DNA of 45,221 nt from positions 1-45,221 of the forward strand of contig CAISJJ010000179.1 of NCBI GenBank assembly GCA_903885595.1. Reading direction: 5' to 3'. The notes below the pieces were generated by a model, which made no database searches, had not been told where the DNA came from, and saw only the letters and a list, made by a program, of their open reading frames with translations. How positions within the stretch are numbered: the stretch's first letter is position 1; each line of letters begins with the position of its first letter. The translations under genes were made by a program, and so were the position numbers. This stretch comes from an uncultured Bacteroidales bacterium (GTDB lineage Bacteria; Bacteroidota; Bacteroidia; Bacteroidales; FEN-979). Of the stretch, positions 1-45,221 are shown in pieces.

Positions 1-357
1 AATCAATCCATCAATCAATCCATCAATCAATCAATCCGTCAATCAATCAATCCGTCAATCAATCAATCCATCAATCAATCAATCCATCAATCAATCCATC
101 AATCAATCCATCAATCAATCCATCAATCAATCCATCAATCAATCCATCATTCAATCAATCCGTCAATCAATCATTCAATCAATCCGTCAATCAATCATTC
201 AATCAATCCGTCAATCAATCATTCAATCAATCCGTCAATCAATCAATACACCAATGCATCCATCCGTCAATCCGTCAAACCATCAGTCAATCAGTCAATC
301 AGTCAATCCGTCAATCCGTCAATCCGTCAATCAGTCAATCAGTCAATCAGTCAATCA
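1..357. repeat. Degenerate tetramer-based tandem repeat array
   Basis: The first 357 bases are built almost entirely from four-base units, mainly AATC mixed with CATC, CGTC, CATT and AGTC. They combine into 12- and 16-base blocks such as AATCAATCCATC and AATCAATCAATCCGTC. The array begins at or before the window edge and stops about 45 bases from the stop codon of the minus-strand decarboxylase gene, so it lies at that gene's 3' side. The same motif family recurs inside murD2 (14276-14313) and before tsaE (38431-38490). I see no gene or terminator in 1-401. Confidence 0.95.
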
Positions 358-401
358 TTTATTCCACATTCATAATTTGTTGATCGATATTCGATATTCT
401 T

Positions 402-3071
402 TCAAACCTCTTCATATTCAGTCCTGGCAATAACTTCATCCTGGATCTGTTTGCCAAGTTCAACCCAGTATTGGGTAAAACCAGCCACACGGACCAGCAA
501 ACTCCTGAATTTATCGGGCTCTGCCTGGGCCTGTTTGAGCATGCGGGAGTCGACGATGTTGAATTGTACGTGGAAACCTCCTTTTCTCAAGTATGCACGA
601 ATCAATTCCAGGAATTTCCGCGATCCTTCACGGCCTTTCACTACCGAAGGATGTATTTTCATATTGAGCTGAGAATTCTGCGATTGAGCATGGTTCCAGC
701 AGGTTGCCGAGTTAAACAGGGCGTAGGGCCCGTTTTTATCAGTACCAGGATAAGCTGATACCGAACCATCGGAAAAGGTAGTACCGCTTAACCTTCCATC
801 GGGACTGGCAAGTGTTACGGCGCCCATGGGTCCATGAGTGGATACGGAGATCTGGCAGGCATACATAGGCTGGTCGTAAAGTGAACGGTAGTCATGTGCC
901 ATGTCGCAAAACCAGTCTTCCCATTCTTTCAGGATATCATCAACAAAGGGGTTATCATTCCCGAATTTGGGTGCATCAAGGCTCAGGCGGTGGATCTTTT
1001 TCCAGTTAGGATAATCTTCCGTAGGAACCTGGTCGATCAGGGAATAGGAGCCGGTTTCCTGGGCAGTCTTGTATCCGAAATTCGCCAGGATGGCTTTCCG
1101 GTATTCGTCAAGGGTGTAATTCTTTTCCGTAAAGACATTCTTTTTGAGCGATCCAAGTGAATTCACCAGGTTTGTGGTACCGCAACTTTCAATATTGAAT
1201 GTTGTGTTATAACGGCAGCCCATTTGCCCTATGTCCTTTCCTTTTGCCAGGCAATCGGGTTTCAGCATAGAGTTGACCAGCGAAGGAGAAATCTTGCGCC
1301 AGGCGTCATGCTGGATATTATTGGTGAGTGTCAATACATGACATGCCCGGCTGAAATAATCTTTAAAAGCCTGCCAGATTTCATCATAAGTTTCCAATGG
1401 ATATCCATGGGATGGAAAGATTCGTTGTCCGGTTCGCATGTCCATCCCATCGAAAAGGGCAACCTCAAGCAATTTCGGCAGGTTCAGAAAGTGGACGCCA
1501 ACACTGGTTGCAGGAGCAGAACCACCTGGTATCCAGTGAATTTCATTGTCAAGTTCCAGGGGCATCCAGCTTCCGGGCGATGTTTCAAGGCATCCGCCGA
1601 TAGCCCAGGCACGGGCTTCTTCCAGATTCATCCCCTCGTGGGCATAATTTCCAAGCAGAAATTCCATGGCGACCTGATTGTTTACCCAGGCGGGATATCC
1701 GGTCCCGATCTTGGTGCATTCAATGCCTTTGAGCAGGAATTCCTCAGGAAGTTTTTCATCATATAGCAGAGAGAGTGTAGGTTGTGGTGTGTCGCATGTA
1801 ATCCCAGCTTCGAGAATCAGTATTTCAAGTTCATTGGCAGCCGGGGTTCCATCTTTCAACAAGCCGCCGAGGCAGAGGTTATTAAAGGTATTGCCCGACA
1901 ACACCCCGCCAACCACTCCCATAGATGCAAAGCAATCAATCTCTGTAAATTTTATTCGCATGCATTCGAGCAGTTCAAGGCTCTTTTCGCGGTCGATTGC
2001 ACCGCTCTTCATATCGCGCTGCCAAAATGGAAATAAAACCTGGCCAACCCGTCCGGGTGATAATCCCGAAATGGCATCTTCGTTCAGCACGGCCGCATGG
2101 AAGATCCAAAGCATCTGCAGGGCATCATGAAAAGAACGGGGCGGTTTGGCCGAGATCCATTCGAGTCGTTCGGCCATCTCAAGGTATTCGGTTTTCTGTT
2201 TTTCTTCCGTTTCAATTGAAGCAAGGAATTCAGCCTCCTCTGCATAATTCCTGATCCACGATTTAAGTCCTTCCAGCATCACAATAACGGCCTGGTAAAA
2301 GTAAAGGCGGTCCATATCGGGATAGCCAGCCACATCGGCTATTCCATCCTGGCAATTCTGAATAATACCGTCGATCCCAAACTGCAGCGGGTAATAGTAA
2401 TTCATCACTTCACGCCCCTGCGGAAGGGTATAACCGGAGTCGAACATGCAGATTACCGAGCGCATCAGGGCCTCTTTTTCCTTGTAACCGGGGACCAATT
2501 GTTCATATTTATGACCAACATCGTCAACAGATTTGTCTTTCCATTTTTTTGCAACTTCAAGCATGATGGGCATCTCTTCGACACGCAGCCCGAATTTTCC
2601 GGCGATGGAGATAATTTTTCCAACACTTTTTGTAACGTTCCCACCGCCTTTTCCCATGGTTGTGAAGGTATCGGCTGTCAGTTTCCCTGATTCCTGCGCC
2701 TCTTTGTAGAGCTTATCTTCGGCAGCCATGAAAAAGGCTTCAGAGAGCCAGGGCATTGGATAGGAGCCACGGAGGTAAGAGGCTTTACCCATGACGAGTA
2801 GTTCGCCGGGATAAATTACCGGTGTGAGATGTGCAAAACCCGATTTCAGCGCTTCGGCACGGCGGATGATGGGAATTTCACCTTCGAGTTCTTCCCACCT
2901 GCGGGTATACCAATAGGGGAATTCCATTGAAACCGATGATTTGGCTTCAAAATAAAGCTCTCTTGCTGCGTTTGCGCGTGGAGATGGTTGCCGCTTGACC
3001 TCACGCGAAGTAACCTCCGCTCCCGGTTCAGTGCCATAATAGTTTATGTGGGATTGGGTTTTAGTTTCCAT
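402..3071 (-). CDS. hpdB: Glycyl radical enzyme, 4-hydroxyphenylacetate decarboxylase large-subunit type
   Basis: An 889-residue pyruvate formate-lyase-family glycyl radical enzyme, close in length to HpdB/CsdB (about 897), which decarboxylates 4-hydroxyphenylacetate to p-cresol. The active-site loop GGCLET carries Cys494 and Glu496. Near the C-terminus RVAGFTQYW carries the radical Gly864. The other substrate-site residues described for Clostridium scatologenes HPAD (Ser344, Cys503, Glu505, His536, Glu637, Gly873) match Ser335, Cys494, Glu496, His527, Glu628 and Gly864, all at the same offset of nine. This favours HPAD over indoleacetate or phenylacetate decarboxylases, although the family comparison is from memory. 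The small Fe-S subunit (HpdC) and activating enzyme (HpdA), usually adjacent in clostridia, are not seen; downstream of the stop there are only repeats to the window edge. The start is the ATG at 3071, behind a good -7 box. Confidence 0.82.
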   Translation of the reverse strand: METKTQSHINYYGTEPGAEVTSREVKRQPSPRANAARELYFEAKSSVSMEFPYWYTRRWEELEGEIPIIRRAEALKSGFAHLTPVIYPGELLVMGKASYLRGSYPMPWLSEAFFMAAEDKLYKEAQESGKLTADTFTTMGKGGGNVTKSVGKIISIAGKFGLRVEEMPIMLEVAKKWKDKSVDDVGHKYEQLVPGYKEKEALMRSVICMFDSGYTLPQGREVMNYYYPLQFGIDGIIQNCQDGIADVAGYPDMDRLYFYQAVIVMLEGLKSWIRNYAEEAEFLASIETEEKQKTEYLEMAERLEWISAKPPRSFHDALQMLWIFHAAVLNEDAISGLSPGRVGQVLFPFWQRDMKSGAIDREKSLELLECMRIKFTEIDCFASMGVVGGVLSGNTFNNLCLGGLLKDGTPAANELEILILEAGITCDTPQPTLSLLYDEKLPEEFLLKGIECTKIGTGYPAWVNNQVAMEFLLGNYAHEGMNLEEARAWAIGGCLETSPGSWMPLELDNEIHWIPGGSAPATSVGVHFLNLPKLLEVALFDGMDMRTGQRIFPSHGYPLETYDEIWQAFKDYFSRACHVLTLTNNIQHDAWRKISPSLVNSMLKPDCLAKGKDIGQMGCRYNTTFNIESCGTTNLVNSLGSLKKNVFTEKNYTLDEYRKAILANFGYKTAQETGSYSLIDQVPTEDYPNWKKIHRLSLDAPKFGNDNPFVDDILKEWEDWFCDMAHDYRSLYDQPMYACQISVSTHGPMGAVTLASPDGRLSGTTFSDGSVSAYPGTDKNGPYALFNSATCWNHAQSQNSQLNMKIHPSVVKGREGSRKFLELIRAYLRKGGFHVQFNIVDSRMLKQAQAEPDKFRSLLVRVAGFTQYWVELGKQIQDEVIARTEYEEV

Positions 3072-3102
3072 GGTTTTATCATTTTTTCGGACAACGCTGT
3101 TA

Positions 3103-3110
3103 CAAAGTTA
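3103..3110 (-). promoter_or_regulatory. Bacteroidetes -7 box for the glycyl radical enzyme gene
   Basis: On the minus strand TAACTTTG matches the Bacteroidetes -7 consensus TAnnTTTG, 31 bases before the ATG of the decarboxylase gene. I do not see a clear TTTG -33 element at the usual spacing, so this is a half-supported promoter. Confidence 0.55.
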
Positions 3111-3199
3111 ACTATTCGTTGAATACTTTGCATTAACTTGTCGTAAATCGATGAAAAAAATCGATTACAGTTACACTTACAGCAGGAAGAACATTGATT

Positions 3200-3913
3200 T
3201 CAGAGCCGTTTCATCTGCATCATGCTTGCCAGTGAAAGGAGCACGCCAAGTATCACGCCATACGCTGCAGCCACCAGGATGCGATATCCCTCAGGGAGCA
3301 TAAAATTGAGGGTTTGCGCGGGAATCCAGAAAAGGGGGATGGTTTTTTTAACAACGAAATTCCAAAAGGTAAGCCAGTCGCCATCCTGGATGTACCGGCC
3401 CACCGGAATTGGCGTGAAAAAGCCTTTCAGGGTTCCGCCGGTTTTCATGATGTGCATGTCGGTAATCTTATGAAATGCCATGAAGACCGGGGCAAAAAGT
3501 AGGTTTAGTGATGTTCCGACAGTAAAGGCAGCCATCAGTTTCAACGCCGAAAATCCGGATTGTTTTAATACATCAGCGGGATTGGACATGGGAAAATGGA
3601 CCCCGAAGGTTTTGAGCATGACCGGAGCACCCTCGCCAAAGATGACAAAGGCGATTTTTATGATAATTCCGAGGAATCCCCATACCAGGGCCCGCGGAAG
3701 GAGTCCAAATCCTTTTTTATTGTAAACTCCTGTCCGTAACCTCAAACCAAGGCTCTCGCCAAATGTGGCTAGGATGGCGAACTTTATAAAGCTCAGGATG
3801 TATGCATGGGCTGCATTCAGATCTTCATAAGCATTAAGAACGGATGGAAAAATAAAAAAGGGGAGTAAAATCAGGATGATCACTCCCAGAACTATGATGT
3901 CAGATCTTTTCAT
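3200..3913 (-). CDS. Mpv17/PMP22-like integral membrane protein
   Basis: A 237-residue hydrophobic protein with about five or six membrane segments (roughly 5-27, 37-56, 72-94, 123-146, 183-205 and 212-232). The C-terminal stretch FWIPAQTLNFMLPEGYR followed by LSLASMMQMKRL resembles the hallmark of the eukaryotic Mpv17/PMP22 family (WP-x2-Q-x2-NF-x3-P-x2-YR, then LS near the end). The position of this motif near the C-terminus and the overall length (Mpv17 is about 176 residues) also fit. The function of bacterial members is unknown; the eukaryotic proteins are membrane channels of mitochondria and peroxisomes. It lies 128 bases downstream of the decarboxylase start, on the same strand, and its own promoter is not obvious. 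The homology is my inference from motif resemblance. Confidence 0.55.
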   Translation of the reverse strand: MKRSDIIVLGVIILILLPFFIFPSVLNAYEDLNAAHAYILSFIKFAILATFGESLGLRLRTGVYNKKGFGLLPRALVWGFLGIIIKIAFVIFGEGAPVMLKTFGVHFPMSNPADVLKQSGFSALKLMAAFTVGTSLNLLFAPVFMAFHKITDMHIMKTGGTLKGFFTPIPVGRYIQDGDWLTFWNFVVKKTIPLFWIPAQTLNFMLPEGYRILVAAAYGVILGVLLSLASMMQMKRL

Positions 3914-4020
3914 ATAGATTCATTATCTTGGCGCTCATTTCTCAGGCGTGACACGTAACGATAAAAGTCTGACTGTCGAAGAAGATTCAGGTAATTCAGC
4001 GTGGTGGACAAATCTGGTGT

Positions 4021-4188
4021 TCATAAAGCAATTTCATCCTGCTTATGCCACTTCGATTTTGGGTGAAGTGATTTCTGTTTATCCAAGTACTCTTTTAACT
4101 GTTCGTAAGACATATCCTGTATTTCCAAACTTAATTTATCACGAATGTCACGCAGTTGCTGCAAGACAGATTTTTCTATTGCTTTCAT
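4021..4188 (-). CDS. Small 55-residue protein translationally coupled to the PIN-domain gene (candidate antitoxin)
   Basis: A 55-residue frame starts with the ATG at 4186-4188, which overlaps the TGA of the PIN gene as ATGA, and ends at 4021. The protein is charged and helical: it begins MKAIEKSVLQQLRDIRDKLS and continues LEIQDMSYEQLKEYLDKQKS, a pattern (RDIRDKLSxEIxxMSxEQLxxYL) I recall from small proteins that accompany PIN genes in Bacteroidetes. Known order in VapBC is antitoxin first, so the reversed order is notable. Role as an antitoxin is inferred from the overlap and size only. The remaining bases to 3914 show nothing I recognise. Confidence 0.6.
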   Translation of the reverse strand: MKAIEKSVLQQLRDIRDKLSLEIQDMSYEQLKEYLDKQKSLHPKSKWHKQDEIAL

Positions 4189-4637
4189 AATTCTAAAATT
4201 TCCCTGGGTGTACGTATTTCTAACATTTTGTGTCCGTGACGGTAATTCACTGAGTTGTACCCTCTGATGCGATTTACATTTACTATGTGTTTAAAATTCC
4301 AGCTCACTAAAATGTCTGCGTTGTTAATTGTCGCAATTGCAATGTGTAAACAGTCGGCACGGCATGTTTCGCCAACAACGTTTTCCTTGATATAAGTGTC
4401 TGCAAGTTCAGTTGCTTCATTGGTCGTTTCTAAAAATTCAATTTGTTTGTCAGGAATTGAAATGGCCAGGTCTTTAACATATTGCGGTGCATTGGTCAAC
4501 TCAATGTCAATTACCTTTGAAAGCAGCAACTTGTATTGTCCTTTAATAATTTTATCAAAGAGGGCTTTTGACCACAATTCAAATTCGGGTTCAAAGAAAC
4601 CGCCAAACACTGATGTATCCACATAAATCCTTTCCAT
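4185..4637 (-). CDS. PIN-domain protein (VapC-like ribonuclease)
   Basis: About 150 residues beginning MERIYVDTSVFGG, which holds the first acidic residue of the PIN active site (Asp7). Further acidic positions follow in the middle (ELTNAP) and in ETCRADCLHIAIA plus ADILVSWNF, the usual late PIN motifs. PIN proteins of this type are Mg2+-dependent RNases and are often the toxin of a toxin-antitoxin pair. An upstream in-frame ATG at 4715 exists, but the domain begins at the ATG at 4637, and a -7 box lies immediately before it, so I chose 4637. It overlaps the 55-residue downstream gene by four bases, which implies coupled translation. It could alternatively be an orphan PIN protein. Confidence 0.82.
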   Translation of the reverse strand: MERIYVDTSVFGGFFEPEFELWSKALFDKIIKGQYKLLLSKVIDIELTNAPQYVKDLAISIPDKQIEFLETTNEATELADTYIKENVVGETCRADCLHIAIATINNADILVSWNFKHIVNVNRIRGYNSVNYRHGHKMLEIRTPREILEL

Positions 4638-4641
4638 GATG

Positions 4642-4649
4642 CAAAGATA
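4642..4649 (-). promoter_or_regulatory. -7 box almost abutting the PIN start codon
   Basis: Minus-strand TATCTTTG fits TAnnTTTG. Only four bases separate its last G from the ATG at 4637, so a transcript made from it would be leaderless or nearly so. The upstream frame to 4715 would then be untranscribed from this promoter. Confidence 0.5.
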
Positions 4650-4776
4650 ATACAATGCGAAGATAATTCGATTGTCCCAGGTTTTTATGAGAAGGTGAAA
4701 TCCCTTTGCCTTCAACCTCTGGTTTGAAAAATGTGTAAATGTTAATGATTAGCTCTATTGATTCGTGCGGGCGCAA

Positions 4777-5337
4777 TTAATTAAACGTCGGATCGGCCGG
4801 GAAATTGGCCCAGATTGCATAATCCTGTCCCATGCTTTTGAGGTAGTTGCTCCAGAGGGTTTCGGGGTGGTCGTTGATCACTTCGCCGACCGTAGTTTGC
4901 GAGAGTACCCATGATTTTTCGCGCAGTTCGCGATCGAGCTGATTGGGAGACCAGCCTGCATAACCAAGAAAAAACCTGATTTCATTGGGGAGCATGATTT
5001 TGGTTTTCAACATGGCTTTTATGACGTCAAGGTCGCCGCCCCAATAAAGGCCTTCCATGATGGGAATGCTCATGCTTATTTCACTGTGTGTATGTATGAA
5101 AAAAAGGCTGTCGGTCTTAACCGGACCTCCCAGGTAGACCGGCAGGTTATATCCTGAAAATCCCTTGATGATGTCCCTGAGCCGGGCTTCGATCGGTTTG
5201 TTGATGATAACTCCGAAGGTGCCTTCCTCATTGTGTTCGGCAAGCAATACGACCGACTGCCGGAAATAGAAATCGCGCAGCGACGGCTCAGAGATGAGGA
5301 TGCTTCCCTGTTTTGGTTTTATGCGTGGTTTTTCCAT
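4777..5337 (-). CDS. YqgE/AlgH family protein (DUF179)
   Basis: A 186-residue protein of the UPF0301/YqgE family. It begins with KQGSILISEPSLRDFYFRQS and contains the conserved VVLLAEHNEEGTFGVIINKP, GGPV and LGYAGWSPNQLDRELREKSW blocks in the usual order and spacing. It is a soluble cytoplasmic protein of unclear biochemical role; the name AlgH comes from alginate regulation in Pseudomonas. The start is the ATG at 5337. It is transcribed divergently from murL, and the two promoters share a hairpin (5358-5389). Confidence 0.9.
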   Translation of the reverse strand: MEKPRIKPKQGSILISEPSLRDFYFRQSVVLLAEHNEEGTFGVIINKPIEARLRDIIKGFSGYNLPVYLGGPVKTDSLFFIHTHSEISMSIPIMEGLYWGGDLDVIKAMLKTKIMLPNEIRFFLGYAGWSPNQLDRELREKSWVLSQTTVGEVINDHPETLWSNYLKSMGQDYAIWANFPADPTFN

Positions 5338-5357
5338 GGTGTTTGTGCAAATCTTAG

Positions 5358-5389
5358 TATTTTTGTGTCGGGCGCACCCGACAAATATA
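5358..5389. promoter_or_regulatory. Face-to-face promoters sharing a 7-bp hairpin, between yqgE and murL
   Basis: Plus-strand TATTTTTG (5358-5365) and minus-strand TATATTTG (5382-5389) both fit the TAnnTTTG -7 consensus. Between them, and overlapping the second by two bases, is a perfect hairpin TGTCGGG-CGCA-CCCGACA (5366-5383). The predicted start points of both transcripts fall inside the hairpin only a few bases apart. The minus promoter also has CTTG 20 bases upstream, close to the TTTG -33 element; the plus promoter lacks a clear one. The hairpin could be an operator or a 5'-end structure; that role is inference. Confidence 0.5.
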
Positions 5390-5399
5390 ATACCAAAAC

Positions 5400-6851
5400 A
5401 TGGTCAGGTCAAGCAGACAGCAGAGTTTTTTACAATTCCGGGAAAAATTTCCATTTTTTGTCTTCGAAAGACAGGAATATGCGATAACCGCGCGTGGACT
5501 TGATATAAGGTTTACCTTCAACCTGGCTGATCAACACCAGTTTTATCCCACGCTGTTTATCCCCGGGAAATCCTTCTTTCTGCCCGATGCGGACCTGGCG
5601 GGGCGGCTTGACAATATTGTCTTCAACATCGGGATGATTGAGCTGATCAGCTATTGGAAGGCTGCCTGCCCGCCAACGGTAATCATCAAGCCATTTGCTT
5701 TACATCCTGAACAGGTTATATGGTGGAAAAAGCTTTATTTTCATGGTCTTGGTGAATTTTTTTACCTGAATTCCTTAAATGTTACCCTGGATGATTTCAT
5801 GCACCTTGAAAACAGATCAATTGATCACCTGCCAGCCACTGCAATTACCGGCTACGAATTGAGGGGACCTGCCAATGCCAGCCTGGAATTGCCTCTCCGT
5901 GATAAATTCACACCGGATGACTCCATAATCATACCCATAGGCGGCGGAAAAGATTCGGCCGTAACGCTTGAATTGCTCGGAAACAAGTCAGGGAGCTTGC
6001 CGTTAATTATGAATCCTCGCGGAGCCAGTCTCGAAACAATTTTTGCAAAAGGGTTTGCCCGGGATCAATTCATTGACATCCGGCGCACGATCGATCCGGA
6101 GTTGCTGCGATTGAACGACCTTGGTTTTTTAAACGGCCATACCCCGTTTTCTGCCATGCTTGCTTTTGTGACGGTGCTTGCAGCCATTGTGACAGGCCGC
6201 CGGAACATTGCCCTGTCGAATGAATCGAGCGCCAACGAAGCCACCATCGAAGGTACTGATATTAACCACCAATATTCAAAGTCGTACCAATTTGAATCGG
6301 ATTTTCGGGAATATGTGAACCGGTGGATATGTAAGGATGTCAACTATTTCAGTTTTCTGCGACCGCTGAATGAGCTGCAAATTGCCTCCATTTTTGCCAG
6401 GTTTCCGAAGTACCATCCGGTTTTTAAAAGTTGCAACACAGGAAGTAAAACCGATTCATGGTGTGGTCATTGTGCAAAATGTCTGTTTACCTATATCATT
6501 TTATCTCCTTTTTTAGATGAAAGTCAACTGGTGAAGATCTTTGGAAAAAACCTTTTTGAGGATGGATCCCTCAAACCATTCTTCGATCAACTGACCGGTA
6601 TGGCCGATGAAAAGCCTTTCGATTGCGTGGGAACGATCAATGAGGTGAACCTGGCGCTGTGTGAAACCATCAGGCAGCGGAAAAAAATGGAATTGCCCTA
6701 TTTGCTTGATTACTACAAGAAATCAATGACATACACGCGATACGAACAGATTGATTTTACAACCGAACTGGTACATTTATCAGGAGAACATCACCTGTTG
6801 CCGGGGTTTTCGGGAATTTTACGGGACTGGTTTTTAAGGGTGAACGGGTGA
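5400..6851 (+). CDS. murL: UDP-N-acetyl-alpha-D-muramoyl-L-alanyl-L-glutamate epimerase (MurL)
   Basis: A 483-residue protein with the features I associate with MurL. The N-terminal part begins FREKFPFFVFERQEYAI followed by beta-rich sequence. A P-loop-like motif PIGGGKDSAVTLELL lies near residues 178-192, as in ATP-pyrophosphatase enzymes. SNESSANEATIEGTDINHQY and SKSYQFE follow, and CGHCAKC lies near 355-361. MurL was described in Xanthomonas, where MurD2 adds L-Glu to UDP-MurNAc-L-Ala and MurL then epimerises the terminal L-Glu to D-Glu in an ATP-dependent step in the cytoplasm. A MurD2-like ligase lies 7 kb downstream on the same strand, which supports the call. The ATG at 5400 gives the expected N-terminus. 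No frameshift is visible. Confidence 0.87.
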   Translation: MVRSSRQQSFLQFREKFPFFVFERQEYAITARGLDIRFTFNLADQHQFYPTLFIPGKSFFLPDADLAGRLDNIVFNIGMIELISYWKAACPPTVIIKPFALHPEQVIWWKKLYFHGLGEFFYLNSLNVTLDDFMHLENRSIDHLPATAITGYELRGPANASLELPLRDKFTPDDSIIIPIGGGKDSAVTLELLGNKSGSLPLIMNPRGASLETIFAKGFARDQFIDIRRTIDPELLRLNDLGFLNGHTPFSAMLAFVTVLAAIVTGRRNIALSNESSANEATIEGTDINHQYSKSYQFESDFREYVNRWICKDVNYFSFLRPLNELQIASIFARFPKYHPVFKSCNTGSKTDSWCGHCAKCLFTYIILSPFLDESQLVKIFGKNLFEDGSLKPFFDQLTGMADEKPFDCVGTINEVNLALCETIRQRKKMELPYLLDYYKKSMTYTRYEQIDFTTELVHLSGEHHLLPGFSGILRDWFLRVNG

Positions 6852-6988
6852 GCGTGGAAATGTAGTTCTGATTACAGCCTTGTCTATTACTTACATCTAT
6901 ATTTTATCTCCAAGCCTCTCTGTTTCAAGGGAAACCTCATCGTTTTACGTTAACCGACATCTAGATTCATTATATATTGTGAAAATTA

Positions 6989-7020
6989 TTTGACAATTGA
7001 AACATAGATGTGTATATTTG
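6989..7020 (+). promoter_or_regulatory. Consensus Bacteroidetes promoter for the first T9SS cargo gene
   Basis: TTTG (6989-6992), a 20-base spacer, then TATATTTG (7013-7020): both elements and the spacing agree with the Bacteroidetes consensus. The start codon lies at 7161, giving a leader of about 130 bases. This is the best promoter in the window. The rest of the 309-base gap 6852-7160 is AT-rich; I see no gene, repeat or terminator in it. Confidence 0.75.
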
Positions 7021-7160
7021 TTATGTTTTAATCAGCATCGAAGTATACATAACATATATATACTTATTTAAACTCACTTTTAAACAATAGCGATTATGCC
7101 TTTATATATGAGTTTATTATTCGATGAATAAACTTTATTAACCACAAAAATTCTCTTGTC

Positions 7161-7385
7161 ATGAAATTTTACAGCAAAATTGGATGTGTTTTTCCAAAGA
7201 TTCATTGTATTCTGTATTTCACAATCGTAAGTTTGTTTTTGAATTCAGGTAGTTTACTATTGGCACAGAGTGTTCCACCGCAATTTGATTTTTACCAAAT
7301 CAGAGATGCAAAAAAGGCCTACTATGATGCAAATCCTTCACTAAAGAGCACTGCGGGAAGTGGTTACAAAGATTTCCTGCGATAG
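7161..7385 (+). CDS. N-terminal part of the first T9SS cargo protein, ended by an in-frame TAG
   Basis: This frame encodes a signal peptide (hydrophobic stretch to LLLAQS at about residue 36) and a linker ending GYKDFLR before the TAG at 7383-7385. The next codons, in the same reading frame, continue EYFWKTRIGGADSSTKGDMR and run straight into the 1599-residue frame that starts at 7440. T9SS propeller proteins commonly have a segment of the type GxKxFxRWExFxxxR here, so the TAG most likely replaces a Trp TGG codon. The two pieces are therefore one gene, 7161-12239, split by a nonsense codon. Sequencing error, a real inactivating mutation or a phase of decay are the options. Without this part the protein lacks its signal peptide. 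Confidence 0.7.
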   Translation: MKFYSKIGCVFPKIHCILYFTIVSLFLNSGSLLLAQSVPPQFDFYQIRDAKKAYYDANPSLKSTAGSGYKDFLR

Positions 7386-7439
7386 GAATATTTCTGGAAG
7401 ACAAGGATTGGAGGCGCCGACTCCTCAACAAAAGGTGAT

Positions 7440-10400
7440 ATGAGAACTTATGGGATTAACCTTGAAACACTTCAAAATGAATTTCATAAAAGTCAACTGG
7501 TGGACTTAACATCCAATTGGCAATTTTTAGGACCAAAAAATATATTGAACTCCAATTCCCCTTATCTTCAATGCATTGGAAAAGTCACAGCCATTTTTGT
7601 TGATTTGTTGATCGATCCTTCCGGTAAAACAATATATGCAGGAACAGAATCATCGGGGTTGTGGAAAACAACCGATAAAGGTTCTCATTGGAAGAATATT
7701 TCTGATCAAATCCCTCTTCTCTGTGGTATAACGGGAATTTCAGGCGATCCATTTCAGGAAAATACCATTTATATCTCCACCGGAACAAACCCGATGGGAT
7801 TATATCCCTATAGCTTTGGCATTTATAAAAGTCTTGATGGTGGTTATTCGTGGAATAATATATGTCCGCTTGCGCCCTGGATGGGGAATATCATTGCGAA
7901 TGTAGTTTGTCATCCCTCAATACCGAATATGGTCTTTGCTTTATTTGATGATAAAATCATCCGTTCAAAAGATGCGGGGGTACATTGGGATACAATTTTC
8001 GGGAAAACAAATACTCCATTTCGTTTAACCCAGGATTTTATTTATCGAAAAAAATTTCTGATTGATTTCGAATTCAAACCTGAAAGTTTAGATACCCTGT
8101 ATATTTGCAGCAATGGTTTTAAAGGTTATGGCCCCGATACCAAATGGCATACTGCCGAATTGTGGAAGACCCTGAATGCCACCGAAAGCGATGTTACCTG
8201 GACCAGACGTGACACGAGTTTTGCATCGAGAATGGTTTCATGGTGTTATGAACTTGCTGTGACCCCGGCTGATAAAATGAGCGTTTATCTGATCGGAGTT
8301 GATACTAATAATAGGAAGCGTCTCTATAAATCCCGAGACAATGGGGTATCATTTATTCAACGTGAAATTGTTGATATTTCTTTGGCTGATGAAAATAGAC
8401 TCGAATTATTGGTTTCTCCGGTTGATACAAGTAGATTATATGTTGGAGGTGGGTTTATGAACCGTTTGGTCGGGTTTGGGATGCCACAGGTGCTTGAGTC
8501 CGGACATTATGATGTTCGGTGTTCCTATATTTATAATTCAGGAGAATCTGCATCCAGCGATACTTTAGTTATAGGGAATGATGGGGGTGTGTCTTTTTCT
8601 CCGGCAGGAGGTGGTTCTTTCGAAAATATTAATGGTGAAGGTTTAAACATAACTCAGCTTTATGGCATGGGAACTGCGAACTCCTACTCGGGGTTGATTA
8701 GCGCCGGAGCGCTTGATAATGGGTTATTCGTAAGTACGGATGGGGGTTGGAGTAACCCACTTGCATGCGATGGTGGAAATGTTGTAGTCAACCCTTCAGA
8801 CCCCCAAAAAATGTTCGCGAACGTATGGGGTTCGATGGATTTTGGTTATAATATTATACACACAACAGATGCATGGCAAACATCTAGTGGATTTGGTTCT
8901 GGTTTCGCCCAAATATTTCACCATGAACCGTCTTCGTATAATCGGCCCCTGCTCATGCACTTATATAATCATGAAACACTGTTTACCGGTTGCCGAAATG
9001 TTTACAGAACAATAGACGAAGGCGATAATTGGAGGAGAGTTTCAATATTTGAACTGATGAATAATCCCGTGGATAGCGGAGCAATTTTATCCGCAATAGC
9101 CATTGCCCCATCAAATGACAGTATTGTATATGCAGCATTTGAAGGTCCGACATGGAGCTCAATTATCAGGAAAAAATTGTATAGAACCACCAATCAATGG
9201 AAGGATTCCATTGCCGATTGGGTTGACCTGTCATTTGACAATATCAGCCTTGGTTGTTTGAGTTACCAGAGTATTACAGATATTGCGGTGTGTCCCACCA
9301 ATCCCGACAGAGTCTGGATTACCATGAGCGGATTTGGGTTGAATAGAGTCTTGTATTCAAATGATGGAGGTCACGTTTGGACAAATATTTCTAATGGGTT
9401 GCCCGGGCTGCCAATTCACAGTATAAGATATTTAAAAGGAAGTAACGATATGTTGTTTGCAGGAACCGATGGGGGTGTGTATCGACGGACAGCCACTATG
9501 AACGCTTGGGAACCATTCAATAATAATTTACCCTCTCCCATTATTTCCGATATTGAAATCAATGATTCATTGCAGGTTATCCGGGTTTCAACATTCGGAA
9601 GAGGGATTTGGGAGTCACCCTTACAATGTGATTTCGTGGATGATACCTTAAAAATAACAAGAGATACGATTTGGAGAACTCAAATTAAAATGGATCGGAG
9701 TATCCTCGTTAAAGCCCCTGCTCATTTTACAATAAAAAATTTAGTGCGCTTCCCATACCAGGCAAAAATAATGGTCGAACCTGGCGCACAACTCATTGTT
9801 GACAACGGAACACTTTCAAATGGATGTGGCAGTCAATGGCTTGGTATAGATGTTTGGGGTAACAGCTCAAAACCGCAAAACAGTGTGAACCAGGGTTGGG
9901 TTTATTTTCGCAATGGCGCTATTGTTGAACATGCACGTATTGGTGTTTCAACTTGCAAAGTTGATGTTAACGGTAACATACTCTGGAATACAACAGGAGG
10001 TATTATTACAGCAACAAATTGTACATTCCTGAATAATTATAAAGCAATCCAGTTTCTTTCATACTCTTACCGGCAATATAGCAAATTCGAAAATGTCGCC
10101 TTTCAATCTGATGGCGGGGAATTAAATGATATTAATCATTCTAATTTGGAATTTGTCAGCTTGTTTGACGTATATGGGGTGAGATTTTCAGGCTGCCGGT
10201 TTCAAAACCTGAATATTGACACAGCCCTGTTTTACCATTTTAATACTGTTAAACGATACGGAATATATGGTATCAATGCTGCTTTTTCTATTGGTCAACT
10301 GTGTCTCAATCAAACAGTGCCCTGTAGTCAATTGATTTCGTCAAAATTCAGCGGATTGAATTATGCGATATATGCTGAAAACTATGATCCATTGCGGTTT

Positions 10401-12239
10401 GTTGAGATAAATAAGTGTTATTTCTCAAACAACTTTCGCGGGGTGTATTTTAGTGGGATGATTGGGGCATCTGTGACAAGTAATACTTTTAAAATACCCC
10501 GGGTGAATGCGACATTGACAGATACTCTTTACAATCTTTATCTAAATACTTGTTCCAGATACAAGGTCCAGGAGAATTCTTTCACATCAAAATCATATTA
10601 TCCATATTATTATAACGCTAATTTTATCGGGTTAATAGTGAATAATTCAGGAATTGAATCAAATGAGATTTATAACAACCAATTTAGCATATTAAAATAT
10701 GCCATACTTGCCCAGGATCAGAACCGTTCTACAACCTCAACAGATGGGCTTTGCCTTAAATGTAACGATTTTTCCTTTACGAAATTTGATGCGGCAATAC
10801 CAATAAGTGATCCTTCTCATTATTCCGATTGGGGCATCGCACTCTATCAGGGCGACTCGCTCTCGGTGACCGGTCCGGCCGGAAATACATTTTCCCCACA
10901 GCACACCAGCGGCGTAAGCGATCTGAATAACTTAGGGGCAAGGTTTAAGTATTATCATCATACTGAGCAATTAATGGATCCTCGCTTACAACCTGATTAT
11001 TACACGAATGTCGCGGTGAGGCCAACAATTTGGACATATACAAAACCAACAGGCTGCCCATCAAAACTCGTTGGAGGGGGATCAATTTCTGGTATCAAGG
11101 ATGCAATGGCGTACGAATCGGATACAATTATAGCGAAAGAATTACAATTAAGTGCACTGATCGATGGAGGTAACACTGAATCTCTGAATTCCGAAATTCT
11201 GACCAGTACGCCTACTGAAGCGGTGGTACTCCGGGATCAATTATTAAGCAAATCGCCATTTCTATCCGATACCACTATGCAATCGGCCATAGCGAAGGAA
11301 AATGTCCTGCCCAACGAGATGATTCGCGATGTTCTGGTAGCCAATCCTCAATCGGCCACTTCAGACAAGGTACTTGAAGAACTCAATAACCGGTTTGTCC
11401 CCATGCCTGATTCAATGATGGCAGAGATCCTGGTTGGAGAAGAGATTGTCTCTACAAAAGAAATGCTGGAAGCAGAAATAGCCTCCCACAAAAATAAACG
11501 TGTTGAGGCGCTCTATGAGCTTATTCGAATTTATAAGAATGATACGGTAAGCCCTTCCTCACATGATAGCCTGATCGCCCTGTTACAAAACCAGCCGGAC
11601 CTGCCTTTAAAGTACCTGCTTGCCTTTGAATACCTGAATACAAGAGATACAAGTAGTCTTAACAACACGCTGGCGGCCATCCCTTCATCTTTTAATCTGA
11701 ATCCTCAGCAAAGCAATGCACACAACGATTACCTGGCCTATTTTTCGATCATGAAGGAAATGGTTAAGCATGATAAAAATATCTTCACCATGGATTCCTC
11801 CTCAATTGCGGTTGTTGAGAGCATATACAATACTGCTATTGAACCGGTAAAAACGTATGCCCGCAATATCCTGATCATCCGGGAAGCGCTGACTTATCAT
11901 GAGCCGATTCTTCTACCTGACAATGTAAAATCATCAAAAGAGAAGAAAACAATTAAGATGGGAAGATTTGTCGAGAAATCTTATATGAAGGTTTTTCCCA
12001 ATCCTGCAAAGCAGTATCTTATTGTCGAATACAATTTAAAAGACAAGTTTAATACTAAAAACGAAGTTACTTTGATTGTGACAAATACAAATGGCCACAA
12101 TGTATTACAGAAAATACTGATAAAAAAGCAGGACCAAGAGTTGATACCAACATCTACATTTTCCACCGGCACGTATTTATGTTCGATAAGTATTAATGGT
12201 AAAATACTTGATACCAAAAAATTTGTTATTGTCGAATAA
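7440..12239 (+). CDS. Large T9SS-secreted propeller/beta-helix protein (main part of a gene interrupted at 7383)
   Basis: A 1599-residue frame, best read as continuing the 7161 frame (it is open from 7386). Domains in order: a BNR/sortilin-like beta-propeller region to about residue 720, with repeated blade motifs such as IYAGTESSGLWKTTDKGSHW and LYSNDGGHVWTNIS. A right-handed beta-helix-like region follows at about 760-1170 (short asparagine-rich turns). An alpha-helical region lies at about 1220-1490 (LSALIDGGNTESLNSEI and similar). The type A T9SS sorting domain begins at KVFPNPAKQY near 1516 and ends at the C-terminus. Such proteins cross the outer membrane through the Por/Spr machinery and are released or anchored. 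The substrate or ligand is unknown. As it stands, the frame from 7440 has no signal peptide. A strong terminator follows directly. Confidence 0.85.
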   Translation: MRTYGINLETLQNEFHKSQLVDLTSNWQFLGPKNILNSNSPYLQCIGKVTAIFVDLLIDPSGKTIYAGTESSGLWKTTDKGSHWKNISDQIPLLCGITGISGDPFQENTIYISTGTNPMGLYPYSFGIYKSLDGGYSWNNICPLAPWMGNIIANVVCHPSIPNMVFALFDDKIIRSKDAGVHWDTIFGKTNTPFRLTQDFIYRKKFLIDFEFKPESLDTLYICSNGFKGYGPDTKWHTAELWKTLNATESDVTWTRRDTSFASRMVSWCYELAVTPADKMSVYLIGVDTNNRKRLYKSRDNGVSFIQREIVDISLADENRLELLVSPVDTSRLYVGGGFMNRLVGFGMPQVLESGHYDVRCSYIYNSGESASSDTLVIGNDGGVSFSPAGGGSFENINGEGLNITQLYGMGTANSYSGLISAGALDNGLFVSTDGGWSNPLACDGGNVVVNPSDPQKMFANVWGSMDFGYNIIHTTDAWQTSSGFGSGFAQIFHHEPSSYNRPLLMHLYNHETLFTGCRNVYRTIDEGDNWRRVSIFELMNNPVDSGAILSAIAIAPSNDSIVYAAFEGPTWSSIIRKKLYRTTNQWKDSIADWVDLSFDNISLGCLSYQSITDIAVCPTNPDRVWITMSGFGLNRVLYSNDGGHVWTNISNGLPGLPIHSIRYLKGSNDMLFAGTDGGVYRRTATMNAWEPFNNNLPSPIISDIEINDSLQVIRVSTFGRGIWESPLQCDFVDDTLKITRDTIWRTQIKMDRSILVKAPAHFTIKNLVRFPYQAKIMVEPGAQLIVDNGTLSNGCGSQWLGIDVWGNSSKPQNSVNQGWVYFRNGAIVEHARIGVSTCKVDVNGNILWNTTGGIITATNCTFLNNYKAIQFLSYSYRQYSKFENVAFQSDGGELNDINHSNLEFVSLFDVYGVRFSGCRFQNLNIDTALFYHFNTVKRYGIYGINAAFSIGQLCLNQTVPCSQLISSKFSGLNYAIYAENYDPLRFVEINKCYFSNNFRGVYFSGMIGASVTSNTFKIPRVNATLTDTLYNLYLNTCSRYKVQENSFTSKSYYPYYYNANFIGLIVNNSGIESNEIYNNQFSILKYAILAQDQNRSTTSTDGLCLKCNDFSFTKFDAAIPISDPSHYSDWGIALYQGDSLSVTGPAGNTFSPQHTSGVSDLNNLGARFKYYHHTEQLMDPRLQPDYYTNVAVRPTIWTYTKPTGCPSKLVGGGSISGIKDAMAYESDTIIAKELQLSALIDGGNTESLNSEILTSTPTEAVVLRDQLLSKSPFLSDTTMQSAIAKENVLPNEMIRDVLVANPQSATSDKVLEELNNRFVPMPDSMMAEILVGEEIVSTKEMLEAEIASHKNKRVEALYELIRIYKNDTVSPSSHDSLIALLQNQPDLPLKYLLAFEYLNTRDTSSLNNTLAAIPSSFNLNPQQSNAHNDYLAYFSIMKEMVKHDKNIFTMDSSSIAVVESIYNTAIEPVKTYARNILIIREALTYHEPILLPDNVKSSKEKKTIKMGRFVEKSYMKVFPNPAKQYLIVEYNLKDKFNTKNEVTLIVTNTNGHNVLQKILIKKQDQELIPTSTFSTGTYLCSISINGKILDTKKFVIVE

Positions 12240-12242
12240 ACC

Positions 12243-12276
12243 AAAATCCCCGGGTGAAAATCCGGGGATTTTTTTT
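12243..12276 (+). terminator. Rho-independent terminator after the first T9SS gene
   Basis: A perfect 11-bp stem, AAAATCCCCGG (12243-12253) paired with CCGGGGATTTT (12262-12272), with an 8-base loop and a run of T to 12276. It starts four bases after the TAA of the propeller gene. The next gene starts 12 bases after the T-run. Confidence 0.93.
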
Positions 12277-12287
12277 ACCTTTATCCT

Positions 12288-13868
12288 ATGGTTAGAGTGT
12301 TTGTTTTTATTGTAACATTTTTTATATCAACATATTCTGTTTGCCAGACCTGGGTTAAAATATATGGCCAGGGCCAGAATGCGGTTGCAATTCATGTTAT
12401 TGCAGACTATGATAAAGGATTTACTTTCTTAGGTGACTTGGATTACAATTATTCATGGATATTTAAAACAGATGTGAATGGGGATATACTTCACGATAAA
12501 AGAATAGGCTCTGTAAACAATACAGTTTGGTCATCAAACATAGAGAGAACAATTGATAATGGGTACATCCTATCCGGAACATGGACAAAATTCAATAGTT
12601 CATTTGATGCGTTTATTATCAAGTTGAATTCCTGTTATGAAATCGAGTGGTGCAAGACCCTGATTACCCCTACAAATTATGATATGGGGATACGGGTAAA
12701 ACCTACACCTGAAGGTGACTTTCTTCTTTTAGGGGGGTATTTTTTAACGAACCCTGTTTCAAATGTCTCCCTATTCAAATTCAACAGTTCCGGAGACCTG
12801 ATCTGGCATCAGTTTTATCCATTAGATAGTTTGTATTATGATGATCAGCCAACTGATCTTGTTATAGATAATGACGGGTATCTAATCGTTACACGTCGGT
12901 ATTATCCTGATCCAGGACAATATGGCGGCGGGACATTACGAAGTAATTATATCAAGACAGATACTGCCGGAATTGAAATATGGAATACGGTATATATCGA
13001 TAATGGCTACTATTACAGCCGACCATGGGCCTCAACAAAAAATCAATATGGTCATTATTATACTACTTGTACTCATACCATCTATAGTTCTGGGGATAAT
13101 CCTGCGTTAATTAAGGTGCTTCATAATGGGACTCAATCATACAACCATGATATTATAAATACTGGTACTTTTAATTTAAGCGGGATGGGTACGGTTGACA
13201 TTTTACATGATACAAACTTCGTTATGTTCGGAGTTTGGACCATCTCAGATGTAAAAAGTAATGTTGTGGTAAAAACTGATACCATTGGTAATCTAAGAAA
13301 AACAAAAGTGTTACCTCAAACAACAAATGCCTTTATAAGTGCAACTCAATCAATTGACAATAAATTTGTTTCCGTAGGCAACGATGCCACCGGTGGTTCC
13401 TGGAAGATCTATGCGGTGAAAGTCAATTCCGACCTGGAGTACGATACCATTTACACCCATCCCTTCACCTACGACAGTCTTTGTCCGCATCCTATTGTTT
13501 CTGATACGATAGACCCTGAATGCAGCAATGTTTATGTGGGAATTGAAGAACCTTTTACAAATCCGGAAACAACACGAATGAAGGTATATCCCAATCCTGC
13601 AAAGGATAAAATCACCCTTGAAATGCCGAAATACCTTGTGGTTCAAAATAACACCAGCGCTGTTCCGTCAACAACAATTTATCATCAATGGGGGTCGGTT
13701 ATGCTTGAAGCATATGACCTATATGGGAAAAAGGTGTTTGAGAAAGAGGTTACCCGTGCAGAAACAGAGGCCAGCCTGGATGTTTCACAATGGGAAAATG
13801 GCATGTACCTGTTCCAATTGATATACAACAAACAAACGGTAGCATCTTCAAAAGTTTTGATTCAGTGA
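12288..13868 (+). CDS. T9SS-secreted protein with type A C-terminal sorting domain
   Basis: A 526-residue exported protein. Residues 1-20 form a signal peptide (MVRVFVFIVTFFISTYSVCQ). The body to about 400 is a series of beta-strand repeats of the form FKTDVNGDI, FNSSGDLIW and KTDTIGNLR, as in the predicted beta-propellers of many Bacteroidetes surface proteins. A linker (YDSLCPHPIVSDTIDPEC) common in T9SS cargo leads to the sorting domain, which begins MKVYPNPAKDKITLEM near residue 430 and ends SSKVLIQ. The sorting domain start resembles that of the preceding protein. The start ATG lies just after the upstream terminator, and TACCTTTA directly before it is a one-mismatch -7 box. The specific function is unknown. 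Confidence 0.88.
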   Translation: MVRVFVFIVTFFISTYSVCQTWVKIYGQGQNAVAIHVIADYDKGFTFLGDLDYNYSWIFKTDVNGDILHDKRIGSVNNTVWSSNIERTIDNGYILSGTWTKFNSSFDAFIIKLNSCYEIEWCKTLITPTNYDMGIRVKPTPEGDFLLLGGYFLTNPVSNVSLFKFNSSGDLIWHQFYPLDSLYYDDQPTDLVIDNDGYLIVTRRYYPDPGQYGGGTLRSNYIKTDTAGIEIWNTVYIDNGYYYSRPWASTKNQYGHYYTTCTHTIYSSGDNPALIKVLHNGTQSYNHDIINTGTFNLSGMGTVDILHDTNFVMFGVWTISDVKSNVVVKTDTIGNLRKTKVLPQTTNAFISATQSIDNKFVSVGNDATGGSWKIYAVKVNSDLEYDTIYTHPFTYDSLCPHPIVSDTIDPECSNVYVGIEEPFTNPETTRMKVYPNPAKDKITLEMPKYLVVQNNTSAVPSTTIYHQWGSVMLEAYDLYGKKVFEKEVTRAETEASLDVSQWENGMYLFQLIYNKQTVASSKVLIQ

Positions 13869-13939
13869 TGCTATCGGATTTTCATGTCAAGGCGATTTCT
13901 TAAATCCGGAAATGCTGTTCCCTTTGAGCCGCAAAGTCC

Positions 13940-13947
13940 TATATTTG
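13940..13947 (+). promoter_or_regulatory. -7 box that places the murD2 start at 13977
   Basis: TATATTTG is a full match to TAnnTTTG, 29 bases before the ATG at 13977. It lies inside the longer frame that opens at 13884, so a transcript from it could not encode the first 31 residues of that frame. A TTTG at the right distance is not seen (only TGTT at a 20-base spacing). Confidence 0.6.
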
Positions 13948-13976
13948 CAAAGGAAAATGTTGGCAAGTCTTGGTAT

Positions 13977-15419
13977 ATGGTTAATCTGATCCGTGAACGG
14001 TTTGAACACAAATCGATCGTTCTGCTGGGTTTTGGCAGAGAGGGGCAGTCGAGTTATTCCCTGCTGAGGAGGGTATTCCCCGGCAAGCAACTGGCAATTG
14101 CAGATGCAAGTGAAAGTGTGCGCGAAAACCCATTGATCAGGGAGGATAAATCGGTCAGTTTCATTACCGGACCCGACTATCTCAATAAATTGAATGATTT
14201 CGACGTGATTTTCCGATCTCCGGGAATCCCTGTCTGGCAAATTGTCCGGGAACATATTTCAGCCGCCAACTCCCCCAATCACTCAATCACTCAACCACTC
14301 AATCACTCAATTCTTCGAGAAAAAATCACATCTCAAACAGAATTATTCCTCGAATGCTATTCAAAACAGGTGATCGGCGTCACCGGAACCAAGGGTAAAA
14401 GCACTACATCCAGCCTGATCCATCATATTTTGAAGACAGCCGGCAGAGATGTGCTTCTGGCTGGCAACATCGGAAATCCCGTTTTTCATTTCATCGACCT
14501 CATCACGCCTGACACGATCATCGTTTTTGAAATGTCATCGCATCAGCTTGAATTCCTGAAGCTGGCACCTCATATTTCGGTGCTGCTCAATCTTTTCCAG
14601 GAACATCTTGATGCCTATGAAACTTATGATGCCTATCAGCTTGCCAAGCTGAACATCACAAAATATCAGCAGCAGCGCGATTTTATCATTTTCAATGCCG
14701 ACGACCCCCAGGTTGCCAAACTGGTAGCGCCATATCTGAAAAACCGGTTTGCCTGTCCGTTTTCTTTGAAAGAGCGGTCACGTCCCGGTGGATTTATCCG
14801 GGACGGCTTTGTTTGCTTTGCCGATGAAAATCAAGTCGTCCCGGTGTGGAAGATTCATCAGGACCGGTTTTTACGCGGTGAGCACAACCTCAAGAACATC
14901 ATGGCTGCCGTGAATGTGGCCATGATCTGCGGAATTGAAACTGAAATGATCGAAGATGGCATCGCCACCTTCAAAGGACTTGAACACCGGCTGGAGTATG
15001 TGGGCGAGTTTGGCGGGATCCATTGTTACAATGATTCAATAGCCACCATTCCTGAGGCGTGTATGGAGGCCATCAAGGCAATTCCCAATGTGGATACGCT
15101 AATTGCCGGAGGGTTCGACCGCGGAATCGACTATGCTGAACTGGCCCTCTTCCTGAGCCGATCGCAGGTGCGCAACCTGATTTTACTTGGCGCTGCAGGA
15201 AAGCGCATCGGGGAGCGCCTAAGGAATTTGGACCTTTCCGAAAAAAAAATTTGGTATATCAATCGTTTTGATGATTTTTACCCTATTGCTTTTCGCGAAA
15301 CAAAGGCGGGCTGCGCTTGTCTATTATCTCCTGCTGCTGCCAGTTATGACGAATTTAAGAATTTCGAGGAAAGGGGAAAGCGGTTCAGGGAGATGGTGAG
15401 AAGTGAGGTAGCGAGGTAG
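13977..15419 (+). CDS. murD2: MurD2-like UDP-N-acetylmuramoyl-L-alanine--L-glutamate ligase
   Basis: A Mur ligase of 480 residues from the ATG at 13977, which begins MVNLIRERFEHKSIVLLGFG. It has the ATP loop GTKGKSTT (137-144), EMSSHQLE, NLFQEHLDAY, the HRLEYVGEF block and LLSPAAASYDEF near the C-terminus. In canonical MurD the acceptor motif is NDSKATN; here it is NDSIATIPEA (352-361), with Ile for the Lys and Ile for the last Asn. From memory this NDSI(A/S)T form is shared with Xanthomonas MurD2, which ligates L-Glu; MurL would then epimerise it. The gene is not in a dcw cluster. A repeat-encoded insertion lies at about residues 100-113, and the final residues EVAR and the stop are part of another repeat array. 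A frame from 13884 is possible but has a promoter inside it. Confidence 0.8.
   Translation: MVNLIRERFEHKSIVLLGFGREGQSSYSLLRRVFPGKQLAIADASESVRENPLIREDKSVSFITGPDYLNKLNDFDVIFRSPGIPVWQIVREHISAANSPNHSITQPLNHSILREKITSQTELFLECYSKQVIGVTGTKGKSTTSSLIHHILKTAGRDVLLAGNIGNPVFHFIDLITPDTIIVFEMSSHQLEFLKLAPHISVLLNLFQEHLDAYETYDAYQLAKLNITKYQQQRDFIIFNADDPQVAKLVAPYLKNRFACPFSLKERSRPGGFIRDGFVCFADENQVVPVWKIHQDRFLRGEHNLKNIMAAVNVAMICGIETEMIEDGIATFKGLEHRLEYVGEFGGIHCYNDSIATIPEACMEAIKAIPNVDTLIAGGFDRGIDYAELALFLSRSQVRNLILLGAAGKRIGERLRNLDLSEKKIWYINRFDDFYPIAFRETKAGCACLLSPAAASYDEFKNFEERGKRFREMVRSEVAR
14276..14313 (+). repeat. In-frame octamer repeat inside murD2
   Basis: Units CAATCACT, CAATCACT, CAACCACT, CAATCACT and a partial CAATTC stand in tandem within the coding region. 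They are translated as NHSITQPLNHSI. The motif belongs to the same AATC family as the arrays at 1-357 and 38431-38490. It sits between the beta-strand ending SPGIPVW and the segment ITSQTELFLE, which in ordinary MurD are separated by only a short helix and loop. Confidence 0.85.
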
Positions 15420-15487
15420 CGAGGTAGCGAGGTAGCGAGGTAGCGAGGTAGCGAGGTAGCGAGGTAGCGAAATGGCGAAATGGCGGA
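15405..15487 (+). repeat. Octamer array overlapping the murD2 stop codon
   Basis: Tandem GAGGTAGC units (period 8) run from 15405, then change to TAGCGAAA and TGGCGAAA units near the end. The first two units encode the last residues of MurD2 and its TAG stop (15417-15419). The same octamers, in opposite orientation, fill 45114-45221. Confidence 0.92.
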
Positions 15488-15543
15488 ATTGTGAAGTGTT
15501 TTGGAACACCCGAAAAAATAAAAGTGATTGTGAAAAAGGTGAA

Positions 15544-16512
15544 ATGGCGAAAAACAGTTTAAATATGAGAGAGGTTTTTGGGTTGCTTTGTTACTTGTTA
15601 TTCCTGGCTGGGCAGGCAGGCGCCCAAAAGGCTGACTACAACACATTGGTTAATGGATATATTGAGAAATACAGGGATATTGCGGTGAAGGAGATGATGG
15701 TATACCGGATTCCGGCGAGTATCACGCTCGCCCAGGGTATCCATGAATCGGATGTTGGCCGCAGTGATCTTGCTACAAAGGCAAACAATCATTTCGGGAT
15801 TAAATGCCACAAGGAATGGTTCGGAAAAACTTTTTACAAGGATGATGATGCACCAAATGAGTGTTTCAGGAAATATGACAATGCAATTGAGTCTTTTCGT
15901 GATCATTCCTATTTTCTTACCCAGCGTGATCGTTACAAGGGGTTATTCGATCTCGATGTGAATGATTATAAGGGATGGGCAAACGGGCTTCAGGCAGCGG
16001 GGTATGCTACAAATCCCAGTTATGCCAAAAAATTGATTCAAACCATAGAATCCTTTTCCTTGTTCAGGTTTGACAATGCCAATTTCATGACGGCATTTGG
16101 CGATATGCTTGAGGATCTCGATAATCCTGAGAAACAGGCGTGGCTGCGCAAGTTTATTGTCGTGAAAAAAGGGAAGAACAACCGGAATATTTTTGAAAAT
16201 AACAGGTTAAAGATGACCATTGCCCGCAAGGATGACAATGTATACCAGCTGGCCCGTGATTTTAAGACCTCTGTGGACGATTTATTGGATTACAACGATC
16301 TTCCTTATGCGACGGCGCTCAAGCCGGGGCAGATTGTTTACCTGGAAAGCAAACGCCGCAAGGGTGCCGCAGAAAGTCACCAGGTTCAGAAAGGGGAAAC
16401 GCTTTATACCATTTCCCAACTTTATGGTATCAAACTCAAAATGTTGTATAAGCGAAATGATCTCCGCGAAGGTGTTGAACCGGCACGGGGAATGGTATTA
16501 AGGCTGCGGTAA
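15544..16512 (+). CDS. Peptidoglycan glucosaminidase (GH73) with two LysM domains
   Basis: About 322 residues from the ATG at 15544. The signal peptide contains VFGLLCYLLFLAGQAGA. The GH73 (endo-beta-N-acetylglucosaminidase) domain follows, with the catalytic region ITLAQGIHESDVGRSDLA (Glu68 of this start) and NNHFGIKCH, then YKGWANGLQAAGYATNP. Two LysM peptidoglycan-binding modules follow, starting near IARKDDNVYQLARDFK and HQVQKGETLYTISQLYG. It would cleave glycan strands in the periplasm during growth or cell separation. The open frame extends back to 15472, but those codons come partly from the repeat array and precede the signal peptide; the ATG at 15565 is an alternative start. The 3' end overlaps the convergent minus-strand gene by 15 bases. 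Confidence 0.87.
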   Translation: MAKNSLNMREVFGLLCYLLFLAGQAGAQKADYNTLVNGYIEKYRDIAVKEMMVYRIPASITLAQGIHESDVGRSDLATKANNHFGIKCHKEWFGKTFYKDDDAPNECFRKYDNAIESFRDHSYFLTQRDRYKGLFDLDVNDYKGWANGLQAAGYATNPSYAKKLIQTIESFSLFRFDNANFMTAFGDMLEDLDNPEKQAWLRKFIVVKKGKNNRNIFENNRLKMTIARKDDNVYQLARDFKTSVDDLLDYNDLPYATALKPGQIVYLESKRRKGAAESHQVQKGETLYTISQLYGIKLKMLYKRNDLREGVEPARGMVLRLR

Positions 16513-19236
16513 GCGGTAATTTTTCAGGAATTTTCCGGCTCCCACCACGAGGTTCATCTGTGTTGGATTTCCAAGATAGCCCAGGTCGAACGGCGTATTT
16601 CCCCTGATTCCGGACTCAAGTTCACAATTGCCATTTTCGTCAAACAAATATAATTCATTGGTTTCGGGGACGACAAAGCCGATGAATGCTTTCCCGTTGC
16701 GGCCATGAATTACAAAAGGCGGATTGCTGATATCCCGGCGAAATGCATAGGAGTATATCAGTTTGTAATTCCGGTTGTAATAAAATATCTTATTCCGGTC
16801 GGTATAGATGAATTCAGGCTGACCATTTCCGGTGACATCTTCGTAAAAGAAATGGTGGGCAGGTGAAAAAAGATTCAGGGTAACTTCGGAAGTCCGGCCA
16901 TTTCCCTGGATGAATATCACCTTACCATAAGGATCGGTGGTAAGCAAAAGTCCTTTTTTATTGGTTTTGTTAATATAAAATCCGGAGGTCGGGGCATGCA
17001 TGAATTTCGGCCCCGGAGTAATCCGGGCTTCACCTTTGGGGTCGACGATGGTGGTAATGCCAGTGGTGCCGGAAACCAGAATAAAATTGTTATTTCCCAC
17101 CTGCCGGATGGTTACCGGATCAACAATCTCTTCACCAAGCCTGGGGCGTTTCCAGTTGATAACGGATTCGCCGGCGAGGTTAAAGCAATAAACGCGGTTA
17201 TCCTGGAAAGCGACCAGGATGTTGTAATCCCTGTTTTTATCCCAGTCGGTCACAGTAATCCCATTGGTGGCATGCAGCGGAAAACGCATCGGGTACTTGT
17301 TTGCAAACTGCCCGTCGATACTGAGCATGTATAGATGGGTGTCGGTGTTGAAAAGCAGGAAGAGAGAATCACTTCCGTTCATACGGATGGGATGAATATC
17401 GCCCAGCAGTTTACCCATGATATGCAGTTTCCAGGCGATATGCCCGTCGGAAGTCACCAAATAAAGGTTGTTCGACATATCCATGGCCACCACTGCCTGA
17501 TCGCCTGCAATGGAAGTTGGGATGATTTTTGGCTGTCCGACCATTGTTGTATCAAGTTTTGTCTGCCATTGCAACGGACCCTCCTTGTCAAGATTCGGGT
17601 TATAGCGCAGGAAAATGTTGGAGTAGAACATACCATCGACGCTGCTGTACTGAAAGGCTACAGATTCGAATTTCCGCAAACTGTCGGTAACCGGATTTAT
17701 TTGATCAGAGAGATCTTTGTTCAGCATTTCCTTTAGTGAGTGTATTGCGTCGCGGGTATTGAAGTAACAGAAAACATTGGATTTTTCTGAAAGGTTGCCT
17801 TCAAAATCAAGGTAAACTTTGTCATTGCTTAAGGTGGCATTTTCCGAAACGGCTTCAATCAGCATTTTGAGGTCTTTGGGTTGGTTCGCAAAGATGATAT
17901 ATCCTTTCAGGAAAGTAAAGCATTTTACCTCTGCCTTTCTGAAAAGTTCACCAAATAGTTCCGGTAAAAAGGCAGGCAGGGCCATGGTGTAAATTTTGTG
18001 CTTTTTGTAAAGGGCCGAATCGTATTGTATGTCCAGTGTGTCAGCCAGTGCAAACAAAGAGGCAGAGGCACGCACAGTGTCAGTTGTATTGAAGGCCAGG
18101 AAAGGTACCTCCGTGGGTGAATCAGGGTCTTTCATCACAAAGAGGCAAGCTTCATTGCCCATCCACGGAAGATAATATTCACTGATGTTAAGCTGATATT
18201 GCGCAATGATAGCCAGTGCATTATTTTGTTCCCCGGTGAAGTTTTCATCCCGCTGGTTCCGGCTTTGAAATCGCTGGCAGAATCGCGAAGGATCACTCCA
18301 TCCGTAGGCTGTGAAATAGAGTGTTCTGGCAGGAATGATGCATGCAATCTCCTTTTTCTGTGGTTTCTGATCGGTAAAAAGCGCCAGGAAATGCTGACTG
18401 CTGTCGGAAGCCACTGTGATGCCGTTGAACAACAGTTCATCTTTTTTAATAATAAGATCAAGGCCGCTCCAATCGGCAAAGTTGGAGAATTTCAGCAGAT
18501 CGGGAAGGTTTTCATCCCGCGTAATCTGTGAAAGGACAAGTGAGAAGAACCGGTAGTTTACATATATTGTGGCATCGACCTTTTTGCCCGTGGTTGCCTC
18601 CACTTTCCTGAATCCCGTGGAAGTAGCCAGGGGGGTATTCAACGACAAGCGATCGATTGCCCGTTTAACAAGGTCGGCATGAAAACTTCCCAGGAAAACC
18701 CCTTTGAGCACGGCAAAATAAAAAGCTTCGCGGCTGCCTTTCGACTGTATCCGGTGTAATGTTGTAGTGAAATAGGGCGTTTCGGAGAGGATGGTTTTAC
18801 CAGCGCCTATTTCGTTGATGAAATCAAGAATGTATGATTCGGGATCCGATCCTGTAACTTTGGCAAGATAAAGTGCGCCGAAATTGGACCGGCCGCTGAG
18901 GGTGATGGAGACCAGAACATTATATTGCTGAAAGATTTTACCTATTTTTTCATTTTTCATGCTCGCCGAATCCACATAATTGAGCTCATTCCGCACTGAA
19001 TTGATACCAGGGAACCTGGATAATGCTTTCCATAGCAGGTTTGACCGGTTGAGCTCTTCAAGCAGGTTGCCGGCTTTGTTGAGTTGTATGATCAGCGCAG
19101 TATTCCCTGGGATGGCATTGAATGGTGATTCGGCCGGACGCTGAAATTTATAATAAAGCGTATAGCCAAGCCATGAAAAAACTGCTGCGGCAATGACAAC
19201 TGCGAGGGTAATCAGAACGATGCGGGAATGTTTCAT
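16498..19236 (-). CDS. DUF3352-like membrane-anchored protein with C-terminal propeller
   Basis: About 912 residues from the ATG at 19236. An N-terminal membrane anchor (IVLITLAVVIAAAVFSWLGY) precedes a long extracytoplasmic region. The first 550 residues (beginning IPGNTALIIQLNKAGNLLEE) resemble the DUF3352 proteins of Bacteroidetes. The last third has PQQ/VCBS-like blades (LYLVTSDGHIAWKLHIMG, YEDVTGNGQPEFIYTDRN), which suggests a beta-propeller. No enzymatic motif is seen and the function is unknown. A frame continues upstream to 19308, but a -7 box at 19265 and the position of the membrane anchor favour 19236. It lies downstream of rnhB on the same strand, but probably has its own promoter. 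Its end overlaps the glucosaminidase gene tail to tail. Confidence 0.75.
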   Translation of the reverse strand: MKHSRIVLITLAVVIAAAVFSWLGYTLYYKFQRPAESPFNAIPGNTALIIQLNKAGNLLEELNRSNLLWKALSRFPGINSVRNELNYVDSASMKNEKIGKIFQQYNVLVSITLSGRSNFGALYLAKVTGSDPESYILDFINEIGAGKTILSETPYFTTTLHRIQSKGSREAFYFAVLKGVFLGSFHADLVKRAIDRLSLNTPLATSTGFRKVEATTGKKVDATIYVNYRFFSLVLSQITRDENLPDLLKFSNFADWSGLDLIIKKDELLFNGITVASDSSQHFLALFTDQKPQKKEIACIIPARTLYFTAYGWSDPSRFCQRFQSRNQRDENFTGEQNNALAIIAQYQLNISEYYLPWMGNEACLFVMKDPDSPTEVPFLAFNTTDTVRASASLFALADTLDIQYDSALYKKHKIYTMALPAFLPELFGELFRKAEVKCFTFLKGYIIFANQPKDLKMLIEAVSENATLSNDKVYLDFEGNLSEKSNVFCYFNTRDAIHSLKEMLNKDLSDQINPVTDSLRKFESVAFQYSSVDGMFYSNIFLRYNPNLDKEGPLQWQTKLDTTMVGQPKIIPTSIAGDQAVVAMDMSNNLYLVTSDGHIAWKLHIMGKLLGDIHPIRMNGSDSLFLLFNTDTHLYMLSIDGQFANKYPMRFPLHATNGITVTDWDKNRDYNILVAFQDNRVYCFNLAGESVINWKRPRLGEEIVDPVTIRQVGNNNFILVSGTTGITTIVDPKGEARITPGPKFMHAPTSGFYINKTNKKGLLLTTDPYGKVIFIQGNGRTSEVTLNLFSPAHHFFYEDVTGNGQPEFIYTDRNKIFYYNRNYKLIYSYAFRRDISNPPFVIHGRNGKAFIGFVVPETNELYLFDENGNCELESGIRGNTPFDLGYLGNPTQMNLVVGAGKFLKNYRLPQP

Positions 19237-19264
19237 GGTTGGTCTTCGTTTGAAAAAACCGGCG

Positions 19265-19272
19265 CAAAGGTA
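19265..19272 (-). promoter_or_regulatory. -7 box for the DUF3352-like gene
   Basis: Minus-strand TACCTTTG matches TAnnTTTG, 28 bases before the ATG at 19236 and inside the longer open frame. No clear TTTG element stands at the right distance upstream. Confidence 0.5.
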
Positions 19273-19311
19273 TACCGAAGATTGAAAACCAACGGAAAAA
19301 GTTATCAATAT

Positions 19312-19902
19312 TTATTTTACCATCCTGAAAGTCTTTCTGTGGTAAGGTGTAACACCGAATTCCACAATTATCTGCCGGTGCATTTTTGATGGATACCCTT
19401 TATTGTTTTTCCAGTTATACATCGGAAATTCCAGTCCGATATTCAACATATATTCATCCCGGTAGGTTTTAGCCAGCACGGATGCAGCGGCAATTGAGAG
19501 GTATTTCTCATCACCTTTCACAATACACTGGTGGGGAATTTCAGGATATGTATTAAACCGGTTTCCATCAATCAGGAGCAGCTGGGGTAGTTGACTTAGT
19601 TTTTGTATTGCCCGATGCATGGCAAGGATTGATGCATTCAGGATATTAATCTCGTCGATGGTATTGGCATCTACTAAGGCTACCGCCCATGCAACGGCCC
19701 TGGCTTCAATAACCAGGCGAAGCTTGTTACGCTGTTTTTCGGTCAGTTGTTTGGAATCGGTCAGGACATCATCGCTGAAGTCGCGCGGAAGGATCACTGC
19801 AGCGGCAAAAACCGGTCCTGCGAGACAACCCCTGCCGGCTTCGTCACAACCAGCTTCAATAAGATTACTGGTATAATGGCTTAAAAGCTCATTTTGCATC
19901 AT
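19312..19902 (-). CDS. rnhB: Ribonuclease HII
   Basis: A 196-residue RNase HII, which cuts the RNA strand of RNA-DNA hybrids and removes single ribonucleotides from DNA. The N-terminal catalytic motif [15 protein letters not shown] holds Asp20 and Glu21. The others are in LLIDGNRF and [15 protein letters not shown]. The [10 protein letters not shown] segment is also typical. The length is usual for the family. The start ATG at 19902 lies 8 bases after the stop of the DUF6427 gene, so the two are probably cotranscribed. Confidence 0.96.
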
Positions 19903-19910
19903 GGGAGTAA

Positions 19911-20903
19911 CTAATAGACCAGGTTGTGGATAATCAGGTTGTTGATTAATACGGCAAAAAAATATACCAGGAGGATTATCTCAGCGACTTGTGTTTTTTT
20001 CAGGTTAGTCAGAGTACCGGTAATCGCCATGGCGATTGCAGGCATGGCAAGTGCAGGGTGGTAAATGGCCATTGAACGGGTATATATGAATGAAATTGCC
20101 GTAAATAAAAGCGTCCAGATCAGAATATTGGTTTTCGCCCTTATCTCGACAGTTTTTTCAGGACCACTGCTGAAAGAGAAAATCCCCCATATGGCAAGTA
20201 CGAGGGTACATCCCGAAAGGATCCAGAAATCGGTATGAAATGGATTCGGAAAAACCAGGATGTGACTGAAAAAAGCAAAATATTCCAGGCCCCGGATATA
20301 TAATTCATCAAACCAGTAATACCAGACTATCAGGTAGATAAATGGCGTAATCAGCCCGATAACTGCTGCCATCCAGGCTCTCCAGTTTCCGGCACGAAAT
20401 ACAAGAAAACTGACAATGACAAAAAAGAACCAGAGCAGGAAGGGCAGATAGAAGAGGCTGGCGATTGAGGTGAAAAATCCGGCTGCAAAAATCCGGTCGA
20501 GGTGTTCGGGTTTGTTGTAGGAGATCAGAAGGTGGTAAAGAATCAGAACCATGAATCCCAGCGATATGTTGATTGGATTGAGCGTAAGCTGTCCGGGAAG
20601 AAAACTCATAAGGACAAGAAAAAGAAGTGCGGACAGGGAGGAGTTTTTAAGAACAAGCTCATGGAGGGTCAATATACGCGTAAGCCAGTATGTTTCTGCC
20701 AGTACGATTATAAAACCGATGAAGGCAGCAAGCCTGGGAGTGTCCTGAAGCAGGAAAAATAACAACGAATACAGCGGAACGGGATTCTCCGGTTCAGGCA
20801 TAGCAGGCGGGTTGAAGAATGCACTGAGCCAGAGGCTGAAACCAATGATCGCAATTACAAGATATTGGCTGAAGAAGCTGGATTTGAAGAATTTGATGAA
20901 CAC
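19911..20903 (-). CDS. DUF6427-like multi-pass membrane protein
   Basis: A 330-residue polytopic membrane protein with about ten hydrophobic segments. The beginning [20 protein letters not shown] and the [19 protein letters not shown] block fit the Bacteroidetes family DUF6427. The function of that family is not known. The start codon appears to be GTG (20901-20903), since no ATG precedes the conserved N-terminus in frame; it is unusual and lies only one base from a heptamer array (20905-20973). rnhB follows 8 bases downstream. Confidence 0.8.
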
Positions 20904-20904
20904 G

Positions 20905-20973
20905 TTTAGTGAATAGTGATTAGTGAATAGTGAATAGTGAATAGTGAATAGGGAATAGTGAATAGTGAATAGC
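20905..20973. repeat. Heptamer array next to a GTG start
   Basis: Tandem units of GAATAGT (period 7) with a few substitutions (for example GATTAGT and GGAATAG) fill the gap between the DUF6427 start and the 3' side of purD. The rest of the gap to 21037 shows no gene. Confidence 0.92.
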
Positions 20974-21037
20974 TGGTAGTAGTGTTGAGGAGGTGTAGGG
21001 GTGAGATGGTGAAAAAAAAAGGGTACACATTTATTTG

Positions 21038-22315
21038 TTAAAGGTCGAAGCCGATGTCGGTTCTGAATCGTTTTCCTTCATATTGAATTTTCGCTGCATT
21101 TTCATACGACTTTGCAAGAGCTTCTTCCATGGTTTTTCCATATGATGTAACAGCAATGACGCGTCCGCCGTTGGAAACCGTTTCTCCGGTATCCGGTTTA
21201 AAAGTTGTCCCGGCATGGAAGATGATACTATCTTTAATTTCTTCCTCTCCTGTGACAATCTTCCCTTTTTCATAGGCATCAGGATAACCGTTTGAAACCA
21301 GCATTATGGTTGATGTAAATTGTGGGTCAACCATGATCGTTTCAGTGTCAAGCGATTGCCTGGCAACGGACTGAAGGAGTTGAACCAGGTCGTTCTGAAG
21401 CCTTGGAATTACAGATTCGGTTTCAGGATCGCCCATCCGGCAGTTGTACTCAATGACGAATGGTTCGTCGCCGACCTTTATCAAACCAAAGAAAATAAAA
21501 CCCCTGTAGTCAATCCCTTCTGCAAGGAGTCCTTCAATTGTTGGACGGATAACCTGTTGTTCAACCTTTTCCATGAATGCCGTTCCGGCAAAACTTACCG
21601 GCGATACAGATCCCATTCCCCCGGTGTTTGGCCCTGAATCTCCTTCTCCGATCTTTTTATAATCCTTGGCCTCGGGCAGTAATTTATAGTTTTTTCCATC
21701 GGTTAAAACAAAAACAGAAAGTTCGATCCCGGAGAGAAATTCCTCGATCACCACCTTCGCGGAGGCGGCGCCAAAACGTTCTTCTTCAAGCATGCCGGTA
21801 AATTCTCTTGTGGCCTCCTCAATGGTTTTACAGATGATGACCCCTTTCCCGGCAGCGAGTCCGTCGGCCTTGAGCACATAAGGGGCTTGCAGCGATTTAA
21901 GGAACAGCAGCCCATGGCTTATGGTTGAGCGGCTAAAGGTTTCGTAACGGGCTGTAGGAATGTGGTGGCGGATCATGAAGCGTTTGGCGAAATCCTTGCT
22001 CCCTTCAAGCATCGCAGCCTGTTTTACCGGGCCTATAACAGGAATATGCCGGATATCAGGGTCGGCCAGGAAAAAATCATGTATTCCATTTACCAGCGGA
22101 TCTTCGGGACCAACAACAACCATATCAACCTGGTAGTCTAAAACGGCAGTTTTGATGGCTGAAAAGTCGTTCACCGAAACAGGCAGGTTTATACCCACTA
22201 TGGCGGTGCCGGCATTGCCCGGAGCGATATAGAGATTAGTCAGCAGGGGGCTTTGGGTTAACTTCCATGCCAGTGCATGCTCCCGGCCGCCTGAACCAAG
22301 CAGAAGGATATTCAT
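21038..22315 (-). CDS. purD: Phosphoribosylamine--glycine ligase
   Basis: A 425-residue GAR synthetase, the second step of purine synthesis, joining glycine to 5-phosphoribosylamine with ATP. It begins MNILLLGSGGREHALAWKL and contains VVGPEDPLVNG, the ATP-grasp segments VLKADGLAAGKGV, GPNTGGMGS and EYNCRMGDPETE, and ends FRTDIGFDL. The length is standard. Its start lies 6 bases after the stop of the upstream glycosyltransferase, so it is likely to share that transcript. Confidence 0.97.
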   Translation of the reverse strand: MNILLLGSGGREHALAWKLTQSPLLTNLYIAPGNAGTAIVGINLPVSVNDFSAIKTAVLDYQVDMVVVGPEDPLVNGIHDFFLADPDIRHIPVIGPVKQAAMLEGSKDFAKRFMIRHHIPTARYETFSRSTISHGLLFLKSLQAPYVLKADGLAAGKGVIICKTIEEATREFTGMLEEERFGAASAKVVIEEFLSGIELSVFVLTDGKNYKLLPEAKDYKKIGEGDSGPNTGGMGSVSPVSFAGTAFMEKVEQQVIRPTIEGLLAEGIDYRGFIFFGLIKVGDEPFVIEYNCRMGDPETESVIPRLQNDLVQLLQSVARQSLDTETIMVDPQFTSTIMLVSNGYPDAYEKGKIVTGEEEIKDSIIFHAGTTFKPDTGETVSNGGRVIAVTSYGKTMEEALAKSYENAAKIQYEGKRFRTDIGFDL

Positions 22316-22321
22316 AAAAAA

Positions 22322-23449
22322 TCAGGATTTAACAGCTTTTTCAATCGATTCCCATAAACGGTCGGCAGTTTGCTGCCAGGAAAACATATCCTTGCGACGG
22401 CGGCCACGCGTAACCAGTTCTTCGCGGATACTATCGTACTGGTAAGCTTTGTAAAGGGCCTCAGCGATGGATGACGGATCAAAAGGATCGACCAGCAGGG
22501 CTGCATCGCCGGCTACTTCAGGCATCGAGGTGACATTGGAGGTAATGACCGGCACATTACAACGGAATGCCTCTACAATCGGAATGCCAAATCCTTCAAA
22601 ATAAGAAACATAGGTAAGGGCAAGCGCAGCACCCAAAACGCCGGCCAGTTCATCAATGGTCAGACGGCCGGTGAAAATGACGTCATTGGAAAAGTTCATG
22701 CGATTATAGGCAAAATCAATATCACGGGTCCACCATTTCTTTGCCCCGACAATTAACAGTTTGATGTCAGATGGATTTGACTTCTTGAAGAGATCAAAGG
22801 CCCGGAAGAGGTTGACCAGGTTTTTCCGCGGATGAAGTGATCCGATAAAGATAAAATAGGGAAGCCCCCCTGTATATTGTTTGCGAACCTTATCTTTTTC
22901 TGCAATGGTCAGCGGGTGATAAGCATCGTGCGCCCCGTCGTAAACCACATCAACCTTTTCGGGATGTACATGGTATTGCTTTACGATATCATTCCTGGAG
23001 AATTCGGATACGGTGGCAATCCTGATGGCTTTGGTTGCATATTTTGGAAAATACTGGCGATAATAGCGGCGGGTCCAGAAGGGAATGTCCTGAGGATAGT
23101 GTTCGAAATTAAGGTCGTGGAAAACGGCCATTGATTTTACCTGGGTCTTCAACGACAAGAACCCGTCGGGCGAAAGAAACAGATCGGGTTTAATCCGATC
23201 AAGGAGTTTTGGGATCACCATTTCAAACCAGGTGTAATAAAGCACCGGATGACGGGCATGCGGGTATTGAATGATAGGGGTGATGTTATCGGAGAAGAGA
23301 AATTCCGGATCATATTCGCGATCGAAAATAAAATAAAAGTGATGTTCAGGATGTTGCGTGGTGATCCGTTTCAACGATTCATAAGTGAACCAACCGATCC
23401 CTTCGAGTTTATTCTGGATGAGCAGACGGGTGTTAACAGCGATGTTCAT
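22322..23449 (-). CDS. Family 4-type glycosyltransferase
   Basis: A 375-residue GT-B glycosyltransferase of the GT4 group. The C-terminal nucleotide-sugar domain has FIGSLHPRKNLVNLFRAF, the EGFGIPIVEAF motif (the E-x7-E pair) and PEVAGDAALLVDPFD. It would transfer a sugar from an NDP or GDP donor to a surface glycan in the cytoplasm; the sugar cannot be told from sequence. It lies back to back with the flippase gene of the polysaccharide cluster and 6 bases before purD. The ATG at 23449 gives the expected N-terminal MNIAVNTRLL. Confidence 0.9.
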   Translation of the reverse strand: MNIAVNTRLLIQNKLEGIGWFTYESLKRITTQHPEHHFYFIFDREYDPEFLFSDNITPIIQYPHARHPVLYYTWFEMVIPKLLDRIKPDLFLSPDGFLSLKTQVKSMAVFHDLNFEHYPQDIPFWTRRYYRQYFPKYATKAIRIATVSEFSRNDIVKQYHVHPEKVDVVYDGAHDAYHPLTIAEKDKVRKQYTGGLPYFIFIGSLHPRKNLVNLFRAFDLFKKSNPSDIKLLIVGAKKWWTRDIDFAYNRMNFSNDVIFTGRLTIDELAGVLGAALALTYVSYFEGFGIPIVEAFRCNVPVITSNVTSMPEVAGDAALLVDPFDPSSIAEALYKAYQYDSIREELVTRGRRRKDMFSWQQTADRLWESIEKAVKS

Positions 23450-23458
23450 TAATTTATT

Positions 23459-23466
23459 TAACTTTG
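23459..23466 (+). promoter_or_regulatory. -7 box upstream of the flippase gene
   Basis: TAACTTTG matches TAnnTTTG and would begin a transcript near 23473, about 65 bases before the flippase ATG. On the other strand of the same gap GATATTTG (one mismatch) could serve the glycosyltransferase. Confidence 0.45.
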
Positions 23467-23498
23467 TAGCAAATATCTGAATATTTTTTGAGTTATAA

Positions 23499-23536
23499 AT
23501 AAAAGTTCCCGCTCCCGGAAACTTTTATCTTTTTTT
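23499..23536 (+). terminator. Hairpin and T-tract directly before the flippase start codon (attenuator-like)
   Basis: Arms ATAAAAGTTCCCG (23499-23511) and CGGAAACTTTTAT (23516-23528) pair over 13 positions with one mismatch around a 4-base loop. CT and a run of T (23530-23536) follow, one base before the ATG at 23538. The arrangement looks like an intrinsic terminator within the leader of the flippase transcript. It could reduce expression of the downstream cluster, or act as an operator between the divergent genes. Confidence 0.55.
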
Positions 23537-23537
23537 C

Positions 23538-25013
23538 ATGCAGCGAAAGTTTCTTACAAACCTGGGTTTACTCCTGTTTTTGAACCTTCTCATAAAACCT
23601 GTCTGGATTTTTGGGATTGATCTGAACGTACAGCGAATTGTAGGGGTTGGGGATTATGGTTTTTATTTTGTCATCCTTAACTTTTCATTTCTTTTTAACA
23701 TAATCCTCGACCTGGGCATTACCAATTTTAACAACCGTAACATTGCGCAGCACAATCATCTGCTGAACAAGCATTTTTCAGGGATACTGGTGGTTAAACT
23801 GTTACTTGGCCTGTCCTATATTGTTGTCGCATTTGTCGTTGCATTGATACTGGGCTACAGCGCCGAACAGTTCAGGCTGCTGGGCTGGCTGGCGCTCAAC
23901 CAGTTCCTGCTGTCATTTATACTTTATCTCCGTTCAAACATCTCGGGGTTTATGATGTTCAAGACCGACAGTTTTTTATCAGTGCTTGACCGCTTGCTGA
24001 TGATCCTGTTTTGTGGAATGTTGCTTTGGGGTCATGTCATCTCATCTCCTTTCCGCATAGAATGGTTTGTTTACTCCCAAACACTGGCCTATTCGGCCAC
24101 GGCAGCCATCGCCTTTCTGATTGTGGTTAAAAAGGCCCGTTTTCGCAAGATGAACTGGAACTGGCCGTTTTTTCTCATGATCATCAAGCAGAGTATGCCG
24201 TTTGCATTGCTGGTTTTATTGATGACCCTTTACAATCGCCTTGACCCGGTTATGCTGGAAAGTATGCTTCCCGATAAAATGGGAAATGAACAGGCGGGTA
24301 TTTATGCTTCAGGATTCCGGTTGCTTGATGCTGCTAATATGATCGCCTATCTTTTTGCTGTGTTGCTGGTCCCAATTTTTTCTAAGATGATCAAGAAAAA
24401 GCAGTCGATTGAACACATGCTGAAACTTTCATTTACCATCATCATTACCCTGGCCATCATTGTCGCATTTGGATTGTTTTTCTATAGTTTTGAGGTAATT
24501 GATTTGCTGTATGATGCTCATATTGAAGCCTCCACTGAGGTGTTTCAACTTCTGATTCTTGGGTTCATTGCTGTATCAACCACCTATATTTTCGGAACCC
24601 TGCTAACGGCCAACGGTAATCTTAAGCAATTAAATATAATCGCCCTCGTAGGGTTGGCGATCAATTTCGGACTGAACTATCTTCTGATCCCCCGTCTCCT
24701 TGCTTCCGGTTCTGCGATATCCAGCCTGATCACACAATTTACGATGGCGGTTCTGCAGGTGATCATGGTTCAACGGATTTTCAAATTCAGGATCAACTAC
24801 CGGTACCTTTCCACCCTCGTTTTATTTATCATTGGTGTTGTATGTTTTAACATACTGTCGAGCGCTTATATCATTCATTGGCCATTTCTTCCGGACGGTA
24901 AAGCGTGGCTTGGAAATTTTGGACTTATGCTTTTAAGCTCGGTTTTACTGGCAGTTTTTTTGCGGCTGTGGAGTTTGAAGGCACTGTTAAACATCCTGCA
25001 TCAGCAGCGATGA
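23538..25013 (+). CDS. Polysaccharide flippase (Wzx-like, MOP superfamily)
   Basis: A 491-residue protein with about 12-14 membrane segments of the polysaccharide biosynthesis (MOP/PST) type. It begins with a basic residue pair and a hydrophobic helix, and shows NRLDPVMLESMLPD and AGIYASGFRLLDAANMIAYLF, the usual features around the seventh segment. It would move lipid-linked glycan units across the inner membrane. It opens the plus-strand surface polysaccharide cluster, ahead of two Wzz-like genes and an O-antigen ligase/polymerase. Its expression may be limited by the hairpin just before its start. Confidence 0.88.
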   Translation: MQRKFLTNLGLLLFLNLLIKPVWIFGIDLNVQRIVGVGDYGFYFVILNFSFLFNIILDLGITNFNNRNIAQHNHLLNKHFSGILVVKLLLGLSYIVVAFVVALILGYSAEQFRLLGWLALNQFLLSFILYLRSNISGFMMFKTDSFLSVLDRLLMILFCGMLLWGHVISSPFRIEWFVYSQTLAYSATAAIAFLIVVKKARFRKMNWNWPFFLMIIKQSMPFALLVLLMTLYNRLDPVMLESMLPDKMGNEQAGIYASGFRLLDAANMIAYLFAVLLVPIFSKMIKKKQSIEHMLKLSFTIIITLAIIVAFGLFFYSFEVIDLLYDAHIEASTEVFQLLILGFIAVSTTYIFGTLLTANGNLKQLNIIALVGLAINFGLNYLLIPRLLASGSAISSLITQFTMAVLQVIMVQRIFKFRINYRYLSTLVLFIIGVVCFNILSSAYIIHWPFLPDGKAWLGNFGLMLLSSVLLAVFLRLWSLKALLNILHQQR

Positions 25014-25038
25014 AATCTCCCGATCCGGTTAACATTCT

Positions 25039-25069
25039 TTTGGACTTTCAGAATAATTGTCTATTTTTG
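25039..25069 (+). promoter_or_regulatory. Consensus promoter before the Wzz-like genes
   Basis: TTTG (25039-25042), a 19-base spacer and TATTTTTG (25062-25069) match both elements and the spacing of the Bacteroidetes consensus. The first Wzz-like gene starts at 25092. Confidence 0.68.
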
Positions 25070-25091
25070 AAAAAAAATTGATTTTTCTGTT

Positions 25092-26138
25092 ATGTTCAAT
25101 GAAATTAAAAGAGATGAAGAATTCGATTCCTCCAATCTTGTAATTTTTTTATACAAATGGCGTAAACCTCTCTTCATTGTTCTGTTAGCCGCAGTGGTAT
25201 TTTCCTGGTTTTTTTCATTACCAGTATTCATTACCCCGAAATACAAATCGACAGTAATTCTGTTTCCTGCCAGTTCCAGCTCTGTTTCAAAGGCCATCCT
25301 GAGTGAAAATGGAGGAATAAAAGATGATCTAACCTCTTTTGGTGAGTCAGAGCAGGCTGAACAATTGCTACAGATTCTCAATTCCAATAAAATCCGTGAC
25401 AAGGTTATCCGGCAGTTTAACCTGATGGAACATTACGGAATTGATAGTACATCCCACTACAAGATATCTCAATTGTATAAGGAATACGAAAAAAATATCA
25501 GTTTCCGGTCAACCGAATACCTGGCTGTTGAAATTTCTGTTTATGATGAAGATCCGCAAATGGCTGCCGTTATTGCCAACACGATCTCTGATTTACTTGA
25601 TTCAACGAAAAACGATATGCAACGTCAGCGGTCGGTTGCAGGTTTTAAAATTGTGGAGGCAGAATACAACGAACTGGACCAGGAAATTAAAACCATTGTG
25701 GATTCATTGGTTACCCTTGGAGGTCTGGGAGTAAATGATGTTGAATACCAGTCGCAGGTACTTAACCAGCAAATGGCCATTTCGATCATGAATGGAAACA
25801 AGACTGCGCAGGCTGCCCTGCAGAAAAAGCTCGATATTTTAGGAAAATACGGGGGGATTTACATGATGTTAAAAAACTCCCTTGAATTTAAAACGGAACA
25901 ACTCACGCTCCTTCAGGCTAAATATAAAGAGGCCCGGGTTGATGCCCAGTCAAACCTGCCACAAAAGTTCATAGTGAGCGATGCCTACAAAGCCGAGCGA
26001 AAATCGTACCCTATCAGGTGGCTGATCATCGTGGTATCCACTTTATCAGCACTGTTCCTGGCAATCATTGTGATTATGGTCATGGAAAAGATCACCAACT
26101 ATAATTCACATAAGAAATTTAAACTTGAACAATCCTGA
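25092..26138 (+). CDS. Chain-length determinant-like protein (Wzz superfamily), first copy
   Basis: A 348-residue inner-membrane protein with two transmembrane helices (about 29-49 and 312-334) flanking a periplasmic coiled region. The first helix is followed by the typical FITPKYKSTVILFPASS, and the second is preceded by AERKSYPIRWLIIVVS. Wzz-type proteins set the length of polymerised glycans. There is no Walker kinase domain, so it is not a Wzc-type fusion. The downstream gene is a clear paralog. Confidence 0.87.
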   Translation: MFNEIKRDEEFDSSNLVIFLYKWRKPLFIVLLAAVVFSWFFSLPVFITPKYKSTVILFPASSSSVSKAILSENGGIKDDLTSFGESEQAEQLLQILNSNKIRDKVIRQFNLMEHYGIDSTSHYKISQLYKEYEKNISFRSTEYLAVEISVYDEDPQMAAVIANTISDLLDSTKNDMQRQRSVAGFKIVEAEYNELDQEIKTIVDSLVTLGGLGVNDVEYQSQVLNQQMAISIMNGNKTAQAALQKKLDILGKYGGIYMMLKNSLEFKTEQLTLLQAKYKEARVDAQSNLPQKFIVSDAYKAERKSYPIRWLIIVVSTLSALFLAIIVIMVMEKITNYNSHKKFKLEQS

Positions 26139-26181
26139 GTAATCAGAAGAATTAATTAGTATTAAACGAAAAATCAACCCA

Positions 26182-27141
26182 ATGGATAATTTTTTCAACA
26201 GCAGGCATATCATCGAAATATTGATCAAATGGAGAATCCAACTTGCAATTGTGGTAGTCGGTACCGTGCTGTGTTCGGCAATTTTTTCAAGCCCGTTTTT
26301 TATCACGCCGCTTTATAAATCGGATGCTGTGATTTATCCATCGAACATCTCTCCCTATTCTGACGAAAATGTAACGGAGCAATCAGTGGAGCTTCTGCAA
26401 TCGCGCGATATCCGCGACAGTGTTGTAAAGAAATTCAACCTGATTGAACATTGGGAAATCGATTCGACCTCCAAAATTGTGAAAACTCTGATTCAAAGAG
26501 CCTATAAAGATAGGGTCGTATTTTCTACCACACCTTACGAGGCAGTCAAAATCGAAGTCTGGGATCCCAGCCCCCAAACCGCCAGTGACATTGTTAATTC
26601 CATTCTCGATTATTACAACCTGAAAGTCAGAAAACTACAAAAAGACAAATTCAAGGAGGTTCTGGGTAATTTCGATTTCGTTTTGAGTAAAAAGAAGGCC
26701 TACCTTGATTCGTTGAAACTCCGCGCCGACGAACTGGGAACAAAATATGGCATTCTTGAATACAGTAATCAAACCCGCGAGGTCATGCGGGCTTATCTGA
26801 GCGGGGGAAAAACCAACTCCCCTGAAGTATTGCGGCTAAAGAAAAATCTTGAAGAAAAGGGCATTGAAATGCTGCTTTTACGTGATCTGATGGGGATGGA
26901 AGCTGGCTCATACAGCAACTTGAAATACGATGCCGATAAGGCGCTTTTTAATTACAACCGTAATTATAGTTATGTAAACGTACTGAGCAAACCGATTACA
27001 CCTGATAAAAAGGCTTATCCGATCCGCTGGTTAATCGTATCCCTCTCAACAATAACCACCTTTGTTTTATCATTGTTAATCATCGGGCTCATCGAGAACC
27101 GGCATTTCCTAAAAATTCCAGCGAAGAAACATGCGGTATAA
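26182..27141 (+). CDS. Chain-length determinant-like protein (Wzz superfamily), second copy
   Basis: A 319-residue paralog of the preceding protein. It shares FITPLYKSDAVIYPSNIS after the first helix, VVKKFNLIEHWEIDSTS in the middle and KKAYPIRWLIVSLSTITT before the second helix. Again no kinase domain is present. The start ATG at 26182 is 43 bases after the first copy. Its end overlaps the next gene by 11 bases, so the three genes are probably cotranscribed. Confidence 0.87.
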   Translation: MDNFFNSRHIIEILIKWRIQLAIVVVGTVLCSAIFSSPFFITPLYKSDAVIYPSNISPYSDENVTEQSVELLQSRDIRDSVVKKFNLIEHWEIDSTSKIVKTLIQRAYKDRVVFSTTPYEAVKIEVWDPSPQTASDIVNSILDYYNLKVRKLQKDKFKEVLGNFDFVLSKKKAYLDSLKLRADELGTKYGILEYSNQTREVMRAYLSGGKTNSPEVLRLKKNLEEKGIEMLLLRDLMGMEAGSYSNLKYDADKALFNYNRNYSYVNVLSKPITPDKKAYPIRWLIVSLSTITTFVLSLLIIGLIENRHFLKIPAKKHAV

Positions 27142-28618
27142 ACTGCAAGAACTGAAGGGGTTTCTGACCAGCACCAAGGGCATGTATGCTGTTTTGTATG
27201 TGCTCAGTGCGTTATTTGTCGGGTTGAACTGCCTGCTGATTTACAATGAGATCTATTGGCTGCTTTTACTGCCTTTGCTGATGATCATTGTCTATTTCTA
27301 TTTTTTTCACCTTGATAAGATATTGCTTCTGATTACGCTGGCAACGCCCCTGGCCATTAACATCACCCAACGTGAATTCAGGGTTGGGGTTTCTATACCA
27401 ACAGAACCACTGATGTTCGGAGTTCTCTTGATTTTCATTTTAAAACTCATTCTCAATAATGATTTTGATCGTAAGATATGGACCCACCCGATAACAATCA
27501 TTATTATTTTGCAACTTATCTGGATATTAATTACGAGTCTTACCAGTGTGCGGCCCATGGTTTCCTTTAAATTCTTACTGGCAAGGCTCTGGTTTGTTAT
27601 TCCGTTTTACTTTTTCGGGATTCATCTTTTCAAACGAACACTCAACATCCGCCGGTTCATGTGGTGTTATGTAATTCCCCTGGTCGGCGTAATATTCTTT
27701 ACTACTTATAACCATTACCTGTGGAACTTTGAACAGCAGCCCGGGCATTTCGTCATGGAACCATTCTACAACGACCATACAGCCTATGGCGCGGTATTGT
27801 CCATGTTCATCCCTGTTTTTTTTGGTTTTGTAATTTACAGGAAGTACTCAAAGATTACACGGTTTTTTGGGTTTATCGTTTTGCTTATTCTTCTTACAGC
27901 CCTGGTCCTTTCATTTTGCCGTGCAGCGTGGATAAGTCTTGCAATGGCTATTGGTGTACTGGCGCTGGTTTTGTTAAAGATCAAATTCCGGTGGATAGCC
28001 CTGTTAGCAATTTCAGCTGGAGTTATCTTTTACATGTTTCAATTTGAAATTCTTACGACACTTGAAAGAAATAAGCAGAGCAAGGCTGCTACACTGACTG
28101 AGCATGTCAGATCAATTTCCAATATTTCAACTGATAATTCCAACCTGGAGCGTATTAACCGTTGGATGACGGCATTCCGCATGTACCGGGAACATCCCTA
28201 TTTTGGTTTCGGACCGGGAACCTACCAGTTTGAATATGCTCCCTACCAGTTGTCGGATGAAAAGACCCTGATCAGCACCAATGCAGGGGATAAGGGAAAT
28301 GCACACAGTGAGTACATTGGTCCGTTGGCCGAGCAGGGATTGCCAGGGATGCTGATCGTATTAACACTGGTGGTGACCATGGTCATTACCGGGCTGAGGG
28401 TTTACAAACGCACCCGTGATCCTGAATTGAAATTATTGAGTATGACCACCATGCTTGGATTAATAACCTATTTCATTCACGGACTGATGAATAATTTCCT
28501 GGATACAGATAAGGCATCGGTACCGGTTTGGGGATTCATGGCAATACTGGTTGCTATGGATATATATTCCAGGAATTCAACAGATGAAGTGACCGATAAA
28601 CCTGTAACTGGCTGTTAG
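27131..28618 (+). CDS. O-antigen ligase or polymerase-like membrane protein
   Basis: A 495-residue protein with about 10-12 membrane segments and a large periplasmic loop with HVRSISNISTDNSNLERINR, WMTAFRMYREHPYFGFGPGTY and GNAHSEYIGPLAEQGLPG. The last is the usual Wzy_C/WaaL motif, with the conserved histidine and glutamate. It joins glycan units to one another or to the lipid A core in the periplasm; sequence alone does not tell the two apart. It overlaps the second Wzz-like gene and ends tail to tail with the LpxD-like gene, with a 4-base overlap. Confidence 0.85.
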   Translation: MRYKLQELKGFLTSTKGMYAVLYVLSALFVGLNCLLIYNEIYWLLLLPLLMIIVYFYFFHLDKILLLITLATPLAINITQREFRVGVSIPTEPLMFGVLLIFILKLILNNDFDRKIWTHPITIIIILQLIWILITSLTSVRPMVSFKFLLARLWFVIPFYFFGIHLFKRTLNIRRFMWCYVIPLVGVIFFTTYNHYLWNFEQQPGHFVMEPFYNDHTAYGAVLSMFIPVFFGFVIYRKYSKITRFFGFIVLLILLTALVLSFCRAAWISLAMAIGVLALVLLKIKFRWIALLAISAGVIFYMFQFEILTTLERNKQSKAATLTEHVRSISNISTDNSNLERINRWMTAFRMYREHPYFGFGPGTYQFEYAPYQLSDEKTLISTNAGDKGNAHSEYIGPLAEQGLPGMLIVLTLVVTMVITGLRVYKRTRDPELKLLSMTTMLGLITYFIHGLMNNFLDTDKASVPVWGFMAILVAMDIYSRNSTDEVTDKPVTGC

Positions 28619-29547
28619 AGTTTTTTCTCCCTGATTAATTGAGGTAATTGCCGCAAGGCAGCCATTTCTTTCCACTTTGTTCGGGGATCATCGGCAGGCA
28701 CACCCCAGTATGTTTTACCTCCTTCGAGCGACTTATCCACTCCTGACATGGCAAGAACGATGGCTTTTTTGCCAATGATAAGATCTTTGTTAACAGAAAC
28801 GCGTGCCCACAGGATTACATCGTCTTCGATACGTGTAACGCCGGCTATGGCGCAGTGTGCCCCGATGAGGCAGTTTCGTCCAATAAAAGTGTCGTGCCCG
28901 ATTTGAATATGATTGTCGAGTTTGGTGCCGGATGAAATAATAGTGTCGCCTGAAACACCTTTGTCGATGGTTGTAACGGCGCCTATTTCTACATGGTCTT
29001 CAATGATGACCCTTCCGCAGGATTCCAGTTTCTTCCAGCCCTCGGGCCTGCGCTGAAAATAATATGCATCAGCTCCAAGAACAGCGCCTGAGTGAATGAT
29101 CACATGATCGCCGATCACCGTATGGTCGTAGATGCTGGCATTGGCATGAATAATACAATGATTTCCGATCTTTACATGGTTCCCTACGAAAGCGCCTGGC
29201 TGAATAACGGTTCCTTCACCGATTTCGGCGCTGGGACTTATTTCTGAAACTGCTTTCTCAAAGGGTCTGAACTTCATGGCCAGCGAAACATAAGCATCGA
29301 ATGGCTTTTCGCAGATCAGTAAACCTTTTCCTTCCGGACAATCGACCTCTTTGTTAATGATTATGGTAGTGGCCTTTGAATTCAGGGCTTTCGTGTAATA
29401 CTTCGGATGATCAACAAAAGTAAGATCACCTGGCTCAACCATGTGAATTTCATTCATTCCGGTCACAAGAAAATTGGGATCGCCTACTGGAATTGCGTTG
29501 AGCATTGCTGCCAGTTCAGACAGGGTCAATTGATTTGGAAATCTCAT
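28615..29547 (-). CDS. Second LpxD-like UDP-3-O-acylglucosamine N-acyltransferase
   Basis: About 310 residues from the ATG at 29547. It has the LpxD layout: an N-terminal uridine-binding domain (LTLSELAAMLNAIPVGDPN) and hexapeptide repeats forming a left-handed beta-helix. The LpxD-type catalytic histidine segment is present in LDNHIQIGHDTFIG. A complete LpxD is encoded in the lipid A operon (34117-35151), so this is a paralog; it may acylate a related sugar nucleotide. A GTG at 29565 inside the repeat array would add six residues; the ATG is more likely. It follows EF-P on the same strand. Confidence 0.82.
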   Translation of the reverse strand: MRFPNQLTLSELAAMLNAIPVGDPNFLVTGMNEIHMVEPGDLTFVDHPKYYTKALNSKATTIIINKEVDCPEGKGLLICEKPFDAYVSLAMKFRPFEKAVSEISPSAEIGEGTVIQPGAFVGNHVKIGNHCIIHANASIYDHTVIGDHVIIHSGAVLGADAYYFQRRPEGWKKLESCGRVIIEDHVEIGAVTTIDKGVSGDTIISSGTKLDNHIQIGHDTFIGRNCLIGAHCAIAGVTRIEDDVILWARVSVNKDLIIGKKAIVLAMSGVDKSLEGGKTYWGVPADDPRTKWKEMAALRQLPQLIREKKL

Positions 29548-29560
29548 AAGTAAATTTTTT

Positions 29561-29587
29561 GTCACGCGTCACGTGTCACGTGTCACG
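29561..29587. repeat. Heptamer array between EF-P and the LpxD-like gene
   Basis: Four TCACGTG/TCACGCG units (period 7) fill most of the short gap between the two minus-strand genes. Read on the minus strand the unit is GTGACAC, which matches the GTGACAA array at 38273-38349 and resembles the GGGACAC array at 31018-31125. Confidence 0.85.
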
Positions 29588-29588
29588 T

Positions 29589-30155
29589 TTATACTTTCAC
29601 CCTTTCCGAGTAATCCCCCGTACGGGTATCAACCCTGATTGTTTCACCTTCGCTGATAAAGAGTGGAACCTTTACAATGGCTCCGGTTTCAACTGTACAA
29701 TCTTTAAGGGTATTGGTGGCGGTATTGCCGCGCATTCCAGGTTCAGTATAGGTGATTTTAAGAACAACAAACGGGGGGAGTTCACATGTAAGCGCGGTTT
29801 CGGTATCGGCATGAAAGAGGATTTCAACCTCCTGTCCTTCCTTTAAGAATTGAGGGGCATTGATGAGAGATTCCGGAACATAAATTTGTTCGAATGTCTC
29901 CACATGCATAAAGTGGTAATCGGTATTTTCCTTGAAAAGATATTGGTATTTCCTGCGTTCAACACGGGCGATTTCGAGTTTTGCACCCGAATCAAATGTG
30001 TTGGCAATGACACGGCCGTGTTTCAGACTTTTTAATTTTGTCCGGATAAATGCCGGTCCTTTGCCGGGTTTTACATGCTGAAATTCCACAATGCTGTACA
30101 AGTCGTTGTTAAATTCGATGACGAGGCCATTTCTGATATCTGCTGTTGTAGCCAT
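29589..30155 (-). CDS. efp: Elongation factor P
   Basis: A 188-residue EF-P, which relieves ribosome stalling at polyproline. The three-domain layout is complete: an N-terminal KOW-like domain with [14 protein letters not shown], carrying the tip lysine Lys32, the middle OB domain, and the C-terminal domain ending GDYSERVKV. The modification of Lys32 cannot be seen here. The ATG at 30155 lies downstream of a -7 box at 30190-30197. Confidence 0.97.
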
Positions 30156-30189
30156 ATTGATTTATTATTGTTTGATTTTTAAGGGACTG

Positions 30190-30229
30190 CAAAATTAGTT
30201 AAAAAACTTGATTAAAAATGTTAATTTTG
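30190..30229. promoter_or_regulatory. Divergent TAATTTTG promoters for efp and the FkbM gene
   Basis: The minus-strand TAATTTTG (30190-30197) faces efp and the plus-strand TAATTTTG (30222-30229) faces the FkbM gene; both match the -7 consensus. With their neighbouring bases they form a 9-base inverted repeat (GCAAAATTA and TAATTTTGC). Clear -33 elements are not seen. Confidence 0.55.
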
Positions 30230-30263
30230 CGGCTGTTTTGAAAAACATGGTCTACTCCGGCTG

Positions 30264-30986
30264 ATGAAAAAACTATTAAAACGACTCCTTTGTTTACTGC
30301 ATATTTCTGTAACCCGAAATCAGAAATACGATGCCTTTACTCATAAAATAATCAGGCGAAGCCTTAAACCGGATTCGAATTGCATTGATATTGGTTGTCA
30401 CAAAGGTGAAATTCTCGACCTGATGATCAAAGGCGCTCCCAAGGGTAAAAAATATGGATTTGAACCCATTCCTGAATTGCATCAGGCTCTGTCATTAAAA
30501 TATACGGAGGATTCGACTGTTTTCATCAGCCCGATTGCGCTGTACGATAAAACCGGAACAACCACTTTTCAGCATGTGTTGAATGCTCCTGCCTACAGTG
30601 GAATTAAAAAACGAAAATATGACGGGAAGCAGGTAGAGATAGAACAAATCTCTGTACAAACAGATCTGCTCGACAATATAATTCCTTCCGGTATTTGTAT
30701 CGACCTGTTGAAAATTGATGTTGAGGGTGCCGAATTTAAGGTGATGAAAGGTGGCGCCCGCATGCTTAAACGCTGTAAACCGGTAATTATTTTTGAATTT
30801 GGGCTGGGAGCGGCCGATTTTTACGATTCAAAGCCCAAAGAATTGTATGCCTTTTTGACAAGGGATTGCGGGATGAAAATTTCCACCCTGAAAGGCTATC
30901 TCGACTTAGCGCCTCAATTATCTGAAGCCCGGTTTTGCGATATGTTTAACAAAGGAACCGAATATTATTTTGTCGGACACCCTTGA
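30264..30986 (+). CDS. FkbM-family methyltransferase
   Basis: A 240-residue SAM-dependent methyltransferase. The SAM-binding motif is CIDIGCHKGE (residues 41-50), followed by YGFEPIPELHQAL and LLKIDVEGAEFKVMKGG, the FkbM-family signature. Such enzymes O-methylate sugars or other small acceptors and are common near surface glycan genes, as here. The acceptor is unknown. The start is the ATG at 30264 behind a -7 box at 30222. Confidence 0.88.
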   Translation: MKKLLKRLLCLLHISVTRNQKYDAFTHKIIRRSLKPDSNCIDIGCHKGEILDLMIKGAPKGKKYGFEPIPELHQALSLKYTEDSTVFISPIALYDKTGTTTFQHVLNAPAYSGIKKRKYDGKQVEIEQISVQTDLLDNIIPSGICIDLLKIDVEGAEFKVMKGGARMLKRCKPVIIFEFGLGAADFYDSKPKELYAFLTRDCGMKISTLKGYLDLAPQLSEARFCDMFNKGTEYYFVGHP

Positions 30987-30988
30987 TC

Positions 30989-31013
30989 AATTACAAATTA
31001 CGAATTACAAGTT
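30989..31013. repeat. AATTACR heptamer array after the FkbM gene
   Basis: AATTACA, AATTACG and AATTACA in tandem, beginning two bases after the FkbM stop codon. A related stretch, CGTAATTCGTAATT, appears at 31131-31144, and relatives occur at 35267-35300 and 35369-35384. Confidence 0.75.
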
Positions 31014-31017
31014 AATC

Positions 31018-31125
31018 GGGACGCGGGACACGGGACGCGGGACGCGGACGCGGACGCGGGACAAGGAACACGGAAGTGGGACGCGGGACACGGGACACGG
31101 GACACGGGACACGGGACAAATGACG
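31018..31125. repeat. GGGACAC/GGGACGC heptamer array
   Basis: About 108 bases of heptamers GGGACAC, GGGACGC and GGGACAA, with some shortened (GGACGC) units in the middle. It lies in the gap between the convergent FkbM and ABC genes. The units differ by one position from the GTGACAC and GTGACAA units at 29561 and 38273. Confidence 0.92.
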
Positions 31126-31169
31126 ATCCCCGTAATTCGTAATTTTTAATTTTTAATTGTATCTGGTCA

Positions 31170-31262
31170 CCAACTTACCAGTTTACCAGCTTACCAGCTT
31201 GCCAACTTACCAGTTTACCAGCTTGCCAACTTACCAGTTTACCAGCTTGCCAACTTGCCATC
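31170..31262. repeat. Octamer array with a 24-base higher-order unit, up to the ABC stop codon
   Basis: Octamers CTTACCAG, TTTACCAG and CTTGCCAA alternate in this order, giving an approximately 24-base higher-order repeat. The array ends immediately before the stop codon of the minus-strand ABC gene. Confidence 0.92.
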
Positions 31263-31886
31263 TCATTTAAACTCCTCTATCTGTATTGCAGTATTTGCAA
31301 ACGCCGACTCTGTCTGATGCAGGTTTGAGCAAATGATGATGGTCCGGTTTCCCGCGAAATTGTTGATGAGATCAAGGTACCAGGTGATACCGGCTTTATC
31401 CAGGTTCATGGTTGGTTCGTCGAGCAGGATCAGGGGAACATCGCTCAGGATGGCCGTAACAAGTTTCACACGTTGCTTCATCCCGGAAGAGAACTGGCGT
31501 ATTTGTTTATGCTCGTTATGGACAAATCCCAGGAGATCGGAAATGGCATGTTTATCAAATCCAGGCAAATATGATTTAAAAGAGAAGTGGAATCCGAGCA
31601 TTTCGCTGAGCGTGAAGTCCTCGATCAATTCCATGTAGGGAGCCACCAGGGTAAGATGATGAAAAATATCATCGCTGTTGATCACAGCGCCATTGTGGAT
31701 GTACACTACCTGTCCGGCAGTAGGGTGGAGGTTTCCCGCAACGACCTGTAAAAGCGTTGATTTCCCGGAACCATTACGGCCCAGGATGGCCGATGCCGAT
31801 TTTTCCTCAAAGGTGAAGGTGACATTCCGGAAGATCCATTCTGTATTGAATCTCTTCCCGATATTTTCAAGCTGTATCTTCATCAT
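31263..31886 (-). CDS. ABC transporter ATP-binding protein
   Basis: A 207-residue ATPase subunit. Walker A is GRNGSGKS (36-43), the signature is QFSSGMKQR, and Walker B is LILLDEPTMNLD. No membrane segment is present, and no permease lies next to it. It follows lpxA by 44 bases on the same strand, so it may be the last gene of the lipid A operon and serve lipid or cell-envelope transport. The exported substrate is unknown. The second Met (31883) is an alternative start. Confidence 0.88.
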   Translation of the reverse strand: MMKIQLENIGKRFNTEWIFRNVTFTFEEKSASAILGRNGSGKSTLLQVVAGNLHPTAGQVVYIHNGAVINSDDIFHHLTLVAPYMELIEDFTLSEMLGFHFSFKSYLPGFDKHAISDLLGFVHNEHKQIRQFSSGMKQRVKLVTAILSDVPLILLDEPTMNLDKAGITWYLDLINNFAGNRTIIICSNLHQTESAFANTAIQIEEFK

Positions 31887-31930
31887 GCGGGTTTATCACC
31901 ATAGTGGGCCAGGTCAACCCACTTTACGAT

Positions 31931-32722
31931 TTATTTATCCCTGACCTTGGAATAACCTTTCATGATTCCACGGCTGGAATTGGCGATAAACGACAGAATT
32001 TCATCGCGTTCGGGCGTCGCCTCCACTTTGGCCTCTATGATTTCGACCGCTTGTGAAACATTGTATCCCTTGAGAAATATGATGCGGTATATCTCCTGGA
32101 TTTTATTGATCACCTCTGGCGAAAATCCCCGCCTGCGAAGTCCGATCGAATTTACCCCTACATAGGATAAAGGATCCCGGGCGGCTTTTGTGTAAGGGGG
32201 TACATCTTTTCCAACCCCCGATCCTCCTGCAATTATTGTGTGGGCTCCGATTTTACAAAACTGAAGAACAAGCACGCCTCCGCCAACGATTGCCCAGTCA
32301 TCAACGATAACATGCCCGGCAAGCATAGCTGCATTTGCCATGATGACGTTGTTTCCAACAACGCAATCATGCGCAACATGAACATAAGCCATTAATAGGG
32401 AATTATCGCCAATCACTGTTTCATAACTGGCTTTTGTGCCGCGGTTGATCGTTGCAAATTCGCGGATAACGACATTGTTCCCAATCTTCACGATGGTATC
32501 TTCACCGGCAAATTTAAGATCCTGCGGAATTGCAGAGATTACCGCTCCCGGGAAGATTTTACAATTCTTTCCGATTCGTGCACCTTCCATGATGGTCACG
32601 TTTGATCCGATCCATGTACCCTCTTCGATGATAACGTTCTTATCGATCGAAACAAAGGGCTCAATAACCACATTGGCAGCCACTTTAGCCTGTGGATTTA
32701 CATATGCTAATGGTTGGTTCAT
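31931..32722 (-). CDS. lpxA: Acyl-ACP--UDP-N-acetylglucosamine O-acyltransferase
   Basis: A 263-residue LpxA, which starts lipid A synthesis by 3-O-acylation of UDP-GlcNAc. The hexapeptide repeats run through most of the protein, and the catalytic histidine segment LLMAYVHVAHDCVVGNNV is present. The C-terminal helical domain (INKIQEIYRIIFLKGYNVSQ) is complete, so this is LpxA rather than LpxD. It lies 10 bases after lpxC/fabZ on the same strand. Confidence 0.96.
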   Translation of the reverse strand: MNQPLAYVNPQAKVAANVVIEPFVSIDKNVIIEEGTWIGSNVTIMEGARIGKNCKIFPGAVISAIPQDLKFAGEDTIVKIGNNVVIREFATINRGTKASYETVIGDNSLLMAYVHVAHDCVVGNNVIMANAAMLAGHVIVDDWAIVGGGVLVLQFCKIGAHTIIAGGSGVGKDVPPYTKAARDPLSYVGVNSIGLRRRGFSPEVINKIQEIYRIIFLKGYNVSQAVEIIEAKVEATPERDEILSFIANSSRGIMKGYSKVRDK

Positions 32723-32732
32723 GATACCTTGT

Positions 32733-34124
32733 TTATTTGCGTTGAATCTGGGCCATCATCTCTGCTTCCATCACTATTTTGTTACCTACATAAGCAACAC
32801 CTTTCATGCAGATCAATCCGCGGCGCATGGGTGCGGTGAGCTGGTTAAAGAATACGATGGTATCGCCCGGCACAACTTTATTCCTGAATTTAACACTGTC
32901 GATCTTCACAAACAGGGTGTTGTAATTCTGGGGATCTTCGACCATATTTAGGGCAAGAATCCCTCCGGTTTGGGCCATCGCTTCGATCTGGATTACACCG
33001 GGCAGCACAGGTTCGTCGGGAAAATGACCTACAAAGAAAGTTTCATTAATCGTAACGTTCTTGACACCAACTACATAGTCCTTTCCCATTTCAAGGATCT
33101 TATCGATAAAAAGAAAAGGTGGCCGGTGCGGAAGGATGTTTTTTATCTGGTTGATATTATAAAGAGGCGTTTTATTCAGGTCAAACTTAGGTCCCTCTTC
33201 GGGTCTAAGCTCTTTTTTTAATTGTTTTTTGATCATCTTGGCAAACTGCACGTTCGAATAGTGGCCAGGACGGGTGGCAATAACGTGACCCTTGATGGGC
33301 ATACCAACCAACGCAAGGTCGCCGATAATATCAAGAAGTTTATGCCGGGCTGGTTCATTGGCGTATTGAAGTTCCAGGTTATTGAGAATGCCTTCCTTTA
33401 ATACTGAAACCTTTGGTTTATTAAAAAGGTGCGCCAGGTGGTCGAGTTCCTTGCGCGACATTTCACGGTCGACAAACACGATGGCGTTGCTCAGATCCCC
33501 TCCTTTGATCAGGTTGTTATTTACCAGATATTCAAGTTCATGTAAGAAAACGAAGGTGCGGCATGTAGCAAAATCATCCTTGAACTGGCTGAGGTGATTG
33601 AGGCTGGCATTTTGCGACTGGAGAACCTTTGATTCATAGTCGATCATAACAGAAACCCTGAATTCCCTGGATGGAATGACAATCATCTCCACTTTTTTTT
33701 CAGGGTTGAGGTAGGTAATGTTGGAATTAACCTCAAAATACTGGCGGAGCGCTTTTTGTTCAACGATTCCGACCGAAAGCAGGGCTTCAACGTAATACTT
33801 TGAACTGCCATCAAGAATCGGGGTTTCCGACTGGTTCAGCTCAATCAGGGCATTGTCAATTTCCAGTCCTGCCAGCGCTGCAAGCACATGTTCGACAGTA
33901 TCAATGCGTACTCCGTCCTGCTCAATACTTGTTCCACGGGAGGTGTCGACAACATGTTCAACATCAGCATCGACAAGGGTTCCCGTGTTTAGATCAACCC
34001 TGCGAAATTTATATCCATAATTTTCAGGTGCGGGTTTGAAGGTGATCACAACTTCATTCCCTGTATGCAAGCCTACTCCGGAAATGCTTACCGGAGCCAT
34101 AATTGTTCTCTGTTTTTCACTCAT
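32733..34124 (-). CDS. lpxC-fabZ: Bifunctional LpxC deacetylase / FabZ dehydratase
   Basis: A 463-residue fusion typical of Bacteroidetes. The N-terminal LpxC half (to about 300) contains ISGVGLHTGNEVVITFKPAP, the zinc-binding HVLAALAGLEIDNA and HKLLDIIGDLALVG. It deacetylates UDP-3-O-acyl-GlcNAc. The C-terminal FabZ half (about 315-463) has the catalytic ILPHRPPFLFIDKI and HFPDEPVLPGVIQIEAMAQ, and dehydrates 3-hydroxyacyl-ACP. One protein thus joins lipid A and fatty acid synthesis. Its start overlaps the end of lpxD by 8 bases. Confidence 0.97.
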   Translation of the reverse strand: MSEKQRTIMAPVSISGVGLHTGNEVVITFKPAPENYGYKFRRVDLNTGTLVDADVEHVVDTSRGTSIEQDGVRIDTVEHVLAALAGLEIDNALIELNQSETPILDGSSKYYVEALLSVGIVEQKALRQYFEVNSNITYLNPEKKVEMIVIPSREFRVSVMIDYESKVLQSQNASLNHLSQFKDDFATCRTFVFLHELEYLVNNNLIKGGDLSNAIVFVDREMSRKELDHLAHLFNKPKVSVLKEGILNNLELQYANEPARHKLLDIIGDLALVGMPIKGHVIATRPGHYSNVQFAKMIKKQLKKELRPEEGPKFDLNKTPLYNINQIKNILPHRPPFLFIDKILEMGKDYVVGVKNVTINETFFVGHFPDEPVLPGVIQIEAMAQTGGILALNMVEDPQNYNTLFVKIDSVKFRNKVVPGDTIVFFNQLTAPMRRGLICMKGVAYVGNKIVMEAEMMAQIQRK

Positions 34125-35151
34125 GCTGTTTCTTCAAAAGTTTTTCGATGGAGTAAACCTTTCTGACGATTTCGTCGAGGTTACGCCAATGTATAAAATT
34201 ACGCCTGGCTTTATTAATTTCGATAGCCGGAGCGCCAAGCATCATGGCTCCTTCCTGGGTGATACTTGCCTCAACACCTGAACCGGCGCCGATTTTTACA
34301 TTATCGGCAATGGTTATATGGCCAACAATGCCTACCTGTCCGCCGATCATACAGTTTTTCCCTATTTTGGTTGAACCGCTGATGCCAGTCTGTGCAGCAA
34401 TGACGGTATTTTCTCCAATTTCAGCGTTGTGGCCTACCTGGATCAGGTTGTCAAGTTTCACGCCATTGCGGATAATGGTTGAACCCAAAGTAGCCCTGTC
34501 GATGGTTGTATTGGCCCCGATCTCCACGTTGTCTTCAAGAATCACATTTCCGAGCTGGGGAATTTTCTGATAATTATTCCCGGATACGGGGGCGAAACCA
34601 AAGCCGTCGGAACCGACTACCACCCCCGAATGCAAGGTGCAACGGGCCCCTATCACACAATCGCGATAGATGCGAACGCCCGGGTAAACCAGGAAGTGAT
34701 CGCCGATGGTAACATTGTCACCGATGTATACCTGTGAGTGGATAACTGAATTTTTTCCTATCACCACATTTTTCCCAATGACGGTAAATTCGCCCACTGA
34801 AACATTTTCGCCCAGCCGGGCAGTGGAGGCAATGGATGCCTGGGCTGAAATACCGGTAAGGATCGATTTTGACTGGTCGAACATTTCCAGTAACGTAGCA
34901 AAGGCTGAATAGGCATCGGCAACCCGGATCACTGTGCCTGTAAAAGGCTGGGTTGCGGCGAAATCGGAGTTGACAACAATCACCGATGCTTCAGTGGTAT
35001 AAACAAACGGTGTGTATTTTGGATTGGCCAGAAAGGTCAAAGTGCCCGGCTTGCCGTCGTCAATCTTCGACAAGTTGGAAACCTTAATCTCCGGGTCACC
35101 TTCAACGGTACCTTTAAGAAAACCGGCAATCTGAGCGGCAGTAAATTCCAT
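34117..35151 (-). CDS. lpxD: UDP-3-O-(3-hydroxyacyl)glucosamine N-acyltransferase
   Basis: A 344-residue LpxD, the third acylation step of lipid A. It has the N-terminal uridine-binding domain (beginning MEFTAAQIAGFLKGTVEGDP), hexapeptide repeats, the catalytic His segment LDNLIQVGHNAEIG and the C-terminal helix (WRNLDEIVRKVYSIEKLLKK). It is the first of three overlapping or closely spaced lipid A genes. A clear -7 box is not seen ahead of it (only TAAATTG, one base short). Confidence 0.95.
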   Translation of the reverse strand: MEFTAAQIAGFLKGTVEGDPEIKVSNLSKIDDGKPGTLTFLANPKYTPFVYTTEASVIVVNSDFAATQPFTGTVIRVADAYSAFATLLEMFDQSKSILTGISAQASIASTARLGENVSVGEFTVIGKNVVIGKNSVIHSQVYIGDNVTIGDHFLVYPGVRIYRDCVIGARCTLHSGVVVGSDGFGFAPVSGNNYQKIPQLGNVILEDNVEIGANTTIDRATLGSTIIRNGVKLDNLIQVGHNAEIGENTVIAAQTGISGSTKIGKNCMIGGQVGIVGHITIADNVKIGAGSGVEASITQEGAMMLGAPAIEINKARRNFIHWRNLDEIVRKVYSIEKLLKKQHE

Positions 35152-35266
35152 TAATAGGATTTCGTGAATCTTTGCTGGTTAAAAATGCGGCGCAATTTAC
35201 CAAAAATTTCCGTAGTCCGGCACCTAAATTTTAAACAATCAGCAAGACAGGGAGTTGCTAAAATAA

Positions 35267-35300
35267 AATTACAAATTACGAATTACGAATTATGAATTTT
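35267..35300. repeat. AATTACG heptamer array upstream of lpxD
   Basis: AATTACA, AATTACG, AATTACG and AATTATG units lie in the 235-base gap between the lpxD start and the HD gene stop. CGTAAAT units occur again at 35369-35384 in the same gap. No gene or terminator is seen in the rest. Confidence 0.8.
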
Positions 35301-35386
35301 GATTTACATGAGGTCTGGTTCTGGCTAATGTTCAACCATTCAATCGCAATTCGTCAATTTTTGTCATATCGTAAATCGTAAATAAT

Positions 35387-36622
35387 TCATAATACCTCTT
35401 TCGGGTAACAAAGAAGGTACTTGCTTACGGTGGTTGGCATCACAGCGTTGTTAAGCTGTTCGGAGGCTTCGGAGATATCGGTGAGTTCGTTTTTTTTATC
35501 TTTGATCATGATACGGTCATGGCGGGGGTTGTAGGCCTTATTCTCCACGCGATCGCTGGTGAAGAAATAATCAATTTCATCCGGAGCAAGCTGAAGCTGT
35601 TGTATCGTTTTTTGCCTGATGAGTTCCACATAGGCCGGGTCAAAAGGTCTGGACTGCATTTCAACCCGGAACAGACGGCGGTTCACCAGGTTATAACAAA
35701 GGGTCGAGAGTATCGGATCAGCATGGAATGCCCATACTTTTAATGATGCAAATACATCAAAATCATCAAGCAGGGCAAAGTCAGCAAGCCATTTCGGATT
35801 GATTTCAAAGTCGTTTCGGGTTGGATTATTCTGTAAAAACCGGTCGAAAGCCGGGGTTGCATGGAGGAGCGCCCCTTGTTCACGAAGGTATTTTGCACGT
35901 TTCAGCAGTTTCACCAGCAATTGATCGGCAGCAATAACTGTTTTATGGAGATATACCTGCCAGTACATCAGGCGGCGTGAAATCAGAAACTTTTCGATTG
36001 AATAAATCCCTTTTGCCTCAACAACCAGTTCATCGTTGCACACGGTCAGCATTTTGATAATCCGGTCGTAGCTGATCACCCCTTCGGCTACCCCGGTAAA
36101 AAAACTGTCGCGGGCCAGGTAATCGAGGCGGTCCATATCGAGCTGGCTTGAAACCAGCTGGTGAAGAAATTTCTTTGGATATTGATCCGTGAAAATAGCA
36201 TAAGCCAGGTCAAGTAGACCCCCTGACTGCCTGTTGAGTTCGGCCATAAATAATTTTGACAAGTCCTCGTGGGTCAGGTCCCTGACAATGGTCTGTTCGA
36301 GAGTGTGAGAAAATGGCCCGTGCCCGATGTCGTGCAAGAGTATTGCAAGATTAAGTCCCCTGACCTCTTCATCCGTGATATCGATACCCTTAAGGCGCAA
36401 TACTCCGATTGCCAGCCCCATCAGGTGCATGGCGCCCAACGCATGCTGGAACCTTGTATGCATGGCCGAAGGATAGGTATAGTGTGTAAGTCCGAGCTGC
36501 TTGATCCTCCGCATCCGCTGGAAGTATGGATGCTCGATTACATCAAAAACCGCAGCATCCGGAATTGTGATAAATCCGTAGACCGGATCATTGAAATTCT
36601 TTTGTTTATTGGTGGTGAACAA
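35387..36622 (-). CDS. HD-domain phosphohydrolase (dGTPase-like)
   Basis: A 411-residue HD-superfamily protein. The metal ligands are visible in HTRFQH (55-60), LLHDIGHGPFSHTLE (His97-Asp98) and DMDRLDYLARD. The length and motifs fit the dNTP triphosphohydrolase-like family common in Bacteroidetes; nucleotide triphosphohydrolase activity is inferred. The conserved N-terminus FNDPVYGFITIP begins close to the frame start, and the only suitable codon is TTG (36620-36622); there is no upstream ATG before an in-frame TAA. The gene is divergent from porX and upstream of lpxD with a 235-base gap. Confidence 0.86.
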   Translation of the reverse strand: MFTTNKQKNFNDPVYGFITIPDAAVFDVIEHPYFQRMRRIKQLGLTHYTYPSAMHTRFQHALGAMHLMGLAIGVLRLKGIDITDEEVRGLNLAILLHDIGHGPFSHTLEQTIVRDLTHEDLSKLFMAELNRQSGGLLDLAYAIFTDQYPKKFLHQLVSSQLDMDRLDYLARDSFFTGVAEGVISYDRIIKMLTVCNDELVVEAKGIYSIEKFLISRRLMYWQVYLHKTVIAADQLLVKLLKRAKYLREQGALLHATPAFDRFLQNNPTRNDFEINPKWLADFALLDDFDVFASLKVWAFHADPILSTLCYNLVNRRLFRVEMQSRPFDPAYVELIRQKTIQQLQLAPDEIDYFFTSDRVENKAYNPRHDRIMIKDKKNELTDISEASEQLNNAVMPTTVSKYLLCYPKEVL

Positions 36623-36629
36623 AATCGGG

Positions 36630-36637
36630 TAAATTTG
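36630..36637 (+). promoter_or_regulatory. -7 box for porX
   Basis: TAAATTTG matches TAnnTTTG and lies 76 bases before the porX ATG. A TTG at 36609-36611 stands 18 bases upstream, slightly close for a -33 element. Confidence 0.5.
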
Positions 36638-36712
36638 TTAAAGAAATATAAAACATGTCTGCCAGGCACAATAAAAGCAAACTTACGACATTTATTAAAT
36701 CAAACTTAAACT

Positions 36713-38269
36713 ATGGATAAGATATCAATTTTGTGGGTTGATGATGAAATTGACTTGCTGAAACCCCACATTATTTTTCTAAAAGAAAAGGGCTATGATG
36801 TTTCCAGCGCCAATAACGGTCACGATGCACTCGATATGATAAAGGCTAAACCGTTCGATATAATTTTCCTGGATGAACAGATGCCCGGCCTGTCGGGTAT
36901 TGAAACCCTGTTGCGGATTAAGGAACTTTCTCCTTCGCTGCCCGTGGTAATGATCACCAAGAGCGAAGAGGAGAGCATTATGGAAGATGCGATCGGCTCA
37001 AACATTGCCGATTATCTGATAAAACCTGTGAAGCCAAACCAGATCCTGCTGTGCCTGAAGAAAAACCTGGAAAACAGGAAACTGGTGAGTGAAAAAACAA
37101 CCCACCAGTATCAGCAGGAGTTCAGGAACATCGGTATGGAAATTTCCAACCGTCTGAATTTCAGCGAATGGGTTGAGGTCTATAAAAAGATAACCTATTG
37201 GGAACTGAAACTGGGACAGTCGATGGACGACGGGATGAACCAGGTTCTGAAAATGCAAAAAGATGAGGCCAACCAGGTTTTTTGCAAATTCATTGAACGC
37301 AATTACCAGGATTGGGTTAACGGGAAGGGGCAGGACAGGCCTGTTCAATCGCACAACCTGATTAAGGAAAAGGTTTTTCCGATGATGAACGATACCAGGC
37401 CGGTATTTGTCATCCTGATCGACAATCTCCGGTTTGATCAGTGGAAGGTATTGCAGCCCATTCTCGAAGATTATTTCAGGGTTGAAAAAGAGGAGGTTTA
37501 CTACAGTATTCTGCCAACTGTCACACAATTTGCACGTAACTCATTGTTCAGCGGCCTCCTTCCTACGGAGATCGAGAAGAAATACCCGAAATTATGGGTC
37601 AATGAAGATGAAGAGGGACCGAAAAACAACTTTGAAAGCGAACTGTTGGGCGAATTGCTTAAACGGTACGGTCGTGATGTGAAATATTCCTATTACAAGG
37701 TGCTTAACCAAACATACGGCAAAAAGCTGGTCGAACTGATGCCTAACCTGATGGTCAACAAGCTGAACTTTATCGTCTATAATTTCGTGGATATGCTCTC
37801 GCATGCCCGCACTGAAATGGAAATCATACGCGAACTTGCCGATGATGAAAAGGCATACCGGTCGCTGACGATCAGCTGGTTTCAGCATTCCCCGTTATTT
37901 GAAATCCTGAAATACCTTGCTGATAAAGATGTGAATGTGGCCATAACGACCGACCACGGATCGATCAGGGTCGACAATCCGGTGAAGGTGCTGGGCGACC
38001 GTAATACCAACACCAACCTGAGGTATAAGACAGGCAGGGCACTAAAATATGAACGCAACGAGGTGTTTGAAGTTCGTAACCCTTCCGATATTTTCCTGCC
38101 GCGCACCAGCGTCAGTTCATCATTTGTGTTTTGCCGCAGCAACGATTTCTTCGCCTATCCAAATAATTATAATTACTACGTGAACTACTACAAGAACACG
38201 TTTCAGCATGGCGGGATTTCAATGGAAGAGGTGTTGATTCCGTTTGTGGCGCTGAAGCCGAAAGGATAG
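36713..38269 (+). CDS. porX: PorX, T9SS response regulator with PglZ domain
   Basis: A 518-residue protein. An N-terminal receiver domain has the acidic pair Asp10-Asp11, the phosphoacceptor Asp54 in FLDEQMPGLSG, and Lys104 in the YLIKPVKP segment. A helical linker precedes the PglZ (alkaline-phosphatase superfamily) domain from about residue 225, with the metal-site segments VILIDNLRFDQW (Asp237), ILPTVTQFARN (Thr269/Thr271) and ITTDHGSIRV. PorX is phosphorylated by PorY and controls T9SS genes with SigP. Two T9SS cargo genes lie in this window. The partner PorY is not in it. Confidence 0.94.
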   Translation: MDKISILWVDDEIDLLKPHIIFLKEKGYDVSSANNGHDALDMIKAKPFDIIFLDEQMPGLSGIETLLRIKELSPSLPVVMITKSEEESIMEDAIGSNIADYLIKPVKPNQILLCLKKNLENRKLVSEKTTHQYQQEFRNIGMEISNRLNFSEWVEVYKKITYWELKLGQSMDDGMNQVLKMQKDEANQVFCKFIERNYQDWVNGKGQDRPVQSHNLIKEKVFPMMNDTRPVFVILIDNLRFDQWKVLQPILEDYFRVEKEEVYYSILPTVTQFARNSLFSGLLPTEIEKKYPKLWVNEDEEGPKNNFESELLGELLKRYGRDVKYSYYKVLNQTYGKKLVELMPNLMVNKLNFIVYNFVDMLSHARTEMEIIRELADDEKAYRSLTISWFQHSPLFEILKYLADKDVNVAITTDHGSIRVDNPVKVLGDRNTNTNLRYKTGRALKYERNEVFEVRNPSDIFLPRTSVSSSFVFCRSNDFFAYPNNYNYYVNYYKNTFQHGGISMEEVLIPFVALKPKG

Positions 38270-38272
38270 AAT

Positions 38273-38349
38273 GAGTGACGAGTGACGAGTGACAAGTGAC
38301 AAGTGACAAGTGACAAATCACAAGTGACCAATGACCAATGACGAATTAC
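38273..38349. repeat. GTGACAA heptamer array after porX
   Basis: Units GAGTGAC, AAGTGAC, CAATGAC and GAATTAC (period 7) begin 3 bases after the porX stop codon. In reverse complement the unit is the same type as the array at 29561-29587. The region up to 38430 shows no gene. Confidence 0.92.
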
Positions 38350-38430
38350 GTGGTAGCCAGGTGAAAAGTTGACGAAGGAACAGTGTGCCAGATTTGCAGG
38401 CTTTTGTGTAGAGCTAGCGTTCAATTACCA

Positions 38431-38490
38431 AATCAATCAATCAGTCAATCAGTCAATCAATCAATCAGTCAATCATTAATTCATTAATTC
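38431..38490. repeat. Tetramer array immediately upstream of tsaE
   Basis: AATC, AGTC and CATT/AATT tetramers make up the last 60 bases before tsaE, ending 6 bases ahead of its GTG start codon. The unit types are those of the array at 1-357. An in-frame TAA (38485-38487) in the array sets the upstream limit of the tsaE frame. Confidence 0.9.
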
Positions 38491-38496
38491 AAACAA

Positions 38497-38916
38497 GTGC
38501 AGCTCATTGTTAAATCAGAGGCGGATCTCATTCCGGCGGCAAAGCAGTTAATTGAGGCTTATCCCGGATCAAGGGTGTTTGCTTTGTATGGCCAGATGGG
38601 TGCGGGAAAAACAACCTTTGTCAAGGCTCTTTGCCATGAATTGGGAGTGACGGATATCGTGCAGAGCCCTACTTTTTCCATCATCAATGAATATACGACA
38701 ACAGGAGGTGACCCGATATTTCATTTCGATTTTTACCGGATCAAAAAGCTGGAGGAGGTTTTTGATATTGGTTACGAGGATTATCTCTATTCGGGAAGTT
38801 ACTGTTTCCTGGAGTGGCCTGAACTGGTTGAAAGTCTGCTTCCTGAAAATACCATCCGTGTAAGGATCAACGGGAATGAGGAGAGGCTTATCGAATCATT
38901 CGCTGCCGGTATCTAA
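38497..38916 (+). CDS. tsaE: tRNA N6-threonylcarbamoyladenosine biosynthesis ATPase TsaE
   Basis: A 139-residue P-loop ATPase that assists TsaB and TsaD in making t6A37 in tRNA. Walker A is GQMGAGKTT (32-40), with the family-specific DIVQSPTFSIINEY and FHFDFYRIKKLEEVFDIGYEDY following, and the CFLEWPE motif near residue 108. The start is GTG at 38497, since a stop lies 9 bases upstream in frame and no ATG is available. The end overlaps the convergent DUF2339 gene by 21 bases. Confidence 0.94.
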   Translation: MQLIVKSEADLIPAAKQLIEAYPGSRVFALYGQMGAGKTTFVKALCHELGVTDIVQSPTFSIINEYTTTGGDPIFHFDFYRIKKLEEVFDIGYEDYLYSGSYCFLEWPELVESLLPENTIRVRINGNEERLIESFAAGI

Positions 38917-40578
38917 TTTTTTTCGTACTCTTTTTGTGAAATAAAGCGATGCCCCCAAAGAGATGATTGCGAGGAACAGGAAGGCAAGCACACGGTATCC
39001 CGTATCGAGATTTGATAGATCCACGAAAAAGAGATAAAAGCCGGTGAACAGAACCGTTGCAATAGCCATCCAGCGGTATTTCATATTCTTTAGGATCAGG
39101 CTCATGACAAAGTAAAACACCGCTGCAAATGTCCATGAGAGTGTGACATATTGCCTGGGAACGACATGGTACAGTGCAAACAGCATCGTAAAAAACAGTA
39201 CGCTCAGGTAGGTATTCCTGATCATTTCGGTTTTCAGCGTCAGCCGCTCTTTTTTCCAGTTTATAATACGGGCACTGACAAATGCCGTAATGACAAATGC
39301 AAAATTAACTTTATCTACCGGAGGATATAATGCTATATAAAACAGGATGATCCCTATGAACAATAAAGTGTTCATCACAACGATGATCTTTGAGCGGAAC
39401 CACAAGGCCCAGGAAACAACCAGAAGACTTTGCAGTGCAAGAAGCCACAAGGCATCAGGAAGTTTCGAATAACCATATACAGCGACACTCAGGGCCATGA
39501 AGCTATAAATTGCATAAAATGCAGGATCGAAAATCCGGTTTGTCCTGAATTTAAGTAAAATTGAATAGAACAGGCATAATGCGGTGATCGCCGTAAAGAT
39601 CCAAACATAACTTTCAAGATAGAAGGATGCAACAACAAAGAGCAGAACAACCGAAAAACTCATTCCATTGATCAGGATTGTAGCAGGATAAATTCCGTTG
39701 GGCCATCTGCCTTCAGCCCTGATGAGCGGAACGATTGAATAAATGGCGCCATAAATGAACAGACACGCCAGGTTGAAGGGATGTGAGCCAAAAGCCCCTA
39801 ATGGATTTCCCATCACAGGATTATTCAACAACCAGATAGTCTGGGATATGTAGACCAGAATCATGGTTGCGAGCATTACCCTCCACCAGCCAAACCATAT
39901 GAAAAGAAATAAAGAAAACAGAGCTGTCAAGATGATCAGGGGCAGGCTGAAAAATGAGGTATCGGCAATTATGGCTGTTGCCAGAGATAAGATCAATGCG
40001 ATAATCCCAAGTAATTCTGAATTCCTGCGGATTGCATAGTAACACTGAATAAAAATAATGCAGACCAGCAAGAACAACACGATACCTTTTACCGGTATTA
40101 CAGCCGGGTTGATGAAGAAAAAGAGTCGTACAGTTATGTAATAAAGCAGCAAATGGGCACTCAGGAATAACATGAACGACAGGTGCGTGAAGGAATTCCG
40201 CAGGTACCAGGCGAGGAAAAACACCCCGGCCACTGCGCCATAACCTACCGCAGTTGCCAAAGGCCCATTCAGATAATTCCGGGCGAAGTTCGACAGGAAT
40301 GCGATCCCGAAAAACAATACAAGACTGCCGAACCACGCAAGTCCGTATTCGAAGATGTTCGACTCAATCTGGCCTTTATCCATAGCAACATCTTCCGATT
40401 CCCGGCTATCTGCCTGTACAGGCTGGTATCGGGCCGGCTGAGCCGATCCCATTGCCTGAAGCGCATTGTCAATTTGTCCCTCCATCATGCCAATCCTCAA
40501 TTCAAGGGAAGTTAACCTATCTGTTAATTCCCGGATGCCGGTCGATTGATCCTGATTTTCCAGTGACATATTGTACAT
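38896..40578 (-). CDS. DUF2339-like multi-pass membrane protein
   Basis: A 560-residue protein. A cytoplasmic N-terminal segment with a coiled coil (residues 8-45, TGIRELTDRLTSLELRIGMM) is followed by about 15 membrane helices, which fits the DUF2339 family of unknown function. The start ATG (40576-40578) lies 2 bases after the cytochrome c stop codon, so it is probably cotranscribed and coupled with the redox genes upstream. An internal Met at 40569 is an alternative. It overlaps tsaE tail to tail. Confidence 0.77.
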   Translation of the reverse strand: MYNMSLENQDQSTGIRELTDRLTSLELRIGMMEGQIDNALQAMGSAQPARYQPVQADSRESEDVAMDKGQIESNIFEYGLAWFGSLVLFFGIAFLSNFARNYLNGPLATAVGYGAVAGVFFLAWYLRNSFTHLSFMLFLSAHLLLYYITVRLFFFINPAVIPVKGIVLFLLVCIIFIQCYYAIRRNSELLGIIALILSLATAIIADTSFFSLPLIILTALFSLFLFIWFGWWRVMLATMILVYISQTIWLLNNPVMGNPLGAFGSHPFNLACLFIYGAIYSIVPLIRAEGRWPNGIYPATILINGMSFSVVLLFVVASFYLESYVWIFTAITALCLFYSILLKFRTNRIFDPAFYAIYSFMALSVAVYGYSKLPDALWLLALQSLLVVSWALWFRSKIIVVMNTLLFIGIILFYIALYPPVDKVNFAFVITAFVSARIINWKKERLTLKTEMIRNTYLSVLFFTMLFALYHVVPRQYVTLSWTFAAVFYFVMSLILKNMKYRWMAIATVLFTGFYLFFVDLSNLDTGYRVLAFLFLAIISLGASLYFTKRVRKKLDTGSE

Positions 40579-40580
40579 CC

Positions 40581-41000
40581 TTATTTTACCGCCTGGGTCC
40601 TGATGTAATTTACAACGGCCCAGCGTCCGTTATCCTCGGGTACGTTTTTCTTAAAGGCAGGCATTTTCCCTTTCCCTTCGGAGATTTGGAAGAAAATTTC
40701 ACCATCCGTCTGCGCCTGGAATTTTTTGGTTGAAAAGTCGCTGCACGATGCATCCAATGTCGCAGCTTTAGGTCCGTCGCCCAACCCTTTTGTGCCATGA
40801 CATGATTTGCAATGCTTGCTGTACAAGTCTTTCCCGTCGGCCACACTTTCTTTACTTACGGCTACCGGATTTTTCAATGTTTTATATTTGGCAGGGATGT
40901 TCCAGGCGCCTGCAGTCTGGGCCTGAAGCATGGTACTCAGTGAAAATATAAAGAACATTCCCACCGAAACAGTCATCAATTTGAATTGCAATGATTTCAT
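40581..41000 (-). CDS. Small exported c-type cytochrome
   Basis: A 139-residue single-haem cytochrome c. A signal peptide (residues 1-27, ending LQAQ) precedes the haem motif CKSCH (Cys64-His68). Met113 (in GKMPAFKK) is a likely axial ligand. It would carry electrons in the periplasm. The gene lies 38 bases after the NrfD-fusion gene and just before DUF2339 on the same strand, so it probably serves as the electron partner of the upstream redox module. Confidence 0.93.
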   Translation of the reverse strand: MKSLQFKLMTVSVGMFFIFSLSTMLQAQTAGAWNIPAKYKTLKNPVAVSKESVADGKDLYSKHCKSCHGTKGLGDGPKAATLDASCSDFSTKKFQAQTDGEIFFQISEGKGKMPAFKKNVPEDNGRWAVVNYIRTQAVK

Positions 41001-41038
41001 AAAACCTCCATTTTAGTTGTTGTATACATTAAGATTTA

Positions 41039-43255
41039 CTATGATTTACCCAAATGCCTGATCCTGAAAACCGTGAAAATTACATACATGTAATGAAACC
41101 AGACCAGCGACAGTAAAACGATCAGGGTGTAGACCATCCAGAGCGGGGCATCGGTGTCGCCCAGTCCGCGTTTTACAACCTTTAGCGGCGGAAGGGGTTT
41201 ACCCCAGTTAATTGTTCCGCTTACCTCTGCATTGCCATATTGTTCATGTTCTTCCACTTTTGCCACCAGGGTCACATAACCCAGTTGATTACCAGGTACT
41301 GAAGTTGGAAATTCGAAACTGGCCGATCCGTTTTCAATGCTGGCCTGGCCAACTTTAAGCAGGCTGAATGTTCGGGGAACATAAAAAACAACATCGAGAT
41401 TTTCAACCGGGCTCCATTGATTATCTGCTCCCAGCTCATCGACCTTGAGGTTAACCATTTTTTCCTCCTCTTTCTGAAAGAATGACATCTCCATTCGCAG
41501 TGGTTTCATGGCTGTGCCTGCTGAAGCCGCAGTGTACAAGTCGTTACCTGAAAACGAAGCTTCAAATGAATAAATCCCTTTATCTCCCCCGGTGGTGATG
41601 ATTTCTTCGGGAATCGTGAAGGAAACTTTCCCTTTTTCATTGGTAAGTGCCGAACCTAAAGTTGTTTTCTTTCCGCCCTGAATAACGGTGGAATTTATTT
41701 CCATATCCGGCAGGGGTCTGTACCTGCCTTCGATTTTGGCTCTCAGTGTGGCGGTGATTTTATGAACCGAATCAGCATGAAAATAAGCCAGGTTAAGCAC
41801 TGGCTCAATCTTTTCGTCCTGGGCCATTATCGCCGGTGTGGTTCCCAGCATAAGCAGGATAAGGACGATAGTTGAAGCAATATCACTTTTTTTGTGCTGT
41901 TTGATCACAGTTTTCATCTGTTTTTCAAAAACGATTTTCCTCAGCCGCGAATAATCTTTTTCTTCACCGCTCCGAACAACAGGGATGATTGGTATAAATT
42001 TCGAAAAGAGGTAAAACAAAAGAATAAAAAGGGCAATACCTGCGAATGTAAGAGCCCATTCAACCCAGGTGGCCGAATAGTGGACATATTCAGGCCTTAG
42101 ATCATGAATTGGCAGCATGGGAGTTTCGAGGGTGGGGATGATGATCAGGTAGCGCTTCACCCAAAGGGCCAGTACGGCAATGCAGGCAGCGAATGCGATT
42201 GAATTTATGTTGCGGAACCTTGGAACTGTGACGATGATGATGGGAACCAGCACACCGAAAAAGACGGCAAAAACAAACAGGTGCCAATATTCGCTGGGGT
42301 TAAACAGCCGGTACAATACCTCCATGTCCCATTTGATGGAGCCATACCAGCTTGTAAGGTATTCGCTGAAGGTAAAATATCCATACATGGCACCGAGTAC
42401 GATCATGATGATGCCCAAATAGTTGAAGTGTATTTTTGTAATTTGCGATTCAAGATGATAGATTTTTCTGAAAACCCACATCACGATGATCAGAACCCCG
42501 GTTCCGGAATAGACGGCTGCAATAACAAAATAGGGAGCGAAGATGGTGCTGTGCCATCCCGGGCGGAGTGTCATCCCGAATATCCAGGCAAGAACGGAGT
42601 GAACAAGGATGGCCAGGGGAATGATTACGATCGATAACAAATCTGTTGATACATTTAACAGCTCCTTTTGTTTGGTCGTGTCTTTATAGCGGACTGCCAG
42701 GAAACGGTAAATGGGATTTCGCCACCTGGCATTTTTCACGGGGTTATCTCTCAGGATCGCCAGATCGCGGATCATGGCCAGGTAGAGAAAAATAATGCTG
42801 CCCGACAAATAGGTGGTTATTGCAATCACATCCCAGATGATGGGGGACTGGATTCTGCCGAACAAAACCAGATTCGGCAAACGGTCAAGGCGCCCGATAC
42901 ATAATAATATATATGCCGGCCCGATCATGGTTGAAATGACGGTGATCATCTCTGCCATCCGGATGATGGGTGTTCTCCAGGGAACTCTTAACAAATGCAG
43001 TATCCCTGAAATCAATGCCCCGGCATAACTTATCCCGATGAAGAAGATAAAATTGACGATATATAAACCCCACACCACATTGTCGCGCATACCGGTTACG
43101 ATATGCCCATCAGCAACCTGGATGTACAAGGCATACATGCCAAACCCTATCACCAGCAAGAGAAAAACAATCAGGGCGATTCCCCATTTACTCATTTTCT
43201 CCAGCTGGGGTTTGAAGGCATAAAGATTTTGCTGTGTTTTTTCGTCTTCGTACAT
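41039..43255 (-). CDS. NrfD-type quinol-linked membrane protein fused to a secreted Ig-like domain
   Basis: A 738-residue protein. Residues 1-435 form an NrfD/PsrC-type integral membrane subunit with about 10 helices; SPIIWDVIAITTYLSGSI and TLRPGWHSTIFAPYFV are typical. These subunits exchange electrons between quinones and Fe-S partners. From Met447 the sequence changes: HKKSDIASTIVLILLMLGTT and PAIMAQD look like a signal peptide (447-478). A beta-rich periplasmic region (about 485-700) and a C-terminal membrane helix (about 703-727) follow. The frame is open throughout, with no stop between the parts. Either it is a true fusion, or a second protein starts internally at 41917. Confidence 0.84.
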   Translation of the reverse strand: MYEDEKTQQNLYAFKPQLEKMSKWGIALIVFLLLVIGFGMYALYIQVADGHIVTGMRDNVVWGLYIVNFIFFIGISYAGALISGILHLLRVPWRTPIIRMAEMITVISTMIGPAYILLCIGRLDRLPNLVLFGRIQSPIIWDVIAITTYLSGSIIFLYLAMIRDLAILRDNPVKNARWRNPIYRFLAVRYKDTTKQKELLNVSTDLLSIVIIPLAILVHSVLAWIFGMTLRPGWHSTIFAPYFVIAAVYSGTGVLIIVMWVFRKIYHLESQITKIHFNYLGIIMIVLGAMYGYFTFSEYLTSWYGSIKWDMEVLYRLFNPSEYWHLFVFAVFFGVLVPIIIVTVPRFRNINSIAFAACIAVLALWVKRYLIIIPTLETPMLPIHDLRPEYVHYSATWVEWALTFAGIALFILLFYLFSKFIPIIPVVRSGEEKDYSRLRKIVFEKQMKTVIKQHKKSDIASTIVLILLMLGTTPAIMAQDEKIEPVLNLAYFHADSVHKITATLRAKIEGRYRPLPDMEINSTVIQGGKKTTLGSALTNEKGKVSFTIPEEIITTGGDKGIYSFEASFSGNDLYTAASAGTAMKPLRMEMSFFQKEEEKMVNLKVDELGADNQWSPVENLDVVFYVPRTFSLLKVGQASIENGSASFEFPTSVPGNQLGYVTLVAKVEEHEQYGNAEVSGTINWGKPLPPLKVVKRGLGDTDAPLWMVYTLIVLLSLVWFHYMYVIFTVFRIRHLGKS

Positions 43256-43264
43256 AGTTCCTAA

Positions 43265-44212
43265 TTATTCAGTTATTTCGGCTTCGGTTTTATACAGGGC
43301 AATCTCCTCTTCACTTAATCCTTCGAATCCTACGGTATAATCAAAGGCACGGTCAACCGCAGGCAGGTAGTATACACTTGGCTCAGTGCCAAGTTCTTCC
43401 ATAAAACGATAAGCTGCCCGTGTGGCAATCAGTTCGCTGAACCGCACTGTGTCAGTTCCATTGGTAACTGCATCTTCGTTTTTGTCGCCGTAATAGAAGA
43501 CACCGTTGGGACAGGATGCCACGCAGTTTGGCAGTTCTCCTTTTCTGACCATGTCGGGACAGAAGTCGCACTTGCTCACAGTTCCCATTTTTGGCGGATT
43601 ACTGGTTTCGGGCGAATAGGCTGCCGGGTTTAGGCTTTTATCGGTTTTTGGCTCTTCCCAGTTGAAAACCCTTGATGAATAAGGGCATGCAGCCATACAG
43701 AATTTGCAGCCGATGCAACGGTCGTTATCAATCAGAACAATTCCGTCGGTACGTTTAAACGTGGCGCCAACAGGGCAGACCTTGACACATGGAGGATTAT
43801 TGCAGTGCAGGCAGGGCTTTGGGAACCAATAAGGGGCCATCTCCTCCGAATCGCGCATCAGGTAAAATTTGATCCATTCCATATGGGGTGGAAGGTGATG
43901 CATTTTCTGACATCCTTCAAGGCATTTCCTCGCATTCCGGCATTTCGCAAGGTCGATTACCATGACCATTTTCTTGTCGGGTAAACCCTGGCGTGATTCC
44001 AGGTTAGAAGCAGGCTGGCAGCACATATGCCCTTTGTCAACCTCGACAAGTTTCCCATCGGGGGTGAGTACCTTTATCATTTCACCGGTTTCTTTATTTT
44101 CATTACCCGTGATTGCTGATAAAACGCTGCCGCCACTGGCAACCAGCGCTGTGGCTCCTGCGGCAATTCCCAGTTTCAGGAAATTTCTGCGGTTAGATGA
44201 ACGACTTTTCAT
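43265..44212 (-). CDS. Tat-exported 4Fe-4S ferredoxin-type protein (NrfC/DsrO-like)
   Basis: A 315-residue periplasmic iron-sulfur protein. The Tat signal has SNRRNFLKLG (Arg8-Arg9) and a hydrophobic stretch. Four Cys groups follow: Cys91-x5-Cys97-x3-Cys101, Cys134/137/142/146, Cys166/169/172/176 and Cys215/218/230/234. In the first group the expected second Cys is Ala94 (CRNARKCLEGC), so that site may hold a 3Fe-4S or atypical cluster. The neighbouring NrfD and cytochrome c genes (9-base gap) suggest a quinol-to-cytochrome electron transfer complex. No molybdopterin catalytic subunit is in the window. Confidence 0.91.
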   Translation of the reverse strand: MKSRSSNRRNFLKLGIAAGATALVASGGSVLSAITGNENKETGEMIKVLTPDGKLVEVDKGHMCCQPASNLESRQGLPDKKMVMVIDLAKCRNARKCLEGCQKMHHLPPHMEWIKFYLMRDSEEMAPYWFPKPCLHCNNPPCVKVCPVGATFKRTDGIVLIDNDRCIGCKFCMAACPYSSRVFNWEEPKTDKSLNPAAYSPETSNPPKMGTVSKCDFCPDMVRKGELPNCVASCPNGVFYYGDKNEDAVTNGTDTVRFSELIATRAAYRFMEELGTEPSVYYLPAVDRAFDYTVGFEGLSEEEIALYKTEAEITE

Positions 44213-44241
44213 ATGGTTTGGGATTCTGTATTTCGGATCGT

Positions 44242-44249
44242 CAAATCTA
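44242..44249 (-). promoter_or_regulatory. -7 box for the redox operon
   Basis: Minus-strand TAGATTTG matches TAnnTTTG, 29 bases before the ATG of the ferredoxin gene. The -33 element is not clear. Confidence 0.5.
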
Positions 44250-44348
44250 CCAGTATATATATTCAGTTCTTGCGATATGATCCGTCAATAATGATGTTTT
44301 AAACAAGAAATTTTGATTTGTAAATATGGAATTTAACTTTAATGAAGA

Positions 44349-44362
44349 TTGACATATATCAA
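44349..44362. promoter_or_regulatory. FNR-type binding site
   Basis: TTGACATATATCAA differs by a single base from the palindromic FNR consensus TTGAT-N4-ATCAA. It lies 50 bases before the start codon of the FNR-like gene. A TACTTTTA (44372-44379; one mismatch from the -7 consensus) follows, so the site would be centred near -30 of that promoter, a position that suits autorepression. It is about 115 bases from the redox operon promoter. Confidence 0.6.
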
Positions 44363-44411
44363 TTTTTACATTACTTTTATGCACTGATTCAGCACTGATA
44401 ATTCTTCCCTG

Positions 44412-45113
44412 ATGAGTGAGTATTTTGATAAATCGACAAAGCGGTGTGCTGATTGCCAGAGCATGTCACAGTTATTTTGTTTATTGAATCAGGACGAACT
44501 TGCAATGGTTGATGCAAATAAGATATTTGTGCGGTTCAATGCCGGGGAGACCATCAAGAAGCAGGGCACCTTTATGTCGCATGTACTTTCTGTAAACAGT
44601 GGTCTTGCCAAATTATATATTGAGGGTATCGAAGGCCGTTCAGCTATCCTGCGCATTGTGAAACCTACAAGTTTCATTGGTGGCCCGGGAATATACTCTG
44701 ACCAGCGTCATCATTTTTCAATTACAGCCCTTGTGGATTCATCTGTTTGTTTCATTGATCTCCAGGTATTTAAAAAGATTCTTAGCGGCAATCAGCTCTT
44801 TGCTGAAGAGTTTCTCAAGGATTTCAGCCAGGATGTTCTGAGTGTTTATAACCGCCTTATTTATCTTACTCAGAAACAAATGCCCGGGCGAATGGCAGAT
44901 GCGCTGTTATACTTGCATGATGCTATATTCCGGAAGCTTAAGTTCCCGATGATACTTTCGAGGTTTGAACTTGCTGAATTATCGGCGATGTCGCGGGAGA
45001 GTGCGGTAAAGGTTTTACGCGATTTTCAGAAAGAGGGACTGTTACGCATATCAGACCATGAAATGGAGATCCTCGACTTGGAGGCATTACACAAGATAAG
45101 CCGCGTGGGATAA
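44412..45113 (+). CDS. Crp/FNR-family regulator with FNR-like cysteines
   Basis: A 233-residue transcription factor. The N-terminal cyclic-nucleotide-binding fold (FNAGETIKKQGTFMSHVLSV) is followed by a winged helix (FELAELSAMSRESAVKVLRD, residues about 182-201). The cysteines Cys12, Cys15 and Cys23 near the N-terminus, plus Cys113, resemble the four ligands of the oxygen-labile cluster of FNR (Cys20, Cys23, Cys29 and Cys122 in E. coli), so an anaerobic Fe-S sensor is plausible. An FNR-type site lies in its own upstream region. It is divergent from the ferredoxin-NrfD-cytochrome operon, which it may control. Confidence 0.87.
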   Translation: MSEYFDKSTKRCADCQSMSQLFCLLNQDELAMVDANKIFVRFNAGETIKKQGTFMSHVLSVNSGLAKLYIEGIEGRSAILRIVKPTSFIGGPGIYSDQRHHFSITALVDSSVCFIDLQVFKKILSGNQLFAEEFLKDFSQDVLSVYNRLIYLTQKQMPGRMADALLYLHDAIFRKLKFPMILSRFELAELSAMSRESAVKVLRDFQKEGLLRISDHEMEILDLEALHKISRVG

Positions 45114-45221
45114 TTTCGCTACCTCGCTATTTCGCTACCTCGCTATTTCGCTACCTCGCTATTTCGCTACCTCGCTATTTCGCTACCTCGCTATTTCGCT
45201 ACCTCGCTATTTCGCTACCTC
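45114..45221. repeat. Octamer array after the FNR-like gene, to the window edge
   Basis: TTTCGCTA and CCTCGCTA alternate (16-base higher-order unit) from the base after the TAA stop to the end of the window. In reverse complement these are TAGCGAAA and TAGCGAGG, the units of the array at 15405-15487. Confidence 0.95.

Follow-up and report, generated by a model that had tools for sequence, protein, structure and literature searches.

Rehm et al. (2015; PMC4692102) described G-rich heptamers (GGGAATC and GGGGA(C/T)T) in Xanthomonas and Nostoc that lie as the sense strand within 50 bp after stop codons and as the antisense strand within 50 bp before start codons, with inverted pairs being many in Xanthomonas and few in Nostoc. 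Arrays of another heptamer, TAACTGA, were reported by MacGregor (2015; PMC4679880) from Beggiatoaceae, Cyanobacteria, and five Bacteroidetes; they are mostly forward before starts in the Guaymas genome and of mixed orientation in Microcystis. The short tandemly repeated repetitive (STRR) sequences of cyanobacteria also usually have 7-bp units, like the arrays described here (PMC2670836). As cited in PMC4679880 and PMC4692102, Mrazek et al. (2007) found heptanucleotides to be the commonest category of long simple-sequence repeats in most genomes and proposed that a polymerase contact spanning about 7 nt determines slippage.

The arrays analyzed here, from an uncultured Bacteroidales bacterium, share with the Xanthomonas and Nostoc heptamers their 7-base units, a dispersed and mostly intergenic placement, rarity between divergent genes, different lengths beside the same genes in related species, a strand rule at gene edges, and inverted pairs; unlike those heptamers, they comprise many units per genome, octamer units are frequent, and species differ in the unit found at one gap (PMC4692102). 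With the TAACTGA repeats they have in common intergenic heptamers beside start and stop codons and a patchy distribution across phyla (PMC4679880). Polarity at gene edges goes unmentioned where these two papers cite the repeats of Mrazek et al., whereas the arrays here are polar. The first-pass annotation had known of no description in this group, which is partly wrong: TAACTGA arrays in Bacteroidetes are on record (PMC4679880), as is the edge rule for other heptamers (PMC4692102). What is new here is that the rule by which arrays run outward from coding edges extends to units incapable of forming quadruplexes; for quadruplex-forming units it is already in print (PMC4692102).

Arrays in the window and across the genome

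The window, the 45,221-bp stretch analyzed in full, is one entire contig of a draft assembly of 547 contigs, and both its start and its end fall inside arrays. TRF (score of at least 36) placed 15 arrays of these periods in it, 14 of them mainly in gaps. Every coordinate given in the first-pass annotation, which had assigned the arrays to gaps, carries the named unit within a few bases, the units covering 15405-15470 and 38431-38475 at the two sites given below as 15405..15489 and 38431..38491, but the array of 4.5 copies of CAATCACT at 14276..14311 (plus strand) lies wholly within a Mur ligase ORF (13884-15419). Running outward from the adjacent edge are an octamer array (GGTAGCGA then GCGAAATG; 15405..15489, plus) that overlaps the stop of this plus-strand ORF, a GAATAGT heptamer array (20907..20972, plus) 3 bp from the start of the gene at 19911-20903 (minus), an AAGYTGGY octamer array (31169..31260, minus) 2 bp from the stop of an ABC-ATPase gene (31263-31886, minus), and an AGTGACR heptamer array (38273..38346, plus) that lies 3 bp past the porX stop and decays to AATGACC and AATTACG. 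CGTGACR heptamers (29560..29588, minus) occupy the whole gap that follows the EF-P gene (29589-30155, minus) and abut both edges; a short AATTACR heptamer array (30989..31014, plus) lies 2 bp past the stop of an FkbM methyltransferase gene (30264-30986, plus); GGGACRC heptamers with numerous GGG tracts (31017..31118, plus) occupy a convergent gap; and AATTACG heptamers (35267..35298, plus) sit mid-gap between lpxD (34117-35151, minus) and the gene at 35387-36622 (minus), with no edge nearby. The array at the contig start (1..357, minus; TTGATTGA/TTGACGGA, earlier read as AATC) lies 44 bp past the stop of a pyruvate-formate-lyase-like gene (402-3071, minus), while that at 38431..38491 (minus; AATCAATC/AATCAGTC) ends 21 bp short of the start of tsaE at 38497 and becomes TTGATTGA/GACTGATT when read outward from it. 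At the contig end, a 16-base unit made up of the octamers AGCGAAAT and AGCGAGGT (45113..45221, minus) abuts the stop of an Fnr-like gene (44412-45113, plus) and reads inward to it, a counter-example to the polarity described below. A search of the window against Rfam gave no match at gathering scores.

Beyond the window, we sampled 80 further contigs (every fifth from C5 to C400, no more than the initial 20 kb per contig; 603,337 bases) and found 80 arrays at a TRF score of at least 50, including 32 with a 7-base and 13 with an 8-base period. Arrays on other contigs bear out the earlier claim of genome-wide occurrence, as opposed to arrays restricted to the window. Three first-order Markov resamplings of the sample yielded 2, 6, and 2 arrays, all with periods of at least 15 and none below. 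Counted over 648,558 bases that include the window, exact-lag runs numbered 33 at period 7, 21 at period 8, 15 at period 14, 7 at period 12, 5 at period 4, and 4 at period 16, with 0 to 2 at each remaining period from 2 to 24. Tandem copies of GGGAATC, GGGGATT, GGGGACT, TAACTGA, or CAACAGT, the last being one cyanobacterial STRR unit, numbered zero in 648 kb. The recurrence of units at far-apart sites and the single-base differences inside arrays, both noticed at first reading, were supported, and the vocabulary of units is common to distant sites and to related species. To speak of a “system,” as the first-pass annotation did, goes further, since the arrays are real and genome-wide but the word implies a function beyond what counts establish. 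Because arrays concentrate at contig ends (12 of the 148 ends sampled have one within 250 bp, versus 2.1% of random interior 250-bp windows), they are probably under-counted in this draft genome; their coincidence with contig breaks probably entails under-counting in metagenome-derived genomes.

Placement and orientation at coding edges

With all genes positioned by a home-made gene caller, 42 arrays have a flanking stop, and 19 of them overlap that stop or begin no more than 5 bp from it. Uniform placement within these gaps would give 7.8, and none of 1,000 simulations reached the observed level of abutment. Placement is thus non-random, and the suggestion that arrays begin near stop codons holds; its counterpart, that they end near starts, stands with a weaker effect (9 of 39 arrays versus 4.5 expected). 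Like the Xanthomonas and Nostoc repeats, the arrays are under-represented in coding sequence, which makes up 79% of the sample and holds 8 of the 68 arrays of period 4, 7, 8, 14, or 16 in this genome, and between divergent genes. Densities per kilobase of divergent, codirectional, and convergent gap were 0.23, 1.14, and 0.97 in this genome and 0.45, 0.59, and 1.41 in relatives.

Read 5' to 3', AGTGACR and GATTTAC arrays point away from whichever coding edge is nearest, be it a stop or a start. In IMG/VR contigs, for which the orientations of both units had been set beforehand, 33 arrays ran outward and 4 inward among the 37 de-duplicated usable cases within 40 bp. Dropping arrays that abut both edges, lie far from an edge, are intragenic, or are near-duplicates (39 of 78) had given 34:5, and a recheck removed one inward and one outward duplicate that had remained; other choices gave near-edge counts of 39:12 with signed and 42:7 with absolute distances. 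GATTTAC ran outward in all 11 of its IMG/VR cases (five of five unambiguous stop cases and six of six start cases). Within the same 40 bp, L029-L051 gave 0:2, this genome 24:3, and congeners 13:1, the last two counts having all ten unit families oriented only after such data had been seen, and the congener count being non-independent in that many cases derive from one orthologous gap. With each family's orientation left free, this genome gave 24 of 27 (P = 0.0065). The pattern of sense after stops and antisense before starts, originally reported within 50 bp, is therefore found here within 40 bp. This outward polarity places the 5' end of the AGTGAC/GATTTAC strand next to the coding edge.

A composite measure, counted as forward:reverse in the sense of the nearest gene, was 33:11 at the stop side of codirectional gaps and 35:11 close to convergent stops; it was 7:18 at the start side, 5:10 between divergent genes, and 8:8 mid-gap between codirectional genes. 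GC skew in this genome was mixed, and testing for purines at starts gave 19 of 30, short of significance. Adjacent arrays sharing a gap were ordered >< in 17 cases, <> in 5, >> in 7, and << in 2, with 1 undecided, an order that disfavors replication strand as the source of the polarity. Phase-locked 5' ends (AGTGACR arrays starting from the A or the preceding base in 37 of 48 IMG/VR cases) were set aside as partly imposed by the search pattern, and phase-locking was absent from the four arrays of this genome. Inward arrays occur at the Fnr-like stop in three species (the window, L031, and L044). One GATTTAC array, in the congener L213, likewise reads inward. After the Fnr-like stop, L031 and L044 have their next start some 30 bp away; in the window, the next gene lies beyond the contig. 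Given the mixed TAACTGA orientations in Microcystis (PMC4679880), the outward rule may fail for some heptamers.

Orthologous gaps in the genus

We surveyed orthologous gaps in 17 to 18 genomes of the genus, this one included. Arrays were present in the gap 3' of the EF-P gene in 7 of 18 genomes, in the convergent gap in 5 of 18, 3' of porX in 7 of 17, and in the lpxD gap in 2 of 17; two promoter gaps held arrays in 0 of 18 and 0 of 17 genomes. One and the same gap carries different units and different copy numbers in different species, a comparison between species with one genome each. In 5 of 17 genomes the porX-tsaE gap is only 9 to 30 bp long and free of arrays, and arrays therefore add length; five more of the 17 have a longer gap 3' of porX and no array by the strict criterion. 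Occurrence is patchy between sister species, (RRKKACN)x4 matches numbering 900 in G235, 712 in G212, and 0 in G243 of the same genus.

Origin of the arrays

Most likely, the arrays are slippage-grown repeats under weak selection. We give a probability of about 55% to the reading that they are simple-sequence arrays of 7-8-base units, of the class known from Nostoc, Xanthomonas, and Beggiatoaceae, which were seeded, grown by slippage, and filtered by selection. Short seeds would be copied from pre-existing arrays into gaps, would then lengthen and shorten one unit at a time by slippage, and would be purged by selection wherever they fall in promoters or coding sequence, so that the survivors lie mostly in the first bases past stops. 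When the halves of 90 arrays were compared for decay, the 5' half was better in 32, the 3' half in 32, and the two were equal in 26, a flat profile expected if slippage acts throughout the array; directional growth or end addition, which predicts a gradient, was rejected. Slippage by itself neither picks a polarity nor spreads a vocabulary of units. The polarity was probably fixed when the seeds were introduced, through strand-specific insertion or copying rather than through codon or RNA selection.

Alternatively, though we consider this unlikely, the arrays could be functional gene-boundary elements, with a protein that binds them in a single orientation, whether at the start or at the stop of the coding sequence, and thereby insulates genes or stabilizes transcripts. 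Such an element would fit an orientation that follows the coding edge at start and stop alike and is mostly kept although the unit changes between species, but it is hard to reconcile with the array-free porX gaps, short and long, and with a diversity of units in one genome too high for one simple binding site. RNA folds also argue against it, with z scores of eight single arrays from -2.5 to +1.4 and a ninth without a defined z; the lowest, that of the GGGACRC array, was matched by 2 of 200 shuffles, and the whole convergent gap had a z of +1.4.

Slightly less likely again is dispersal by an HUH, Y1 single-strand DNA transposase of the REP-associated kind, which could yield strand-specific insertion of short extragenic sequences. 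Y1_Tnp, with three matches in this genome, was found in seven of seven array-rich and four of seven array-poor genomes (3, 3, 1, 2, 8, 7, and 6 versus 3, 0, 1, 2, 0, 1, and 0 matches; Mann-Whitney P = 0.016), a comparison of few genomes, divided into rich and poor by the analyst, with genome size and draft quality uncontrolled; presence alone does not divide the two sets. REP/RAYT elements consist of a short palindromic hairpin beside a guide tetranucleotide, plus a Y1 transposase; folds of the single arrays had little structure.

Codon selection, under which arrays at stops must supply a stop in every frame and arrays at starts must lack start codons, is improbable, and as a full explanation it is refuted by GATTTAC, which has no stop and no ATG, GTG, or TTG in any frame, while its reverse, GTAAATC, has TAA, and which yet runs outward throughout the IMG/VR cases. 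In arrays that overlap the stop, such selection may contribute to the bias, 24 of 37 such arrays having three-frame stops in sense and 7 in antisense, but the purine bias persists in arrays 3 to 40 bp past the stop (25 of 33). Fail-safe stop codons were also rejected as a general function, GATTTAC, GAATATC, and GGGACRC being without sense stops. Still a little less probable is the extension of broken ends with repeats by a telomerase-like enzyme or a reverse transcriptase, the extended ends then being joined. The outward polarity and the >< order resemble extended, fused ends, and RVT_1 occurs in the array-rich G000 and G110, but it was not found in the array-rich G212, G235, G200, G220, and G115 and was found in the array-poor G100 and G204, Ku turned up in one genome of 14 (G204, which is array-poor), and the decay gradient is missing; the RVT_1/Ku route is largely refuted, which leaves a polymerase outside RVT_1. 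Regulation by G-quadruplexes, as discussed for the Xanthomonas and Nostoc heptamers, whose units form them and share the placement and polarity (PMC4692102), is very improbable, since four GGG or CCC tracts occur in only 3 of 57 arrays of this genome (window excluded), and quadruplexes are therefore not the general cause.

Beyond the seeding and slippage reading, it is tempting to speculate, at rather low odds, that one strand-specific process lays 7-8-base repeats outward from starts and stops in several phyla and in viral-classed contigs, largely independently of the unit, the quadruplex repeats of Xanthomonas and Nostoc being one case. The accounts of heptamer arrays in PMC4679880 and PMC4692102 leave their role open, the latter discussing the edge rule via quadruplexes. 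An outward rule in non-quadruplex units, one of them without a codon signal, weakens two explanations, and the on/off pattern in sister species (G235 versus G243, G200 versus G204) offers a basis for a gene-presence screen. The question thereby becomes testable: which strand-specific process respects the edge of the coding sequence at both ends?

Abundance of the arrays and their units

The window, an entire contig (C179) of a 6.02-Mb draft assembly in 547 contigs, holds 15 head-to-tail short tandem arrays (TRF score of at least 36). The first-pass annotation had assigned such arrays to gaps, with coordinates that all match real arrays within a few bases; this assignment stands for the 14 located mainly in gaps and fails at 14276, where an CAATCACT array lies within a Mur ligase gene (14276 to 14311; 36 bases, or 12 codons), an unusual site for an 8-base unit. 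Both window ends fall inside arrays (AATC type at 1, a 16-mer at 45113). Of 148 contig ends sampled in the assembly, 12 bear arrays, an enrichment over the 2.1% seen for random interior windows, so arrays are a probable cause of fragmentation in this genome. Among the proteins encoded in the window are PorX, a regulator of type IX secretion, and one that bears a Por secretion tail. Its DsrP-like and DsrO-like genes (41039 to 44212) occur in the same order in many related MAGs (loci L029 to L051), and a second, diverged copy is found nearby in several loci (L035, L037, and L048 to L050). The 23 loci with relatives of the DsrP-like gene come from MAGs labelled Bacteroidales or Bacteroidetes, with one Flavobacteriales, and several isolate names among these relatives point to lakes.

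That the arrays are genome-wide, as had been proposed, was borne out by 80 other contigs (every fifth from C5 through C400, each capped at its first 20 kb; 603,337 bases), which carry 80 arrays at a TRF score of at least 50, 32 with period 7 and 13 with period 8; across three Markov resamplings, which gave 2, 6, and 2, every array had a period of 15 or more. Exact-lag runs in 648,558 bases, window included, fell at periods 7 (33), 8 (21), 14 (15), 12 (7), 4 (5), 16 (4), 21 and 24 (2 each), and 6 and 20 (1 each), with zero at all remaining periods from 2 to 24, and those in the 23 related loci (414,779 bases) at periods 7 (12), 8 (8), 14 (3), 9 (2), and 5 (1).

Units do recur at distant places: triplicate GGTAGCGA, AGTGACR, and GATTTAC match 103, 122, and 42 times in the genome and fivefold AATC 57 times, overlapping matches within one array being counted separately, while each reversed pattern gave 0; triplicate GAATATC matched just twice. 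Among 100 genomes searched, the own one included, 10 contain triplicate GGTAGCGA; all 10 belong to one family, and the 57 from other families have no match. Of 148 Bacteroidota genomes, again counting the own, 31 match the looser pattern (RRKKACN)x4, with a very uneven spread: 391 matches in the own genome versus 39 for the reversed control, and 900, 712, 250, and 225 in genomes G235, G212, G220, and G200 (controls, 8, 4, 0, and 0), with 0 both in G243, from the genus of G235 and G212, and in G204, from that of G200. Some genomes match the reversed control alone (G155, 71; G176, 69), probably reflecting arrays of another unit vocabulary. G235 (L228, L231, L233, and L235) has, in addition to heptamers, long arrays of 15- to 18-base units rich in GACGC/GCGTC and short arrays of 20- to 21-base units in gaps, several of them adjoining stops.

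Placement and outward polarity at gene edges

With genes called by a home-made ORF-based caller trained on the same contigs, 60 of 68 own-genome arrays (period 4, 7, 8, 14, or 16) lie outside genes, which make up 79% of the sample. The suggested proximity to stop codons was recovered: of the 42 arrays flanked by a stop, 19 overlap it or start within 5 bp, versus 7.8 expected under uniform placement within the same gaps, a level reached in 0 of 1,000 simulations; for starts, 9 of 39 were close versus 4.5 expected. Arrays per kb of codirectional, convergent, and divergent gap numbered 1.14, 0.97, and 0.23 in the own genome and 0.59, 1.41, and 0.45 in relatives.

The arrays are real, and they belong to a known kind. 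Rehm et al. 2015 (PMC4692102) describe quadruplex-forming heptamers from Xanthomonas (two genomes) and Nostoc (one genome). These occupy the antisense strand in the 50 bp preceding a start and the sense strand in the 50 bp following a stop, are scarce between divergent genes, form inverted pairs (many in Xanthomonas, few in Nostoc), and had no role found for them; they share their placement rule with the arrays studied here. MacGregor 2015 (PMC4679880) describes TAACTGA arrays from Beggiatoaceae, from Cyanobacteria, and from five Bacteroidetes; their orientations were mixed in a sample of Microcystis. Neither TAACTGA nor the Xanthomonas and Nostoc units occur as tandems in 648 kb of the own genome.

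What this analysis adds is that the outward rule, by which the unit strand read 5' to 3' runs away from the nearest start or stop, extends to several non-quadruplex 7- and 8-base units. Pooling the own genome, congeners (other genomes of the genus), and three distant genomes, 66 of 83 stop-nearest arrays are purine rich in sense (P = 6e-8), array-free gap ends averaging 0.48 to 0.55 on this measure; for starts alone, 19 of 30 were purine rich outward, which is not significant. The rule is clearer by unit family than by purine content: AGTGACR, GATTTAC, GAATATC, GGTAGCGA, AAGTTGGY, GGGACRC, and TTGATTGA mostly run outward.

AGTGACR and GATTTAC arrays also sit at gene edges of IMG/VR contigs, classed as viral (L248 to L321). 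With orientation set in advance, 74 contig stretches (48 for AGTGACR and 26 for GATTTAC) were tested, leaving out 39 of 78 array places (18 abutting both edges, 12 far from edges, 5 inside called genes, and 4 near-duplicates), and gave 34 outward versus 5 inward (P = 2.4e-6), or 33 versus 4 with two further duplicates removed (P = 1.1e-6). De-duplicated outward-to-inward ratios were 15:3 at stops and 7:1 at starts for AGTGACR, and 5:0 and 6:0 for GATTTAC; looser filters gave 39:12 and 42:7. Under the same filter, with family orientations picked after data inspection, the own genome gave 24:3 (26 of 53 left out) and congeners 13:1 (9 of 23 left out; counts partly from one orthologous gap), while two arrays in loci L031 and L044 were both inward; leaving orientations free, the own-genome P value was 0.0065. 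Adjacent arrays sharing a gap face each other in 17 cases, turn away in 5, and run in the same direction in 9, with 1 undecided.

Different units at the same gap

Gaps were compared in the region of about 26 to 40 kb, taken from 18 congeners via PorX and EF-P location, by a strict exact-repeat criterion with the own genome included. Of 18 genomes, 7 have an array after EF-P and 5 have one in the convergent gap at 31 kb; of 17, 7 have one in the porX-tsaE gap and 2 in the lpxD gap. By this criterion, neither of two divergent promoter gaps holds an array in any genome (18 and 17 compared), nor does either of two short codirectional gaps (18 compared for each). After porX, the unit is AGTGACR in the own genome, AATGACC in G016, GGGTGACA in G008, CGTGACA in G006, a 9-mer plus ACTGCCT in G013, GTAAATC in G002, and GAAAACG in G001. 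Five congeners have a 9- to 30-bp gap here without an array (G014, G004, G012, G011, and G018), and five (G009, G010, G005, G003, and G007) a 96- to 148-bp gap without one by the strict criterion, imperfect repeats being present in some. Units at the same gene edges therefore vary between species, a second addition to what was known of the kind, and the post-porX site tolerates arrays without requiring one. Searches of 5.39 million open papers gave no report that species of one genus differ in the unit at a shared gap, or of a polarity rule for non-quadruplex units.

Possible origins of the polarity

Supply of stop codons may account for part of the stop-overlapping arrays, as 24 of 37 offer sense stops in all frames and 7 offer antisense stops in all frames. 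It fails as the whole cause, since no frame of GATTTAC contains a stop codon or a start codon and its reverse has TAA, yet 11 of 11 GATTTAC arrays ran outward in IMG/VR. Y1 transposases, found in 11 of 14 genomes and commoner in array-rich ones (P = 0.016), are a lead, no more. End addition should leave a decay gradient, which was looked for and not found; RVT_1 occurs in 4 of 14 genomes, including array-rich G000 and G110, and was not found in array-rich G212, G235, G200, G220, and G115, and Ku occurs in 1 of 14, array poor. RNA structure is disfavored by z values of -2.5 to +1.4 for eight of nine window arrays (the ninth has no defined z) and +1.4 for the whole convergent gap, and quadruplexes by the 3 of 57 arrays that qualify. 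The likeliest reading is that these are weakly selected arrays that would grow by slippage and would have been seeded as copies of other arrays, in a step specific to one strand.
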